From an uncultured Microbulbifer sp. (GTDB lineage Bacteria > Pseudomonadota > Gammaproteobacteria > Pseudomonadales > Cellvibrionaceae): DNA of 64,000 nucleotides. Positions 1 to 64,000 of this stretch are shown here, in pieces (positions within the stretch are counted from its first letter, which is position 1; every line of letters starts with the position of its first letter). Made by a program: the position numbers and the translations under genes. The stretch spans positions 527,954 to 591,953 of the forward strand of contig NZ_CANNGQ010000004.1 of NCBI RefSeq assembly GCF_947504145.1, in the 5' to 3' direction. The notes beneath the pieces were generated by a model. It did no database searches and was not told the origin of the DNA. It saw only the letters and a program-made list of their open reading frames with translations.

Positions 1-2
1 TC

Positions 3-740
3 CTTTTTAATTGTGAACGCGTTTGTGCCGATGTGAACTATGGGCACCTCGATGACTTGATCAACAATGCGCAAAATTACTACCTGAATTATCAGTTCAA
101 TCAATATATCGCCGCAAAAAAAGGAAACACCTACCTATCATTGGTGGTAAACAAAGGTGGCGTTTGGCAATTCGTCATCGAAGAGGAATCACTGAATGAC
201 GATCTGATATCGCCTATTGCAAAAACACTGTCTGAAACAGGGAGAATCGATCTATACGGATTTTACTTCGACTCTGGAAAATATGAATTGAAAAGCGGTT
301 CCGAAATGGAGTTGAAGCAACTGTCGGATGTTCTGAGTCAATATCCCGAGTTAAAGATCCGGATAATTGGGCATACTGATAGCGTTGGAGAAAAATACAG
401 TAACCAGAAACTCTCCGCCGCAAGGGCCGACGCGGTGTCCATCGCACTACAAAGCCAATACATGATAGACCGGCCTCGCCTGATTACGGCCGGAATGGGT
501 GAATCTCAACCGATCGCAGATAACAGCACGGAAACTGGCAGAGAAAAAAATCGTCGTGTTGAAGTAATTGCTATTAACCCGGAAGTCATCAACTCCGGCA
601 AAGATTACGCCGATGTTTCGGAGAAACAGCGGGGACGTGGACAAGAAGATAGCGAACCGCTTCTCAATCAGGCGAAGGAAAAAATGAAAAAAGCGGAAGA
701 TGCCAAGGATTTGGCAAAACGGCTAAAAAGGTTTTTCTAA
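3..740 (+). CDS. OmpA C-terminal domain protein (DUF4892-like N-terminal part), 5'-truncated by window edge
   Basis: OmpA-like motif 'IRIIGHTDSVGEKYSNQKLSAARADAV...GMGESQPIADN...NRRVEV'. The frame is open to the window start (LFNCERVCADVNYGH...), so the GTG at 33 is probably not the true start. Confidence 0.8.
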   Translation, partial: LFNCERVCADVNYGHLDDLINNAQNYYLNYQFNQYIAAKKGNTYLSLVVNKGGVWQFVIEEESLNDDLISPIAKTLSETGRIDLYGFYFDSGKYELKSGSEMELKQLSDVLSQYPELKIRIIGHTDSVGEKYSNQKLSAARADAVSIALQSQYMIDRPRLITAGMGESQPIADNSTETGREKNRRVEVIAINPEVINSGKDYADVSEKQRGRGQEDSEPLLNQAKEKMKKAEDAKDLAKRLKRFF

Positions 741-794
741 ACCTATCATAGCTTCAAAAAAATCGGCAATCAGAAACTCTGCAGCTTGTAAAGA

Positions 795-812
795 GTGGCC
801 CGCTTGGGCCAC
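795..812. terminator. Possible hairpin between convergent genes
   Basis: GTGGCCC-gctt-GGGCCAC stem between the ORF ending at 740 (+) and the ORF ending at 828 (-). There is no strong T-tract. Confidence 0.35.
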
Positions 813-827
813 CCATCCCGAATGTAG

Positions 828-1931
828 TTATCTCAGTACAATCGACGAAAAACTCGCCTGAGCGTAATGTCCCTGCGCCTTGTCCTGCTCCCAGTTGCCT
901 GTGCCACCACAACCGGCATACCACATACCATCCTGGTTTTTGGTGCTGCACTGATTGTAGGTACCGGCTTTAAAGTAGAACCAATCACCGAGGTAACCAC
1001 GGGGGTTATCCAACGGGTCTACTTCTCCGAGCGGATTGATGTTACTCGCCAGATTTACCGAGTACTCGACGCGGGGTTTGTTCGGAGATTTAAATGTCAG
1101 ATGCATCATGTCGCCGTCCACATCGACGGTGTAGCTGAATTCTTCGTTCAGCTTAATACCCTGTTCACCGGGATCTTCCATGGATTCCCAGGTATTTCCC
1201 CAAACCGGGTAGGCAATATCAGTGCGGTTCGGATCATTTTTCTCCAGGTTGCGTTCGTAGGTCCAGAATACTGAGCCGTGTTCGTGATGCGGCCACTTTT
1301 TGTAGTAGATCTTCAGTGGTTCATTGCCGTAACCAAAACCACTGTCGAGAATACTTTCATCTTTACCTGCGTGAATCTGGCCAATGACTACGGAATACGC
1401 GGGTACTCTGTCCGGATTTTCTGCCTCAACGGCCACGTGATTGACCCTCAGGGTCGCCGACAGCCAGCCACCAATCGCGCCGTAGCGTTTCGCCTTGGGG
1501 TGGGAAGCCAGCGCAAAATTGTTGCCAGAGGATCGGGTTTTGGAGTTTTCCGGGTCGATCATCTGCCGCAGCTCGCTGCGGGTATTGGACGAGCTAATGG
1601 TGGTGATGGCTTTGTTGGGCGCAGTAAACACCACCTCACCATTTTCATTGCCATAGAAAAAGCGCGGATCGTACAAGCGGGAAACCTGCGGTGGTTCTAC
1701 TTCATCGATTTTCCCATCGCGGTTGCTGTCCGTGGGTAGGGTAATTTTCCAATGGCTCAGGTCCATGAGGGCGCCCGGCACAATGGCGGGTGCACGATCA
1801 GCACTTGCAACCTCTTCTGATTGCGTTTCCGCCCCACTCTGGCACGCAGATAACAACATGCAGGCACCGGCAATAGCGGTGCTCCGGGCAATAAAAGCGA
1901 GTGGTTTTTTAGAGTGTAGAATTTTTCTCAT
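828..1931 (-). CDS. Polysaccharide lyase family 7 (alginate lyase), lipoprotein
   Basis: Lipobox 'LLSACQSG'. PL7-type sequence 'LSHWKITLPTDSNRDGKIDEV', 'NTRSELRQM', 'VVIGQIHA', 'YFKAGTYNQC'. Confidence 0.85.
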   Translation of the reverse strand: MRKILHSKKPLAFIARSTAIAGACMLLSACQSGAETQSEEVASADRAPAIVPGALMDLSHWKITLPTDSNRDGKIDEVEPPQVSRLYDPRFFYGNENGEVVFTAPNKAITTISSSNTRSELRQMIDPENSKTRSSGNNFALASHPKAKRYGAIGGWLSATLRVNHVAVEAENPDRVPAYSVVIGQIHAGKDESILDSGFGYGNEPLKIYYKKWPHHEHGSVFWTYERNLEKNDPNRTDIAYPVWGNTWESMEDPGEQGIKLNEEFSYTVDVDGDMMHLTFKSPNKPRVEYSVNLASNINPLGEVDPLDNPRGYLGDWFYFKAGTYNQCSTKNQDGMWYAGCGGTGNWEQDKAQGHYAQASFSSIVLR

Positions 1932-2007
1932 AACATCATTCCTGCAATTAACGATGGGCGGTTTAACAAGGCTAACGAACTGTGTCGTTTTTTAGTGGGT
2001 TAAGTAG

Positions 2008-2034
2008 AGAAAACGGGCTTCTTGTGAAAAAGCC
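2008..2034 (-). terminator. Rho-independent terminator downstream of the PL6 gene
   Basis: On the minus strand: CGGGCTT...AAGCCCG stem followed by TTTTCTC. Confidence 0.6.
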
Positions 2035-2062
2035 CGCTTTCCGCGTTCATTTCATCAGATAT

Positions 2063-4594
2063 TTATGGGCGATAGTTCATGGGCCCCACATCGCTACCGG
2101 TCAGGGGGCGAATGGTGATTGCCGTACTACTGGCTTCATCTGCTCCCGCGTCCGGCAAGCTGTCCCGCGGCTGCCCGTCCATATCCACGTCGATGGAGGG
2201 GAAGTTGCCCTGGGTGGCGAAGCTGTAGACACCGCCATCGACTGCCGGGCTGTTGCCCGATGGGCGGTAAACGCCGTCGCTGTCTCTGGACAACTGCGCA
2301 TCCACAAAGGAGATGCCGTTGACGTTGCTCAGGTCGCTGTCGGAATAGGCTTCACCGTGGAAGTAGTTGCCCGCGATTACTGAATCCACTGGCATACCGT
2401 CTGCGGACTGAACCAGTACCGGCCCCACGGCGTTGGCGATGATGTTGTTCACCAGAGTAACCGATTCCGGGTTGCGCGATTTTTTGCCGCCGTCAATGTT
2501 GAGGCTATTCACGCAGTCCACGATGGTGTTGTGGGCAATCATCACGTTTTCAAACTGCTGATAGCCGTTGGTGTCGTTGCCATCCGCGCCCATCATCACG
2601 ATACCGCCGTGGTGGGTGGTGTTGGCGAAATTGCAGTCTTCGATGTAGTTGTTCACCACCACATGCCCATCGTCGACGATGCGGATACCGGCGGAGAGCG
2701 GGTAGCCGTCACCGAAGATAAAGTTGTGTGCGATGGTGGCACTGGTGCCGTGGCGGGTGGTGATGGAGCCGTAGCTGTGGCGAATGGTGTTGTGCTGTAT
2801 CACATTGTGCCCGGCTTTATTGGAAATGATTTCCGCTTCGCCCTGGATATCTTCGAAATAGTTGTACTCCACGCGGGAGTAGGAACTGATCGTGTGGGTG
2901 GCGCTGTCACCAATACGCACAGCTTCCAGTTCGTTGTCGCTGGCATCGGGGAATTCCTTGCCATCCAGCGGTGGGCGGTTGCCGAAGTAGTTGTGGTCGA
3001 TCTGCGCCCGGTCGGGATCGGCATCGGTTTCTTCGCGGTTGATCAATAGCAGTGGGCCGCGATTGATTTTGCCGCTGAACCAGCTGTGGTCGATGCGGTT
3101 GTTGGTGCCGTAAATATTCAGCCACTTGTTGCTGCCGTCGAAGGCGTGATCCCAGTCGATGATGGCCAGTTCCGTCATGCGGCAATAGTGACAGGGAGCG
3201 CTGCCCGTTCCACGGGTCTGGATCAGGTCACTGCTGGACGAATTACCATTTTTGAAGGTGATGCCCTGCAGCACCAGATACTCACCACCCATGCGCACCT
3301 GGGCTTCACCGCCAAATAGGACCTTGCCGGGGTTCTGTGCAGCAACGGTAATCGGGGCGCTTTCGCTGCCGATACCGCCCATGTTCAGCTCCACATCGTT
3401 ATAGGTGCCGTCGGTCAGGCATACGGTGGTGCCCGCGGTCATGCTCCAGCCAGTTGCCGATTCCAGTTCTGATGGGCTGGAGACAAACTGGGTGCAGTTG
3501 ATCTCCGGAACGGAATTCAGCTCGCTCACCGGCAGGCCGCCGCTACCACCGGAACTGCTGGAAGAGCTGCTGGAGGAGCCGCCGGAAGAACTGCTGGAAG
3601 AACTACTGGAGCTGCTACTTGAACTACCACCTGAACTGCTGCCGGAGCTACTACCAGAACCGTCGCCAACAATACCCACCAATGCCACTTCGGTAATGCT
3701 GTTCCAGCTGTTGGCGCTGTTGCCGTAGCCCACCACACGAACAAACTGGCCGTCAGTGTCGGTTACGTCGATGGGCTGTAGTTCGTCGGTCGCGGTCGGC
3801 TGGGTGCCGCTCCACACAGTCTGCCAGTTGTTCTGGTCGGTGGAGACCTCGATGTCGAACGTGGCCGCGCGCTGGTCGCCTTTATAGAAAGCGAGTTGGA
3901 CTTCGGTCAGGGTGGCGGTGTCGCCCAGGTCGTACTGAATCCAGGCACCTTCGCCATCGGCAGACCAGCGCGTAGAGAGATGCCCATCCAGGGTATTTTC
4001 TGGCACGTTGCCGTCGTGGTCGCTGGCGGCAACACCGTCGATGGAGAGCATCCCTATGCTTGGCTCACCACCTCCGCTACTACTACTGCTACTACCACCG
4101 CTGCTACCACTGCCGCCGCCGCTGCTGTTTCCGGCGCTTTCCACAAACTCCACTTCCGTGAGGCTATTCCAGTCGTTGCTGGTGTTGCCGCCGCCTACGA
4201 TTTTCACATAGCGAGCGTTGTAGTCGCCAAGGCCGTAGCTTTCCAGCTCGCTGGTCTGCCCGGAGCTGGCACCATCGACAATCAGGGCCCAGTTGGCGTT
4301 GTCGTCAGAGAGGTAAACGCTGAAATACGTCTGGCGGGAGTCGCCGTTGTAAAAGGCAATATCGATCGCGGAAAGCGCGGTGACCGCGCCCAGGTCGTAG
4401 GTGATCCATTGGCCGGCACCCTGGGCAGACCAGCGGGTATTCAGGTCTTTGTCGAGGGTGTTGGCGGGGAGGTTGCCATCGTTGTCACTGGCGGTGACAG
4501 ATAGCGGTTCAAGCGCAGCGGAACCGGACGCAAGCGTCAGGCCGAGCAATGGTGTTGCTATGGTCGATAGCAAAAATTTCTGTTTACTGGACAT
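2063..4594 (-). CDS. PL6-family (chondroitinase-B-like) alginate lyase with two N-terminal F5/8-type C (CBM32/discoidin-like) modules and Ser/Gly linkers
   Basis: Signal peptide. Two repeats of 'VTASDNDGNLPANTLDKDLNTRWSAQGAGQWITYDLG' type. Linker SGSSSGGSSSSSSSS. PL6-like beta-helix 'ITVAAQNPGKVLFGGEAQVRMGGEYLVLQGITFKNG...HNYFGNRPPL'. Confidence 0.85.
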   Translation of the reverse strand: MSSKQKFLLSTIATPLLGLTLASGSAALEPLSVTASDNDGNLPANTLDKDLNTRWSAQGAGQWITYDLGAVTALSAIDIAFYNGDSRQTYFSVYLSDDNANWALIVDGASSGQTSELESYGLGDYNARYVKIVGGGNTSNDWNSLTEVEFVESAGNSSGGGSGSSGGSSSSSSGGGEPSIGMLSIDGVAASDHDGNVPENTLDGHLSTRWSADGEGAWIQYDLGDTATLTEVQLAFYKGDQRAATFDIEVSTDQNNWQTVWSGTQPTATDELQPIDVTDTDGQFVRVVGYGNSANSWNSITEVALVGIVGDGSGSSSGSSSGGSSSSSSSSSSSSSSGGSSSSSSSSSGGSGGLPVSELNSVPEINCTQFVSSPSELESATGWSMTAGTTVCLTDGTYNDVELNMGGIGSESAPITVAAQNPGKVLFGGEAQVRMGGEYLVLQGITFKNGNSSSSDLIQTRGTGSAPCHYCRMTELAIIDWDHAFDGSNKWLNIYGTNNRIDHSWFSGKINRGPLLLINREETDADPDRAQIDHNYFGNRPPLDGKEFPDASDNELEAVRIGDSATHTISSYSRVEYNYFEDIQGEAEIISNKAGHNVIQHNTIRHSYGSITTRHGTSATIAHNFIFGDGYPLSAGIRIVDDGHVVVNNYIEDCNFANTTHHGGIVMMGADGNDTNGYQQFENVMIAHNTIVDCVNSLNIDGGKKSRNPESVTLVNNIIANAVGPVLVQSADGMPVDSVIAGNYFHGEAYSDSDLSNVNGISFVDAQLSRDSDGVYRPSGNSPAVDGGVYSFATQGNFPSIDVDMDGQPRDSLPDAGADEASSTAITIRPLTGSDVGPMNYRP

Positions 4595-5272
4595 GAAGTA
4601 ATTTCTCTCAAATCAACGTTGCCAGGGCGCACCGGGGTGCGCCGATAAGCGAACGACAAGCGGGCATATACTTCACGCAAGGGTCATCATCGCTGAGTAA
4701 AAGTTTTGTACTTTTTTATGTGTTTTCGGGCCGGGTAGCTGTGCCGACCCGGCGATGAGCGTTGCGTATTATTGACTTATTATTCGCGCTGTATGACCAG
4801 TAAAGCTGGCACCTGAGTACCGAATTGACTGTAGCGGCTTCACTGGTTTCGGTTTGCTGTGAGCGGATGCGCTACTGATCTGGATCAGCAGGGGACAGGC
4901 ACACACGGCGGAAAAACCTTAACCGAAACCCTATATCTGGTATACAAACTGGATGCCCAATTTATGTGAACCAGTCTGACAGAACCGCCAGAAAAATGAA
5001 ATATTGGCGCAAAATTCGATTTCTTGCACCAAATATCGCGCGATTCTGATCGTATTGGTCGACCAATTTTCGGGTGAGGTGTGCGTTAAAGGATGGAAGG
5101 CTACAGGATATGTTGAAGGATATGGGTTGGTTGATTAACTGGTTGACCAGTTGCGCCGGTTGTATCCGCACTGGAGGTTACAGTGGGTATCGAATCGAAA
5201 TCGCGATTTCTTAAGACGCGGGGAACGGGCAGAGAAAACTCTGCCCGCAGTGACGATACGACGGGTGGGTGT

Positions 5273-7663
5273 TTAGAAGTCGACGGTGGCCGACAGGGAC
5301 GCGGTGCGCGGTGCGCCGATCCAGGCGCCGTTGGCAACCACGGTGCCCAGATAATCTTCGTCGAACAGGTTGTTTACCACCAGGTTCAGGTTGATGTTGC
5401 TCAGTGCCGGGCTCAGGTCATACAGATTTACACCCAGATATGCATCGGCCACCAAATAGGATTCCGCTACCCAGGTATTGGCGACGTCCACATAACGGTC
5501 TCCGGTCATTTTTGCCGAGAAGCCCGCGTAAAGGGAGTCTGAAGTCCAGTCGAGACCAGCCGCCAGCAACCGGTCGGCAACGCCTACCACCTGATTGCCC
5601 GGTGCCAGCCCGAGGGATTGATCCACGGCCGGGTCGCCCGAGCCGAGGTAATTCGCATCCAGCTGGGTGTAAGAGGCGAACAGGCTGAACGCCTCGCTCA
5701 GGTTGTAATTCACTAGCAATTCAATCCCGTCCGATTCCACACCACCGGCATTGAAGTAGCTGCCGTTGGTGCCGATGGGATAGTTGGGTCCGGTGGACGT
5801 ATTGTTGTCGATAAAGATGATGCGGTTGTCGAACTCGTTGCTGAAAAATGTGGCGGTTGCCGCGATGTTGTCTGCGTCATAGCGCACGCCGAGCTCGATG
5901 GTTTCTGACGTTTCCGGCGCGATGTTGTTCAGGTCGGACTCCGGGCGCTCCAGTACCTCGTCGCTGATTGCGCGGAAGTTTTCTGCATAACCGGCGAACA
6001 CCTCGGCCCCCTGCACCGGCGTCTGCCACACAAGACCGGCAGACAGCAGGATATCGGAATCGGAATCGATCTCCGTGTCCGGGGACTGGTTGAACAGGTC
6101 TTCCCGCGCAATATCCACCATAAACTGCTTTGCACCCAGGCTCAGGGTGACGTCAGAAACCGTGACGGCGTCCTGCAGATACCACTTGGTGGTTTCCTGT
6201 GGGTAGCTGCGGTCGTATTGCACCCAGTAGGGCGTCGCATCAAATGCGTGGCCAGTGGTGGCGTCGCTGATTTTGTGCCAATCGCGATGTTCATCGCGGG
6301 TGGCGTCTTCGACCCAGAGCCCGCCGCGCAGTTCGTTCTGCAGACCGGCGAATTCACCGTTGTGGGTAAAGTCCAGGGTGAAGCCGTTGCGCTCTTTTTT
6401 GTAGTGGGTGTGACGATACGACATGGCGGGAATGGCACCGGCTTCGTAACAGGCCGGATCGTACTCGGGGCCGGCCTGGCCATAGATGGTGACCACAGAG
6501 GATTCGCAATCTGCGCGCGGCGTCAGCGCCTGGCCATTTGCATCCACGTAATAGATGGTGCCGCTACCGTTGGCAACAGTGGCCGTGGTGCCGCCGTTGA
6601 ATTCCGAGTGGCCGTCGGCACCGTCGTCGGTAACGTCGACCAGATACGGGGGCAGCCAGTCGCCGCGGCCCTCATTGCTGTGGTAGTAGACTCCGGCGTT
6701 CAGTTGCAGGGATTCGGTCACGTCAAAGGCAAGTTGCCCATAGGCCAGCAGGTTTTCCCGCAGGGTGGACCAGCCGCGGCGGTAGAGTTGGTCGACATTC
6801 GGGATACCGCTCCATTCACCGTTCAGGAAATCGGATTCCGGGTACTGGGCAAATTGCTCAGCGCTGTACACGCGCTGGTAGTTGTCTTCGTGTGTGTCGT
6901 CCCAAGAGAGGTAGCCTTTAAACTCGGCCCGGTCGAAATTCGTCACGAGTTTGGCTGCGATATGTTCGCGTTCGTTCTGCGCGGTTTCGGTAACCCAGTC
7001 CGTGGCTTCCTGGCTGGAATAGGAAATCCAGGCTTTGCTGTTGCCGGCGAAAGTACCGGTATCGTGGCGCAGGTAAAAACGCTGGGCGTCGAACTCGCCG
7101 AGGGAAACTTCCGTGCGGGTGCGGCTGCTATCCATGGGGTCTGAGGTTCTGAAATCCACAGTGCCGCCGAGAGCCTCATGGGAGCGTGTGGCGATATCCG
7201 CAGTGCCCTGGGTCACCTCGGCGCCGCCCATATTGCCCGGGTCGATAAACCGGTTGGCCTTGGAGCCACCGCCGTAGCCGGAGCCACCATTGGGAATGCC
7301 GTCGATGGTGGTACCCACCTGCTGTTCGTTCAGGCTGGTGGTGAAGCCGCGCACGGTGATGTTGGTGGACCAGTCATCAAAACCGTAGGTGTCGCCCTCG
7401 TTGATAGAAACCCCCGGAAGATTGTCGATCACCGCGTTGACGCTGGTGATGCTCGACTGCTGGCGGCGCATGGGCTCGGTGACCTCACTGCTGTTGAACG
7501 TGCTGCCGGTGCCGACAACGGTCACTTCTTCCAGTTTGTCTTCGGTGTTTTTTGCCGCGCTGGTTGGCTCTGTCGCTGCTACAGCGTATGGCGCGGACAG
7601 GGATAGCACGGCTATCGCGACTGCCAGAGTATTTCTGGCGAGGAGTGGGTTGTTGGCCTGCAT
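5273..7663 (-). CDS. TonB-dependent receptor
   Basis: Signal peptide. Plug 'VTVVGTGSTF...SSITSVNAVIDNLPGVSINEGDTYGFDDWSTNITVRGF'. C-terminal beta-barrel 'NLVVNNLFDEDYLGTVV...ASLSATVDF'. Confidence 0.92.
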   Translation of the reverse strand: MQANNPLLARNTLAVAIAVLSLSAPYAVAATEPTSAAKNTEDKLEEVTVVGTGSTFNSSEVTEPMRRQQSSITSVNAVIDNLPGVSINEGDTYGFDDWSTNITVRGFTTSLNEQQVGTTIDGIPNGGSGYGGGSKANRFIDPGNMGGAEVTQGTADIATRSHEALGGTVDFRTSDPMDSSRTRTEVSLGEFDAQRFYLRHDTGTFAGNSKAWISYSSQEATDWVTETAQNEREHIAAKLVTNFDRAEFKGYLSWDDTHEDNYQRVYSAEQFAQYPESDFLNGEWSGIPNVDQLYRRGWSTLRENLLAYGQLAFDVTESLQLNAGVYYHSNEGRGDWLPPYLVDVTDDGADGHSEFNGGTTATVANGSGTIYYVDANGQALTPRADCESSVVTIYGQAGPEYDPACYEAGAIPAMSYRHTHYKKERNGFTLDFTHNGEFAGLQNELRGGLWVEDATRDEHRDWHKISDATTGHAFDATPYWVQYDRSYPQETTKWYLQDAVTVSDVTLSLGAKQFMVDIAREDLFNQSPDTEIDSDSDILLSAGLVWQTPVQGAEVFAGYAENFRAISDEVLERPESDLNNIAPETSETIELGVRYDADNIAATATFFSNEFDNRIIFIDNNTSTGPNYPIGTNGSYFNAGGVESDGIELLVNYNLSEAFSLFASYTQLDANYLGSGDPAVDQSLGLAPGNQVVGVADRLLAAGLDWTSDSLYAGFSAKMTGDRYVDVANTWVAESYLVADAYLGVNLYDLSPALSNINLNLVVNNLFDEDYLGTVVANGAWIGAPRTASLSATVDF

Positions 7664-7914
7664 GAGTCATCCTTGTGGTTTATCAATTTTTGTCGCGCGA
7701 CTGCTTTGTCCGGGAGTCAGCCCGAACCGAAAAGCCGGAATCACTGGATAGATTCGCGCGCCAACAAGATGACCAACGGTGATGAACCGCTTTTTACGTT
7801 TGGGTGAAATTAAGATGAATGGGGATGGTTTTGCAGGGGGGGGCAGGGAAAGTTTGCAGGGAACAGGTTTGCGGAGGTGGCTTCACAGGGTGCGGAATGC
7901 ACGAAGGAATGCGG

Positions 7915-7943
7915 AAATAAAAAGGTCCGGAAAAACCGGACCT
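7915..7943 (-). terminator. Rho-independent terminator downstream of the PepSY gene
   Basis: Minus strand: AGGTCCGG-TTTTT-CCGGACCT followed by TTTTATT. Confidence 0.7.
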
Positions 7944-7965
7944 GTCAGGGAGGTGGGGCCTAGCG

Positions 7966-9546
7966 TCAGCTGTTTACCAGGGGCAGCACTTCGCTCTCGG
8001 TTTGCTCGGCTTTACTCAGGTTCTCTCCCAGCACTCGCGCAATCCATGCCGCGACACCGGCACCGATCAACAGCGCAGTCTGCATGCCGACCACCTGATG
8101 GAAACCGTTCTGCCACATTTCTGTCATGCGATCGCCGAACATAATCCAGTCGGCAAGTACCGTGGCGACAAACAGTGCGGCGGTGGCCCACAGGGTAAGC
8201 CGCAGGAAGTGGCGCTTGTGCGGCACCACGAAGGCGGCAATCACTGTCAGCGCCAGCAGTGCGCCGAAGCTGTATGCGAGCCAGTCGCCGCGGGCGGCGA
8301 GCCCCAGCGGCAGGATGCGCTCCAGCAGGAAGCCGCCGGCTGTTGCCAGCACCACACCTGCGCAGCCGCCGAGGGTAAGGTTGGCTACCAGGCGGAGACT
8401 GCGGGGGCTGACGTTTTTCTGTAGCGCCCGTTTATCCAACCACAGCAGGTTGCCCACCACGATCATGCCGGCGACGGCGAGACCAAGCAGCAAGTAGAGA
8501 ATGCGCAGATCGACACCGGCAAAATTGCCGAAGTGCAGGGCCACCACGGTATCCAGACCGCTGCGCACCGCATTTTTGTTTTCGCTGTCCAGTTGCCCGA
8601 TCAGGCTGCCATCGCGTACCTGATAGTAGTGTTCCACCACCTGGGCAAAGCGGCTTTCGTCCGCAGCGTAAGTCTGCATCACCGCATTTTCATCGCCGTA
8701 ATTGTAAAAGCGCATCATCATTACCGGCGCGCCGGTGCGTTCGCCGAGCGTGCGTGCGTAATCGTAGGCGGGTTGCATGTCCAGCGGATTGCCGGATGGT
8801 TTTTCGGTGACCATGGTGTAGCCGGCATCTTTCAGCATGGCGTTCTGGTCGCCCTCATACTGGAACACCGCGAACGCGATCTGGAACACCAGGGAAATAT
8901 TGAAGATCACCCCGGTAATTGCGTACATCAATCCGAACGGTAGGCTCATTACCCCGATCACGTTGTGCATATCGAGTTTTTTGTTGCGCTTGCTGTCGTT
9001 GCGATACAGGAAGAAGTTACCAATCAGTTTGCGCGCGTGAATGTAGACCCCGGTAAACATCAGCACCAGGAAAATCAGCGTGACCACGCCCACCAGATAC
9101 ATGCCTCCGGGCAGGCGCAGGTCGTAGTGTAGGTGCAGCAGAAAATCGGCGAGATAAAAATCACCCGGTTGCGCCAGGGTTTCTCCGGTTTTCGGATTCA
9201 CCAGCAACTGCGCGTATTCTTCCGGCCCGGTATACCCTTCCGCGGGTTTCAGGTCGATATAAATCTGGTGGTAGGGATGATGGTCGTCAGCCAGAACTAC
9301 TGTGAGGTGCTCTTCGTTATTGAGCTCGTACTTTTCCAGCTTCTGCGCAACGATGTTTTCAATGGGAATATCCGGTGCGTCCTTGTCGATGGCGAAGTGC
9401 GGCACCTGCGCCCAGGCCTGGATCTCGTGGTGGAACAGCACCACCGAACCGGCCCAGAACACGATAAACAGCGCGACGGAAATGATCACACCGAGCCAGC
9501 TGTGGGCTTCGATCAGATTTTTGACACCGGCGTTCTTGTCACTCAT
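7966..9546 (-). CDS. PepSY-associated TM helix domain protein
   Basis: Start reassigned to MSDKNAGVKN at 9546. 'IEAHSWLGVIISVALFIVFWAGSVVLFHHEI...LHYDLRLPGGMYLVGVVTLIFLVLMFTGVYIHARKLIGNFFLYR...KLDMHNVIGVMSLPFGLMYAITGV'. Confidence 0.88.
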   Translation of the reverse strand: MSDKNAGVKNLIEAHSWLGVIISVALFIVFWAGSVVLFHHEIQAWAQVPHFAIDKDAPDIPIENIVAQKLEKYELNNEEHLTVVLADDHHPYHQIYIDLKPAEGYTGPEEYAQLLVNPKTGETLAQPGDFYLADFLLHLHYDLRLPGGMYLVGVVTLIFLVLMFTGVYIHARKLIGNFFLYRNDSKRNKKLDMHNVIGVMSLPFGLMYAITGVIFNISLVFQIAFAVFQYEGDQNAMLKDAGYTMVTEKPSGNPLDMQPAYDYARTLGERTGAPVMMMRFYNYGDENAVMQTYAADESRFAQVVEHYYQVRDGSLIGQLDSENKNAVRSGLDTVVALHFGNFAGVDLRILYLLLGLAVAGMIVVGNLLWLDKRALQKNVSPRSLRLVANLTLGGCAGVVLATAGGFLLERILPLGLAARGDWLAYSFGALLALTVIAAFVVPHKRHFLRLTLWATAALFVATVLADWIMFGDRMTEMWQNGFHQVVGMQTALLIGAGVAAWIARVLGENLSKAEQTESEVLPLVNS

Positions 9547-9584
9547 GGGTTGTGTATCTCTAAAAGGGTTCTCACGGCGGGCGG

Positions 9585-9839
9585 TCAGATGCCGGTGTAC
9601 AGCACAACACCGTTCAGCGCGGCGGAAACCGCCAGCAGCTTGAGACAGTTCAGGCTGGCGCGCTTCACCGAGCTTTCGTAGTAGAAGTAGGTCATGGCGG
9701 CGGCCCACAACACAAAGGCCAGTAGAAGGCCGGTCAGCAGGCGCGTATCCACAGCCATTGGCAGCAATTTCAGGTTCAGCACCAGGCTGGTGGAAACGAG
9801 CAGTCCGAGAAAAAATCCCGCGAGTGATTTAGGCCACAT
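9585..9839 (-). CDS. Small membrane protein, DUF3649-like (iron-uptake-associated)
   Basis: 84 aa, hydrophobic segments, packed between the PepSY and DUF3325-like genes. Family assigned mainly by context. Confidence 0.55.
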   Translation of the reverse strand: MWPKSLAGFFLGLLVSTSLVLNLKLLPMAVDTRLLTGLLLAFVLWAAAMTYFYYESSVKRASLNCLKLLAVSAALNGVVLYTGI

Positions 9840-10166
9840 TTATCCAGTCACCATGATGAGGGAAAAAAGAACCAGGCCCACAGAGCCCACCAGAACAGGT
9901 CGCCCGGCCAGATGTGCAGAAGCCAGCACCAGGCCGATCCAAAGACACATCACCAGCGTCAGCACCAGCAATACTGCGGAAACCGCGGGGTAAACACCCG
10001 CCAGAAGCACACACGCCAGTACCTGGCTGCTGGCAAACAGGGCCCAGGCGGGTTTGCGCGGAACCGGGTTACCCAGCAGGCGCTGTCGCGCCGAGGCCAG
10101 ATAGGTGATCAGGCAGCCACTAAAAATCAGTGTGGCGGCGAGAAGTTTGATCAGGGAGTCAGTCAT
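9840..10166 (-). CDS. DUF3325-like membrane protein
   Basis: Start reassigned to MTDSLIKLLAA. 'GCLITYLASARQRLLGNPVPRKPAWALFASSQVL' resembles DUF3325. Confidence 0.6.
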   Translation of the reverse strand: MTDSLIKLLAATLIFSGCLITYLASARQRLLGNPVPRKPAWALFASSQVLACVLLAGVYPAVSAVLLVLTLVMCLWIGLVLASAHLAGRPVLVGSVGLVLFSLIMVTG

Positions 10167-10188
10167 GGTGCTGCCTGCAAATAAACTT

Positions 10189-10209
10189 TGCGAATCATTC
10201 TCATTCGAT
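10189..10209. promoter_or_regulatory. Putative Fur box
   Basis: cgaatcattctcattcg (reverse CGAATGAGAATGATTCG) resembles the GATAATGATAATCATTATC-type Fur site. It lies between the divergent DUF3325-like gene and the TonB receptor. Confidence 0.5.
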
Positions 10210-10401
10210 TTATCAAATGATACCATTGTGCCGGTTTCTCCCCAACAACTAGGCAGAAAAACTTTTAACTTCGGCGAAATGGCGATAAATCGCACAACCC
10301 AGCCAGCCCGAAGTTAAACACAACGTCAGTCCTCCAAGAATAATGTCCCCTGTTGTTGCGGTTTATTGGTTTCTGGTTCTAAGAAAATACGATTGGAGTT
10401 A

Positions 10402-12726
10402 ATGATGTCAGCAAGGAAATTTGTTCGTCACCCGCTGTGCCGCGCGGTGGCGTTGAGCGCCGCGTCCGGTGTTGTCTTTTCCGCTTCCTCGTTCGCCCAG
10501 AGCGACGCGCCGGAAACCGTCGGTCTCGAAGAGGTTTTGGTGGTGGGCCAGAAAACCGAGCGCTCACTGCAGGATACGGTCACCAGTGTAAAGGTGGTGA
10601 CGGCAACGGATATCAAAGAGCAGAACATCAACGGCTTGTACGATGTTCTGGAGCGTACCCCTAACGTCACCAGCACCCCCGGCCGCGGCTTTACCATTCG
10701 CGGTATCGATGCGTTCAACGTGTCCGGCGGTGGCAACAGCTTCCTTACCAGTGTGTATTCCGACGGCGCGGTACTGCCGTATCGCATGATTCAGAAAGGC
10801 GGTTTCTCCACCTGGGATGTACAGCAGGTGGAAGTTCTGCGCGGACCCCAGTCCACCTTGCAGGGGCGCAACGCGCTGGCCGGTGCTGTGGTGATGAATA
10901 CTGTCGACCCGACCTACGACTGGACCTTCCGCGGCCGCCTCGGTGTGGGTGAAGAGGGCCGACAGGAATCCGCGGTCGCCTTCGGTGGCGCGATCATTGA
11001 AGACCAGCTGGCGTTCCGACTCGCCGCGGAAGACCGCAGCTTCGACGGCTATATCCCCAACATCACCCGCGGTGAAAACAGCAACTACGAAAATGATCAG
11101 ACCCTGCGCCTGAAGTTGCTGTACGAGCCCGCCGCCCTGCCGGACCTGAGCGCCCTTCTCACCCTGACCACTGGCGAAACCGAGCAGGGGGTAAAATGGA
11201 TCAACCCGTCGGAAGATCCGTTTGAAAACCAGCAGACCACCTTCAACGACCCGACCTTCGAGTACACCGATACGGATATGGCGGTCCTGAAGCTGACCTA
11301 CGAGCTGAACCCGCACTGGAGCATCACCTCCAGTACCGCCTACAGCGATTCCAATTACGGCTATGAATGGGATGGCGATGCCTCCGAGGTCGCCGGTGCG
11401 ACCCAGTACGATGATCGCGTCGATCAGACCCTGAGCCAGGAAGTGCTGTTCAATTTTGACTACGAGCGCGTTACCGGTGTGATTGGTGGTTATTACTCGG
11501 ACCTCGAAGTGCGCGACGTCTACGAAGGCAACCGCCTGCTGTCGTTCCTCGAACTGGGGATTACCCCGGAAATCATTGCCGCGCAGTTCGGTGTACCGGT
11601 GGAGTCCGCCGCTGGACTCCTGTCTCTGTACGGCAACTTCAACCCGGCCCAGGTCAACAGTGACGGCTTTCTGGATCAGTACGTTGAGAGCGCGGCGATA
11701 TTTGCCGACGTGACCTATTCTGTCACCGACCAGCTCGACCTGACTGCCGGTCTGCGCTATGACCGCGAGACCCAGGCCAACGAAGGCGAAGACCTGTTCA
11801 CCATCGTCAACACTGACGCTATGCCGAACCCCGCCGACTTTGATCCAGTCACCGGTTTTTATGTAGATACCTTCAACAATTACATCCTCGGCTTTGCGGC
11901 TGCTGCGTCCGGCGTCGAACCCCGTGTCGAGCGCGAGTTTGAAGAAGTGCTGCCGAAAGTCGGTGCCACCTGGCACTGGACCCCGGATATGTCCACCAAC
12001 TTTACCGTGCAAAAGGGTTACCGCTCCGGTGGGGTCGGCACCAACGTGGCGCGCGGCGAAACCTTTGTGTACGACGCCGAATACACCTGGAACTACGAAC
12101 TGGCTTTCCGCTCCCTGTGGCTCGACGGCCGCCTGTTGGCCAACGCCAACCTGTACCAGGTGGATTGGCAAGACCAGCAGGTAGCCTCTCAGCTGAGCAC
12201 CAACCAGTTTGACAGTGAAACCGTGAATAGCGGCGAATCCAGCGTGCGCGGTTTCGAGGTCGAGCTGGCCTATCAGATCACTCCGCAGTGGCAGGGCTTT
12301 GCCGGTGTTGGTATCAGTGATACCGAATTCACCGAGTTCGAAATCGTACAGCCCGGCCAGACCTTCGACCTGTCCGGCCGCGCCTTCGCCGGCGCCCCGG
12401 ACTCCACCGCCAACCTCGGCGTCACCTATCGCGGCGACCAGGGTATCGTGTTCAATGCCAACGCCAATTACCAGGGTGAGGCCCAGGCGGTGGTGAATCC
12501 CTATGTGCGAAACCTGCCGGAAGATGACCCCCGCTACGATCCGAAAAGCGATGCGCGTTGGGTTGTAAACCTGCGCGGCGGATATGAATGGGAAAACTTC
12601 GCCACCTACCTGACGGTGACCAACCTGTTCGATGAAGAATACATCGTGCAACCGGACGACGGCGGTTACTCCACCACCCTCGGCCAACCGCGTCTGGCCA
12701 CTCTGCGTATGGAAGCGAATTTCTAA
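10402..12726 (+). CDS. TonB-dependent receptor
   Basis: Start at MMSARKF with upstream GGAG. Plug 'VGLEEVLVVGQKTERSLQDTVTSVKVVTATDI...TPNVTSTPGRGFTIRGID'. C-term 'VTNLFDEEYIVQPDDGGYSTTLGQPRLATLRMEANF'. Confidence 0.92.
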   Translation: MMSARKFVRHPLCRAVALSAASGVVFSASSFAQSDAPETVGLEEVLVVGQKTERSLQDTVTSVKVVTATDIKEQNINGLYDVLERTPNVTSTPGRGFTIRGIDAFNVSGGGNSFLTSVYSDGAVLPYRMIQKGGFSTWDVQQVEVLRGPQSTLQGRNALAGAVVMNTVDPTYDWTFRGRLGVGEEGRQESAVAFGGAIIEDQLAFRLAAEDRSFDGYIPNITRGENSNYENDQTLRLKLLYEPAALPDLSALLTLTTGETEQGVKWINPSEDPFENQQTTFNDPTFEYTDTDMAVLKLTYELNPHWSITSSTAYSDSNYGYEWDGDASEVAGATQYDDRVDQTLSQEVLFNFDYERVTGVIGGYYSDLEVRDVYEGNRLLSFLELGITPEIIAAQFGVPVESAAGLLSLYGNFNPAQVNSDGFLDQYVESAAIFADVTYSVTDQLDLTAGLRYDRETQANEGEDLFTIVNTDAMPNPADFDPVTGFYVDTFNNYILGFAAAASGVEPRVEREFEEVLPKVGATWHWTPDMSTNFTVQKGYRSGGVGTNVARGETFVYDAEYTWNYELAFRSLWLDGRLLANANLYQVDWQDQQVASQLSTNQFDSETVNSGESSVRGFEVELAYQITPQWQGFAGVGISDTEFTEFEIVQPGQTFDLSGRAFAGAPDSTANLGVTYRGDQGIVFNANANYQGEAQAVVNPYVRNLPEDDPRYDPKSDARWVVNLRGGYEWENFATYLTVTNLFDEEYIVQPDDGGYSTTLGQPRLATLRMEANF

Positions 12727-12743
12727 CGCGGTTTCCCAAGACC

Positions 12744-12783
12744 AAAAAAAGCCCGGCAGGCGTAAACCTGCCGGGCTTTTTTG
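12744..12783. terminator. Bidirectional rho-independent terminator
   Basis: AAAAAAAGCCCGGCAGG-cgtaaa-CCTGCCGGGCTTTTTT between convergent genes. Confidence 0.9.
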
Positions 12784-12802
12784 TGGTTGGATCAGCAACG
12801 AT

Positions 12803-13375
12803 TCAGAACATGTACTGAAGAGTCACGTTGGCATAATCGAGGTCGGTGTCGAGCTCGTCGATTTCCGCTGCTGCGCCAATTTCATCGGTTTCAAACTGAA
12901 CCTTGTAACGGCTGTACTCCAGGCGCAGATCCACATTCTGGGTCAGTGCCATTTTCGCGCCGGCGCCGTAGAAGAGTTCGTTGCCATTGGCATCGTCTCC
13001 TGCTCCCAATACGTTGTAGTTTGAGTCCCACCACATCTGCCCGGCGCGGGCGTAGAGACCGAAAGTTTCAGTGACGGGCAGCGTCAGGTTGACGCCGAGG
13101 GTATAGCCATCGGTTTTGGCGCTGGCGAAATCACCACCATATTTTCCGAAATCGATATAGCCGCCCTCGATACCGACAAATTTGTTCAGCTGGGCGCCGA
13201 CCAGCAGTCTGCTGATGTCGTTTTCATCGTTAAACTCTTCTGCATCTCTCGCCTTCATGTAGCCATAAGAAGCACCGACATACAGCCCGCGGTCGTCGTT
13301 TGATGCCGCTTGTGCGGAGATTGCGCTGCCCAGTAACAGGCTGGTGATAGCACTGATTGAAATGGATTTCTTCAT
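12803..13375 (-). CDS. Outer membrane beta-barrel (porin-like) protein
   Basis: Signal peptide. 'LYVGASYGYMKARDAEEF...LGVNLTLPVTETFGLYARAGQMWWDS...YANVTLQYMF'. Confidence 0.75.
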   Translation of the reverse strand: MKKSISISAITSLLLGSAISAQAASNDDRGLYVGASYGYMKARDAEEFNDENDISRLLVGAQLNKFVGIEGGYIDFGKYGGDFASAKTDGYTLGVNLTLPVTETFGLYARAGQMWWDSNYNVLGAGDDANGNELFYGAGAKMALTQNVDLRLEYSRYKVQFETDEIGAAAEIDELDTDLDYANVTLQYMF

Positions 13376-13673
13376 GACGTACTCCTCTGTTGTTTCTTAC
13401 CGGCGACAAGGGCCGGCGAAACATCCTGTGTAAAAACCTGTGAGACGTTGTCCGATGTTTTCCTGACTGCGGAAATCATTGGCTATGCTCCCAAGACAGG
13501 AGTCTCGCGTATCGAGTTCAATCGGATGTGGCAGGGTTTGAAAAGCGCCGCGTTTCAGAAATTTTTTCAGGTTTTTTGCAACATTTGTTTTTTTATCCAG
13601 TACATAAATCTGTATCCGTTAAACGACCGTATGAATACCAAACAAGAGATGGTGAAAGTGGTGGAGGTGATGC

Positions 13674-14276
13674 GTGTTTAACCATTTTTTGCAATACCTG
13701 CGGATGTATCTGGTGACCGGCGCATCGCTGCTGATCGCCGGTTGCACCGGCATACCCGAAGGTGTTGATCCGGTGGACAACTTTCAACTCGATCGTTACC
13801 TCGGCAAATGGTATGAAATCGCGCGCCTCGATCATTCCTTTGAGCGTGGTTTGAGCCGGGTGACGGCGGAATACACCCTGCGCGAGGACGGCGGGGTGAA
13901 AGTATTGAACCGGGGCTTTGAGGCGGAGAAAGCCGAGTGGCAGGACGCCGAGGGTAAGGCCTATTTTGTCGGCGCGCCCGATGTGGGCCACCTCAAGGTA
14001 TCTTTCTTCGGGCCTTTTTACGGCTCCTACATCATCTTCGAGCTGGACGACGATTACCGCTACTCAATGATTTCGGGCCCGGACAGGTCCTACCTGTGGC
14101 TGTTGTCGCGTACACCCACGGTGAGTGCGGCAGTGAAGGAGCGGTTTTTGAAGCGTGCCAGCGAACTGGGCTTCCCTACCGACCAGTTGATTTTCGTGGA
14201 GCAGTCCGCGCTCGATGGGGGTAGCGATGCGCGCAACAGTGGCCCGAGCCCAAGTGGTTCGAATGGTAGAGATTGA
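13674..14276 (+). CDS. blc: Lipocalin family lipoprotein (Blc-like)
   Basis: Lipobox 'LLIAGCTG'. Lipocalin motifs 'VDNFQLDRYLGKWYEIARLDHSFERG' and 'YRYSMISGPDRSYLWLLSRTP'. Confidence 0.9.
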   Translation: MFNHFLQYLRMYLVTGASLLIAGCTGIPEGVDPVDNFQLDRYLGKWYEIARLDHSFERGLSRVTAEYTLREDGGVKVLNRGFEAEKAEWQDAEGKAYFVGAPDVGHLKVSFFGPFYGSYIIFELDDDYRYSMISGPDRSYLWLLSRTPTVSAAVKERFLKRASELGFPTDQLIFVEQSALDGGSDARNSGPSPSGSNGRD

Positions 14277-15215
14277 TCACGCCGGAACGGTTTTGGGGGT
14301 CACAAGCCTTTCGAGTTGCTCTCGGGTAGATGCGGCCTGGTGACAGAGCCATTGGACGAAAACCTGCACGGGTTTTCTGCCGCTGGATTGCGGGCGAAGC
14401 TGAAGGTGGTAGCCGTAATGGCTCCAGCGACCTTTTTCCGCGGCAAAGGGCAGCTCGATCTTGCCGGATTCCATTTCGTCGATCAGTAAGCTGACGCCGC
14501 CGAGCAGAACGCCCGCGTGGGAATGCACCCCTTGCAGTCCATGAGTAAGCCGACTGTAGCGCACCCCCCGCTCGGCACCGCTGCTGCGGCCGCCAAACTG
14601 CTTTACCCACCCCGGCCAATTCAGCAACTTGGGGTCTCCACTGGCTTCCAGCAGATGCAGCAGCGGGAAGCCATCCAGTTTTTCCGATTCGGCGATGTGC
14701 TGAATGCGCGCCTTATTTTCCGGTGAGATCAGCGGCAGCTGGTATTCCCTGAACAGCAGTGTATCTGCCTCACCCTCACAGAATTCCACAGTGAGGTCAG
14801 GCTCATTGAGGCCGCTCGGGTCACTTGGCGGGTTGCCGGCGACAAACAATTCGATTTCCGGGTGTTGCTGTGTGAAATATTGTATCCGGGGCCGCAGCCA
14901 GAGGTCCTGCCAATCCGCGTTGCCGGCCACGGTCACCCGGTTGGAATGGGGAATGCGCAGGGTCTCCGCGGCCTGCTGCAAACAGGCAAACCCCTGTGCC
15001 AGCTGCGCCTCGGCCTCCCGTAATTCACTCGATGCAACCAGGCCACTGCTATCGCGAGTTAGCAGCGGGCGGCCGATATATTCCTCCAGGGTGCGGATGC
15101 GCTGGCCGACCGCCGCCGCGGAGATATTCAGTTCCCGCGCGGCCTTTTTCAGGGAGCCGCAGCGAATTGCCGCTTCCAGGGCTTGCAGGCTGTTGAGGTG
15201 AGATAGTCGCGTCAT
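14277..15215 (-). CDS. LysR family transcriptional regulator
   Basis: N-term HTH 'LNSLQALEAAIRCGSLKKAARELNISAAAVGQRIRTLEEYIGRPLLTRDSSGL'. Confidence 0.88.
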   Translation of the reverse strand: MTRLSHLNSLQALEAAIRCGSLKKAARELNISAAAVGQRIRTLEEYIGRPLLTRDSSGLVASSELREAEAQLAQGFACLQQAAETLRIPHSNRVTVAGNADWQDLWLRPRIQYFTQQHPEIELFVAGNPPSDPSGLNEPDLTVEFCEGEADTLLFREYQLPLISPENKARIQHIAESEKLDGFPLLHLLEASGDPKLLNWPGWVKQFGGRSSGAERGVRYSRLTHGLQGVHSHAGVLLGGVSLLIDEMESGKIELPFAAEKGRWSHYGYHLQLRPQSSGRKPVQVFVQWLCHQAASTREQLERLVTPKTVPA

Positions 15216-15349
15216 GGAAAAACAATAAAGAAAATCTTTAGAGGGGTAAAGATTTTACCGCTTGTGGGATGCACGGCGGAGTTCAACAATAAACCTGCAG
15301 CTGCACTTTGAAACGGTCAAAACCCCTCAACCAGTTCAACAGGTGAAAC

Positions 15350-15625
15350 ATGAAAAAATTCATTATCGAACGCGAAATCCCCGGCATTGGTGCCATGTCG
15401 TTAACCGAATTGTGCGGCGCAGCGCGGGCTTCCAACGGTGCGCTGGCGCAACTGGCCCCGCGCATCCAGTGGCAGCACAGCTATGTGGCGGGTGATAAAA
15501 CCTTTTGCATTTATCTGGCGGATGATGAGTCGGTTATCCGCGATCACGCGGAATTGAGTGGCATCCCCGTTTCCACCATTACCGAAGTGAGCCAGGTGAT
15601 CGATCCCACCACCGCGAACAACTGA
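15350..15625 (+). CDS. DUF4242 family (nickel-binding-protein-like) protein
   Basis: 'MKKFIIEREIPGIGAMSLTELCGAARASNGALAQL...WQHSYVAGDKTFCIYLADDESVIRDHAELSGIP'. Confidence 0.8.
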   Translation: MKKFIIEREIPGIGAMSLTELCGAARASNGALAQLAPRIQWQHSYVAGDKTFCIYLADDESVIRDHAELSGIPVSTITEVSQVIDPTTANN

Positions 15626-15803
15626 GCCCCAATGGTCGGTGCGGGCTGGCGCAAGGCGTCAATTACTCAGACTCACCGGGGGCCCGCCCGACGAACAGTT
15701 TCCTAACAAATTTCCCATAGAGGTTATCCGCGTCCTCACCATGCGTCCCAAACAGCGTTTCCTATACTGCCTGTAGCTGATGGATTTATAGGCGGGAGGC
15801 GCC

Positions 15804-16292
15804 GTGGGCTCGAGAAATTACAGTGGCGGTCGGCGCCGGTTTCTGCGTACACAGCTGGTGCTGGGAGGTGGGCTGGCGGTATGCCCGGTGGCGCTGCTAC
15901 ACGCGACACCGGAGCAGGTAAAGGACGCGGAGCAGCGCCTCGGCAAGTTCTTCAGTGTCTCCCAGAAACTCCTGAGCCCCCTCCCCCTGAACACCCGGTT
16001 AGACGAACGGGTAGCGATACGCCTGTTGGCGGCTCTCAATAGCGAGTATCCAAGTTTCCCGCAGCAGCTGGACCTGTTCCCGGACAACCCAGGCCCTGGG
16101 GAAATGGACTCGCCAGTGGCGTTGCTCATTGTGTCTGCCTGGTATCTCGGTGTGGTCGGCAAGCAACTGGTGACCTATGAGCGCGCGCTGATGTACCGGT
16201 TGACCGCCGATGTGCTGGTGCCGCGATCCTATTGCGATGGCAAGCCTGGCGCCTGGGCCAGCGCGCCAAAACCGAACCTTGGGAGGGTGTAA
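15804..16292 (+). CDS. FAD-dependent sugar/sorbitol dehydrogenase small subunit (Tat-type signal)
   Basis: Twin-arginine-like 'RRRFLRTQLVLGGGLAV'. 'LIVSAWYLGVVG...LVTYERALMYRLTADVLVPRSYCDGKPGAWASAP'. Adjacent to GMC and cytochrome c subunits. Confidence 0.75.
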   Translation: MGSRNYSGGRRRFLRTQLVLGGGLAVCPVALLHATPEQVKDAEQRLGKFFSVSQKLLSPLPLNTRLDERVAIRLLAALNSEYPSFPQQLDLFPDNPGPGEMDSPVALLIVSAWYLGVVGKQLVTYERALMYRLTADVLVPRSYCDGKPGAWASAPKPNLGRV

Positions 16293-16295
16293 CCG

Positions 16296-17903
16296 GTGGC
16301 AGGCAAGGAAGCCCAATTTGTCGTGATTGGCTCCGGTGTGGCCGGGGCGCTGGTGGCCAATGCGCTGGCTCGGGCGGGAAAATCGGTGATCATCCTGGAG
16401 GCTGGGCCGCGGGTGCCGCGCTGGCAGACGGTGGAGCGTTTCCGCAATCAGGCCGACAAGATGGATTTTATGGCGGCATACCGCTCCGCGCCCTGGGCAC
16501 CCCATCCCGAGTACGGTGAATTTGCCAATGACTACCTGATTTTAAAGGGCACGCATAAATTCAACTCCCAATATATTCGCGCTGTGGGTGGTACCACCTG
16601 GCATTGGGCCGCTTCGTGCTGGCGTTTTCTGCCGAGCGATTTCAAGCTGAAAAGCCTGTATGGGATCGGCCGCGACTGGCCAATTGAATACGACGACCTC
16701 GAGCCCTGGTATGGTCGCGCGGAACAGGAGCTCGGGGTCTGGGGACCGCAAGACGAAGAGCTGGGGTCACCGCGCACTGTACCCTACCCCATGCAACCAC
16801 TGCCGCTTTCCTATAACGAAGCGCAGGTCAAAGCGCGGATGAACCGCCACAACCCGGCGTGGAAGGTCGTGACTGAACCGGTGGCGCGCAACAGCCGGCC
16901 GTACGACGGTCGGCCCACCTGTTGCGGCAACAATAATTGCATGCCCATCTGCCCGATAGGAGCCATGTACAGCGGTATTGTGCATGTGGAGAAAGCGGAA
17001 TCGAGCGGTGCAGAATTGATTCATAGCGCGGTGGTCAATCGTCTGGTCAGTGAGGGCGATCGTATCGTCGCGGCAGAATACAAAGACCCGGCGGGCAACA
17101 ATCACCGCGTCTCTGGCGGCACCTTCATTCTTGCCGCCAACGGCATCGAAACCCCGAAACTGATGTTGATGTCTCGCGGCCGCCACAACCCTACCGGCGT
17201 GGGCAACAGTTCGGACATGGTCGGGCGCAACCTGATGGACCACCCGGGCACCGGCGTACAATTTTACGCCGACGAGCCCCTGTGGCCGGGGCGCGGCCCC
17301 CAGGAAATGACCTCGGTGATTGGCTATCGCGATGGGGATTTCCGCGCGCGGTACGCCGGCAAAAAATTACACCTGTCGAATATATCCGCGGTGGAAAAAA
17401 ATACCCGTGCTGTGCTCCGCGAGCGCGAAGCCATCAACATACCCGAACTCACCGCACGTATTCGGGATCGTGCTGCGCGCTACGTCGAATTCAACAGTTT
17501 CCACGAGATACTGCCGCAACCGCAAAACCGTATCCAACCGAGTACATCTGAAAAAGATGCCAGTGGTATTCCCCGACCAGAAATTACTTACTCGATCGAC
17601 GACTATGTGGTGAAAAGTGCGGCGCACACCCGTGAAACCTATGCAGAGATCGCCAGGGTGATGGGTGGTACAGAGGTCACTTTTACCGACGACTTTGCCC
17701 CCAATAACCACATCACTGGCACCACCATCATGGGTGACAAGTCTGAAGACTCTGTGGTGGACAAGAACTGCCGTGTCTTCGACCACCCCAACCTGTTTAT
17801 CGCCGGTAGTTCCGTCATGCCCACCGTGGGCACGGTCAACGTTACCCTCACAATCGCCGCTCTGGCCCTGCGCCTGGCGGATACCCTGCTGCAGGAAGCG
17901 TGA
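16296..17903 (+). CDS. GMC family oxidoreductase (sugar dehydrogenase large subunit)
   Basis: 'FVVIGSGVAGALVANALARAGKSVIILEAG', 'TCCGNNNCMPICPIGAMYSG', 'FIAGSSVMPTVGTVNVTLTIAALALRLADTLL'. Confidence 0.92.
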   Translation: MAGKEAQFVVIGSGVAGALVANALARAGKSVIILEAGPRVPRWQTVERFRNQADKMDFMAAYRSAPWAPHPEYGEFANDYLILKGTHKFNSQYIRAVGGTTWHWAASCWRFLPSDFKLKSLYGIGRDWPIEYDDLEPWYGRAEQELGVWGPQDEELGSPRTVPYPMQPLPLSYNEAQVKARMNRHNPAWKVVTEPVARNSRPYDGRPTCCGNNNCMPICPIGAMYSGIVHVEKAESSGAELIHSAVVNRLVSEGDRIVAAEYKDPAGNNHRVSGGTFILAANGIETPKLMLMSRGRHNPTGVGNSSDMVGRNLMDHPGTGVQFYADEPLWPGRGPQEMTSVIGYRDGDFRARYAGKKLHLSNISAVEKNTRAVLREREAINIPELTARIRDRAARYVEFNSFHEILPQPQNRIQPSTSEKDASGIPRPEITYSIDDYVVKSAAHTRETYAEIARVMGGTEVTFTDDFAPNNHITGTTIMGDKSEDSVVDKNCRVFDHPNLFIAGSSVMPTVGTVNVTLTIAALALRLADTLLQEA

Positions 17904-19213
17904 TCGTGAAGTGGACCCTGCCCGCCTTATTTCTACTGCTGTTCGTTGGTTACACCTGGGCGCAGGAAGTCTGGGACCACGCTGCTGCGGAAGAGGTCAA
18001 CCGGGAGCTAAACAAACCTGAATTGATTGAAAAGGGGCGCTATCTCGCGGTGCTGGGTGACTGTAAGGCCTGCCACACTGCGCCAGGCGGCTCGGTGTTT
18101 GCCGGAGGGCGGCCGATGCCGATACACAAGCTCGGCACCATTTACACCAGCAACATCACGCCAGATATCCACACGGGAATCGGCACTTGGCAGCTCGAGG
18201 AATTTGAGCGTGCCTTGCGCCATGGCATCGGCAAGGATGGCCGGAATCTCTACCCGGCGATGCCCTACGACGCCTACGCAAAAATCACCGATGAAGATAT
18301 CCGGGCGCTCTATGCCTACTTTCTGTTTGGCGTAGCACCAGTCCATCAGGCGACACCCGAAAATAAAATTCGCCGTGCCTTGAGTGCGCGCTGGCCGCTC
18401 AAAGTCTGGAACTATCTGTTCGTACCCGACGAGCCGTTCGAAGCAGATCCTGAACAGAGTGCAGCCTGGAACCGCGGTGCCTATCTGGTCCAGGGCCTGG
18501 CTCACTGTGGCGAGTGCCACTCTCCCCGTGGCCTGGCTTTTCAGGACAAGGCCTACGACCAAACCGAAAAAGGATTCCTTGGCGGCGGCCCAATACTGGA
18601 CGGTTGGCAGGCCTACAACATTACCCCGGACCCGGATAGCGGTATTGGACTGTGGAGCGAAGAGCAGTTAACGCAATACCTGACCACCGGTCACGTCAAC
18701 CGGTTGGCGCAAGCGGGTGGTCCTATGGCAGAAGTCATTGAAAACAGTCTTTCACAGATGAAAGACAGCGATGTTGCGGCAATGGTCACCTACCTGCGCA
18801 CGATACCGCCGGTAAAAGGCCCCGACCGGGCTCCCCGACAAAAGCGGGGTACACCGGCGACGGACGTCGTCATCAAACGAGGTAACTTGATCCGGCGGGA
18901 TGCGGAGCCCATGAATCTCAACGCAGCATCCGATGGCGCACGTTTGTACCTGGGGATGTGCGCCACTTGCCACGGTGTGGATGGTACCGGCAGCAAAGAC
19001 GGCTATTACCCGTCACTGGTGCATAACTCTACCGTGGGGGCGGAAAGTGACCACAACCTGCGGCAGGCGATTCTCCAGGGGGTGCGCCGCACGGTGGATG
19101 GCGAAGAAAAAATGATGCCGGGATTCTCCCGTGAACTGGATCAGGAGCAATTGCAGAAACTACTCGGATATCTGCGCAGGCAGTTTGGAACAAACTCTAA
19201 AAACCAAAGCTGA
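17900..19213 (+). CDS. Three-heme cytochrome c subunit of the membrane dehydrogenase
   Basis: Three CxxCH motifs: CKACH, CGECH, CATCH. Overlaps the GMC gene. Confidence 0.92.
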   Translation: MIVKWTLPALFLLLFVGYTWAQEVWDHAAAEEVNRELNKPELIEKGRYLAVLGDCKACHTAPGGSVFAGGRPMPIHKLGTIYTSNITPDIHTGIGTWQLEEFERALRHGIGKDGRNLYPAMPYDAYAKITDEDIRALYAYFLFGVAPVHQATPENKIRRALSARWPLKVWNYLFVPDEPFEADPEQSAAWNRGAYLVQGLAHCGECHSPRGLAFQDKAYDQTEKGFLGGGPILDGWQAYNITPDPDSGIGLWSEEQLTQYLTTGHVNRLAQAGGPMAEVIENSLSQMKDSDVAAMVTYLRTIPPVKGPDRAPRQKRGTPATDVVIKRGNLIRRDAEPMNLNAASDGARLYLGMCATCHGVDGTGSKDGYYPSLVHNSTVGAESDHNLRQAILQGVRRTVDGEEKMMPGFSRELDQEQLQKLLGYLRRQFGTNSKNQS

Positions 19214-19297
19214 GGGGCTTTACCCAAGACCAGCACGCTGTGTCAGAGCGTGATTCTGCCGAAGGGTTCCCGCCTGCTACCGCTCGAGGATTGGCGA

Positions 19298-21175
19298 TTA
19301 CAGGCCGGGTTTTACCCCCGGTTCCCCGCTGTCTTTCGCCTTTTCGCCGGTGTCCCAATGGTGGTCCAGGTGTAGGTCCGGGTCTCTCCGGTCTTCCTGC
19401 AGGGCCTGCAGCAACTGCTCCCGGTAGATTTTGGTTTTTGCCGCGTGCTGGGATTCGTTGCGCCAGTAGGGGAACAGGGATTCCAGCATGCGCTGGTCGT
19501 GCTGTTTGAATTTGCGTGCGGCGCGATGGGCCTGATGGTAGGACAGGCCGAGTAGCTGCAGCGCGCCGGCACCGATTTCCAGGGCGCTGTCGATGGTTTC
19601 CCGGTAGATATACTTTACGCCCGCTTCCATCAACGCATACTGATGCATGCGGTTGCGCGCACGGGCCAGGATAGTGAGGTGCGGGAAGTATTTCTGGATG
19701 CGGCTGACGATCTCCAGCGACGCGGCCTGATCGCTGAGCGTCAGGATCACGATTTTCGCGTTGTCTGCACCCGCTGCGTGCAGCAGGTCTTCCCGGGAGG
19801 CATCGCCATAGTAGGCCTTGATGCCGTAGCGGCGCACCAACTCTAGCTGTTCGGCGTTGTGCTCCAGCAGGGTGGTTTCGAAACCGCAGGCGTTCAACAG
19901 GCGACCGGAAATCTGTCCGTAGCGGCCGTAGCCGATGATGATCACCGGTGAGCCGTCATCCTGGGGCGCGCTGTCGGTAATATCCGGTTGCCGCGGGCCG
20001 CTGAAAAAGCGCGGTTGAATCAGTTGTTCGTAGGCCAGCAGCAACAGCGGCGTAAACGCCATGGACAGCGCGATCAGGGCAATCAACACGCTGGATACTT
20101 CTGCGGGCAGCACGTGATTTTGGCTGGCGTAGGCCAGCAGCACAAAGCCGAACTCTCCCGCCTGCGCCAGCGATAACGCAAACAACCAGTCCTCGCCTTT
20201 TGCCATGCCGCGCACCCGCGCCAGCGCAAACAGAATGCCGAATTTCACCAGCACCAGTAACGCCAGTAAACCGAGCAACAGCAGCGGTTTTTGCATTACC
20301 AGTGCCAGGTCCAGTGTGGCGCCGACGGCGAGGAAAAAGAGCCCCAACAGCAAACCTTTAAACGGCTCGATATCCGCTTCCAGTTCGTGGCGAAATTCGC
20401 TTTCTGCCAGAACCACACCGGCTATAAAGGTGCCCAGTGCCGGCGACAATTCCAACCAGCTCATCAGTGCCGCGGCACTCAGCACGATCAGCAGTGAGCA
20501 CGCGGTAAACAGCTCGCGGGTGCGGGTGCCCACCACAATGCGCAGCAGCGGGGTGAGCAAGTAGCGCCCCGCCAGAATCAGAGCCATGATCGAACCGAGG
20601 ACCGCCAGTGCGTAGGCCCAGCCCTGCAGGTCGTCCGGGTCTGTGGCGACTTCCACGGTGGCCAGCAGTGGCAGCAGCGCGAGAATCGGAATCACCGCAA
20701 TATCCTGAAACAGCAATACACTGAACGCATTGCGCCCGCCCTCGGTTTTGAGCAGGTTTTTTTCCGACAGGGACTGCAGCACGATGGCGGTGGAAGACAG
20801 GGCGAGAATCAGGCCTACCGCAGTGGCGGTGCGCCAGCTGAAGTCGAACAATGCGATTGCCAGCCCGCATACGGCGCCGGCGGTCAACAACACCTGCGCG
20901 CCGCCGGTGCCGAAGATGGCGCCCCGGAGAGCCCAGAGCTTTTTAGGCTGCAGTTCCAGGCCGATCAGAAACAGCATCAGCGCCACGCCGAATTCCGCAA
21001 AGTGCAGTTCGTCGCTGGTGTCTCCTACCAGGCCGAAGGCGTGGGGGCCGATCAGTACCCCCGCCACCAGATAGCCGAGTACTGAGCCAAATCCCAGGCG
21101 CTTGGCCAGGGGGACGGAAATAACGGCAGCGGCGAGAAATATGACCGTCTGAAGTAGAAAGTTGTCGTGGGGCAT
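19298..21175 (-). CDS. CPA2 family cation:proton antiporter with TrkA-N domain (KefB/KefC-like)
   Basis: 'VPLAKRLGFGSVLGYLVAGVLIGPHAFGLV...LFQDIAVIPILALLPLL...VIIIGYGRYGQISGRLLNACGFETTLLEHN'. Confidence 0.9.
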   Translation of the reverse strand: MPHDNFLLQTVIFLAAAVISVPLAKRLGFGSVLGYLVAGVLIGPHAFGLVGDTSDELHFAEFGVALMLFLIGLELQPKKLWALRGAIFGTGGAQVLLTAGAVCGLAIALFDFSWRTATAVGLILALSSTAIVLQSLSEKNLLKTEGGRNAFSVLLFQDIAVIPILALLPLLATVEVATDPDDLQGWAYALAVLGSIMALILAGRYLLTPLLRIVVGTRTRELFTACSLLIVLSAAALMSWLELSPALGTFIAGVVLAESEFRHELEADIEPFKGLLLGLFFLAVGATLDLALVMQKPLLLLGLLALLVLVKFGILFALARVRGMAKGEDWLFALSLAQAGEFGFVLLAYASQNHVLPAEVSSVLIALIALSMAFTPLLLLAYEQLIQPRFFSGPRQPDITDSAPQDDGSPVIIIGYGRYGQISGRLLNACGFETTLLEHNAEQLELVRRYGIKAYYGDASREDLLHAAGADNAKIVILTLSDQAASLEIVSRIQKYFPHLTILARARNRMHQYALMEAGVKYIYRETIDSALEIGAGALQLLGLSYHQAHRAARKFKQHDQRMLESLFPYWRNESQHAAKTKIYREQLLQALQEDRRDPDLHLDHHWDTGEKAKDSGEPGVKPGL

Positions 21176-21250
21176 GGCCTGGTCTTGTGCTTCTGTTCTT
21201 GTGCTCTGGTCGAGCTTATTGGTCAGGGGAGCGCGCGTGATTCAGCGCGC

Positions 21251-22564
21251 TCAATCCGTCTGCGGGCTGGGCTCGGACGTTTCCGGGCAGCTGGCGGCGC
21301 GGCTGCGCCGGATTAACGGACCGATGGTGGAGCCCTGCACCACGATAGAGAAGACTACCACGCCGTAGGTCATCACCACCCACAGATGTCGCAGGTCGTG
21401 ACTGCTGTTGTCTGCAATGCCACTGATGGCATAGCCCCCGGGTATCGACATGGCCAGCGCCAGTGCCAGGCCGCCGCGCAGCCCGCCCCATATCAGAATC
21501 CGCTCCGTATACGGATGGTATTTGCGGCGGCGCTTGAGAAAAACAAAGGGCACACTTACAGCGAGGGTGCGGCCCAGCAGTACGATGACGATGGCCGCCA
21601 GGATCAAGACGTAATCGATGGGTTTGAAGTCGATGGTGATCAGGAACAGCCCCACCAGCAGGAACAGAATGCCGTTGAGGAATTCTTCGGTGATGGTCCA
21701 GAAATTGTCCAGCTCGTGTTGGCTCACCCGCGAGAACCCTTTCTCCCGCGTGAAGTTGCCGATGATGATCCCCGCAACCACCATCGCCAGGGCGCCGGAT
21801 ACGCCGAGCATATTGGCGGCGGCAAAACCCGCGGTGGGAATCACCAGGGTCAGCAGCAGTTCCAGGCTGTGGTCGTTGGTGGAGCAGATCAGCCAGTGGA
21901 ACAGGCCGCCGATGGCGAGCCCCAGGGCAATACCGCCGAGTGCTTCCACCATAAACAGGTGGCTGATGGCCGGCAATGTGGGCTCGGTGCCCTCAAACGC
22001 CAGCGCGTAGATCACCGCAAACACCACCATGCCGAAGCCGTCGTTGAACAGCGATTCCCCTTCCACTTGAATCGAAATCTGCTCCGGCGCTTTCAGGCTC
22101 TTGATGATGGCGAGCACCGCGATGGGGTCAGTGGGGGAAATTAGCGCGCCGAACAGCAGGCAGTACACCAAGTCTACGGGCATACCGATCACGCTGAGGA
22201 ATCCGTACAGCATATAACCCACGGCGAAGGTGGAGATCAAGGTGCCGAAAATCGCCAGCACGGTGATTTCCACTTTCTGGTTGCGCAGCATTAACAGGTC
22301 GATATGCAGGCTGCCGGCAAACAGCAGGAAGCCGAGCATGCCTTTCAGCAGCAGGTCTTGCAGGTTCATCAGCGGCAGCAGTTGGGAGACCCAATCGCGC
22401 AGCTCGACAATTTCCAGCTTGCCGAGGCCGGTGACGATCAGCGACAGCGCCAGGGAGCCCGCGGTAATGGCGATGGTGGTCTGGGTGCGCAATACATATT
22501 GATTGAGGAATCCGAGGAACACGGAGATGGCAGCGAGAAAGCAGAAGATGTAATAGACGTCCAT
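21251..22564 (-). CDS. CPA1 (NhaP-type) Na+/H+ antiporter
   Basis: 'LLFGALISPTDPIAVLAIIKSL', 'VEGESLFNDGFGMVVF', 'GGLRGGLALALAMSIP'. Confidence 0.9.
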   Translation of the reverse strand: MDVYYIFCFLAAISVFLGFLNQYVLRTQTTIAITAGSLALSLIVTGLGKLEIVELRDWVSQLLPLMNLQDLLLKGMLGFLLFAGSLHIDLLMLRNQKVEITVLAIFGTLISTFAVGYMLYGFLSVIGMPVDLVYCLLFGALISPTDPIAVLAIIKSLKAPEQISIQVEGESLFNDGFGMVVFAVIYALAFEGTEPTLPAISHLFMVEALGGIALGLAIGGLFHWLICSTNDHSLELLLTLVIPTAGFAAANMLGVSGALAMVVAGIIIGNFTREKGFSRVSQHELDNFWTITEEFLNGILFLLVGLFLITIDFKPIDYVLILAAIVIVLLGRTLAVSVPFVFLKRRRKYHPYTERILIWGGLRGGLALALAMSIPGGYAISGIADNSSHDLRHLWVVMTYGVVVFSIVVQGSTIGPLIRRSRAASCPETSEPSPQTD

Positions 22565-22601
22565 GTGGCGGGAATTCTCCGGTGCCGGGGTTACCTCTAA
22601 C

Positions 22602-22634
22602 CGTAGGAGCCTGCCCTGCCGGCAGGCTCGTACA
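22602..22634. repeat. REP-like palindrome
   Basis: GTAGGAGCCTGCC-ctgcc-GGCAGGCTCGTAC (GAGCCTGCC/GGCAGGCTC perfect arms) in an intergenic gap. Confidence 0.5.
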
Positions 22635-22655
22635 AGTGCGGTGCACGCTGAAACG

Positions 22656-23567
22656 TTACTCGGTGAGTGTGCCGTTATTGTAGTCGCGCAGGGTTTGTTC
22701 GATTTGCTCGCGGGTGTTCATGACGAAGGGGCCGTAATGCACCACCGGCTCATTGAGCGGTTGCCCGTGCAGTACCAGCATGCCAGCTCCCGGTGTTTCC
22801 CCCGGGCCCTGTTCTGGTGCATCCTTGGGCGCGCGCAATTGTAGCGATTCGCCGCCGCCAAACAACACCAGATTACCGCGGGAAATAGTGCCCCGATCGG
22901 TTTCGAGTGCACCGCGGTAGATATACACCAGCGCCGAGTGTTCTGCCGGCAGCGGCAGGATCGTCTCTGCCCCCGGCGCGAGGCGCAGATCCGCCACCGA
23001 CGCATCCGCCGCTGTATCCAATAGAGGCGCGCACTGGGGCTCACCGGCGATCTGCCACTGGCCCGCGATCAGCCGAATCAGAGAGCCGCGATCGTCCAAT
23101 GCCAATTCCCGCACCTGTTCCGGCTGAATATCGCGCCAGTCCGGCTTATTCATCTTGTCTGCGGCCGCCATGTTGATCCACAGCTGGAAACCGTGCATGC
23201 CCGCATTTCCCTGGGACGGCATTTCCGAATGGATAATGCCGCGGCCGGCGCGCATCCACTGTGCACCGCCCTGATGAATGGCGCCGCGATTGCCCAGATG
23301 ATCCTGGTGTTCGAATTCGCCGCTCAACATATAGGTCAGGGTTTCGATACCGCGATGCGGGTGCGGCGGGAAGCCAGCGATATAGTCATCCCGGTTTTCC
23401 GAGCGGATTTCATCGATCATCAGAAACGGGCTGAAGTCCTGTGACTGGAAGCCCGCCACCCGGTGAATCTTCACCCCCGCGCCATCGGCGGATGGATGGC
23501 CCGCCACGACCCGTGCTGGTGCCCGCGCGCCGGCGCCGAATGCATTGTTTGATGTGACTTTAGACAT
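22656..23567 (-). CDS. Pirin family protein
   Basis: 'FLMIDEIRSENRDDYIAGFPPHPHRGIETLTYMLSGEFEHQDHLGNRGAIHQGGAQWMRAGRGIIHSEMP'. Start reassigned to MSKVTSNN. Confidence 0.95.
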   Translation of the reverse strand: MSKVTSNNAFGAGARAPARVVAGHPSADGAGVKIHRVAGFQSQDFSPFLMIDEIRSENRDDYIAGFPPHPHRGIETLTYMLSGEFEHQDHLGNRGAIHQGGAQWMRAGRGIIHSEMPSQGNAGMHGFQLWINMAAADKMNKPDWRDIQPEQVRELALDDRGSLIRLIAGQWQIAGEPQCAPLLDTAADASVADLRLAPGAETILPLPAEHSALVYIYRGALETDRGTISRGNLVLFGGGESLQLRAPKDAPEQGPGETPGAGMLVLHGQPLNEPVVHYGPFVMNTREQIEQTLRDYNNGTLTE

Positions 23568-23719
23568 GGTTCTGTTCCTCCATTTCCGGCAGTATAGGCC
23601 GATAAAATCGCCAGAAAATGGCAAATAATCGCAACTAATATTCGAGCAGTTCGACAGATCCGGTTTTCAAACCGTTCTCTCAGTCAAAACAGACAACCAA
23701 TAAAGACAAAGGACAGTCC

Positions 23720-24607
23720 ATGGCCAAGGTAACACTGGAACAGTGGCGCATGTTTCAGGCGGTGGTGGAACACGGCGGCTTTTCCCAGGCCGCGGAGGCG
23801 GTGCACAAGAGCCAGTCTTCCATCAATCACGCGGTACACAAACTGCAGGAGAGCCTCGGCGTGGCCCTGCTGGAAGTGCGCGGACGCAAGGCGGAGCTCA
23901 CCGACGCCGGGCGGGTCATGCTGAACCGCGCTGGCGGTCTTCTGGATGAAGCCGAGGCGCTGGAGTCCGTCGCGGCCAGCCTCGCCGCGGGCACCGAGGC
24001 GCAGCTACGGCTTGCGGTGGATGTGCTGTTTGATTACGAGGCACTGCTCAATGCGGTGGAGCGTTTCGCAGCGGAGTACCCCCACACCCGCCTGGAGATC
24101 CGCGAGACGGTGCTGTCCGGTGCTGAAGAGTTGCTGTTGCAGCAGGACGTGGATTTTATTCTCACCGCGCGGGTGCCCCAGGGGTTTGTGGGTGTGCCGG
24201 TGTCGCGGGTAAAGTTTCTACCTGTCGCCCACCCGGACCACCCGCTGCATCACCTGGGCCGCCCGGTGAACCGGGAAGACCTCAAGGCAAGCCGCCAGAT
24301 CGTGATGCGCGATTCCGCCCTGAAAAATCGCCAGGATGCCGGCTGGCTGGGCTCCGACCAGCGTATCACGGTCACTAACGTGCATACGTCCATTGAGCTC
24401 ATCGAGCGCGGCCTGGGTTTCGCCTGGCTGCCACAGACCCGCATTCGCGACTCCCTGTCTGCCGACCGTCTGCTGCCACTGCGCACCGAAGCGCCCTGGG
24501 AGCGGGACGTGACCATGTATCTGGTGTACGCCGACCAGGATCGCGCCGGCCCTGCCGCCTGCCAATTGCTGCGGGCATTGCGCGACAGTTTGCCGCCGCT
24601 GGAATGA
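23720..24607 (+). CDS. LysR family transcriptional regulator
   Basis: 'LEQWRMFQAVVEHGGFSQAAEAVHKSQSSINHAVHKLQESLGVALLEVRGRKAELTDAG'. Divergent from pirin. Confidence 0.93.
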   Translation: MAKVTLEQWRMFQAVVEHGGFSQAAEAVHKSQSSINHAVHKLQESLGVALLEVRGRKAELTDAGRVMLNRAGGLLDEAEALESVAASLAAGTEAQLRLAVDVLFDYEALLNAVERFAAEYPHTRLEIRETVLSGAEELLLQQDVDFILTARVPQGFVGVPVSRVKFLPVAHPDHPLHHLGRPVNREDLKASRQIVMRDSALKNRQDAGWLGSDQRITVTNVHTSIELIERGLGFAWLPQTRIRDSLSADRLLPLRTEAPWERDVTMYLVYADQDRAGPAACQLLRALRDSLPPLE

Positions 24608-24666
24608 CGGCGGTGACGATAAGCGCAGAGCATTCACACTCAACCTCTAAATTCAGGAAGTACCCG

Positions 24667-25653
24667 ATGAACCGACACGGCGACGCAATCAATTGGGGCA
24701 TTATCGGCTGCGGCGATGTTACGGAAGTCAAAAGTGGCCCCGCGTTCAACAAGGTCGCGGGTTCGCACCTGCTCGCGGTGATGCGCCGGGATCGGGAGAA
24801 GTTGCGGGATTACGCCGCCCGCCACGGCGTACCCAAAACCTACGCAAGCGCCGACGAACTGATTCAGGACCCGGAAATCGATGCGATATATGTGGCCACA
24901 CCACCCGGTAGCCATCGCGAGTACGCGCTCAAGTGTGCGAGCGCTAACAAGCACTGCTGCCTGGAAAAGCCCATGGCGCTCGATTTTGACCAGTGCCGGG
25001 AAATTGCCACCGCCTTCGAGGACAAAGATGCACAGCTGTTTGTTGCTTATTACCGCCGTTCCCTGCCCCGCTTCAATCGGGTGAAAGCGTGGATTGATGG
25101 CGGAAAAATCGGCACTCTGCGTCATATCAACTGGAGTTATTCCCGCGCGCCCTCGCCTGTGGATCTGTCACCGGAATATAACTGGCGCACCGATTCGGCG
25201 GTCTCCGGCGGCGGTCACTTTGTCGATCTCGCCTGCCATGGACTGGACCTGTTTATCCATCTGGCTGGGGATATCCGTGACGCCAAAGGCATCGCCGTCA
25301 ACCAGCAGAACCTGTACGACGCCGAGGATGCGGTATCGGCCTGTTGGGTGTTTGATAGCGGCGCTACCGGTGCGGGCTTCTGGAATTTTGGCGCCAGCGA
25401 ATACGCTGACGATGTAGTGATTCACGGCAGCCGCGGCAGCATCCGCTTTTCCGTATTTGCCGACAGGCCACTGGTGCTCGAGTGCGAGGACGGCTCTGAA
25501 GTGGTGGAAATCGCCCATCCGGAAAACATCCAGTACTTCCATATCGAGAATATGGTCAAACACCTGAATGGCGAGAGCCGCCATCCGGTTGCCGGCGCCG
25601 AGGGCGGCAAGGTGTCCCGGGTGATGGATCAGATACTGACGGATTTTCGCTAG
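24667..25653 (+). CDS. Gfo/Idh/MocA family oxidoreductase
   Basis: 'INWGIIGCGDVTEVKSGPAF...DAIYVATPPGSHREYALKCASANKHCCLEKPMALDFDQC'. Confidence 0.93.
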   Translation: MNRHGDAINWGIIGCGDVTEVKSGPAFNKVAGSHLLAVMRRDREKLRDYAARHGVPKTYASADELIQDPEIDAIYVATPPGSHREYALKCASANKHCCLEKPMALDFDQCREIATAFEDKDAQLFVAYYRRSLPRFNRVKAWIDGGKIGTLRHINWSYSRAPSPVDLSPEYNWRTDSAVSGGGHFVDLACHGLDLFIHLAGDIRDAKGIAVNQQNLYDAEDAVSACWVFDSGATGAGFWNFGASEYADDVVIHGSRGSIRFSVFADRPLVLECEDGSEVVEIAHPENIQYFHIENMVKHLNGESRHPVAGAEGGKVSRVMDQILTDFR

Positions 25654-25840
25654 GGTACTCCTTTCCCACCTCCCTCTCCTTCCCGTTTCACGTGGCCCTG
25701 CCGGGGCCGATTTCCCACCTAAAAATTCGATATTTAGACCCGAAAATCTGCGATTTTCCTTTCTAAAAACCGAATTACACTGAACAGCGTTGTCACGCCA
25801 TACACTTACTTTTTCAGAAGTCAGACATGAGGGCTGAATC

Positions 25841-26245
25841 ATGAACAATGGTGTGATTTGCGATTTCACCAAGCTGGTGGCGCGTATTCTGATGTCGGTG
25901 ATGTTTATCGTCGCTGGTTACAGCAAGATCGGCGCCTACGCCGGTACCCAGGAATATATGGCGGCCGCCGGCGTGCCCGGTTTCCTGTTGCCACTGGTGA
26001 TCTTACTGGAGCTGGGCGGTGGCCTGGCGATACTGTTCGGCTTTTTTACCCGCTGGGTAGCGCTCGCCTTCGCCGCCTTCTGCCTGATCAGCGCGTGGAT
26101 GTTTCACAATGTGCCGGGCGATCAGATGCAACAGATCATGTTTATGAAAAACATCACTATCGCCGGCGGTTTCCTGATACTGGCCTGTGCTGGTGCGGGT
26201 AAATTCAGTTTCGATCATGCGATGGCGAACGTAAGAAGCCGCTAA
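25841..26245 (+). CDS. DoxX family membrane protein
   Basis: 'LVARILMSVMFIVAGYSKIGAYAGTQEYMAAAGVPGFLLPLVILLELGGGLAILFGFFTRWVAL'. Confidence 0.92.
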   Translation: MNNGVICDFTKLVARILMSVMFIVAGYSKIGAYAGTQEYMAAAGVPGFLLPLVILLELGGGLAILFGFFTRWVALAFAAFCLISAWMFHNVPGDQMQQIMFMKNITIAGGFLILACAGAGKFSFDHAMANVRSR

Positions 26246-26266
26246 AAAGAGATTGAGGAGACATCA

Positions 26267-27238
26267 ATGGGATTGCTGGTAAACGGCGAGTGGAAAGACC
26301 AGTGGTACGACACCAATAAAAGCGGCGGTGCATTTGAGCGGGAGGCGGCGCAGCTGCGCAACTGGATTACTGCCGATGGCAGTGCCGGCCCCAGTGGTGA
26401 GGGCGGATTTGCGGCGGAGAAAGGCCGCTACCATCTGTACGTCTCGCTCGCCTGCCCCTGGGCGCACCGCACACTGATCTTCCGCAAATTGAAAGGACTG
26501 ACGGAATACATCACCGTGTCGGTGGTCAGCCCCTATATGCTGGAAAATGGCTGGACCTTCGATAAAGACGAGGGCAGTAGCGGCGACGACCTGTACGGCA
26601 GCGAATTTCTGCACCAGATCTACACCCGCAACCGCAGTGATTACTCCGGTCGCGTCACCGTGCCCATCTTGTGGGACAAACAGCAGCAGCGGATCGTCAG
26701 TAACGAGTCGGCGGAAATCATCCGCATGTTCAACTCTGCGTTTAACAATCTCACCGGCGACGAGCAGGATTTTTATCCACAGGATCTGCGCGGGGATATC
26801 GATGCCACCAACGACCTCGTTTACCAGAACGTCAATAACGGCGTGTACCGTGCGGGTTTCGCTACCAGTAAAGAGGCCTACGAGACGGCGTACCACCGAT
26901 TGTTTGAAGTGTTGGAGCACCTGGAACAACGGCTTGAGGACAACCGCTACCTCACCGGTGACCGTATTACCGAGGCGGACTGGCGGTTATTCACTACACT
27001 GATCCGGTTCGATGCGGTGTATCACGGCCACTTCAAGTGCAACAAGCAACGGCTGGCGGATTATTCCAACCTGTGGGGCTATGTGCGCGAGCTGTATCAG
27101 TGGCCCGGCGTGGCGGAGACCGTGGATTTCCACCACATCAAGACCCACTACTACGCCAGCCACAAGAACATTAACCCCACCGGTATCGTGCCGGTGGGCC
27201 CGGAGCTGGATTACGCCGCACCCCACGGGCGCGGCTGA
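26267..27238 (+). CDS. Glutathionyl-hydroquinone reductase / Xi-class GST (YqjG-like)
   Basis: 'EKGRYHLYVSLACPWAHRTLIFRKLKGL', 'LYGSEFLHQIYTRNRSDYSGRVTVPILWDKQQQRIVSNESAEIIRMFN'. Confidence 0.92.
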   Translation: MGLLVNGEWKDQWYDTNKSGGAFEREAAQLRNWITADGSAGPSGEGGFAAEKGRYHLYVSLACPWAHRTLIFRKLKGLTEYITVSVVSPYMLENGWTFDKDEGSSGDDLYGSEFLHQIYTRNRSDYSGRVTVPILWDKQQQRIVSNESAEIIRMFNSAFNNLTGDEQDFYPQDLRGDIDATNDLVYQNVNNGVYRAGFATSKEAYETAYHRLFEVLEHLEQRLEDNRYLTGDRITEADWRLFTTLIRFDAVYHGHFKCNKQRLADYSNLWGYVRELYQWPGVAETVDFHHIKTHYYASHKNINPTGIVPVGPELDYAAPHGRG

Positions 27239-27279
27239 CAAATCAATGGTTTAAACCAACAACCCACTAAGGACTTGTC

Positions 27280-27879
27280 ATGAAACTGTTTTACGCCCCC
27301 GGCGCCTGTTCTTTGTCCCCGCATATCGTGGCCTGCGAGGCGGGTATCGACCTGGCGCTGTGCAAGGTCAATCTGAAAACCAAGGAAACCGAAAGCGGCG
27401 GTGACTACACCGAGGTGAACCCCAAGGGCTACGTGCCGGCGCTCCAGCTGGAAGGGGGCGAATTGCTGACGGAAGGACCGGCCATTGTGCAGTTTCTGGC
27501 GGAGCAGAAACCGGAGAAAAAACTGGCCCCTGAGTACGGCTCCCTGGACCACTACCGGGTGCTGGAGTGGTTGAACTTCATTTCCACCGAAATACACAAA
27601 ACCTTCGGGCCATTGTTCTGGGGCGGAAGCGACGATGAAAAGGCCGCCGCCAAAGAGAAGCTCGCCAAGCGCTTCCAGTATGTGGAAGACCATATGGGCG
27701 GCGATTACCTGATGGGCAGCGACTTCTGTATCGCCGACGCCTACCTGTTTACCGTGTACAACTGGTGCAGCAAGGTGGACGTGGACACCGGCAGCTGGCC
27801 TAAACTCAAGGCCTTTGCCGAGCGTATGTCCGAGCGCGAAGGGGTGCAGAAAGCCATGAAAGCGGAGGGGCTTATTTAA
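27280..27879 (+). CDS. Glutathione S-transferase (GstA-like)
   Basis: 'MKLFYAPGACSLSPHIVACEAGIDLALCKVNLKTKETESGGDYTEVNPKGYVPALQLEGGELLTEGPAIVQFLAE'. Confidence 0.93.
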   Translation: MKLFYAPGACSLSPHIVACEAGIDLALCKVNLKTKETESGGDYTEVNPKGYVPALQLEGGELLTEGPAIVQFLAEQKPEKKLAPEYGSLDHYRVLEWLNFISTEIHKTFGPLFWGGSDDEKAAAKEKLAKRFQYVEDHMGGDYLMGSDFCIADAYLFTVYNWCSKVDVDTGSWPKLKAFAERMSEREGVQKAMKAEGLI

Positions 27880-29119
27880 CCCGCTCTTCCACACTTATCG
27901 GCCGCCGCGCCCGGGCCACAAACAGTACCAGGCACAGCGCGGCGGCCGAGCAACACAGCATACCCACCGCGATCGGCACCAGGGTACCGGTGTGCACCGC
28001 ATTGACCGCACCGCCCAGAACCCCACCAAAAATAAACAGCGATGCACCGTAGAGTGCATTGGCGGTACCACTGATATTGGGGAAAAACTCCAGATAGCAG
28101 GCGGCAGAGTTGGGCGCGATGATGCCGACGGAGCCCATCGCCATCACCAGCGGAATCATCCACGCCAGCAATGGCTGCGCATTGCCGTAATAAAGAGTGC
28201 TCGCCAGCAACAGCACGCAGGAGATCACCTGCAGGCTGATCCCCACCAGCAGAATCTGCCGCGGCTCGAACACCTTCAGCAGGCGGATATTCAACTGCAC
28301 CAGCAGTACCAGCCCCAGCACACAGCTGCCGAACAGAATGGGGAAAGTCTCCGAACTGACCCCGAAGTGCTCCATAAACACAAATGGCGCGGTGGTGATG
28401 TAAATAAACATGCAGCCGCTGACAAACGCCTGGCCAAACAGAAAGCCCAGCGCCCGCCGGCAGCGGAAAATCTGCGCGTAGCCCCCGATCATGCTGCGGC
28501 GCGGCAGGCGCTGACGCTTGGCGCGGCGGAAGCGGGACACGGTCTCCGGCAGAATGCCGCGCACCAGAATCATCATCAGCAGGCCGTACACCAGCAGGAA
28601 AATGAAAATCGCGTGCCAGTCGCCGAATGTGAGTAAGGTGGAGCCGATCACCGGCGCCACCATGGGTGCGATCAGCATCATGGTGGCGATCATCGACATG
28701 ATCCGCGCCGCCTCGCGGCCGTGGTACAGGTCGCGCACAATCGCCCCACAGATCACCGTGGCAAAACCGCCCCCCACCGCCTGAAAGAAGCGCAGAGCCA
28801 CCAGCACTTCCACGTTGTTGGTGAACAGGATCAGGGTGGTGCTGACGATAAAAATACACAGGCCGATGGTGCCGACGAGAATGCGCCCCCAGCGATCCGA
28901 CAGCGGCCCGCCAAAGATCTGCCCCACCGCAAAGCCCAGCAGGTAGCTGGATACCGAGTGCTGCACCTGCGCCACTTCCACGCCCAGCGCTGCCGCCATG
29001 GCCGGAATGGCCGGCAGATAGGTGTCAATGGCAAAGGGGGTCAGCGCCACCAGTGCGGCGAGGCATGGGGCTAGCCAGCGGGGCGGATTGCCGTTGGCAT
29101 CGTAAAAATTCGGGGGCAT
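27872..29119 (-). CDS. Bcr/CflA family MFS efflux transporter
   Basis: 'ALTPFAIDTYLPAIPAMAAALGVEVAQVQHSVSSYLLGFAVGQIFGGPLSDRWGR', 12-TM-like hydrophobicity. Confidence 0.9.
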   Translation of the reverse strand: MPPNFYDANGNPPRWLAPCLAALVALTPFAIDTYLPAIPAMAAALGVEVAQVQHSVSSYLLGFAVGQIFGGPLSDRWGRILVGTIGLCIFIVSTTLILFTNNVEVLVALRFFQAVGGGFATVICGAIVRDLYHGREAARIMSMIATMMLIAPMVAPVIGSTLLTFGDWHAIFIFLLVYGLLMMILVRGILPETVSRFRRAKRQRLPRRSMIGGYAQIFRCRRALGFLFGQAFVSGCMFIYITTAPFVFMEHFGVSSETFPILFGSCVLGLVLLVQLNIRLLKVFEPRQILLVGISLQVISCVLLLASTLYYGNAQPLLAWMIPLVMAMGSVGIIAPNSAACYLEFFPNISGTANALYGASLFIFGGVLGGAVNAVHTGTLVPIAVGMLCCSAAALCLVLFVARARRPISVEERVK

Positions 29120-29267
29120 AAAAACTCAGGTGAAAAGAAGCTCGGGTACAGCGTTGGATTGGGGCGCGAGCGGATACTGGGACAAGCATAGTCAGCACCG
29201 GGCGCGGGCATGGTAGCCGTCGCGCCCTGTGGTTTCCATGACAGTTGCGGAATTAGCGGTCAGCTGT

Positions 29268-31076
29268 CTATTGGGTCGGGTCGAACAGCGGTTCATCGTT
29301 CAGGTACAGCGCTTGCCAGCGGGGCGGGCGCAGGCTGAATTTGCCGCTGGCGACGGCCTGCTTTAAAGATTCAGGGTCTTCTTTTATCTCCCGGCTGTTC
29401 CTGTGGATAACACGCCACAGTCCGTCTACCTCGCCATAGAGGGTGATTTCCAGTAGATAGTGATTATTGCGGTGCTCCGCGCGCTCTACCGAATGGGCGA
29501 AGAGTAGATATTCATCGCTGCCATCGCCGTCCATGTCCTGTACCAGCCAGAAACACTGGCGATGCTCGGTATCCAGGCAGCCGTGATAGCGGCTATCGAA
29601 TGTGAATGATTCACCCAGGCTTGCGCCCTCTGGCAATACAGCCAGGTCCTTCAGGGTACCCTGCCGTTGCTTTTCTTTTAGAGGGTTCTCGCGGAAGGGC
29701 GCATGGCGCTCGGTATTGGCCAGAATTTTGTCGATATATTCGGCAACAGCTTCATTTTGCTGTACCACTGGCAGCGATTTGGCCTGTTGCAATGCCTCCA
29801 GGCCGGGCCGCCCCAACTTGTGGCGCAGGAAATCAAAATCCGCCAGCTCAATGCGCCCCTCTTGCAGCCGCGCAAGCTGGCTGCCGGCGCTGATCTTCCA
29901 GAAATTCGCGAGCGGTGATTGCGTCACCAGGCACACCGCCAGTACCCACAGCGCCAGCCCGGTATTGATGCGCGGTAACCACTCCGCCCAGTGTCCGCCG
30001 CGGCGCAAAATGGAAATGCTGTAGCAGACGGCCAGCAGCGTCAGCGTCAGCGCCACCACAAAGCCCCACAGCCGCTCCGGCGTCCAGCCGTACTGCTGCA
30101 CCCGCAGGAAGATTCCGTAGAGGGCAAACCCCGCGTAAACCGGCGCTACAACCAGTGCCAGCAACAGCAGACGGTTGATCCACTTGGGGTAGCGGGCAAA
30201 AGGGAACTCGTCCTGAATCACCCCATTGGTGAAGAACAGCAGCAGTGCCAGCAACCACAACAGCAAGGCGCTGCCGTGGCCGGTATCCCAGATGGGTTGC
30301 AGACCAGTAAACGGCAGGGTGGCGAGGAACATCACGGTGAGCACCGCCAGCAGCGGCAACAGCGCCACCAACATGGTGCGCAGCAGGCGCTTGAGCGTGA
30401 GAACGAAGCTCTGCTGGGAGCGGAATAGAATGGCACCGCAGCCGGCCACCAGCCAGGTGACCGGGTAGAAAAACCAGTCCTTCTCAAACAGCTCCCGGAA
30501 GAAATCCACGCCCACCAGCTTGAACAGGGACTGCCACAAAAACAGGATCATCCAGAAGATGCCCGTGAACACGAGGGTCAGACCGGCAGTGAGCGCAACA
30601 TCCCAGGAGTAGTGGAACTGCGCGGGATAACTCGGGCGCTGCAGCCGGTCGCTCTTTGTGGTGCTGGTGGTGGCACTGGCGCGCAGCAGGAAGACGACAA
30701 TAAAGGCCGCGATCACCATGGCAATCGCGTAGTCCTTGGGCCAGCCGCAGTGGATGGTATCGGCGGGCGTACATTGATAACCGCGATAGCTGGCCAGCAG
30801 CGCCAGCAACAGGGTAAAACCGCCAATCACCCACCAGTATCCCCGCGCCAGTCGCGGTGCGACGGACAGGATGACCAGCGGGGGAATGGCGATGACCACG
30901 GTGTACCCGAGGTACTGCCACACCGGCGACCAGTCCGCGACGGCGTCAAAGAATTTGAGTGCGTAGAGTGCGAGGCCCTGGGTCAGGGCTGCAATCAGGA
31001 TCAGGCGTTTTTCGGAGACGCCGAGATCCTGATGTTCGGAGGGGTTTTCTGCCGGTTGGTCGCTGCTTCCGTGCAT
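29268..31076 (-). CDS. Multi-TM protein, DUF4153-like
   Basis: 602 aa with many TM segments, 'WPKDYAIAMVIAAFIVVFLLRAS', 'RLLLLALVVAPVYAGFALYGIFLRVQQYGWTPERLWG'. Confidence 0.6.
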   Translation of the reverse strand: MHGSSDQPAENPSEHQDLGVSEKRLILIAALTQGLALYALKFFDAVADWSPVWQYLGYTVVIAIPPLVILSVAPRLARGYWWVIGGFTLLLALLASYRGYQCTPADTIHCGWPKDYAIAMVIAAFIVVFLLRASATTSTTKSDRLQRPSYPAQFHYSWDVALTAGLTLVFTGIFWMILFLWQSLFKLVGVDFFRELFEKDWFFYPVTWLVAGCGAILFRSQQSFVLTLKRLLRTMLVALLPLLAVLTVMFLATLPFTGLQPIWDTGHGSALLLWLLALLLFFTNGVIQDEFPFARYPKWINRLLLLALVVAPVYAGFALYGIFLRVQQYGWTPERLWGFVVALTLTLLAVCYSISILRRGGHWAEWLPRINTGLALWVLAVCLVTQSPLANFWKISAGSQLARLQEGRIELADFDFLRHKLGRPGLEALQQAKSLPVVQQNEAVAEYIDKILANTERHAPFRENPLKEKQRQGTLKDLAVLPEGASLGESFTFDSRYHGCLDTEHRQCFWLVQDMDGDGSDEYLLFAHSVERAEHRNNHYLLEITLYGEVDGLWRVIHRNSREIKEDPESLKQAVASGKFSLRPPRWQALYLNDEPLFDPTQ

Positions 31077-31117
31077 ATCGCGTCCTGCTCGGGATTTTTT
31101 CCGAAATTTTGCGGGAT

Positions 31118-31972
31118 TTAGTGTTTTTCTTCCCGCAAATTATAGAGGCCTTTTTTCAGCTTCAGCAGATGCTCCTGCAACTGCGGCCCCTTGCGCTGGG
31201 CCACGCCGATGGCGAGCACGTCGATAACGACGAGGTGGGCGATACGGGAGGAGAGCGGGGTGTACAGCTCGATGTCCTCTTCCACATCCACCTCCAGCGG
31301 AATACTGGATTGGCGTGTCATCGGCGAGCCACTGGGGCCGAGGCCGATCACCGTGGCGCCCTGTGCCTTGGCCATTTCCATGGAGCGCAGCAGGGACGAA
31401 GTGCGGCCGCTCTGGGAGATGGCGACCACCACGTCGCCGGGCTTCATGCTCATGGCGGACATGCTCTGCATATGGTGGTCGGAGTGGGCGGCGGTGGCCA
31501 TCTGCAGGCGGAAAAATTTGTGCTGAGCGTCGGCGGCTACGGCACCAGAGGCGCCAAAACCGAAGAATTCCACCCGTTTTGAGGCGGCGATGGCGGCGAC
31601 GGCGGCTTCCAGCGCGCGCCCGTCGATCTTGTCGCGCACATTGAGCAGAGTATCGACGGTGGAGTCGAACACCTTGCGTTTGTATTCGGCGATGGTGTCG
31701 GTTTCAGTAACCGCGATCTGGCCGAAGCTGGGGCTGGAAGCCAGCTGTTGCGCCAGATTCAGTTTGAACTCCTGGAAGCCGGAACAGCCCACCGCGCGGC
31801 AGAAGCGCACCACCGTGGGCTCGCTCACCTGTGCTTCGGTGGCGAGATCGACGATACGCATATGAATGATTTCGCCCGGGTTGGCGAGGATATATTCCGC
31901 AACCTTGCGCTCTGATTTGCGCATGGAACTCAGCTGTTCGCTGATTTTCTGCGTGACTTCCGCTGGCTTCAC
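31118..31972 (-). CDS. MurR/RpiR (HexR-like) family transcriptional regulator
   Basis: 'MRKSERKVAEYILANPGEIIHMRIVDLATEAQVSEPTVVRFCRAVGCSGFQEFKLNLAQQL' plus SIS domain 'VEFFGFGASGAVAADAQHKFFRL'. Confidence 0.9.
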   Translation of the reverse strand: MKPAEVTQKISEQLSSMRKSERKVAEYILANPGEIIHMRIVDLATEAQVSEPTVVRFCRAVGCSGFQEFKLNLAQQLASSPSFGQIAVTETDTIAEYKRKVFDSTVDTLLNVRDKIDGRALEAAVAAIAASKRVEFFGFGASGAVAADAQHKFFRLQMATAAHSDHHMQSMSAMSMKPGDVVVAISQSGRTSSLLRSMEMAKAQGATVIGLGPSGSPMTRQSSIPLEVDVEEDIELYTPLSSRIAHLVVIDVLAIGVAQRKGPQLQEHLLKLKKGLYNLREEKH

Positions 31973-32143
31973 GACAACACCTTCTCTGGTTCAAGTTGTG
32001 CAGTTTAGCGGCATGGCCCGGTGCTGGCGAGCCTTCCATTGGCCAGAGCCCGGTATCAGGGCCCTGGCATCGACCATTGCCAATCCGAAAAACCTGTTCA
32101 TATAAACAGGTGAAAAGCTCGTCCTCTGATACAATCCGCTCCC

Positions 32144-34375
32144 ATGGACGTATCTGAACTCTTAGACCCCCTCAACGACCCCCAACGCGAGGCTGTGGCC
32201 GCGCCGCCGGGCCACCAACTGGTACTGGCTGGCGCTGGCTCCGGCAAGACCCGCGTGCTGGTGCACCGTATCGCCTGGCTGATGCAGGTGGAGGGGGCAT
32301 CGCCCTACTCCATTATGGCGGTGACCTTTACCAATAAAGCCGCGCGCGAGATGCGCGGGCGTATCGAGGAACTGCTGGGGGTAAATACCTTTGGCATGTG
32401 GGTGGGCACCTTTCACGGTCTCGCCCACCGCCTGCTGCGGGCTCACTGGGCCGAGGCCAAACTGCCGCAGAATTTCCAGATTCTCGATTCTGATGACCAG
32501 CTGCGCCTGATCAAGCGGGTGCAGAACGAGCTGGCGCTGGATGACAAGAAATGGTCCCCGCGGGAAACCCAGTGGTGGATCGGCGCTCAGAAAGATGAGG
32601 GCATTCGGCCGCAATATATCCAGCTCACCGGCGACCCCTGGCTGCAGACCATGGTGCGGATCTACAGTGCCTATGAAGAGGCCTGCCAGCGCGCCGGCGT
32701 GGTGGACTTCGGTGAGCTGCTGCTGCGCGCCCACGAATTGCTGCTGAATAACGACAGCATTCTGGCCCACTACCGCCGCCGCTTCCCTTTCATTCTGGTG
32801 GACGAGTTCCAGGATACCAACACCATCCAATATGCCTGGCTGCGCCTGCTCGCCGGCGACCAGTGTGCGATCACTGCGGTGGGCGACGACGATCAGTCCA
32901 TTTACGGCTGGCGCGGCGCCAAGATCGAGAATATCCAGCACTTTGAAGCGGACCTGAAAGGCGTACAGACCGTGCGTCTCGAGCAGAACTACCGCTCCAC
33001 CAGCACCATCCTTAATGCCGCCAACGCGGTGATCGGTCACAACGCCGGTCGACTCGGCAAAGAGCTGTGGACCGAGGGCGAAAAGGGCGAGCCCATCTCC
33101 CTCTATTCCTCTTATAACGAGCAGGACGAAGCGCGCTTTATTGTCGAGCGTATCCAGGACTGGGTGCGCGACGGCAATCGACGCGACAGTATCGCCATCC
33201 TGTATCGCTCCAACGCCCAGTCGCGAGTGCTGGAAGAAGGCCTATTGCGGGAACAGGTGCCCTACCGCATCTACGGTGGCCAGCGCTTCTACGAACGTCT
33301 GGAGATCAAGAACGCATTGTCTTATATGCGCCTGATCACCAACCGCCATGACGATACTTCCTTCGAGCGCGTGGTGAACACCCCGACTCGCGGCATCGGC
33401 GCGCGCACCGTGGATCTGGTGCGGCAGTTTGCCCGCGAGCACGGTTGCTCCCTGTGGGACGCCGCCGCCAAAATGCTGCAGCAGAAAGTGCTCGCCGCCC
33501 GCGCCGGCAATGCCCTGGGCAACTTCCTCAGCCTGATCGACGCGCTGGACGAAGAGAGCACCGACAAAACCCTGGATCATATTGCCGAGCTGGCCATCGA
33601 ACAGAGCGGCCTGATCGACTTCCACGGCAAGGAAAAAGGCGAGAAGGGCCAGACCCGGGTGGAAAACCTGCAGGAACTAGTCAGCGCCTGTCGCAGCTTC
33701 GACGGACTCCCCACCGTCGACCCGGACGGCGAAGCAGTGGACGAAGAAGAAATTCCGCTGATTAACGAGTTCCTCGACAGCGCCGCCCTGGATGCCGGCG
33801 AAGGTCAGGCGGACGAGTTCGAAGATGCGGTGCAACTGATGACTCTGCACTCGGCCAAGGGGCTGGAATTCCCCCTGGTATTTATGGCCGGTGTGGAAGA
33901 AAACCTCTTCCCGCACAAGATGTCCGCTCAGGAACCCGGGCGCATGGAAGAGGAGCGCCGCCTCTGCTACGTGGGTATCACTCGCGCCATGCGAAAGCTG
34001 TATATCACCTACGCTGAATGCCGCCGGCTGTTTGGCAGCGAGACTTACAACAAGCCTTCGCGGTTTGTTAGTGAAATCCCGGTGGAGTACATTCACGAGG
34101 TACGCCTGAAAACCGAGGTTTCCAAGCCGCTGTTTCAACCCAAATCTTTTGGAAAATATGGCGGCGGCATCAATCCTTACTCCGACGCCGCCCCCGACTT
34201 CGACGACGATCTGCCACCTCTGGCGCTGGGTGGACGCGTCGACCACGCCAAATTCGGCGAAGGCACCGTGACGCAGTTCGAAGGCAACGGCGCGCGCGCG
34301 CGGGTACAGGTGAACTTCGACGACGCCGGCAGCAAATGGCTGGTAGTATCCATGGCCAAATTACAGCCGCTGTAA
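32144..34375 (+). CDS. uvrD: DNA helicase II (UvrD)
   Basis: 'LNDPQREAVAAPPGHQLVLAGAGSGKTRVLVHRIAWL', 'VDEFQDTN', 'GDDDQSIYGWRGA', 'LMTLHSAKGLEFPLVFMAGVEENLFPH'. Confidence 0.97.
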   Translation: MDVSELLDPLNDPQREAVAAPPGHQLVLAGAGSGKTRVLVHRIAWLMQVEGASPYSIMAVTFTNKAAREMRGRIEELLGVNTFGMWVGTFHGLAHRLLRAHWAEAKLPQNFQILDSDDQLRLIKRVQNELALDDKKWSPRETQWWIGAQKDEGIRPQYIQLTGDPWLQTMVRIYSAYEEACQRAGVVDFGELLLRAHELLLNNDSILAHYRRRFPFILVDEFQDTNTIQYAWLRLLAGDQCAITAVGDDDQSIYGWRGAKIENIQHFEADLKGVQTVRLEQNYRSTSTILNAANAVIGHNAGRLGKELWTEGEKGEPISLYSSYNEQDEARFIVERIQDWVRDGNRRDSIAILYRSNAQSRVLEEGLLREQVPYRIYGGQRFYERLEIKNALSYMRLITNRHDDTSFERVVNTPTRGIGARTVDLVRQFAREHGCSLWDAAAKMLQQKVLAARAGNALGNFLSLIDALDEESTDKTLDHIAELAIEQSGLIDFHGKEKGEKGQTRVENLQELVSACRSFDGLPTVDPDGEAVDEEEIPLINEFLDSAALDAGEGQADEFEDAVQLMTLHSAKGLEFPLVFMAGVEENLFPHKMSAQEPGRMEEERRLCYVGITRAMRKLYITYAECRRLFGSETYNKPSRFVSEIPVEYIHEVRLKTEVSKPLFQPKSFGKYGGGINPYSDAAPDFDDDLPPLALGGRVDHAKFGEGTVTQFEGNGARARVQVNFDDAGSKWLVVSMAKLQPL

Positions 34376-34463
34376 TCCAATTTGGTCCAGAGCCTGTAGC
34401 AGTCTGCCTGCAGGCGAACCCCGCCCGAACCCGGGCGGGAAAAACAATAAAAATGCGAACGAG

Positions 34464-35627
34464 ATGAAAAAAACAAATTGGTACCCCCCCGTTATCCTGG
34501 GCCTGCTCGCCCTGCTGGTGCTCACTTTTGGCGCTCTGGTTGTCTCCCGCTCTGAGCAGCAGCAGACGGTAAATTCCATCGAAGATGCCCACCTGAAAAA
34601 CTCGGGCCAGCAAACCTTCCAGTGGAAACTCGTCACTACCTGGCCAAAAAATTTCCCCGGCCTCGGCAGCGCTCCAGAACGCTTCGCCAAAAACGTGGAA
34701 GCGATGTCTAACGGTCGGTTAAAAATCAAAGTCTTCGGCGCCGGCGAACTGGTCCCCGCCATGGGCGTCTTCGGTGCAGTCTCCAGCGGTGCCGCACAGG
34801 TGGGCCACGGTGCTGCCTATTACTGGAAAGGCAAAGTGCCGGCCGCGCAGTTTTTTACCGCGGTACCATTTGGATTAAACGCGCAGGAAATGAATGGCTG
34901 GTTGCACTACGGCGGCGGCCTCGAGTTGTGGGAAGAACTCTATGCACCGTTTGACCTGATTCCCATGGCCGGTGGCTCCACCGGCGTGCAGATGGCTGGC
35001 TGGTTCAATAAAGAAATCAATTCCGTCGACGACCTCAAAGGTCTCAAGATGCGTATCCCGGGCCTCGGTGGCGAAGTGCTGAACCGCGCCGGCGGCACCG
35101 CCGTGACCATCCCCGGTGGCGAACTCTACACCGCGCTCCAGACCGGCGTGATCGATGCCACCGAATGGGTGGGCCCCTACAACGACCTCGCCTTCGGTTT
35201 CCACCAGATCGCTCAGTACTACTATTATCCCGGCTGGCACGAGCCCGGTTCTATCCTCGAAATCATCATCAACAAAACGGCCTTCGAGAAACTCCCCGAC
35301 GACCTGCAGGCCATCGTCCGCACCGCCGCCCGCGATGCCAACCAGGACATGCTCGATGAGTACACCGCGCGCAACAACCGCGCTCTGAAAGAGCTGGTGA
35401 ATGAGCACGGCGTCGAGTTGCGCAAACTGCCGGACGAGGTCATCGCCCACCTGAAAGAAATTAACCAGGGCATCATGCAGGAAACCGCAGCGAAAGATCC
35501 GCAATTCAATCGCGTGTACAAAGCCTTCCGGGAATTTGAATCCCAGGTGATCCCTTATCACCGGATTAGTGAAGAGGCCTACTATAAGACCAGAGAGTTT
35601 GACGTCAGGGAGCTGGAACCTCAGTAA
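34464..35627 (+). CDS. TRAP transporter solute-binding protein
   Basis: 'WKLVTTWPKNFPGLGSAPERFAKNVEAMSNGRLKIKVFGAGELVPAMGVFGAVSSGAAQVGHGAAYYW...VDDLKGLKMRIPGLGGEVL'. Confidence 0.92.
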   Translation: MKKTNWYPPVILGLLALLVLTFGALVVSRSEQQQTVNSIEDAHLKNSGQQTFQWKLVTTWPKNFPGLGSAPERFAKNVEAMSNGRLKIKVFGAGELVPAMGVFGAVSSGAAQVGHGAAYYWKGKVPAAQFFTAVPFGLNAQEMNGWLHYGGGLELWEELYAPFDLIPMAGGSTGVQMAGWFNKEINSVDDLKGLKMRIPGLGGEVLNRAGGTAVTIPGGELYTALQTGVIDATEWVGPYNDLAFGFHQIAQYYYYPGWHEPGSILEIIINKTAFEKLPDDLQAIVRTAARDANQDMLDEYTARNNRALKELVNEHGVELRKLPDEVIAHLKEINQGIMQETAAKDPQFNRVYKAFREFESQVIPYHRISEEAYYKTREFDVRELEPQ

Positions 35628-35673
35628 GCTATATTCTGGTCACCAGAAATAAAGACAAGGGAATGTCTGCATC

Positions 35674-36210
35674 GTGGAAACCACCGCCGAACTAGCTGTG
35701 ATTCGTGAAGTGGAGCGCATCCTGCGTGTGGATCACGCCGGAGAATACGGCGCAATCCATATTTATAAAGCCCAGCGCTTTATTGCTCGGCGCCTGTATC
35801 CGGATATCGTCTCGGAGTTTGATGAGATGCTCGCCCATGAGCGTGAGCACTTCCGCAGGTTTGATGAAATTCTCCAGCGAAGATCCATCCGCCATTGCTA
35901 TGCGTTCAGGTTGTGGGCGCTTGGTGGCCTGTTGCTCGGCGGTTTCACCGCACTGTTAGGACGCAATGCGATCTGGGTCTGTACCTACTCCATCGAATCT
36001 ACCGTGCTGCACCATCTGGAGTGGCAGCTGGCGTATCTCGACCGGCACGACCGGGAAGTATTTGACGCGGTTCAGAGTATTCAGGCTGACGAAGAGGAAC
36101 ACCGGGACAAAGGTTTAAAATATGGAACCAGCCCGAATGCCCATCGATGCATATTCTGGGTAGTGCGCAGGGCCACGGAGGTGGCTATCTGGCTGTCTAC
36201 CAAACTGTGA
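35674..36210 (+). CDS. coq7: Demethoxyubiquinone hydroxylase (Coq7) family protein
   Basis: Di-iron motifs 'DHAGEYGAIHIYKAQ', 'MLAHEREHF', 'ESTVLHHLEWQ', 'ADEEEHRD'. Confidence 0.88.
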   Translation: METTAELAVIREVERILRVDHAGEYGAIHIYKAQRFIARRLYPDIVSEFDEMLAHEREHFRRFDEILQRRSIRHCYAFRLWALGGLLLGGFTALLGRNAIWVCTYSIESTVLHHLEWQLAYLDRHDREVFDAVQSIQADEEEHRDKGLKYGTSPNAHRCIFWVVRRATEVAIWLSTKL

Positions 36211-36269
36211 CAGCCGATAATTGTGCCTGTTAGACGTTTCTCTGTCAGAAGGGAAAACGGAGCGCGTTT

Positions 36270-36560
36270 TCAGGTTTCCGTATCTTTTTCCGGAAGTGGA
36301 ATAAACCGCACCAGAAAAAATTTATACAGCAACGCAGCACCAATCATCAAATAGAATAAGTAACGTCCAGCCAGTTCAATTGTCATCAAGTCTGCTTCAA
36401 AAAGCCCCGGTATAATCCCAAACAGTAAAATAGTAAAAATCACCGCTCCTACACGGATAGTGACTCTCGCCCACCGTTTTTTCGCTCTGCGAGCAATCGC
36501 GAGACCGATAAAAAACGCAAGGGTTAAGATAGAGGCAATAGCGAGTGCAGTTATCATCAC
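36270..36560 (-). CDS. Small hypothetical membrane protein
   Basis: 96 aa with about three hydrophobic helices. Confidence 0.6.
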   Translation of the reverse strand: MMITALAIASILTLAFFIGLAIARRAKKRWARVTIRVGAVIFTILLFGIIPGLFEADLMTIELAGRYLFYLMIGAALLYKFFLVRFIPLPEKDTET

Positions 36561-37013
36561 GTTCGAAATCCTTATCCGGTTCTGTATCCAACATGCATAC
36601 TATTCGGATATTCGGTTAAACAAAACTAATAGAGGGTAGATTTTAAAAACTTTTCTGAGTGAGTACGCTTGTTCCACAAATTACCCTTTCCGTTTAATAT
36701 TTGTTGATCTGAATTCAACGAATAAGTGCAATGGAGCGAAGTGTATTGCCAGGTTCGTGAAGTCACCGAAGACTGGGCGGCTAAACACCAAATGAAAACC
36801 GGATATCCCCCACCTAACTTGTACACCAGTATCTAATAGATTAAAAAAGAGTTACACCATCGTATCAACTAGAAACTTTTCGTTGATATTGTTCAATCAG
36901 AATAAAAAAATGTGACATCGCGCACACCTGAACAGCATCCAGTTCTCTAAGTTCGCTGGCTCTTTATCACAGGCTTTGGTCTGAGCCAGCCTTCCAGTTA
37001 GAAACACAAGGAT

Positions 37014-40000
37014 GTGTTTGTGCGTAATCGCTCTTCGTCGTCAAAAGGGTTCCGTTTCTCTTTTCGTAAAATTCGCGGTGCCGCCCTCGCGGAATACCTG
37101 CCCATAATATCCATCGGTCTTCTTGTGGGGACGGTCGGGGTACAGGAGTATGGCGGGGTTGTCCGGGAGCATATTGCCGAGTTCTCGGAGCAGATCGCAT
37201 CCAATTATTACAAGGGCTGGTTTTATCCGGACGAAGACGAGTACATATCTTCGCACGGCGGTGGTACGGGCAATCCCAGTACCGGGGGGCCAACCGATCC
37301 CGGTGATCCGTCCGATCCGCAACCGGGTGACCCCACCGATCCCGGCAATTCACCGAATCCAGGGGAAGACCCGCCCCCGGTATTTAACCCTCTGCCCTCG
37401 GACCCAGTTGGCGGTGGCCCCATGTGTCCCGATGGTGGGGCGAGTGGAGGAGCAGCCCCCAGCGCCGCCCCCATCAATACTTTTGCCGGTAACCCGATCA
37501 ACTTCGGCAATGGCAACAAGCACCAGGCCGAACACGATTACCGTCACTACCTGGATAACCCGCTGGTATTTACCCGCTATTACAACAGCCTCCAGCAGGA
37601 TCAGTCCCGCACACTGGGCTACGGCTGGCAACACAGCTACCAGCGGCACCTGCGTATCGAGCAACAGGAGTCGGATGCGCAACGGATACATGTCTTTCGG
37701 GATGACGGCGCCTATTACCGCTTCAACCATGAGGACGAGCGCTGGTTCGCGGACGGCGTGGTCGATCGGCTGACCCAAACCGACAACGGCTGGCGCTACA
37801 CCACCGTGCAGGGTGCGATTGAAACCTACGATGCAGACGGTCGCCTCCAGTCCATTCAATACACAGGCGGTACAACACACACGCTTACCTACCGGGATAC
37901 ACGGCTACAACGTGTCGAAGACAGCCGCGGCCCCGCCCTGAAATTCGAGTACAACGCTTCCGGCACTCTCGAGCAGGTCACCCTACCCGGCAATCTGGCC
38001 CTGCACTTTGACTATGACACCCACGGTAACCTGAGCGGCTACCAGAAAACCGACCGCAGCGCCTGGCAATCCGTCTCCCGAATCCTGAGTGCCAGTGATG
38101 CGACGTATCACTACGAACACACAAAGTTCCCCCACGCCCTCACCGGTATCACCGATGCCGATGACAAACGCTTCGCCACCTGGGATTACGACGCGCTCGG
38201 CCGCGCAATTCTCAGTCGCCACGGTGGCAAAACCGACCAGATTAAAATTGCCTACAACAAAGACGGCACCGTCACCACCACCAACGCCATGGGCCTGCAC
38301 ACTACCTACCACCTGGAGCAGGCCCGCCCCGGCTACCGACGCTTGGTGCGTGTCGAAGGCCAGGCAACCCCCACCTGTCCCAACGTGCGGGAACAGCACG
38401 AGTACGATGACAACGGCTTCCTCGCCCTCGCCGTGGATGGAGAAAACAACGCCCTGCGCATGCAGCGCAACGCCCGCGGCCTGATCGAGCGGGAAGAAGA
38501 CGGTCTCACCCACCAACAGGGGCAGTGGCTACCAGTGGAAGGTAGCAGCCTCATCGAGCGCCAGTGGCATACCGACCTGCCATTGATCACCGAAGAAACC
38601 CACAGCCGTTACCACCAGGGACAATGGCAGAGCTACCGTAAAATTGACCATCGCTACGACCCGGCGGGTCGGCGCACCAGCACCATCCACACCGATCTCA
38701 GCCAGCAGAGCTTCCCCTACAGCAGCTACGGCGACACCCGCACCTGGACCTATAGCTACACCGAAAACCCGAGCCTGCCCGGCGTGCTCGAGAGCCTGTC
38801 CATCAACGGCCCCAGAGCCGCGGCTGAAGACGGCAGTGATGATACCTACCACTACACCTTCAACGATCAGGGCCAGATCGCCCGCATCACCAATCCCCTT
38901 GGTCACACCACAGAGATCGATAGCTACGATACCCAGGGCAACCCCACCGCCGCCCGGCTCGCCAATAGCCTGAGCATCAAGCTCCGCTACGACGTGCATG
39001 GCCGGATGCAAAGCCTTACCCGGCAGAGCGCAGAAAAAGAAATCCGCACCCAGTTCGAACACAACCCCAACGGCACGCTCAAGCAGATCTCCTTCGCCGA
39101 CGACAGCTGGCAGCGCTACACCTACAACGACGCCCGCCAGCTTATTGCGGTACACAACAACTGGGGAGAAATCCTCTACATCACCCCCGGTGACATCAGC
39201 GGCAACTGGGCCACCCAGGAGGTCTACAACGCACAGGGTCAACTGGTCCGCAAATCCCACCGCATCCTCGACAGCCTCGGCCGCATCCATCAGCTGATCG
39301 GCAACCACGGCCAACAAACAAAAATCGACTACACCCGTACCGGCCAGCTCAAGACCATCACCCAGCAAGGCATCGACAACCCCAGCCAGCGCCACTACGA
39401 CAGCCTCGATCGCCTTGTCACCAGCATTGACGCACTGCAGGGCAAAACCCAGATCGACTACAGCCTGCAGGGCCCCGTCGCCCAGGTCACCGACGCCGAA
39501 GGCAGTAAAACCCGCTACATCCACAACGGCTTCGGGGAAATCATCTGGCGCGGCAGCGACGCCAACGGCGAAAGCACCTACTGGCGCGACCCCGCCGGCA
39601 ACATTGTGCGCCAACAAAGCGGCGAAAACCCGAATCAAACCCAGTGGCACTACGACCACCTCAACCGACTCGCCAAAGCCGACTACCCCGGTGAAACCGA
39701 AGACAGCCTCTACCAGTACGACCAGACCGATGACATCCACGGGAATGGCATTGGCAAACTCACCGCGCTGATCGACCACCACAGCCGCACCGACTACCAG
39801 TACAGCGACCTTGGGCAGGTCACCGCAGAAATCCGCAGCTTTAACAGCGCAAGCAAAAAAAACAGTAAAAAACAAAACGCCACCGCCAGCGACACCCAGA
39901 TACTCCGCTACGGCTACAACGACCATGGTGCTCTGGCTTACATCCAATACAACAACGGCGCCCAGGCCCGCTACCACTACAACAAAGACCGAATCGAAAG

Positions 40001-41654
40001 TGTCAACTACATCGACAATACAGGCATCAAACACCCCATCCTCGACGACATCGAATACCAGGCCTTCGCCGGCCCCAGCGCCTGGCAGACCGGCAATGGC
40101 CTCGACTATCGCAGAGAAAGCGACCTTGACGGACGTATCACCAATATCCAGCTAACCAACAACGGCGAAACCGTCTGGCAGCAGCAGTACGAACACGACG
40201 CCACCAATAACATCACTGGTATCGAAAAGATCGAGCAGGGTCAAAGCCAGCAAACCAGCTACAGCTACAGCTACGATGACCTGCACCGCCTCACAGGCGA
40301 GCAACGCAGCGCAACAGAAAGCATCGATAGCTACACCACCAGTTACACCTACGACGGCGTGGGCAATCGCCTGTCCAAAGTCCACAACAGCCAGAAAACT
40401 ACCTACGAATATGCCAAAGGCAACCGGCTAATCAGCTGGGAAATCCCGCAGTCAGAAAAGCCAAATAATCCAATAAATCAAGGATTGAATCAGACTAAAG
40501 AAAGCCGGGGGCTGCCAATTCAGACAGCCCAGCAACCCCAAAGAAGCCTGCAAATCACGGGAGATGGTGACCTGGAAGGGCGCATCCACAACCAGAAAAA
40601 TCGTCTGGTAGCCTACTTCAAGAACGGCAAACGGCTAGCTGAATACCGCTACACCGGTAATGGCCAGCGTATAGAAAAGCAGCTGCAAGCAAAGCGCACC
40701 CGCTATCAATATCTACTCACCACCCAGTTGGCGCAGGAAACAGAAAAAGACAAAGCTCAGCCGCAGAAAACAATAGAAACCCACTACCTGTGGCTGGGCT
40801 CAACGCCGATAGCCCTTATCAAAAGTAATACCGGAAAGCAGGTGATTGTCTACCTCCACGCCGACCACCTAAATACGCCAAAAGCGGGCACAGGCAAGGC
40901 AGGAGAAATTAATTGGCGCTGGGAAAGTAATGCATTCGGTATGTCGCTGGAAAATCCAACTGTCAGCTTAAAAGACCAAGTCACAATTAACTTGAGATTT
41001 CCGGGTCAATATTATGACCAGGAATCCGGCCTACATTACAACTACTTTAGGGATTACGACCCGGTATTAGGGCGTTATATACAGAGCGATCCGATAGGGC
41101 TGAGAGGGGGGATAAATTTACATAATTACGTAAAAGGAAATCCCGTAAGGCTGGTAGATAAATTGGGTTTAATGGTAACTGCAGTGCTAGATACTTCCTT
41201 GAACCAATTATCAGTATACGACAATGATACCGGGGATAAATATATAGTGGCTGCGTTTACTGGGGGGCATATCGATCCTGAAACTGGCGCGATTATTTCA
41301 CCTGGGACAGGGAAGGAACAGCCGGCACCGAAAGGCAACTACTATATTGTGGATAATCCAAATCCGATTGCGGGCAGAGAAGATTGGTTTGGGTTGTTCT
41401 ATATTGACGAAAGAGTTGATGACTATTTAATAGATGGTGGAGAGGATCGAAGCGGAATTCGATTGCATGGTGGTGGTATTAGCCACGGCTGTGTGACAGT
41501 AAATAATTATACTGCGAATAAAGCTGAACATTGGAATAATGTTCATTCATTGATACACAGTACGAAGACTGAAACCCTAGAGTTCATTCAGGGGCCGCAC
41601 TTTTGGAATCCCAAGGGTGAGACGAATTTTTATGGTGTCTTAACGATTAAATAA
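37014..41654 (+). CDS. RHS/YD-repeat polymorphic toxin with prepilin-like N-terminus and C-terminal Tlde1/DUF2778-like L,D-transpeptidase-type toxin domain
   Basis: N-term 'FRKIRGAALAEYLPIISIGLLVGTVG' (G|xxxxEY + TM). Pro/Asp/Gly linker. Many YD repeats. RHS core end 'YYDQESGLHYNYFRDYDPVLGRYIQSDPIGL'. CT 'GIRLHGGGISHGCVTV'. Confidence 0.9.
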   Translation: MFVRNRSSSSKGFRFSFRKIRGAALAEYLPIISIGLLVGTVGVQEYGGVVREHIAEFSEQIASNYYKGWFYPDEDEYISSHGGGTGNPSTGGPTDPGDPSDPQPGDPTDPGNSPNPGEDPPPVFNPLPSDPVGGGPMCPDGGASGGAAPSAAPINTFAGNPINFGNGNKHQAEHDYRHYLDNPLVFTRYYNSLQQDQSRTLGYGWQHSYQRHLRIEQQESDAQRIHVFRDDGAYYRFNHEDERWFADGVVDRLTQTDNGWRYTTVQGAIETYDADGRLQSIQYTGGTTHTLTYRDTRLQRVEDSRGPALKFEYNASGTLEQVTLPGNLALHFDYDTHGNLSGYQKTDRSAWQSVSRILSASDATYHYEHTKFPHALTGITDADDKRFATWDYDALGRAILSRHGGKTDQIKIAYNKDGTVTTTNAMGLHTTYHLEQARPGYRRLVRVEGQATPTCPNVREQHEYDDNGFLALAVDGENNALRMQRNARGLIEREEDGLTHQQGQWLPVEGSSLIERQWHTDLPLITEETHSRYHQGQWQSYRKIDHRYDPAGRRTSTIHTDLSQQSFPYSSYGDTRTWTYSYTENPSLPGVLESLSINGPRAAAEDGSDDTYHYTFNDQGQIARITNPLGHTTEIDSYDTQGNPTAARLANSLSIKLRYDVHGRMQSLTRQSAEKEIRTQFEHNPNGTLKQISFADDSWQRYTYNDARQLIAVHNNWGEILYITPGDISGNWATQEVYNAQGQLVRKSHRILDSLGRIHQLIGNHGQQTKIDYTRTGQLKTITQQGIDNPSQRHYDSLDRLVTSIDALQGKTQIDYSLQGPVAQVTDAEGSKTRYIHNGFGEIIWRGSDANGESTYWRDPAGNIVRQQSGENPNQTQWHYDHLNRLAKADYPGETEDSLYQYDQTDDIHGNGIGKLTALIDHHSRTDYQYSDLGQVTAEIRSFNSASKKNSKKQNATASDTQILRYGYNDHGALAYIQYNNGAQARYHYNKDRIESVNYIDNTGIKHPILDDIEYQAFAGPSAWQTGNGLDYRRESDLDGRITNIQLTNNGETVWQQQYEHDATNNITGIEKIEQGQSQQTSYSYSYDDLHRLTGEQRSATESIDSYTTSYTYDGVGNRLSKVHNSQKTTYEYAKGNRLISWEIPQSEKPNNPINQGLNQTKESRGLPIQTAQQPQRSLQITGDGDLEGRIHNQKNRLVAYFKNGKRLAEYRYTGNGQRIEKQLQAKRTRYQYLLTTQLAQETEKDKAQPQKTIETHYLWLGSTPIALIKSNTGKQVIVYLHADHLNTPKAGTGKAGEINWRWESNAFGMSLENPTVSLKDQVTINLRFPGQYYDQESGLHYNYFRDYDPVLGRYIQSDPIGLRGGINLHNYVKGNPVRLVDKLGLMVTAVLDTSLNQLSVYDNDTGDKYIVAAFTGGHIDPETGAIISPGTGKEQPAPKGNYYIVDNPNPIAGREDWFGLFYIDERVDDYLIDGGEDRSGIRLHGGGISHGCVTVNNYTANKAEHWNNVHSLIHSTKTETLEFIQGPHFWNPKGETNFYGVLTIK

Positions 41655-41655
41655 T

Positions 41656-42126
41656 ATGATGAAAAAATTGTTCTGGATTCTATTGCTTTCTTTCGCTGTT
41701 GGTATGGCGCTATTTTATTTTTTAATAGAGAGTAAAGTTCAGAGGTTTTCAGAAAGTGTAAGGCCTGGCTTGCGATCTGTGCTTGTTGAAATATATAAGT
41801 CGAAATTGTTTGGCGGATACTGGGAAAACCAGCTTATATTACAAATTGAAAGGGCTAAATCGCTTGCTCCATGGAATAGGGCTGAATTTTATGGTGCGAT
41901 AATTATTTATTCTGATTTGGATACATCAAGGGCGTACTTGTTTGTCACTACAGTTGGGAGAGATAGTGCTGCGATTGAGATAATGTCGAGCGATAAATAT
42001 ATCAGTTCGATAGAAATGGAAGATTATGAAAGGCATGAGTTTAATGAATGGTTTCAAGAGATAAATAGGGTGCGTTCGCTTTTTGAGCTTGACAAGCTGA
42101 ATGGTAGTGATTCATCCCTGCCGTAA
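41656..42126 (+). CDS. Candidate immunity protein (N-terminal TM/signal anchor, predicted periplasmic)
   Basis: Starts 1 nt after the RHS stop. 'MMKKLFWILLLSFAVGMALFYFLIESK' anchor. AT-rich small gene typical of RHS/CDI immunity genes by position. Confidence 0.65.
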   Translation: MMKKLFWILLLSFAVGMALFYFLIESKVQRFSESVRPGLRSVLVEIYKSKLFGGYWENQLILQIERAKSLAPWNRAEFYGAIIIYSDLDTSRAYLFVTTVGRDSAAIEIMSSDKYISSIEMEDYERHEFNEWFQEINRVRSLFELDKLNGSDSSLP

Positions 42127-42348
42127 ATTTCTGAGCGTGATTTAGTTTACTTCGAACGTGACAAATTACTCAAAATATGCGTCTTCCTTATAGCCCCATA
42201 GATTGATTTTTTCTGCGCGCCCCGGGAAGTGAGTAGTTAGATATGGCGTCGTGAGATTTGATTCAAAATAATCCAGTTAAGTCATTTGGGAAAATGGACA
42301 GTCTCGCTTTATGAGTATGAAACATAAGGCTATAAAAGTGGAAATGAG

Positions 42349-42549
42349 ATGTTTCATCTATATGCCTCGATGGAAATTAAACTTAGTGAAGAAAATTTCT
42401 ATGACCCTCGGGAAGATGCAATTTTGAATAAATTTCTTCGTGAGCAGGGACTCCCATAAATACCGGTTTATTTAAAAGAGCGGGGAGCGGGAAATCGTGA
42501 GAGAATTCTCGACAATGTATCAGAAAAACCGGAAGTTATACTGCCCTGA
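42349..42549 (+). pseudogene. Decayed RHS toxin-tip remnant related to the C-terminus of the 43132-47076 RHS protein
   Basis: One frame reads MFHLYASMEIKLSEENFYDPREDAILNKFLREQGLP*IPVYLKERGAGNRERILDNVSEKPEVILP*. It aligns with AILDEWLDANGFDPIPNYDDNLGEQNRGQILSNVTEKPGLILP* with one in-frame stop (42458-42460). Confidence 0.7.
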
Positions 42550-42733
42550 GAGTATTTCAAAAGACCTTGCTTAGGAAGCGATGGCTAAAAATCAGTGTTG
42601 TTGTGGCCTGACGTTGTTCAGGATTCTGTGTCAGCGATACGCGGCATCATCAATTAATGCCTGGTAGCTCAAACTGATTGCGTGTGGTTTTTCTGGGTGT
42701 AAGTAAATATATAGCAACGGCAGAGAGTGTGGG

Positions 42734-43018
42734 ATGGGTGAAGAGGAAATTTCCACGTTGCTACATTGTTTGGCAATCTGGCTTAGAGCTATATTGATTA
42801 TAGGTTCTGGCATACTTGCAAAACGAAAAAATAGATCCATAGTTCTATGGGTTTTTCTTTCATCAATCAGCGGATTTCCTGCGTTTGTGGTAATCGCATT
42901 ACTACCTGCACGCTGCTTCAACTGTAAGAATAGTTTGGGAAGACTTGAAGGGTATACCTGTGGGAAATGTGGGGCGGTGGTCGTGCTAAATACACAGCAG
43001 AGTAAAGGGCTACTATAA
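42734..43018 (+). CDS. Small 2-TM zinc-ribbon protein (paralogue of 49635-49916)
   Basis: 'IWLRAILIIGSGILAKRKNRSIVLWVFLSSISGFPAFVVIALLPARCFNCKNSLGRLEGYTCGKCGAVVVLN' with two CxxC pairs. Confidence 0.75.
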   Translation: MGEEEISTLLHCLAIWLRAILIIGSGILAKRKNRSIVLWVFLSSISGFPAFVVIALLPARCFNCKNSLGRLEGYTCGKCGAVVVLNTQQSKGLL

Positions 43019-43089
43019 AAATACCGCTTGATACCAGCGTTGCGGCCGTCTGGGCCGCGCCACTCTCAGCCGCCACGGGCAAAAAACCG

Positions 43090-47072
<3,983 letters not shown>

Positions 47073-47076
<4 letters not shown>

Positions 47077-47906
47077 AGACTTTATTTGATAGCTTAAGTC
47101 ACAAGCTATGGGTAAAGTTCATTATTATTGCGATTATCTTCCTTCCGTGGATCCTGTCTCTTAACTTAGTACCAAAATACGGATATATACTCTACTCAAA
47201 AACTGACAGCCCTGTAAAAGGCGCTCATATACTTGTAAGGCATTCAAGAGACTACCGCTGGACTTTAGGAATGGAAAAGCTAAGTGGCCAATGCACTTTA
47301 TTGAACTATACGGTTAGCAGCAGTGATGGAAGATACGGGATCGGTAGAGTGCCCATTTCACGGCAGGATATTATCAGTTTAAGAAAGGTCTTAAGCTACA
47401 AGGGCGCAGTATATATTCCACTTGAATATAATCCTGAAAACGGCATAATCGAAAAAATATATGAGGCCCACTGGCCACCAAAGGTGGTAACAGGTAGGCC
47501 TCCAACACTAAAAGTTTATGAAAAGAATTTCAATATTGTTTCCCGTATACAACGTATAAGTGATTTCCTTTTTCTTTTAACTGATACATGTCAGTTGAGT
47601 GAAGCTCAACTGACAGAGCTGAAAAACGAAATATATAAACTCGTTGCTCCAGAAGTTAGATTGTTGTTTCCCCTTTGGCTCGCATACCTCTCAAATAACC
47701 CCTACCCAGAATCCACATCTGGCATGCCCTACGATCCATTAAAAATTAAAGTGGATGTGCTATTTATTCGTGTAATGGGAGACTCTGTGAGATCGAAGTT
47801 AAACGCTGCCTCCTATCCGAACGCGACCGAAAAATGCCCGTATCTCTATAGAGGCATAGAAAAACCCCAAAATATTACTTTGGACAAAGATGCATGTTTT
47901 CGTTGA
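47073..47906 (+). CDS. Candidate immunity protein for the RHS2 tip (N-terminal TM anchor)
   Basis: GTG start overlaps the RHS2 stop by 4 nt (GTGA at 47073-47076). 'LWVKFIIIAIIFLPWILSLNLVPKYGYIL' anchor. Confidence 0.65.
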
Positions 47907-47947
47907 TCTTGAATAAATTCCCTACAGAATATTTCCATATTTAAGCA

Positions 47948-48406
47948 GTGGACCCAAAGATGTCATTTCGTTGGACTTTACTGATATTTTTGCTGATAAG
48001 CCCCTTTACAAAAGCTGTTGATCTGCACATACAGTGGCCTGATGGTTGGCAGTATAAAGTGGTTGACCGCAGCGATATCTACTTGCAGTTAGTCGCGATA
48101 AACAAGGGTGATTCCGGCCGAATAAACCAGTCTCTCGACATCCAAGCGATACAGCTTCGCCCTTTCGATAGAAAACCTGTGCAGCGTCCTAATGCCATGG
48201 ACATCAAGAATTTAACAGAGTCTTTACGCGAACAAAGCATGTCCTTAACGGAAGAGAAAACGCTTAGAATAAAGACGCTACAAAAAAACTGGGTTACTAT
48301 TTTATATTCACTCACAGAAAGTCATCAGCATCGACAAATAAGCGTCAACAGATGGAGGTGGTTTTTTCCAGAAAAGATCAATGGTAACAATAACAGCAAC
48401 TATTGA
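47948..48406 (+). CDS. Hypothetical secreted protein
   Basis: Signal peptide 'FRWTLLIFLLISPFTKAVDLHIQWPDGWQYKV'. Confidence 0.55.
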   Translation: MDPKMSFRWTLLIFLLISPFTKAVDLHIQWPDGWQYKVVDRSDIYLQLVAINKGDSGRINQSLDIQAIQLRPFDRKPVQRPNAMDIKNLTESLREQSMSLTEEKTLRIKTLQKNWVTILYSLTESHQHRQISVNRWRWFFPEKINGNNNSNY

Positions 48407-48732
48407 AGCCGAGGGTGAAAGCTCCTTCCTGCCGATACTTGCGCTAGTGGACGGAATGCAAGTTGATTAAGTAGTTACGCTTAATTGGATAAGGTGATGA
48501 AAATTGGGGTCAGAGTAACATTAAGAAGTGAAATGCTGCTCCCTAATCCCGACCTGTATCAGGATAAGGCGGCCCGGCTATAAGGGGCGCGAGTCTTAAC
48601 ATAATACATTAAAACTCCGGCACATTGCCTTGCTAGTTTTGTTGTTATCTGTATGGCGCGCCTTCAAGAGCGCCAGGCGGTGAGGCATGGGCGGAAGTCT
48701 TTCAACAGGTTTTTTAGATACTAGGAATCAAT

Positions 48733-49188
48733 ATGCTGCTAGATATTTACGGTCAAAAAGGGATGGATGAATTTAATGATAATTTGTTGGTTCTTGATAG
48801 GCTGCTAGAGAGCAAGAATTTTCTTACAGGGATTTCTCCTTCGTTTGATATGACTGCTATTGATGTTGAGGCGTTGAGTAGCTTTACTGTAATTAATAAA
48901 TGTTCCTGGGCAATTGAGATGCTGGATTTAGATGGCATGCAAGAAAAGCAATGCCCTTACACATATCAATACTATGCTGGAATGCATAATATTTCTTTTC
49001 TAAAAACCGGAAATAAAAAAGAATTTTCTAAACAAAAAGAAATAATGGATAGAATTAATAGTTGTAGGAAAAATGAAGATGATTATTTTTATGTTCAAAG
49101 AAAGGTTGAAAATCGTTTTGGTGCGCTAGGAATATCGAATTTCCTGGCTGAAAATTATTGCACCCTAGGCTGTCAGCAGAAGAGGTAA
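48733..49188 (+). CDS. Hypothetical protein in RHS accessory region
   Basis: 151-aa ORF with plausible start and low-GC composition like neighbouring tip genes. No recognised family. Confidence 0.5.
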   Translation: MLLDIYGQKGMDEFNDNLLVLDRLLESKNFLTGISPSFDMTAIDVEALSSFTVINKCSWAIEMLDLDGMQEKQCPYTYQYYAGMHNISFLKTGNKKEFSKQKEIMDRINSCRKNEDDYFYVQRKVENRFGALGISNFLAENYCTLGCQQKR

Positions 49189-49214
49189 AATATAATATTT
49201 CTGAGAGGTTGTAT

Positions 49215-49409
49215 ATGCAGGTTCAAGACGACTTCGACCTTATGGTCCATGCCTGCTATTTTGGCGCTATTGAGGAAGATCCATGCAGTCAACGTTTATT
49301 TCAGGCTTATCAAACCGGTGGGATGCCGTGTGGTTGGCTTGGTTTAGTAGACTATCAAGATGGAGCAGATCCGAAAGAATGTATCGCGCTCTTTCATATG
49401 CATGCATAG
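49215..49409 (+). CDS. Hypothetical small protein
   Basis: 'MQVQDDFDLMVHACYFGAIEEDPCSQRLFQAYQTGGMPCGWLGLVDYQDGADPKECIALFHMHA'. Start uncertain (ORF opens at 49158). Confidence 0.4.
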   Translation: MQVQDDFDLMVHACYFGAIEEDPCSQRLFQAYQTGGMPCGWLGLVDYQDGADPKECIALFHMHA

Positions 49410-49634
49410 AATAAAAAATCCTCATAATTCTATATCAATGATAACCAGCGCTGCATCTACGGTACTTGGGTGAAGATTGACCAAATCAATTAAGACCGAT
49501 ATGCACTCGTAGCAACACTTCGAGTAATAGTTTCCCCCAATCACATAATTGGGCCCGCCCCAAATTGCATGAAAACCGGCTGCCCAGAAAGTCTACTAAG
49601 AATCCAGTAAACTAATATCACGACGGATTGCGCT

Positions 49635-49916
49635 ATGATCGATAAGGACATGATCTTGTTGCTAAATATAATATCAATCTGGCTTAGGGTAGCTATCTAT
49701 TTGAGTTGCGGCATTCTTGCAAAACGTAAAAACAGGTCTGTACTGCTCTGGATTCTTTCTTCGCTATTTGGAGGAATGCTCACATTTTTTGTGATTGCGC
49801 TGATGCCGAAGCTTTGTCACGGATGTAAAAAGAGCTTAAGAAAGCACGATGGCGACTGCTGTAGTAAATGCGGTGCCGCTATTTTCATTAATGAATCGAG
49901 ACCGATCATAAACTGA
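49635..49916 (+). CDS. Small 2-TM zinc-ribbon protein (paralogue of 42734-43018)
   Basis: 'IWLRVAIYLSCGILAKRKNRSVLLWILSSLFGGMLTFFVIALMPKLCHGCKKSLRKHDGDCCSKCGAAIFIN'. Confidence 0.75.
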   Translation: MIDKDMILLLNIISIWLRVAIYLSCGILAKRKNRSVLLWILSSLFGGMLTFFVIALMPKLCHGCKKSLRKHDGDCCSKCGAAIFINESRPIIN

Positions 49917-49962
49917 TATAGACAGGCGAAAGGCTATATTTCTCTGCAATCGAAATCTTCGG

Positions 49963-50035
49963 AGAAACCACCAACGAAGTCGAAAATCGTGATCCATACT
50001 GCGGATTGTTTATAGTAAACTAGTTGGTGGTTTCT
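49963..50035. repeat. Inverted repeat with 13-bp perfect arms
   Basis: AGAAACCACCAAC (49963-49975) and GTTGGTGGTTTCT (50023-50035). The right arm overlaps the stop of the OmpA gene. Confidence 0.85.
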
Positions 50036-50963
50036 ATTTTACAAAGACATTCACCCTTCTATGCATTGAATCCGGAGCGGTTGACTCCGGATCATCTACT
50101 TCACCATAGCCGTACGTAGTGATGTTTAGCGTTGAAAGCTCTGAATAATTTTTGAGAGCATTACCAAGTGCGTCAGCGCGTCTGGTTGCGAGTAATTTAT
50201 TGTACCAATGCGGGCCATTTCGATCCGCGTAGCCGGTGATCAGAATACTTTCCGCGTTGCTTTCCTGGATTTTGTCGACGACTCTGCTGACCAGGTCACT
50301 ACTGTTTTCCGGCAACTCAGCACGATCGAAATCAAAATAAATCGCCTCTATTTCTCCTGTGAGTAGCCTTAGATTTTCAGCGTTCGGAACCGTGTTCTGA
50401 TTAGTTCTGAAGACAATATCCAGGTCAGGTATCCTGTCTGCTTCAATCAATCTCAATACGGTTCTTGGTTCTTTGTCGAGATCAATCACGTAAAACTGCA
50501 CGAACCATTGTTTTCCGTCGTTGTCTTGTCTGCGGGAAAGAATATACTTTTGACTGAATTCGTTTCCCGCTATATCCGCGGAAAGAAATAGCTGCCAGCC
50601 AGTGAGGTCACCACAACCAATTCCTTCGCAATTGTAAAGTGTCTCGAAATTGCTCTCGGAGAGAGATGCGAGAAATTCTTTATAGAGATACTCACTCGTA
50701 TGCCGGCTACTAAAGTCGTGAACATAGCGCGAGGAACGACCCGCTACCGTAAGTAACTTTTCTGAGTAATAGCCTTCGTCATCACCTTTACTATTCCTAT
50801 ACGAAATTGCATCTGCGGGCAGCGCAATTTCAGCATGGTGATGCCGATCTGATTTGAAAAGATTGGCATTGGGGAACCGTTCCAATAGCGTGTGGTCGAC
50901 GGCGGAGGAATCTACAGATAAAGTGCAGCAGAATGAAAATAGTAGAGTTATATAGTAATGCAT
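50034..50963 (-). CDS. OmpA family protein with DUF4892-like N-terminal domain (Tad locus)
   Basis: 'YNCEGIGCGDLTGWQLFLSADIAG' plus OmpA 'AESILITGYADRNGPHWYNKLLATRRADALGNALKNY...YGYGEVDDP...MHRRVNVFVK'. Confidence 0.8.
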   Translation of the reverse strand: MHYYITLLFSFCCTLSVDSSAVDHTLLERFPNANLFKSDRHHHAEIALPADAISYRNSKGDDEGYYSEKLLTVAGRSSRYVHDFSSRHTSEYLYKEFLASLSESNFETLYNCEGIGCGDLTGWQLFLSADIAGNEFSQKYILSRRQDNDGKQWFVQFYVIDLDKEPRTVLRLIEADRIPDLDIVFRTNQNTVPNAENLRLLTGEIEAIYFDFDRAELPENSSDLVSRVVDKIQESNAESILITGYADRNGPHWYNKLLATRRADALGNALKNYSELSTLNITTYGYGEVDDPESTAPDSMHRRVNVFVK

Positions 50964-50964
50964 T

Positions 50965-51504
50965 TTAATCCATAACGCCTTTTCGAATAAGATCGCAATC
51001 TAGTATTGTATTAATAAGCTGGGATTGGCTATGTACGTGGCCTGCGATCAGTACCGGGAACAGGACATGATCTTTATCCTGAAGATACTGACCCAAAATG
51101 TTTTTGAATTCCGCCAGATCATTTGCACGGTAATGATCGATCTTTTGCTGGCATCGAGAAGGACTGTTAATGGCCATTTTTGAGAGTATCTTCTCTTTAA
51201 ATTCGATTGCACCTTGCATAAGTGCATGGGCTTGTTGGCGAACCGATTCGTTTCGGTAGTCGAGACGATATTGTGGATCAGCCATTACCTTCTCAAACTC
51301 TTGCTGCACGTGATCTCGCATCAAGTCGTTGATATCAGCTAATGTATCGTAGTAGGTTTTCTCTTGCTGCTTGAATTCGTCCGACTCCAAAATTTCCGAC
51401 GCCCATGCGTCAGGTGTTGAGAGCGATGCCAATAATAGGCACAGGAGTATGTAAGTTTTATTGGATGTTTTCACAGTTAATACCTTGTTGGTTGTCGCCC
51501 TCAC
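50965..51504 (-). CDS. Hypothetical secreted protein in the Tad operon
   Basis: Signal peptide 'KTYILLCLLLASLSTPDAWASE'. Helical, no recognised domain. Confidence 0.6.
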   Translation of the reverse strand: MRATTNKVLTVKTSNKTYILLCLLLASLSTPDAWASEILESDEFKQQEKTYYDTLADINDLMRDHVQQEFEKVMADPQYRLDYRNESVRQQAHALMQGAIEFKEKILSKMAINSPSRCQQKIDHYRANDLAEFKNILGQYLQDKDHVLFPVLIAGHVHSQSQLINTILDCDLIRKGVMD

Positions 51505-52273
51505 AACGAACGCCAGATTGCATGCGAACGATGCTGTAACTTCTGAGAGGGATTAAATATCTGGAATTCCCATAGGTCTGACGAAGGCTTTCACAGACTT
51601 GCCAGTCTGGGTCTGAAAACTGACCCGCGCGCAATGTGCGCCAGATAATAAAATTTGCAACCGGCACCTCCAGGTCATAACAATATCTGGACTTGATCCT
51701 GAGAAGGTTGGCATCCTGCAGGTCGACACTATCGCCATCAATGGATTGCACGGTCTGTATACGGGCGTCGAGATTTTCGAATGGTATTTGCCAAACGCTG
51801 GTATTGCTGACACGAAACTCGCCACCAAAGGCTGAGAACGGACAGTTGCCCCCGGAGCAGCTTTCGAGGTCGCGGTAGCGTACCGCAAAGTGGTCAAATA
51901 CCTGTTTTGTGGGCCACTCGATCTCTATGGGCTCATAGAGATGTGATGCTTCGACAGCAGTCCGCATCGCGCCGAGGCCAATTAGGTCCGGCGCATTGTA
52001 GAGATTTTGTGTGGTGCTCGATTTTGTGTGGTCTGCCACATGTCCGAGTGCCGCCATTCTATCGAAAAAAGTAGACCGCATTGGCGAAATATGCGCGTTG
52101 TTAAGTGCGCCTGCCCTTGCTGCCTGGAACGTCGCATTATTGAGGGTTGCCTTACCACGATAGAGCAGGGAAATTTGAATCACGCCCATAACGAGAATCA
52201 CCACAATCGGAAATGCAATGAGCATTTCCGGTAGTGCCTGACCTTTTTGCTGACGCAGAATCCCGAGCATCAC
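51458..52273 (-). CDS. TadE/TadF-like pseudopilin
   Basis: 'QQKGQALPEMLIAFPIVVILVMGVIQISLLYRGKATLNNATFQAARAGALNNA' (G|xxxxE + TM). Confidence 0.82.
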   Translation of the reverse strand: MMLGILRQQKGQALPEMLIAFPIVVILVMGVIQISLLYRGKATLNNATFQAARAGALNNAHISPMRSTFFDRMAALGHVADHTKSSTTQNLYNAPDLIGLGAMRTAVEASHLYEPIEIEWPTKQVFDHFAVRYRDLESCSGGNCPFSAFGGEFRVSNTSVWQIPFENLDARIQTVQSIDGDSVDLQDANLLRIKSRYCYDLEVPVANFIIWRTLRAGQFSDPDWQVCESLRQTYGNSRYLIPLRSYSIVRMQSGVRCEGDNQQGINCENIQ

Positions 52274-52704
52274 TCTTTACCAGTAATCGCGGTGATAAGC
52301 CCTTCTCGCAGCATCACGAATTGGTGGGAGTAGTTTCCATCCGTGAGCGCGGTTTTGCGATGGCCCTGCTCTGATACTGCGATGGCCTGTTTCACACGGA
52401 GAAGAGAAAGGTTGTACCAGCCTTTGGGTTCCTCCGGGTTGAGGTCTATGCATTTTTGGTACATGGCTTCTGCAGCGGGAAACTGGCCAGTCCTCACATA
52501 GATGTTGCCAAGGCGAAAATAGATGTCGTAGTTATCGGGCATTGCCGCTTTGAGGCTCAATAGCACTCGCTCTGCTTCACTATAGATCGCTCTGTTATAA
52601 AAATGCTCCGCCAGTTTCATATCTTCAGTGACGGATTTCGGCGTGTTTTGGGCGCAGGCAGTGCAAAGGGTCGTAATGAGAAGAATGGTTAGGATCTTAT
52701 ACAT
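52270..52704 (-). CDS. tadD: TadD-like TPR lipoprotein
   Basis: Start reassigned to MYKILTILLITTLCTACAQN (lipobox). TPR 'DIYFRLGNIYVRTGQFPAAEAMYQKCIDLNPEEPKGWYNLSLLRVKQ'. Confidence 0.8.
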   Translation of the reverse strand: MYKILTILLITTLCTACAQNTPKSVTEDMKLAEHFYNRAIYSEAERVLLSLKAAMPDNYDIYFRLGNIYVRTGQFPAAEAMYQKCIDLNPEEPKGWYNLSLLRVKQAIAVSEQGHRKTALTDGNYSHQFVMLREGLITAITGKE

Positions 52705-53014
52705 GGATGGTATCTCCGACTTTCCAGCTCGGCTGGTAGTTCTGTAAATATATTTCGACCGTGGAGGTTGCACCGAAACATACGGCGACTCGATTCTTCT
52801 TCATGGGAGTGATTGATTTCAAAATCTTGTTGTTGCTATCGAGAAAATAGACAGCGATTGCATGGGGGAATCCAAAGGTATGGACTGACCAGCAGGGCTT
52901 TATCCATATTCCATCGTGTTGTCTGGCGGATTTGCTGAACAACCCCTTTAATCGTCTAATGAACGTATTGGCGGGGTACAAATCGGGCGCCGCGCCGCGG
53001 TTCGGTACTGCCAT
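52697..53014 (-). CDS. DUF192 family protein
   Basis: 'NTFIRRLKGLFSKSARQHDGIWIKPCWSVHTFGFPHAIAVYFLDSNNKILKSITPMKKNRVAVCFGATSTVEI'. Confidence 0.8.
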   Translation of the reverse strand: MAVPNRGAAPDLYPANTFIRRLKGLFSKSARQHDGIWIKPCWSVHTFGFPHAIAVYFLDSNNKILKSITPMKKNRVAVCFGATSTVEIYLQNYQPSWKVGDTIHV

Positions 53015-53015
53015 G

Positions 53016-53894
53016 CTAGAGCGCCTCCATGAGCTTCATCGCGATTGGAAAGAATATGACGATAAAGGTTGTGGGGAAGATAAATGCAACCAGTGGAAAA
53101 ATGAGTTTTACAGGGGCTTGCATAGCCAGTTTTTCCGCCTTCTGAAACCGCTCCATCCGACGTTGATCCGACTGGATTTTGAGCGTGTTTCCGACCGATG
53201 CACCGGTCTTCTCTGCCTGAATAACAGCGGAAACAAATGCGTTAATCTCAGAAATATCCAGGCGATCTGCCATCGTTCTCAAGCCATCATCGCGTGACAT
53301 GCCCGCCCGTAAATCCCGCAGGTACTTTCTGAACTCGATTTTCATGGGCGATTCTGGACCTTTATCGACCGATTGCATGATAGCGCCCGTAATGTTCAAG
53401 CCTGCCTGTGTGGACATGGTGAGAAAATCCAGATAGATGGGAAGGGAGCGAACTAACGCCTGTTCTCGCCGGGTACGTATATCTCTTACACTCATCATGG
53501 GCATGAAGTAGCCAACGCCAGCACCTACCAGAGCGTAGAGATAGTCAAATGCGCCCAGCATTACGGATAGGCAAGAAGCGATGGCAGCCATGAGGACAGC
53601 GGACGTGATTTGCAGGCTGAAATACTGTGCTGGTGACATCACGTAATTCAGCCCGGCTTTGATCAGGGACTTCTGATACCGAACCAACCATTCAACCGGT
53701 AGCCGTTCCCCGATATAAAAGGAAACCAGATTGACCAGCGGCCAGATCTTCTTGAGCTGCGAAGGAACAGGATCAAGGTACTCCCGTTCTTCTGTTGGTA
53801 CCTCTTCTTTGATGCCCTTGACGGACGTATACAGTAGGACTACGGAAACGGGGATCAGCAGCAGTACCCAGTACTTGTATAACTCTAGGTTCAT
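53016..53894 (-). CDS. tadC: Tad inner-membrane platform protein TadC
   Basis: T2SSF-type 'LPIYLDFLTMSTQAGLNITGAIMQSVDKGPESPMKIEFRKYLRDLRAGMSRDDGLRTMADRLDISEINAFVSAVIQAEKTGASVG'. Confidence 0.93.
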   Translation of the reverse strand: MNLELYKYWVLLLIPVSVVLLYTSVKGIKEEVPTEEREYLDPVPSQLKKIWPLVNLVSFYIGERLPVEWLVRYQKSLIKAGLNYVMSPAQYFSLQITSAVLMAAIASCLSVMLGAFDYLYALVGAGVGYFMPMMSVRDIRTRREQALVRSLPIYLDFLTMSTQAGLNITGAIMQSVDKGPESPMKIEFRKYLRDLRAGMSRDDGLRTMADRLDISEINAFVSAVIQAEKTGASVGNTLKIQSDQRRMERFQKAEKLAMQAPVKLIFPLVAFIFPTTFIVIFFPIAMKLMEAL

Positions 53895-53897
53895 GAT

Positions 53898-54749
53898 TCA
53901 CACATCGATGGTGACAATTTTTTTGATGAATTTGTAGCCGGCAAATTCAAGCAGAACAACCGCCGCGCACGCGATCCAACCGCGCCAGTCGGTAAACAGC
54001 AGCGACATGGTCTCAGGTTCGATGCCGTAGATCGCAAGCCCGACGGCAATGGGTAGAAGTGTCATCACCCATCCCTGTAATACGCCCATGGCGGTTAGAC
54101 TCTTTATCTTCCCTTCCATTTCAATGCGTTTTCTGATGGTGTCCGCCAGGCGCTCAAGTACATCGGCGAGACTACCGCCTACTTCGCGGGATATTTTCAT
54201 GCCTGCGACCACGAGCTCCAGATCGGGTATGGGTACACGTTGATACATTTCATCCAACGCTTCTTCGAAATTCCTGCCCATTGTCAGTTCGCTTAGAAGC
54301 ATGCCGAACTCCTGGCTTAGAGGGCCGCGAGTCTCTTTTACTACCAGATCTAGCGCACCGGCCAGGTTTAGTCCGGAGCGAAGCATATTTGACATGGACA
54401 ACAAGGCGTCGGGAAGGTCTTTGCTGAATTTCTGGTAGCGAAGTTTGCGGAGTAGCGAAACGACGATCCCGGGAAGAAAGTAAACCACTGACCCAAGAGC
54501 CAGAGATAACAATATGGATTCCGTAAGAAGAAACGAAATCAATACGATCGAGACAAATGCGCCCAGGCTTATAAGCTTGAGTCTTTTGTCATCAATGAAA
54601 ATAAACATCTCTGCCAGTGAATTGCTGGCCGTATGCTTTATCTCCTTGTTGTACTGATTTACCGCCGTTTTGGTAGACCCAAAAACCGCATACCCAAGCG
54701 CGGCGACAGCGCCAATACCAAGAATACTGACAAGGAAAAGCGGGTTCAC
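53898..54749 (-). CDS. tadB: Tad inner-membrane platform protein TadB
   Basis: 'LPDALLSMSNMLRSGLNLAGALDLVVKETRGPLSQEFGMLLSELTMGRNFEEALDEMYQRVPIPDLELVVAGMKISREVGGSLADVLERLADTIR'. Confidence 0.94.
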   Translation of the reverse strand: MNPLFLVSILGIGAVAALGYAVFGSTKTAVNQYNKEIKHTASNSLAEMFIFIDDKRLKLISLGAFVSIVLISFLLTESILLSLALGSVVYFLPGIVVSLLRKLRYQKFSKDLPDALLSMSNMLRSGLNLAGALDLVVKETRGPLSQEFGMLLSELTMGRNFEEALDEMYQRVPIPDLELVVAGMKISREVGGSLADVLERLADTIRKRIEMEGKIKSLTAMGVLQGWVMTLLPIAVGLAIYGIEPETMSLLFTDWRGWIACAAVVLLEFAGYKFIKKIVTIDV

Positions 54750-56458
54750 TGGTTGACACCTTCCCGTCTGAAGATTGACAGGTCTACGGGAATACCGCGC
54801 AAAGAGAGTTTTTCATAAAACTCAGGCACATTTCCGGTTGCTTCAAAGTGCCCTCTGGTTTTTCCATTCGCATCGAAACCAAGCTCCCGGTAGCGGAAGA
54901 TCTCTGAAATTTGTACGGTGGTCCCTTCTACGCCGGTAATTTCAGAAATACTGGTAATTTTTCGGGCGCCGCAGGCGAACCGAGACTGCTGAACAACAAG
55001 GTGTACCGCTGATGATATCTGCTCTCTAATAGCGGTAACCGGGAGGTCCATGCCGGACATCATCACCAGTACCTCAAGGCGGGAAATACAATCACGTGGC
55101 GAGTTGGAATGAACGGTAGTCAGTGAGCCGTCGTGGCCGGTGTTCATGGCCTGTAACATATCCAGTGCTTCGCCACTCCGGCATTCACCGACCACGATAC
55201 GGTCCGGCCGCATACGCAGACAGTTTTTCACAAGGTCGCGGATCGTGACTGCGCCAGAACCCTCCTGGTTTGGCGGGCGCGCCTCAAGCGAGACGACATG
55301 TGGTTTGTTGAGCTTGAGTTCTGCGGCATCTTCTACTGTGATGATACGTTCGCTGTCAGGTATGAAATTCGACAGAGCATTCAACAGGGTTGTTTTACCC
55401 GACCCTGTTCCGCCAGAAATGATGATGTTCAAGTGCTGTGTGACGGCCATCTGAAGAAAGTCGATCATCGGGCGGCTAACCGAACCGAAATTTAGCAGGT
55501 GCTCCATGGTGAGCTTTTCCTGCATAAATTTCCGTATGGTGAGGGACGGGCCACGTATGGCAAGTGGTGGAATAATCGCATTGACACGGGAGCCGTCGCG
55601 TAGGCGGGCATCGACCATGGGTGAACTTTCATCGATTCGCCGTCCAAGGGGCGAGACGATACGGTCTATCGCACTGAGTACCGCTCTGTCGTCGGAGAAG
55701 CAGATGTCTGATTTTTGTAGTGAACCTGACTTCTCAAAATAGATTTCATCGTATGAGTTGACCATGACTTCACTGATGTCGGGATCTGCCAGCAAGTCTT
55801 CCAGTGGACCGAGTCCCACCGCTTCTTCCAGCACCTGCTTGAGTATGTCATTCCGGTCGAGCCCCGTCGTAGGAAAGTCTGGCTCAGTGTCAATGACTTC
55901 GCTCAGTATCCCTGCAGACAAATCTCGCAATTCATCAATGGAGAGGTTGGAGATGTTGGTCCTTCGCAGATCCATGGTTTTGATCAATCCGGCATGGAGC
56001 TTGAGCTTCCATTCTCTCGCCAGCTGAACCTTTGCACTATCCGGTACTGCCGCAGTTGCAGCATCAAGCGCTACTAGCTGGGGTTCCTTCTGTTGCGCGT
56101 ATTCTTGGTCTGGCATGCCAGGCGCGGAGCTTTCCACCGGCGCACGATCAGCCTCCAGGAGGCGGCCATCTTCTATAGTCAGCAGGTAGTCGCCGATTGA
56201 GATGGTTTCGCCATCTTTTAGAGGGCCATATTTTCGGTCAATCTTGATGCTGTTGACCTGAACTTCCGCCCGTTTATCGCCGGATTCAATGAAGATCTGG
56301 TTTCCAGAAGTGGAGACAATGGCGTGTTGCCTGGAAATTCGCCAACCGGCAAGATCGATGAGCGCATCTCGACCCTTGCCGATCACAAAACGATCGTTCT
56401 CACTAAAATACCGCCCTACCGGGGTACCCTTGCGGGTTTCAACGGTGATTTTCATCAT
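54746..56458 (-). CDS. tadA: Tad secretion ATPase TadA/CpaF with N-terminal FHA domain
   Basis: FHA '[29 protein letters not shown]'. ATPase '[38 protein letters not shown]', '[43 protein letters not shown]'. Confidence 0.96.
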
Positions 56459-57768
56459 TATTCCTTGAGCGCGGCATCAATCGTCAGGTTAGCCTGATGT
56501 TCAGTGATCATTTCCCGTGCAAAGTCACTGAGGAAGACGTCTTCTGCGTCTCCGGGTGTGATGATTTTTGGCGTCAGGAGTACAACAACTTGCCGGTCTT
56601 CAATATCGCTGTCTTCAACACCAAATAGATATTTCAGGACGGGCATCTGGCTTAAATAGGCGATACCGCTATTCGCTTCTGAGTCTGCGGTCGAGAACAA
56701 TCCCGAAATGGCAACCGTCTGGTTATGTTTGAGCTGGATAACGGTTTCAGTACGTCGGTTTTTGGTGCCAGGAACGCCGTTAACCGATACGGAAGGGTCG
56801 ATATCACTGAGGTCAACGGATACTTCCAGGTTGATATCGTCCCCGAAAATCGTTGGCAGGACCTCGAGGATCACCCCGTAGTCTTCACGCTGTACACTGG
56901 CTGCGCCAATGGCATTGATGACGGGAATGGGGAAGCTGCCCCCCACGTGAAACACAGCGGGTTCGCCACTGGTGGACGTCAGCTTGGGTGAAGTCAAAAT
57001 TCGCGCGCGCCCTGCACTCTCGAGAAAATTGATGGTAGACAGTAGGTGCGAGGTGATACCGAAATACTGGAAAAAGCTGGTATCGCCGATAGGGACAGTT
57101 TCAACGATCTGTCGATTGATGTCGTCGGGATCAGATTCGTAAATGATGAAGTCGCCGGGTGTTATGGTCTTGTGAAAACCCCACGCCGGACCTGACATGG
57201 AGGTATTCCAATCAATACCGAGCTTGGATACATCGTTGCTGCCAATTTCAACCAGTAATGCATCGACCCGGATCAACGGCTTCTTTGCGAAAGGACGTTC
57301 ACGGACCAGGAACACTGCATTTGGCACCATGGTGCGAATGGCATCCACTACGGGCACATCGCCCTGGTCAATCTCTCCTTCTACCACGAGCCGGTGGTCC
57401 AATGAGTAAGCGCGAAGATTGGGCATATTTTTGGAAAGCATCTGAGCAATGCGGACGTCATCAGACACATAGCGTTCTTCTACATCCACCCAATAGCGGA
57501 CTTCACGGCCACCGTTGCGCCACAGATGTAAACTAGTACTGCCAGCCTTTCCCCCAATGATCATGACCTGGCCATTGTCCAGGGTTTTATAACTGATCAC
57601 GTCAGGTTTGCCGATGGCAACCCGGGTGATCCCTTCAATGTTCAGTACGTGCACTTCTCCCGAGTGTAGAGAGAGTGCGTTGGCTCCATTTTTTGCGTAG
57701 GTGACAGAGCACAGCAAGCTCAATACCAGTACACCAACCAGATAAATACGTTTACAACCTTTCATCAA
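56458..57768 (-). CDS. rcpA: Tad secretin RcpA/CpaC
   Basis: 'ARILTSPKLTSTSGEPAVFHVGGSFPIPV', 'QLKHNQTVAISGLFS', 'VVLLTPKIITP'. Confidence 0.94.
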   Translation of the reverse strand: MMKGCKRIYLVGVLVLSLLCSVTYAKNGANALSLHSGEVHVLNIEGITRVAIGKPDVISYKTLDNGQVMIIGGKAGSTSLHLWRNGGREVRYWVDVEERYVSDDVRIAQMLSKNMPNLRAYSLDHRLVVEGEIDQGDVPVVDAIRTMVPNAVFLVRERPFAKKPLIRVDALLVEIGSNDVSKLGIDWNTSMSGPAWGFHKTITPGDFIIYESDPDDINRQIVETVPIGDTSFFQYFGITSHLLSTINFLESAGRARILTSPKLTSTSGEPAVFHVGGSFPIPVINAIGAASVQREDYGVILEVLPTIFGDDINLEVSVDLSDIDPSVSVNGVPGTKNRRTETVIQLKHNQTVAISGLFSTADSEANSGIAYLSQMPVLKYLFGVEDSDIEDRQVVVLLTPKIITPGDAEDVFLSDFAREMITEHQANLTIDAALKE

Positions 57769-58690
57769 CTACCCTTGTATGCATGTCTTCCTGCGGCTCA
57801 TCGCTTGCGGAGAGCGTCATTTCACGCGCGATTCGAGCTAGCCTTCCCTTGGCATTTCGTATGGCCACACGGTGAGATTGTTGGGAGGTGCTCAGAGATA
57901 AACTTTCCAGCTTTGGAACCAGCACACCATCTTTTGCGTTGCCAGCCTGATAGACCGCAACGGTATTGACGTTACTGTCATTCAGTTCGTAGCGCGGGTT
58001 TATCTCATCCCGCCGGTTGCGCAACAGGAATACCAGGTCACCTGCTCCATCGGCCTCAAATACATCGCGCACCGTTTCGCTGGGCACGCCGAGGGTAATG
58101 GTTGGGTACTGCGCGGTTTTGTACATCCCTGGGAATTTGGCGTCGGCAGTGGTGAACTTGCCTGTGGAAAGGACCTTTACCCGCTCAAGTAGCAAGTCAA
58201 GTTTTTGACCTTTGTCGGTACGGACCCCCAAGTCAATAAAGTCACCGGACTCGATCATGTGCTCAATGCTCGAAACGCCGTCCACTTCGAGCGTGATGGC
58301 ACGCTCACCTTCGCTGAGCAAATCCGAGAATCGAGCGATACGTGATACCCCTTCAACGAACTGCCTGAGAAGTGGTTTGCCTGCGCTCATCGGATCGCGC
58401 AGTTGCTTAAACTCAACGGCCGAATATTGATCGGGGACGATCGCACCATCTGGAACATACTCAAATGGAATGCTCTTGATGGTCATGTTCTCCAGGTTGA
58501 TCGGGTCACCGATCGACAGATTACGTTTTGCAACCACAACATTGGTTAGCTGTTGTTCCTTCCGTATCTGGTCGCGAAGCTGCTGCTCTTTCTGGTCGAA
58601 ATAGAATTTGGTCAAATAGATTGCACCTGCGATACACGCCACTGCGAAAATCATCGCGATTGGATATCGAAATCGAAAAAATAACCCCAC
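57752..58690 (-). CDS. cpaB: Flp pilus assembly protein CpaB/RcpC (SAF domain)
   Basis: 'VVVAKRNLSIGDPINLENMTIKSIPFEYVPDGAI...GKPLLRQFVEGVSRIARFSDLLSEGERAITLEVDGVSSIEHMIESGDFIDLGVRT'. Confidence 0.9.
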   Translation of the reverse strand: MGLFFRFRYPIAMIFAVACIAGAIYLTKFYFDQKEQQLRDQIRKEQQLTNVVVAKRNLSIGDPINLENMTIKSIPFEYVPDGAIVPDQYSAVEFKQLRDPMSAGKPLLRQFVEGVSRIARFSDLLSEGERAITLEVDGVSSIEHMIESGDFIDLGVRTDKGQKLDLLLERVKVLSTGKFTTADAKFPGMYKTAQYPTITLGVPSETVRDVFEADGAGDLVFLLRNRRDEINPRYELNDSNVNTVAVYQAGNAKDGVLVPKLESLSLSTSQQSHRVAIRNAKGRLARIAREMTLSASDEPQEDMHTRVVDERL

Positions 58691-58704
58691 TTGGCCTACT
58701 CCTG

Positions 58705-58890
58705 CTATTCGTCTGTGGGCTGAGAAACCGCGTATTCATACGCGCGGTAATTCTTTTTAAACGCTTCAACCAGGTAGCCAACAATCGACTTGTCGTCTAG
58801 TGGCGGAAGTGGGGTGAAGCATGCCGCGCCGACGATCAGTACGCCGACAAGATATTCCGGGAAAGATTGGCCGCTGTTTTTATTGATCAC
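58705..58890 (-). CDS. Small prepilin-like protein in the Tad operon
   Basis: 'MINKNSGQSFPEYLVGVLIVGAACFTPLPPL': G|QSFPEY + hydrophobic stretch. Confidence 0.65.
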   Translation of the reverse strand: MINKNSGQSFPEYLVGVLIVGAACFTPLPPLDDKSIVGYLVEAFKKNYRAYEYAVSQPTDE

Positions 58891-59648
58891 CGGCTTCCCT
58901 TCCTTGAAATCGTTGCGATTACCCTGGTCTTGTCGTCGATGTTGAATGCATCCATTCGGATACTCTGCGAATTGTTCTCCGCAGTGAACATTGCGGCTTC
59001 TGTATTTCTACTGGCCTGGTCGACTACACGCTTCTTATTGATCTGATAGTGGTGCTTTGCGTAATAGGCGGTGTAATAGTCGAGGGTACGTTCAACGCTG
59101 TCACCCGATTCCAACCAATAGGAATCGAATACATCGCCATTGGATCGCGAAGTTACTACGGAAACAATATCCGCTCGGCCCAGTGCAGGAAGTTCATGGC
59201 GTACTACAGATTTCACGCCTTTTTCTAGATATTCCGGCAAGGGAGAAATTCCTACCAGAACCTGGGATCCCGACAGACCTCGCGGACCGACCTGCACGGT
59301 AATATTGTGGCCTTCCTCTAGACGCGAAAGTACCTTCCATTCCCCAATTATTGTTTCAAGATAAGGCTGGTCTGTATCTGCGTCATCAACGTTGTGGGTC
59401 CAGTACTCGCGATAAAACGACAGAGCTTCGCTGCCGTCATCTGGAGATGCAAATTCGTATGCGACCAGTGGCAGTCCATTGACCTCCATTTGCTCGCTGA
59501 CGATATTCACCTGCGCGTCATCGGGAAAGACCATTTCAAGCGCGTGTACCGGTGTCGCGACTAGTGCGATAAGGAAAGGTACCGCAAACGCATTAAATAC
59601 GCTTAAAGGCCATCTATTCACACGCGGACTCCCGGTTACTGCCGCCAT
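58887..59648 (-). CDS. Hypothetical secreted protein in the Tad operon
   Basis: Start reassigned to MAAVTGSPRVNRW. Signal 'FAVPFLIALVATPVHALEMVFPDDAQVNIVSEQMEVNGLPLVAYEF'. Confidence 0.65.
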   Translation of the reverse strand: MAAVTGSPRVNRWPLSVFNAFAVPFLIALVATPVHALEMVFPDDAQVNIVSEQMEVNGLPLVAYEFASPDDGSEALSFYREYWTHNVDDADTDQPYLETIIGEWKVLSRLEEGHNITVQVGPRGLSGSQVLVGISPLPEYLEKGVKSVVRHELPALGRADIVSVVTSRSNGDVFDSYWLESGDSVERTLDYYTAYYAKHHYQINKKRVVDQASRNTEAAMFTAENNSQSIRMDAFNIDDKTRVIATISRKGSR

Positions 59649-60393
59649 TGAAAACCCGGCTACAAGGCACGACATCCCGCTCGACGATTCCTGGTTTGAA
59701 ATCGTCCCACTCTTCAAATCCCACAGTTGACGCCAGATTGGCCAGTTGATCGAAAACACCGTTGTTAAATGCACGCTCACCAAGTACAGCGCCGTCGAGA
59801 GTGGATTTTATGTCGTTAGATGTCAGTCGTCGCCAGCTCTGGGTATAGAGTGCATTGTTGGCACGCGGGGAAAGTGATCCAATTTGTGCAAGGTTGCGTT
59901 CGGTGGCCAGTTGATAGTTGATTGTGGCGTTAACGAGGCCATTTTGTGGCAGGTCAAAATCTATCAGTGCGTTGTTGAGAAAATTGTCTCTTGCACTATA
60001 TGCACTTCCATCTGGTGTGCTATTGGTATGGGTGTGTTGTGCAAACTGTCCATTATTGATCAGAAGTAGTGGAGCGTAGTCGCCGTTCTGATCCGTATGG
60101 AAATAGAGAGGAGATACTTTGGCATTCTGGGTGCCGGATGCAGTGCGATCGCGAACGCTATCAAAACCGACAAATTCCTGCGAAATAAGTCGACGATTGA
60201 GTTCGTAGCTGATTTCGGTGGGAGTTTTATCTGTTTTTGCTGTCTCCCATGCGGCATAGCGGGCACTTTCGTAGGCGCGGTGCCGGACATCACCGGTTTT
60301 ACCGAGATAGGCGATCATAAACACCAAAGGTACTAACACGAAGCTGGCGACAATCAGAAATTCCAGCATGGCCTGGCCGCGGTATTTGTGCAT
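59614..60393 (-). CDS. tadE: TadE-like pseudopilin
   Basis: 'YRGQAMLEFLIVASFVLVPLVFMIAYLGKTGDVRHRAYESARYAAWETA' (G|xxxxEF + TM). Confidence 0.85.
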   Translation of the reverse strand: MHKYRGQAMLEFLIVASFVLVPLVFMIAYLGKTGDVRHRAYESARYAAWETAKTDKTPTEISYELNRRLISQEFVGFDSVRDRTASGTQNAKVSPLYFHTDQNGDYAPLLLINNGQFAQHTHTNSTPDGSAYSARDNFLNNALIDFDLPQNGLVNATINYQLATERNLAQIGSLSPRANNALYTQSWRRLTSNDIKSTLDGAVLGERAFNNGVFDQLANLASTVGFEEWDDFKPGIVERDVVPCSRVFNGGSNRESACE

Positions 60394-60394
60394 A

Positions 60395-61972
60395 TCAACC
60401 TCCTACCAGGGCTGTCAATGTCAGCTTCTGTTCGTCCGTCATACTCGAGAGCCGTGGTTCCCAGAACGGGTTGTACGCATTGCCAAACTCCACTCTTCCG
60501 TCTAGCCGGCGAGTATTTACGCGCATCCAGCTATCACTCTGACGGCGAAAAAAAACAGCGGAACCGGCCGCTCCATGGTATGCGTTGTCGGCGGCTCCGG
60601 CGTATTCGCCCAACGCGTGGGAGTCGCTTACATTTCCTGAGATATCTGCAGCACTGGCCACGTGACCGGTGGATTTTCTTAGATAAATGAAAGCCGGGCT
60701 CTGTTTTTCTACATAGCCTTCCTGGCGGAGATTTCTGAACGGTTGTAGGCCTGTGCTGTCGGACGTGTTGAGGCTGTCGGAGTAGTCATTCGCGAGATCG
60801 TTACAGTCCAGTGCGATGACATCCATCAGGATGAAGCCACCGTGATTGCGCGCCCGATTTCTGTTTGCGTACTCTACATCTGTGCAGGAAGAACCCCGCG
60901 GATTTACTTCCCAGTGGGAGCGATCTTCATGAATGATGTGGTGGCCTTCATCATTTTCCGGCCCGGTATAGGCGTGGCCGACACCGAGCTTCACGCGCTC
61001 GCGATGTCGGGTGGTTCGGGTGCCCCTAAACAGTCGCCAATATCGGGTTGAGGAGTGAAGGGAAATGGTGTCGACGGCACTCCAGGAGGTGAAGGGTGCA
61101 CGTCGATTCACGGAGTTGGTGTCCCCCCCCAGAACGGTTTCACCCGCGCGCTCAATAGACAGCCGGGAGAATAACGGAATGCCACTTACGCTTTCCGCAG
61201 GAATACCGGGCAGCGTGATCCTGCTTGGCATACCCGGAAAGCTGAATCGGTATGTTCTCGCTTCGGAGAAGCCATCTCTCGACTCCATGGTGACATTTCT
61301 GAACTGTCTGCAGCGGGCCGCTGTTTCATTCTGGTTGGAGTGATAGTTTCCGCTATTGCGAACACTATCCGATATCTCCAGGCAGTCGTTGGGCCCATGA
61401 AACTCTTCCAGGTGTGCAGTGGTCGCCGCAGCCACCGAGACTTCGGCGGCCGAATAGTTTACGTCGGGGTCATTTGCTCTGACGACATCAGAGAGTATCT
61501 CCTGAGCGATCAGGCTGACCATCGGGGTGGCGAATTCTTGCTGCCGGGAAACCGCATCCGAATAGGCTGCGACAACTTGCGCAATTCCTGGCGTTGCGGA
61601 TTCGATACCGGATTGAATACTGTTGGAAACACTCTCGATATAGCCCGTTACGGTATTTACGTACGGTATCCATGTACCAATATCATCGATTGTCTGGGCG
61701 AAGGTGTTCAGCATTCGTGACCAGGATGTCATGGTGACCACCTGCGCCATAGTGATCTGATTGGCTACCAATGCCCGGTTCGATAGTGCAACAAAGTTAT
61801 GATTTTGCGCATAGACATTGGCGACGCTATAAGCTGCGGCGTCGGCCGTATTCTGTAGGCGTGTAGAGGCATTGGTGATCTGATAGGCGTTGAATACATA
61901 CTGGGCGGAGAGTAATACGCTCAGCATCAGCGCCAGCAGATAGGGGATTACATTCCCTTTCTGGCGATTCAT
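60395..61972 (-). CDS. tadG: TadG-like pilus assembly protein
   Basis: 'KGNVIPYLLALMLSVLLSAQYVFNAYQITNASTRLQNTADAAAYSVANVYAQNHNFVALSNRALVANQ'. Confidence 0.85.
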   Translation of the reverse strand: MNRQKGNVIPYLLALMLSVLLSAQYVFNAYQITNASTRLQNTADAAAYSVANVYAQNHNFVALSNRALVANQITMAQVVTMTSWSRMLNTFAQTIDDIGTWIPYVNTVTGYIESVSNSIQSGIESATPGIAQVVAAYSDAVSRQQEFATPMVSLIAQEILSDVVRANDPDVNYSAAEVSVAAATTAHLEEFHGPNDCLEISDSVRNSGNYHSNQNETAARCRQFRNVTMESRDGFSEARTYRFSFPGMPSRITLPGIPAESVSGIPLFSRLSIERAGETVLGGDTNSVNRRAPFTSWSAVDTISLHSSTRYWRLFRGTRTTRHRERVKLGVGHAYTGPENDEGHHIIHEDRSHWEVNPRGSSCTDVEYANRNRARNHGGFILMDVIALDCNDLANDYSDSLNTSDSTGLQPFRNLRQEGYVEKQSPAFIYLRKSTGHVASAADISGNVSDSHALGEYAGAADNAYHGAAGSAVFFRRQSDSWMRVNTRRLDGRVEFGNAYNPFWEPRLSSMTDEQKLTLTALVGG

Positions 61973-62109
61973 TTGAAATCCATTTCAAAATATCGGCGAC
62001 AAGTGTCTGTTATTCGGCGGGTTCGGCAGAGTCGAATCCTGGAATTGCATTTGAGGGCAATCAGCCGGCAGATAGGTAATTCCTGCCGGCCAATAGTGTC
62101 TGGCAGTGC

Positions 62110-62409
62110 TTAGTTGCCGCCAGTCTGGTTGCCGGAAGAGTAGTTGGACAGGTCCTTGTCCGTATTGGCCTCGTCAACCGCGTCATCTGCAGATGTTTGT
62201 GCCGCGGTAATTTGGGCGTCTCCAGATTGTCCGGACATTTCCTGAGCAAGGCCGCCCATCTGATTGCGCAAGGTATCCCCAAACAGTCGGAATACGCCGA
62301 TTGCGGCGACGGCAATCAGGGCGACAATGATGATGTACTCGGTCATTCCCTGGCCGAGCTGCTTTTTGTGGCCATTCAAGTATTTCGGTTTCTTTGTGCG
62401 GATTAACAT
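62110..62409 (-). CDS. flp: Flp-type major pilin
   Basis: 'KKQLGQGMTEYIIIVALIAVAAIGVFRLFGDTLRNQMGGLAQEMSG': canonical G|xxxxEY. Start reassigned to MLIRTKKP with AGGG upstream. Confidence 0.92.
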   Translation of the reverse strand: MLIRTKKPKYLNGHKKQLGQGMTEYIIIVALIAVAAIGVFRLFGDTLRNQMGGLAQEMSGQSGDAQITAAQTSADDAVDEANTDKDLSNYSSGNQTGGN

Positions 62410-62823
62410 TAGATCCCTCTCAATTATTTCGAGTTGACGTGTGCAACTCATTTAATTCCATTAAATATTGGGCCGCTTCGCAAGCGACGGCGGGAAACTA
62501 GCTAGTTGTGCAAGTGTTCGCAATGAAAAATTTTACGTTTGTGATCTGATTCACTTTTTATTTTTTTGTATAACTGGTTTGTTTGTACCATGTAATTACG
62601 TCTCAGTTGTTCCTGGGTTACTGGACGCTGTTACCAATTACGGGCACTGGCGCAGGCTATTTCGTTTTGTGGAACACTTGTGCCAAGTTTTAGTTCTCGT
62701 AATTGTATGTAAGGCCAATGTAATTTATTTACGCCATTTGCTGGTTGGAACATCAATATTCCAATGAAACTGACAAATGTATATGATCGCCGCTAGAAAG
62801 ACCTGATCGGTTTACCTTAAAAA

Positions 62824-63033
62824 ATGTTGGATCGGAACAAGCGCATGGATAGCTTTTCAATAGGTTTTTTATTGGGCAGGCTGGTTTTTTGTTACCTGTT
62901 TGTCTGGGTGATTTGTCTGTGTCTGACGAAATTTCGTTACAAGAACTCGGTAAGCAAGCTTCATGGGCGCTGGGGATTACTGAGCGTAATCTTTTTGACA
63001 GTATTGCCTTTGGTGTACCGATCGGTTAATTGA
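62824..63033 (+). CDS. Small membrane protein upstream of the pilin-RHS-like gene
   Basis: 69 aa, two hydrophobic helices. Confidence 0.5.
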   Translation: MLDRNKRMDSFSIGFLLGRLVFCYLFVWVICLCLTKFRYKNSVSKLHGRWGLLSVIFLTVLPLVYRSVN

Positions 63034-63046
63034 GAGCTCTATTCCC

Positions 63047-63664
63047 GTGATGATTAGAGGGTTCTGTCGGCGAAAACCATGCCGTTTGCTCTACTTGGTT
63101 TTTGGTTGGATCGGTAGTGGCGTTTTTTTGTGCTTTTTAGATGTATGCGTAGCTTCGGCGCCAATACAATCGAGGCAGCTGCAATTAATTCAAGTGGGAA
63201 ATTCATACCAGATAGGTGTAGATACAGATCCCCAATGGAGCTGGAAAATCGCTAGCGGGAATAGCGCACCTGTGTTTATTGCAGTTTCTCCGGAGCACTA
63301 TTATCCACCCACAATAGTTACCTTTAGTTATTACACAAAGACGAAACTGCCCGGGACAAATCAAGCGTTAAAAGGTGCTGCATTGGAGGCAATAGTTCGG
63401 TCTGCCAGAAACTTTGGTTTCGACATCAAGTCGCAGGATGTTGTGCTACAGCCTGTTAAATATAGAAATTTTTCAGGTTTCAGCTCGGCATTTACCGCTG
63501 AGCATCAAAAAACTTTGCAAGACGTAGAAGTTCACGTTGGTAGGGCGGTTTCCGGTCATCCGGTTTCCATGACGGTAATCACCAGGCCCGCAAAACTACC
63601 GCATCTGTCTCATCTCATTTCTCGGATCGGAAATAGTTTCGCTCCGATTAATGATACGAATTAG
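63047..63664 (+). CDS. Secreted/periplasmic hypothetical protein, possibly PsbP/Mog1/DcrB-like fold
   Basis: N-terminal hydrophobic signal. 'FSSAFTAEHQKTLQDVEVHVGRAVSGHPVSMTVITRPAKLPHLSHLISRIGNSFAPI' has the beta-beta-helix pattern of such proteins (weak). Confidence 0.55.
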   Translation: MMIRGFCRRKPCRLLYLVFGWIGSGVFLCFLDVCVASAPIQSRQLQLIQVGNSYQIGVDTDPQWSWKIASGNSAPVFIAVSPEHYYPPTIVTFSYYTKTKLPGTNQALKGAALEAIVRSARNFGFDIKSQDVVLQPVKYRNFSGFSSAFTAEHQKTLQDVEVHVGRAVSGHPVSMTVITRPAKLPHLSHLISRIGNSFAPINDTN

Positions 63665-63707
63665 AACCACGCTGAGCCAAGGATTGGTTCTGTTAAGGCA
63701 ATAAAGG

Positions 63708-64000
63708 ATGTCCACAACAATAAAGTCTGTGTTTTCCCGACAGATAGGCTCTGCACTTACCGAGTATCTACCAATACTTGTTATTGTTCTTTCAGTCGGC
63801 ATGCAGGTCGCATGGCGCACTTTTGGTGATGAAATCCGGGCGCAGGGTGGCAATGTTTCCAAAGAAATTGCCGGAGTTCCGCAATCCGCGGTACCCAGCT
63901 CCGGTAGCGGCGGCCATAATCCTGGCGGCACAGGCGGCGGCACAGGCGGCGGCACAGGCGGCGGCACAGGCGGCGGCACAGGCGGCGGCACAGGCGGCGG
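63708..64000 (+). CDS. 5' end of a large protein with Flp-pilin-like N-terminus and Gly/Thr repeat linker; 3'-truncated by window
   Basis: ATG with AAAGG upstream: MSTTIKSVFSRQIGSALTEYLPILVIVLSVGMQVAWRTFGDEIRAQGGNVSKEIAGVPQSAVPSSGSGGHNPGGTGGGTGGG... It is not in the ORF track because no stop is reached. Confidence 0.8.
   Translation, partial: MSTTIKSVFSRQIGSALTEYLPILVIVLSVGMQVAWRTFGDEIRAQGGNVSKEIAGVPQSAVPSSGSGGHNPGGTGGGTGGGTGGGTGGGTGGGTGG
63921..64000 (+). repeat. 12-bp tandem repeat (ggcggcacaggc)n encoding GGTG
   Basis: At least 6 consecutive units continuing to the window end. Confidence 0.95.

What the first reader, a model, noticed from the sequence alone, without database searches (positions are those of the whole stretch)
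37014..64000. Candidate undescribed system: Tad pilus locus bracketed by pilin-headed RHS polymorphic toxins
Seen: a Tad locus (Flp, TadG-, TadE-like, CpaB, RcpA, FHA-TadA, TadB, TadC, TadD, second TadE-like) at ~50.0-62.4 kb is flanked by two proteins sharing the G|xxxxEYLPI-TM-linker architecture. At least one is an RHS protein with a toxin tip and an adjacent candidate immunity gene. Established: Tad-like machineries can mediate contact-dependent killing (Kil system of Myxococcus), and RHS proteins encapsulate toxins. Inference: the Tad apparatus exports or displays RHS toxins as pilin fusions.
Basis: inference. Interest (0 to 1): 0.95.

Follow-up and report, generated by a model that had tools for sequence, protein, structure and literature searches.

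The report
Toxins built onto Tad pilus subunits
A set of bacterial toxin genes begin with a pilus-subunit sequence and mostly sit beside the genes for one type of pilus (Tad), which suggests that these bacteria carry toxins on the pilus as a contact weapon; the pattern recurs in ten genera, but nobody has tested it in the laboratory.

Summary
A complete Tad locus (50,034-62,451) is bracketed by two proteins with Flp-type prepilin heads. One (37,014-41,654) is an RHS toxin with a Tlde1 tip and a downstream candidate immunity gene. The other (63,708-64,000) is cut by the contig end inside a 12-bp repeat. In a closed same-genus genome its orthologue is not RHS: it is pilin head, Gly-rich linker, pretoxin HINT, candidate nuclease tip. 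Among 48 genomes of the genus, the Tad locus and the headed toxins occur in the same two genomes, within one island that is missing at the same site in others. The same design recurs in 10 genera of 9 families: Flp-headed RHS, Flp-headed HINT, TadE fused to RHS, and TadE fused to HINT. Tips vary (LD-transpeptidase, Tle1 lipase, PLC-like, nuclease-like) and candidate immunity genes follow them. Five of seven carrier genomes checked lack the T6SS sheath gene. RHS proteins away from Tad mostly start with Sec-type or other N-termini. A secreted PsbP/Eag-like protein precedes the HINT toxins. I found no description of such fusions in the held literature. Delivery through the Tad machine is inferred, not shown.

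The parts
37014..41654 (+). Toxin 1: Flp-type prepilin head (leader 22 aa, G|AALAEYLPI, TM), Gly/Pro/Asp linker, DUF6531, RHS core, Tlde1 (LD-transpeptidase-type) tip; 1546 aa, GTG start
   Evidence: Pfam RHS_repeat 3.6e-26, DUF6531 1e-15, Tlde1_dom 1.9e-10; orthologue in G069 about 70% identical; head alignment
41656..42126 (+). Candidate immunity protein of toxin 1, 156 aa, N-terminal TM segment
   Evidence: Starts one base after the toxin's stop codon; no Pfam hit; function inferred from position
43132..47076 (+). RHS2: headless RHS copy, 5' part missing, with PLC-like/DUF6765 tip
   Evidence: Pfam RHS_repeat 9.6e-25, DUF6765 8.4e-14; 83.6% DNA identity to toxin 1 over 2.9 kb; same tip type on a headed RHS in G388
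47073..47906 (+). Candidate immunity or accessory protein of the RHS2 tip
   Evidence: A similarly placed 298-aa gene follows the same tip in G388 (compared by eye)
47948..48406 (+). Second gene downstream of the RHS2 tip, secreted
   Evidence: 33% identical over 94 aa to a gene downstream of the same tip in G388
50034..50963 (-). OmpA-like/DUF4892 protein of the tad operon
   Evidence: Pfam OmpA 1.4e-14; precedes the headed RHS directly in G490, G348, G400, L163
50965..51504 (-). Unknown secreted protein of the tad operon
   Evidence: Homologue at the same place in G069 and a similar gene in G400
51458..52273 (-). TadE2 minor pilin; the gene that is itself fused to toxins in other orders
   Evidence: Pfam TadE 7e-9; fused to RHS or HINT in G146, G552, G559, G571, G600
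52270..52773 (-). TadD (TPR lipoprotein-like)
   Evidence: Sequence; 76% identical in G069
53016..53894 (-). TadC
   Evidence: 87% identical in G069
53898..54749 (-). TadB
   Evidence: 85% identical in G069
54746..56458 (-). TadA ATPase with FHA domain
   Evidence: Pfam T2SSE 3.7e-63, FHA 1.5e-8
56458..57768 (-). RcpA secretin
   Evidence: Sequence; 89% identical in G069
57752..58690 (-). CpaB/RcpC
   Evidence: TIGR03177 2.8e-31
58705..58890 (-). Second small Flp-like pilin, 61 aa (GQSFPEYLVGV)
   Evidence: a small Flp-like ORF lies at the same place in G490 and G348
58887..59783 (-). Unknown secreted protein of the tad operon (true start uncertain; ORF overlaps TadE1)
   Evidence: 59% identical in G069; no Pfam hit
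59614..60393 (-). TadE1-like minor pilin
   Evidence: G|QAMLEFLI head; no Pfam hit
60395..61972 (-). TadG-like minor pilin
   Evidence: Pfam Tad 1.7e-4, at its cut-off
62110..62451 (-). Flp major pilin
   Evidence: Pfam Flp_Fap 1.2e-4, below cut-off; 84% identical in G069
63047..63664 (+). Secreted PsbP/Eag-fold protein, candidate chaperone or adaptor of headed toxins
   Evidence: Homologues beside headed or TadE-fused toxins in G069, G006, G400, G146, G559; model pLDDT 87, fold matches PsbP, Tsi3, EagT6, SciW
63708..64000 (+). Toxin 2, cut by contig end: prepilin head G|SALTEYLPI, TM, start of the (GGGT)n linker; in relatives continues into helical region, PT-HINT and a variable tip

Best explanation
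This is a contact-weapon island in which polymorphic toxins are built as Tad pilins. Shown by sequence: toxins carry an Flp-type (or, in other orders, a TadE-type) prepilin N-terminus with G-1, E5 and a TM helix, then a flexible linker, then an RHS shell or a helical/HINT body, then a variable tip, usually followed by a candidate immunity gene; they mostly lie in or next to tad loci. Inferred mechanism: the head is inserted by Sec, cleaved by the prepilin peptidase and packed as a minor (tip) pilin. The RHS cocoon or HINT body stays in the periplasm on its linker, and a secreted PsbP/Eag-like protein may hold the hydrophobic head before assembly. TadA-driven polymerisation carries the toxin through RcpA to the pilus tip, and self-cleavage (RHS core or HINT) releases the tip domain into or at the envelope of a touched cell. 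Tips that act on cell wall or membranes (Tlde1, Tle1, PLC-like) and membrane-anchored candidate immunity proteins fit periplasmic delivery.
For: Heads on both flanking proteins. The head HMM finds mostly small Flp-sized ORFs plus long headed ORFs. In the genus, Tad and headed RHS occur in the same 2 of 48 genomes (p = 9e-4), in one island that is missing at the same site in relatives. Headed RHS beside Tad in G490, G348, G388 and a Zhongshania MAG; headed HINT toxin beside Tad in G069 and G006; TadE fused to RHS or HINT inside tad operons in G146, G552, G559. 4 of 5 headed long ORFs found without looking near Tad, in Tad-bearing genomes, lie within 20 kb of tadA (p = 4e-8). RHS without heads lie away from Tad in a small control. 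T6SS TssC absent in 5 of 7 carriers. Tips vary over a conserved N-terminal plan. Kil pilus tips made of minor pilins are needed for contact killing (PMC12075869).
Against: No functional data. G069 copy A and TadE-RHS in G571 and G600 lie away from tad. G400 keeps a headed RHS with only tad remnants and no TadA at 1e-100. 17 of 25 FHA-type Tad neighbourhoods have no toxin. Whether a folded RHS shell can pass the RcpA pore is unknown. G171 has an RHS beside Tad with a Sec signal instead of a pilin head. The genome itself has a T6SS.
Confidence: 0.72

Rival explanations
1. The heads are pseudopilins of a secretion piston: Tad (or the genome's type II or type IVa machinery) pushes the toxin out and releases it into the medium, rather than carrying it on an extended pilus to a touched cell.
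For: Seef et al. left open whether the Kil system works like type II secretion (PMC8460266). The only A24 prepilin peptidase found in G000 lies outside the tad locus, so heads could be shared with other pilin systems.
Against: Heads resemble Flp, and in other orders TadE, and mostly sit with tad genes. Candidate immunity genes and wall- or membrane-acting tips fit either view.
Confidence: 0.12
2. The RHS or HINT proteins are pilus-tip adhesins or envelope-opening enzymes that help the pilus itself, not toxins aimed at other cells.
For: Minor pilins with large adhesive modules are known in other pili (PMC12075869); Tlde1 and lipase tips could act on the cell's own envelope.
Against: Tips differ between close relatives on a conserved body (G000, G069 A, G069 B), the same tip occurs with different heads, PT-HINT is a pretoxin domain, and candidate immunity genes follow: the usual signature of polymorphic toxins.
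Confidence: 0.07
3. Ordinary RHS effectors of T6SS or another system that merely share a mobile island with Tad.
For: The window genome has a T6SS; some headed copies lie away from Tad; the island is absent from most of the genus.
Against: No PAAR domain was detected in the RHS; no TssC in G069, G400, G490, G348, G146; hitch-hiking does not explain prepilin heads or TadE fusions.
Confidence: 0.05
4. The N-terminal TM only anchors or exports the protein through Sec, and its likeness to prepilins is fortuitous.
For: Other RHS proteins in the family, and G171 beside Tad, use Sec-type signals.
Against: G-1, E5-Y6 and the following helix are invariant in ten heads; an HMM of the heads reaches the genome's own Flp at 1.2e-6 and other Flp-sized ORFs; TadE fusions pass the Pfam cut-off.
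Confidence: 0.04

Closest known systems
Kil system of Myxococcus xanthus (Tad pilus with interchangeable minor-pilin tips; PMC8460266, PMC12075869)
   Same: Tad machinery; minor pilins with large variable extra domains, proposed to sit at the pilus end; contact-dependent killing is shown there
   Different: No RHS or HINT domains are mentioned (0 occurrences of Rhs in either paper), the toxin is unidentified, and killing is linked to a needleless T3SS; here the toxin and its candidate immunity gene are encoded as pilin fusions
T6SS Rhs effectors such as Tse5, Rhs1, RhsP, Tse15
   Same: RHS core with a cleavable C-terminal toxin; closest solved structures by sequence; TM helices near the N-terminus held by Eag chaperones of PsbP-like fold
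   Different: No PAAR domain detected; prepilin head instead; no TssC in 5 of 7 carriers; the Eag-like protein here has a signal peptide, so is presumably periplasmic, and does not hit the Pfam family
Polymorphic toxin systems in general (Zhang et al. 2012, PMC3482391)
   Same: Modular N-terminal delivery part, RHS or PT-HINT middle, variable tip, neighbouring immunity gene
   Different: That survey mentions no pilin, Flp or TadE delivery part
Bimodular minor pilins such as Streptococcus sanguinis PilB/PilC
   Same: A pilin helix presenting a large extra domain at the pilus end (as described in PMC12075869)
   Different: Known modules are adhesive (lectin, VWA), not polymorphic toxins

Membership tests
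Tad (type IVc) pilus locus | Flp pilin, TadA ATPase, TadB/TadC, RcpA secretin, CpaB, TadE/TadG minor pilins together | tested here: met
   no TadZ or TadV gene seen in the locus, an A24 peptidase lies elsewhere
RHS polymorphic toxin | DUF6531 and RHS repeats ending in the core motif, followed by a variable tip | tested here: met
   Pfam DUF6531, RHS_repeat, Tlde1 and TIGR03696 in 37014-41654; different tips in relatives
RHS polymorphic toxin | Cognate immunity protein | tested here: inconclusive
   Genes directly downstream in the window, G069, G388 and others; neutralisation not testable here
Type IV prepilin of Flp type | Basic leader, G-1, E5 (Flp: E5-Y6), hydrophobic helix | tested here: met
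   the head HMM finds the genome's own Flp at 1.2e-6
Type IV prepilin of Flp type | Cleavage by prepilin peptidase and incorporation into a filament | not testable with these tools
   Needs experiment
T6SS Rhs effector | PAAR domain or genes of a T6SS nearby | tested here: not met
   No PAAR hit; the genome's TssC genes lie on another contig, C2
T6SS Rhs effector | T6SS present in carrier genomes | tested here: not met
   TssC absent in G069, G400, G490, G348, G146; present in G000 and G006
Eag/DcrB (DUF1795) chaperone, for 63047-63664 | Match to the Pfam family | tested here: not met
   No Pfam family at E 0.5
Eag/DcrB (DUF1795) chaperone, for 63047-63664 | PsbP-like fold as in EagT6 and SciW | tested here: inconclusive
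   Foldseek: PsbP 1.0e-4, EagT6 4.6e-3, SciW 4.9e-3, but also immunity protein Tsi3 1.4e-3
Kil-type predation system | Associated needleless T3SS and KilLMN tips | not tested
   No T3SS-like gene was noticed among the translated Tad-locus proteins; the genome was not searched for one

The most novel reading that the evidence does not exclude
A previously undescribed toxin-delivery class: Tad pili armed with polymorphic toxins (RHS-encased or HINT-bearing) fused covalently to Flp or TadE pilins, with a dedicated periplasmic Eag-like chaperone, arising several times in Gammaproteobacteria and mediating contact-dependent killing without T6SS.
Probability: 0.55. Interest if true: 0.95.

Novelty: new variant of a known kind. 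Interest (0 to 1): 0.88.

Why it matters
It would add a route, the Tad pilus, to the known ways of delivering polymorphic toxins, and offer a concrete answer to how a Tad pilus can kill, a question left open for the Myxococcus Kil system, whose toxin has not been identified. Because toxin and pilin are one protein with a neighbouring candidate immunity gene, the idea can be tested directly in an environmental strain with a named genome record such as Zhongshania aquimaris. It also gives a simple way to predict armed Tad loci in genomes.

Tried and rejected
Plasmid megablast of the locus: no match. First genome-contig scan with the single RHS: nothing confirmed. PilY1-like hit on C2 rejected: no pilin head. 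Continuation of the cut protein as RHS elsewhere in the assembly: not found. Rfam in 34-64 kb: none. Idea that the second flank is RHS: rejected from the G069 and G006 orthologues. T6SS delivery: disfavoured. Order-wide presence/absence of TadA against headed ORFs is weak on its own (3 of 4, p = 0.05), because Tad is common and G400 has only remnants. A pooled adjacency test (7 of 8) was set aside because some members were found by looking next to tadA; only the 4-of-5 test is used.

Full report
WHAT IS THERE. The window is the last 64 kb of contig C4 of a 4.36-Mb genome. Composition falls from about 58% to 41-53% G+C near 36 kb and stays mostly low, apart from RHS-coding DNA. On the minus strand, 50,034-62,451, lies a Tad locus: Flp, TadG-like, TadE1-like, an unknown secreted protein, a second 61-aa Flp-like pilin, CpaB, RcpA, FHA-TadA, TadB, TadC, TadD, TadE2, an unknown secreted protein and an OmpA/DUF4892 protein. 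Two plus-strand genes bracket it. The first, 37,014-41,654, encodes a 22-residue basic leader, G|AALAEYLPI, a TM helix, a Gly/Pro/Asp linker, DUF6531, an RHS core and a Tlde1 tip (Pfam 1.9e-10), with a membrane-anchored 156-aa protein encoded one base after its stop. The second, 63,708-64,000, encodes G|SALTEYLPI, a TM and (GGGT)n, and is broken by the contig end inside a perfect 12-bp repeat. A third toxin ORF, 43,132-47,076, is a headless, truncated RHS copy (83.6% DNA identity to the first over 2.9 kb) with a PLC-like/DUF6765 tip.

THE CUT PROTEIN. In the only other Tad-bearing genome of the genus (G069, one contig), the same block is present: headed RHS, Tad, the 63,047-type protein, and the full second protein of 679 aa. 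That protein is head, long (GGGT)n linker, helical region, PT-HINT (Pfam 4.6e-15) and a C-terminal domain with a nuclease-like motif (by eye), followed by a candidate immunity gene. Its relative in another genus of the family (G006) has the same plan with a different tip, beside its Tad locus and a homologue of 63,047.

ONE ISLAND. The dctP-like gene before the block (34,464-35,627) is present in 47 of 48 genus genomes. In G069, dctP and a thioesterase gene flank the whole block; in a relative without Tad (G095) these two genes lie about 0.6 kb apart, and in G064, G070, G073 and G096 other genes, not the Tad/toxin block, lie between them. Tad of this type occurs in 2 of 48 genus genomes and headed RHS in the same 2 (p = 9e-4; the two may share one acquisition, so this is not two independent events for certain). 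G069 also has a second headed RHS 2.65 Mb away with another tip.

HOW WIDE. A head HMM against 392 genomes of the order found long headed ORFs in G400, G490 and G348 besides the window, and otherwise mostly small Flp-sized ORFs. G490 and G348 carry 1749- and 1726-aa headed RHS proteins with Tle1/DUF2235-like tips directly after the OmpA-like gene of a complete Tad operon (TadA 67% identical). G388, in a further family, has a 1777-aa Flp-headed RHS with the PLC-like tip next to its flp gene; two genes follow the tip as they do in the window. In G146 the TadE gene of the tad operon is itself extended into RHS, HINT-like and HNH-like regions (1993 aa), and elsewhere it has TadE-PT-HINT. A TadE search of 229 genomes across the class found TadE in 27, five of them with toxin fusions: G571 and G600 (TadE-RHS-Tle1), G552 (TadE-RHS, inside a tad operon), G559 (TadE-PT-HINT, inside a tad operon, with a 63,047 homologue) and G723 (cut by its contig end). 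In all, 10 genera in 9 families.

CONTROLS AND EXCEPTIONS. Of 25 FHA-type Tad neighbourhoods read (some cut by contig ends), 7 have a pilin-headed toxin, one (G171) has an RHS with a Sec-type signal, and 17 have none; 4 other Tad loci without FHA have none. Of 8 named RHS loci from a scan that did not use Tad, the 3 with heads adjoin tad genes and the 5 without heads do not (Fisher p = 0.018; two of the three are Zhongshania). RHS-like ORFs elsewhere in the family start with Sec-type or other N-termini. Found without looking near Tad, 4 of 5 headed long ORFs in Tad-bearing genomes lie within 20 kb of tadA (p = 4e-8 under random placement, ignoring relatedness). G400 keeps a headed RHS with only a TadE2 fragment and two further operon genes, and has no TadA at 1e-100, which looks like decay of the machine. 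TadE-RHS in G571 and G600 is not next to tad. T6SS TssC is missing from G069, G400, G490, G348 and G146.

THE 63,047 PROTEIN. This secreted 205-aa protein has homologues that precede the second headed toxin in G069, G006 and G400 and follow TadE-HINT in G146 and G559; two more (G190, G373) have no toxin visible nearby. Its model (pLDDT 87) has the PsbP/Mog1 fold shared by EagT6 and SciW, which are solved bound to T6SS effector N-terminal/TM regions, and also by the immunity protein Tsi3. It is kept while tips change (compare G069 and G006), so a chaperone or adaptor for the head is more likely than immunity; this is inference, and the fold scores are modest.

MECHANISM. Shown: architecture, linkage, recurrence, tip diversity. 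Inferred: Sec insertion, prepilin-peptidase cleavage (one A24 peptidase in G000), incorporation as a tip pilin, extrusion through RcpA, and release of the tip by RHS or HINT self-cleavage at the target envelope. Work on the Kil pilus supports the idea that minor pilins form exchangeable tips required for contact killing (PMC12075869) and left the toxin unidentified (PMC8460266).

NOVELTY. Text searches of the open-access library found no account of pilin- or TadE-fused RHS or HINT toxins, and the large polymorphic-toxin survey does not mention pilins. Subscription papers and preprints were not searchable, so novelty is provisional. The components are known; the combination and its recurrence appear new.

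Noticed in passing
42734-43018 and 49635-49916: Two related small proteins with TM segments and a zinc-ribbon-like C-terminus flank the RHS2 region; a homologue lies between the RHS and Tad genes in G069.
   Followed up: partly
43263-43303: In-frame (CCTCGC)n repeat in RHS2 encoding LALALALA, absent at the matching place in toxin 1; possibly a slipping, phase-variable or relaxed site.
   Followed up: no
63924-64000: The contig ends inside a perfect 12-bp repeat encoding the Gly-rich linker; relatives have long versions (GGGT)n or (GGGGGT)n, probably variable in length.
   Followed up: partly
L117/L118 (G171), RHS at 9854-13774: An RHS protein with a Sec-type signal, not a pilin head, sits next to a Tad locus after a TadE2-like gene and a thioredoxin-like gene; it may be a second way of loading RHS onto Tad.
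   Followed up: partly
L096 (Endozoicomonas acroporae contig), 10814-18054: A tad operon apparently deleted down to a TadE2 fragment, a small secreted protein and the OmpA-like gene, with the headed RHS left intact.
   Followed up: partly
L107 (G373), 10874-16383: A 63,047-type gene beside several related small proteins that look like an immunity-gene array, with no toxin seen on the contig stretch.
   Followed up: no
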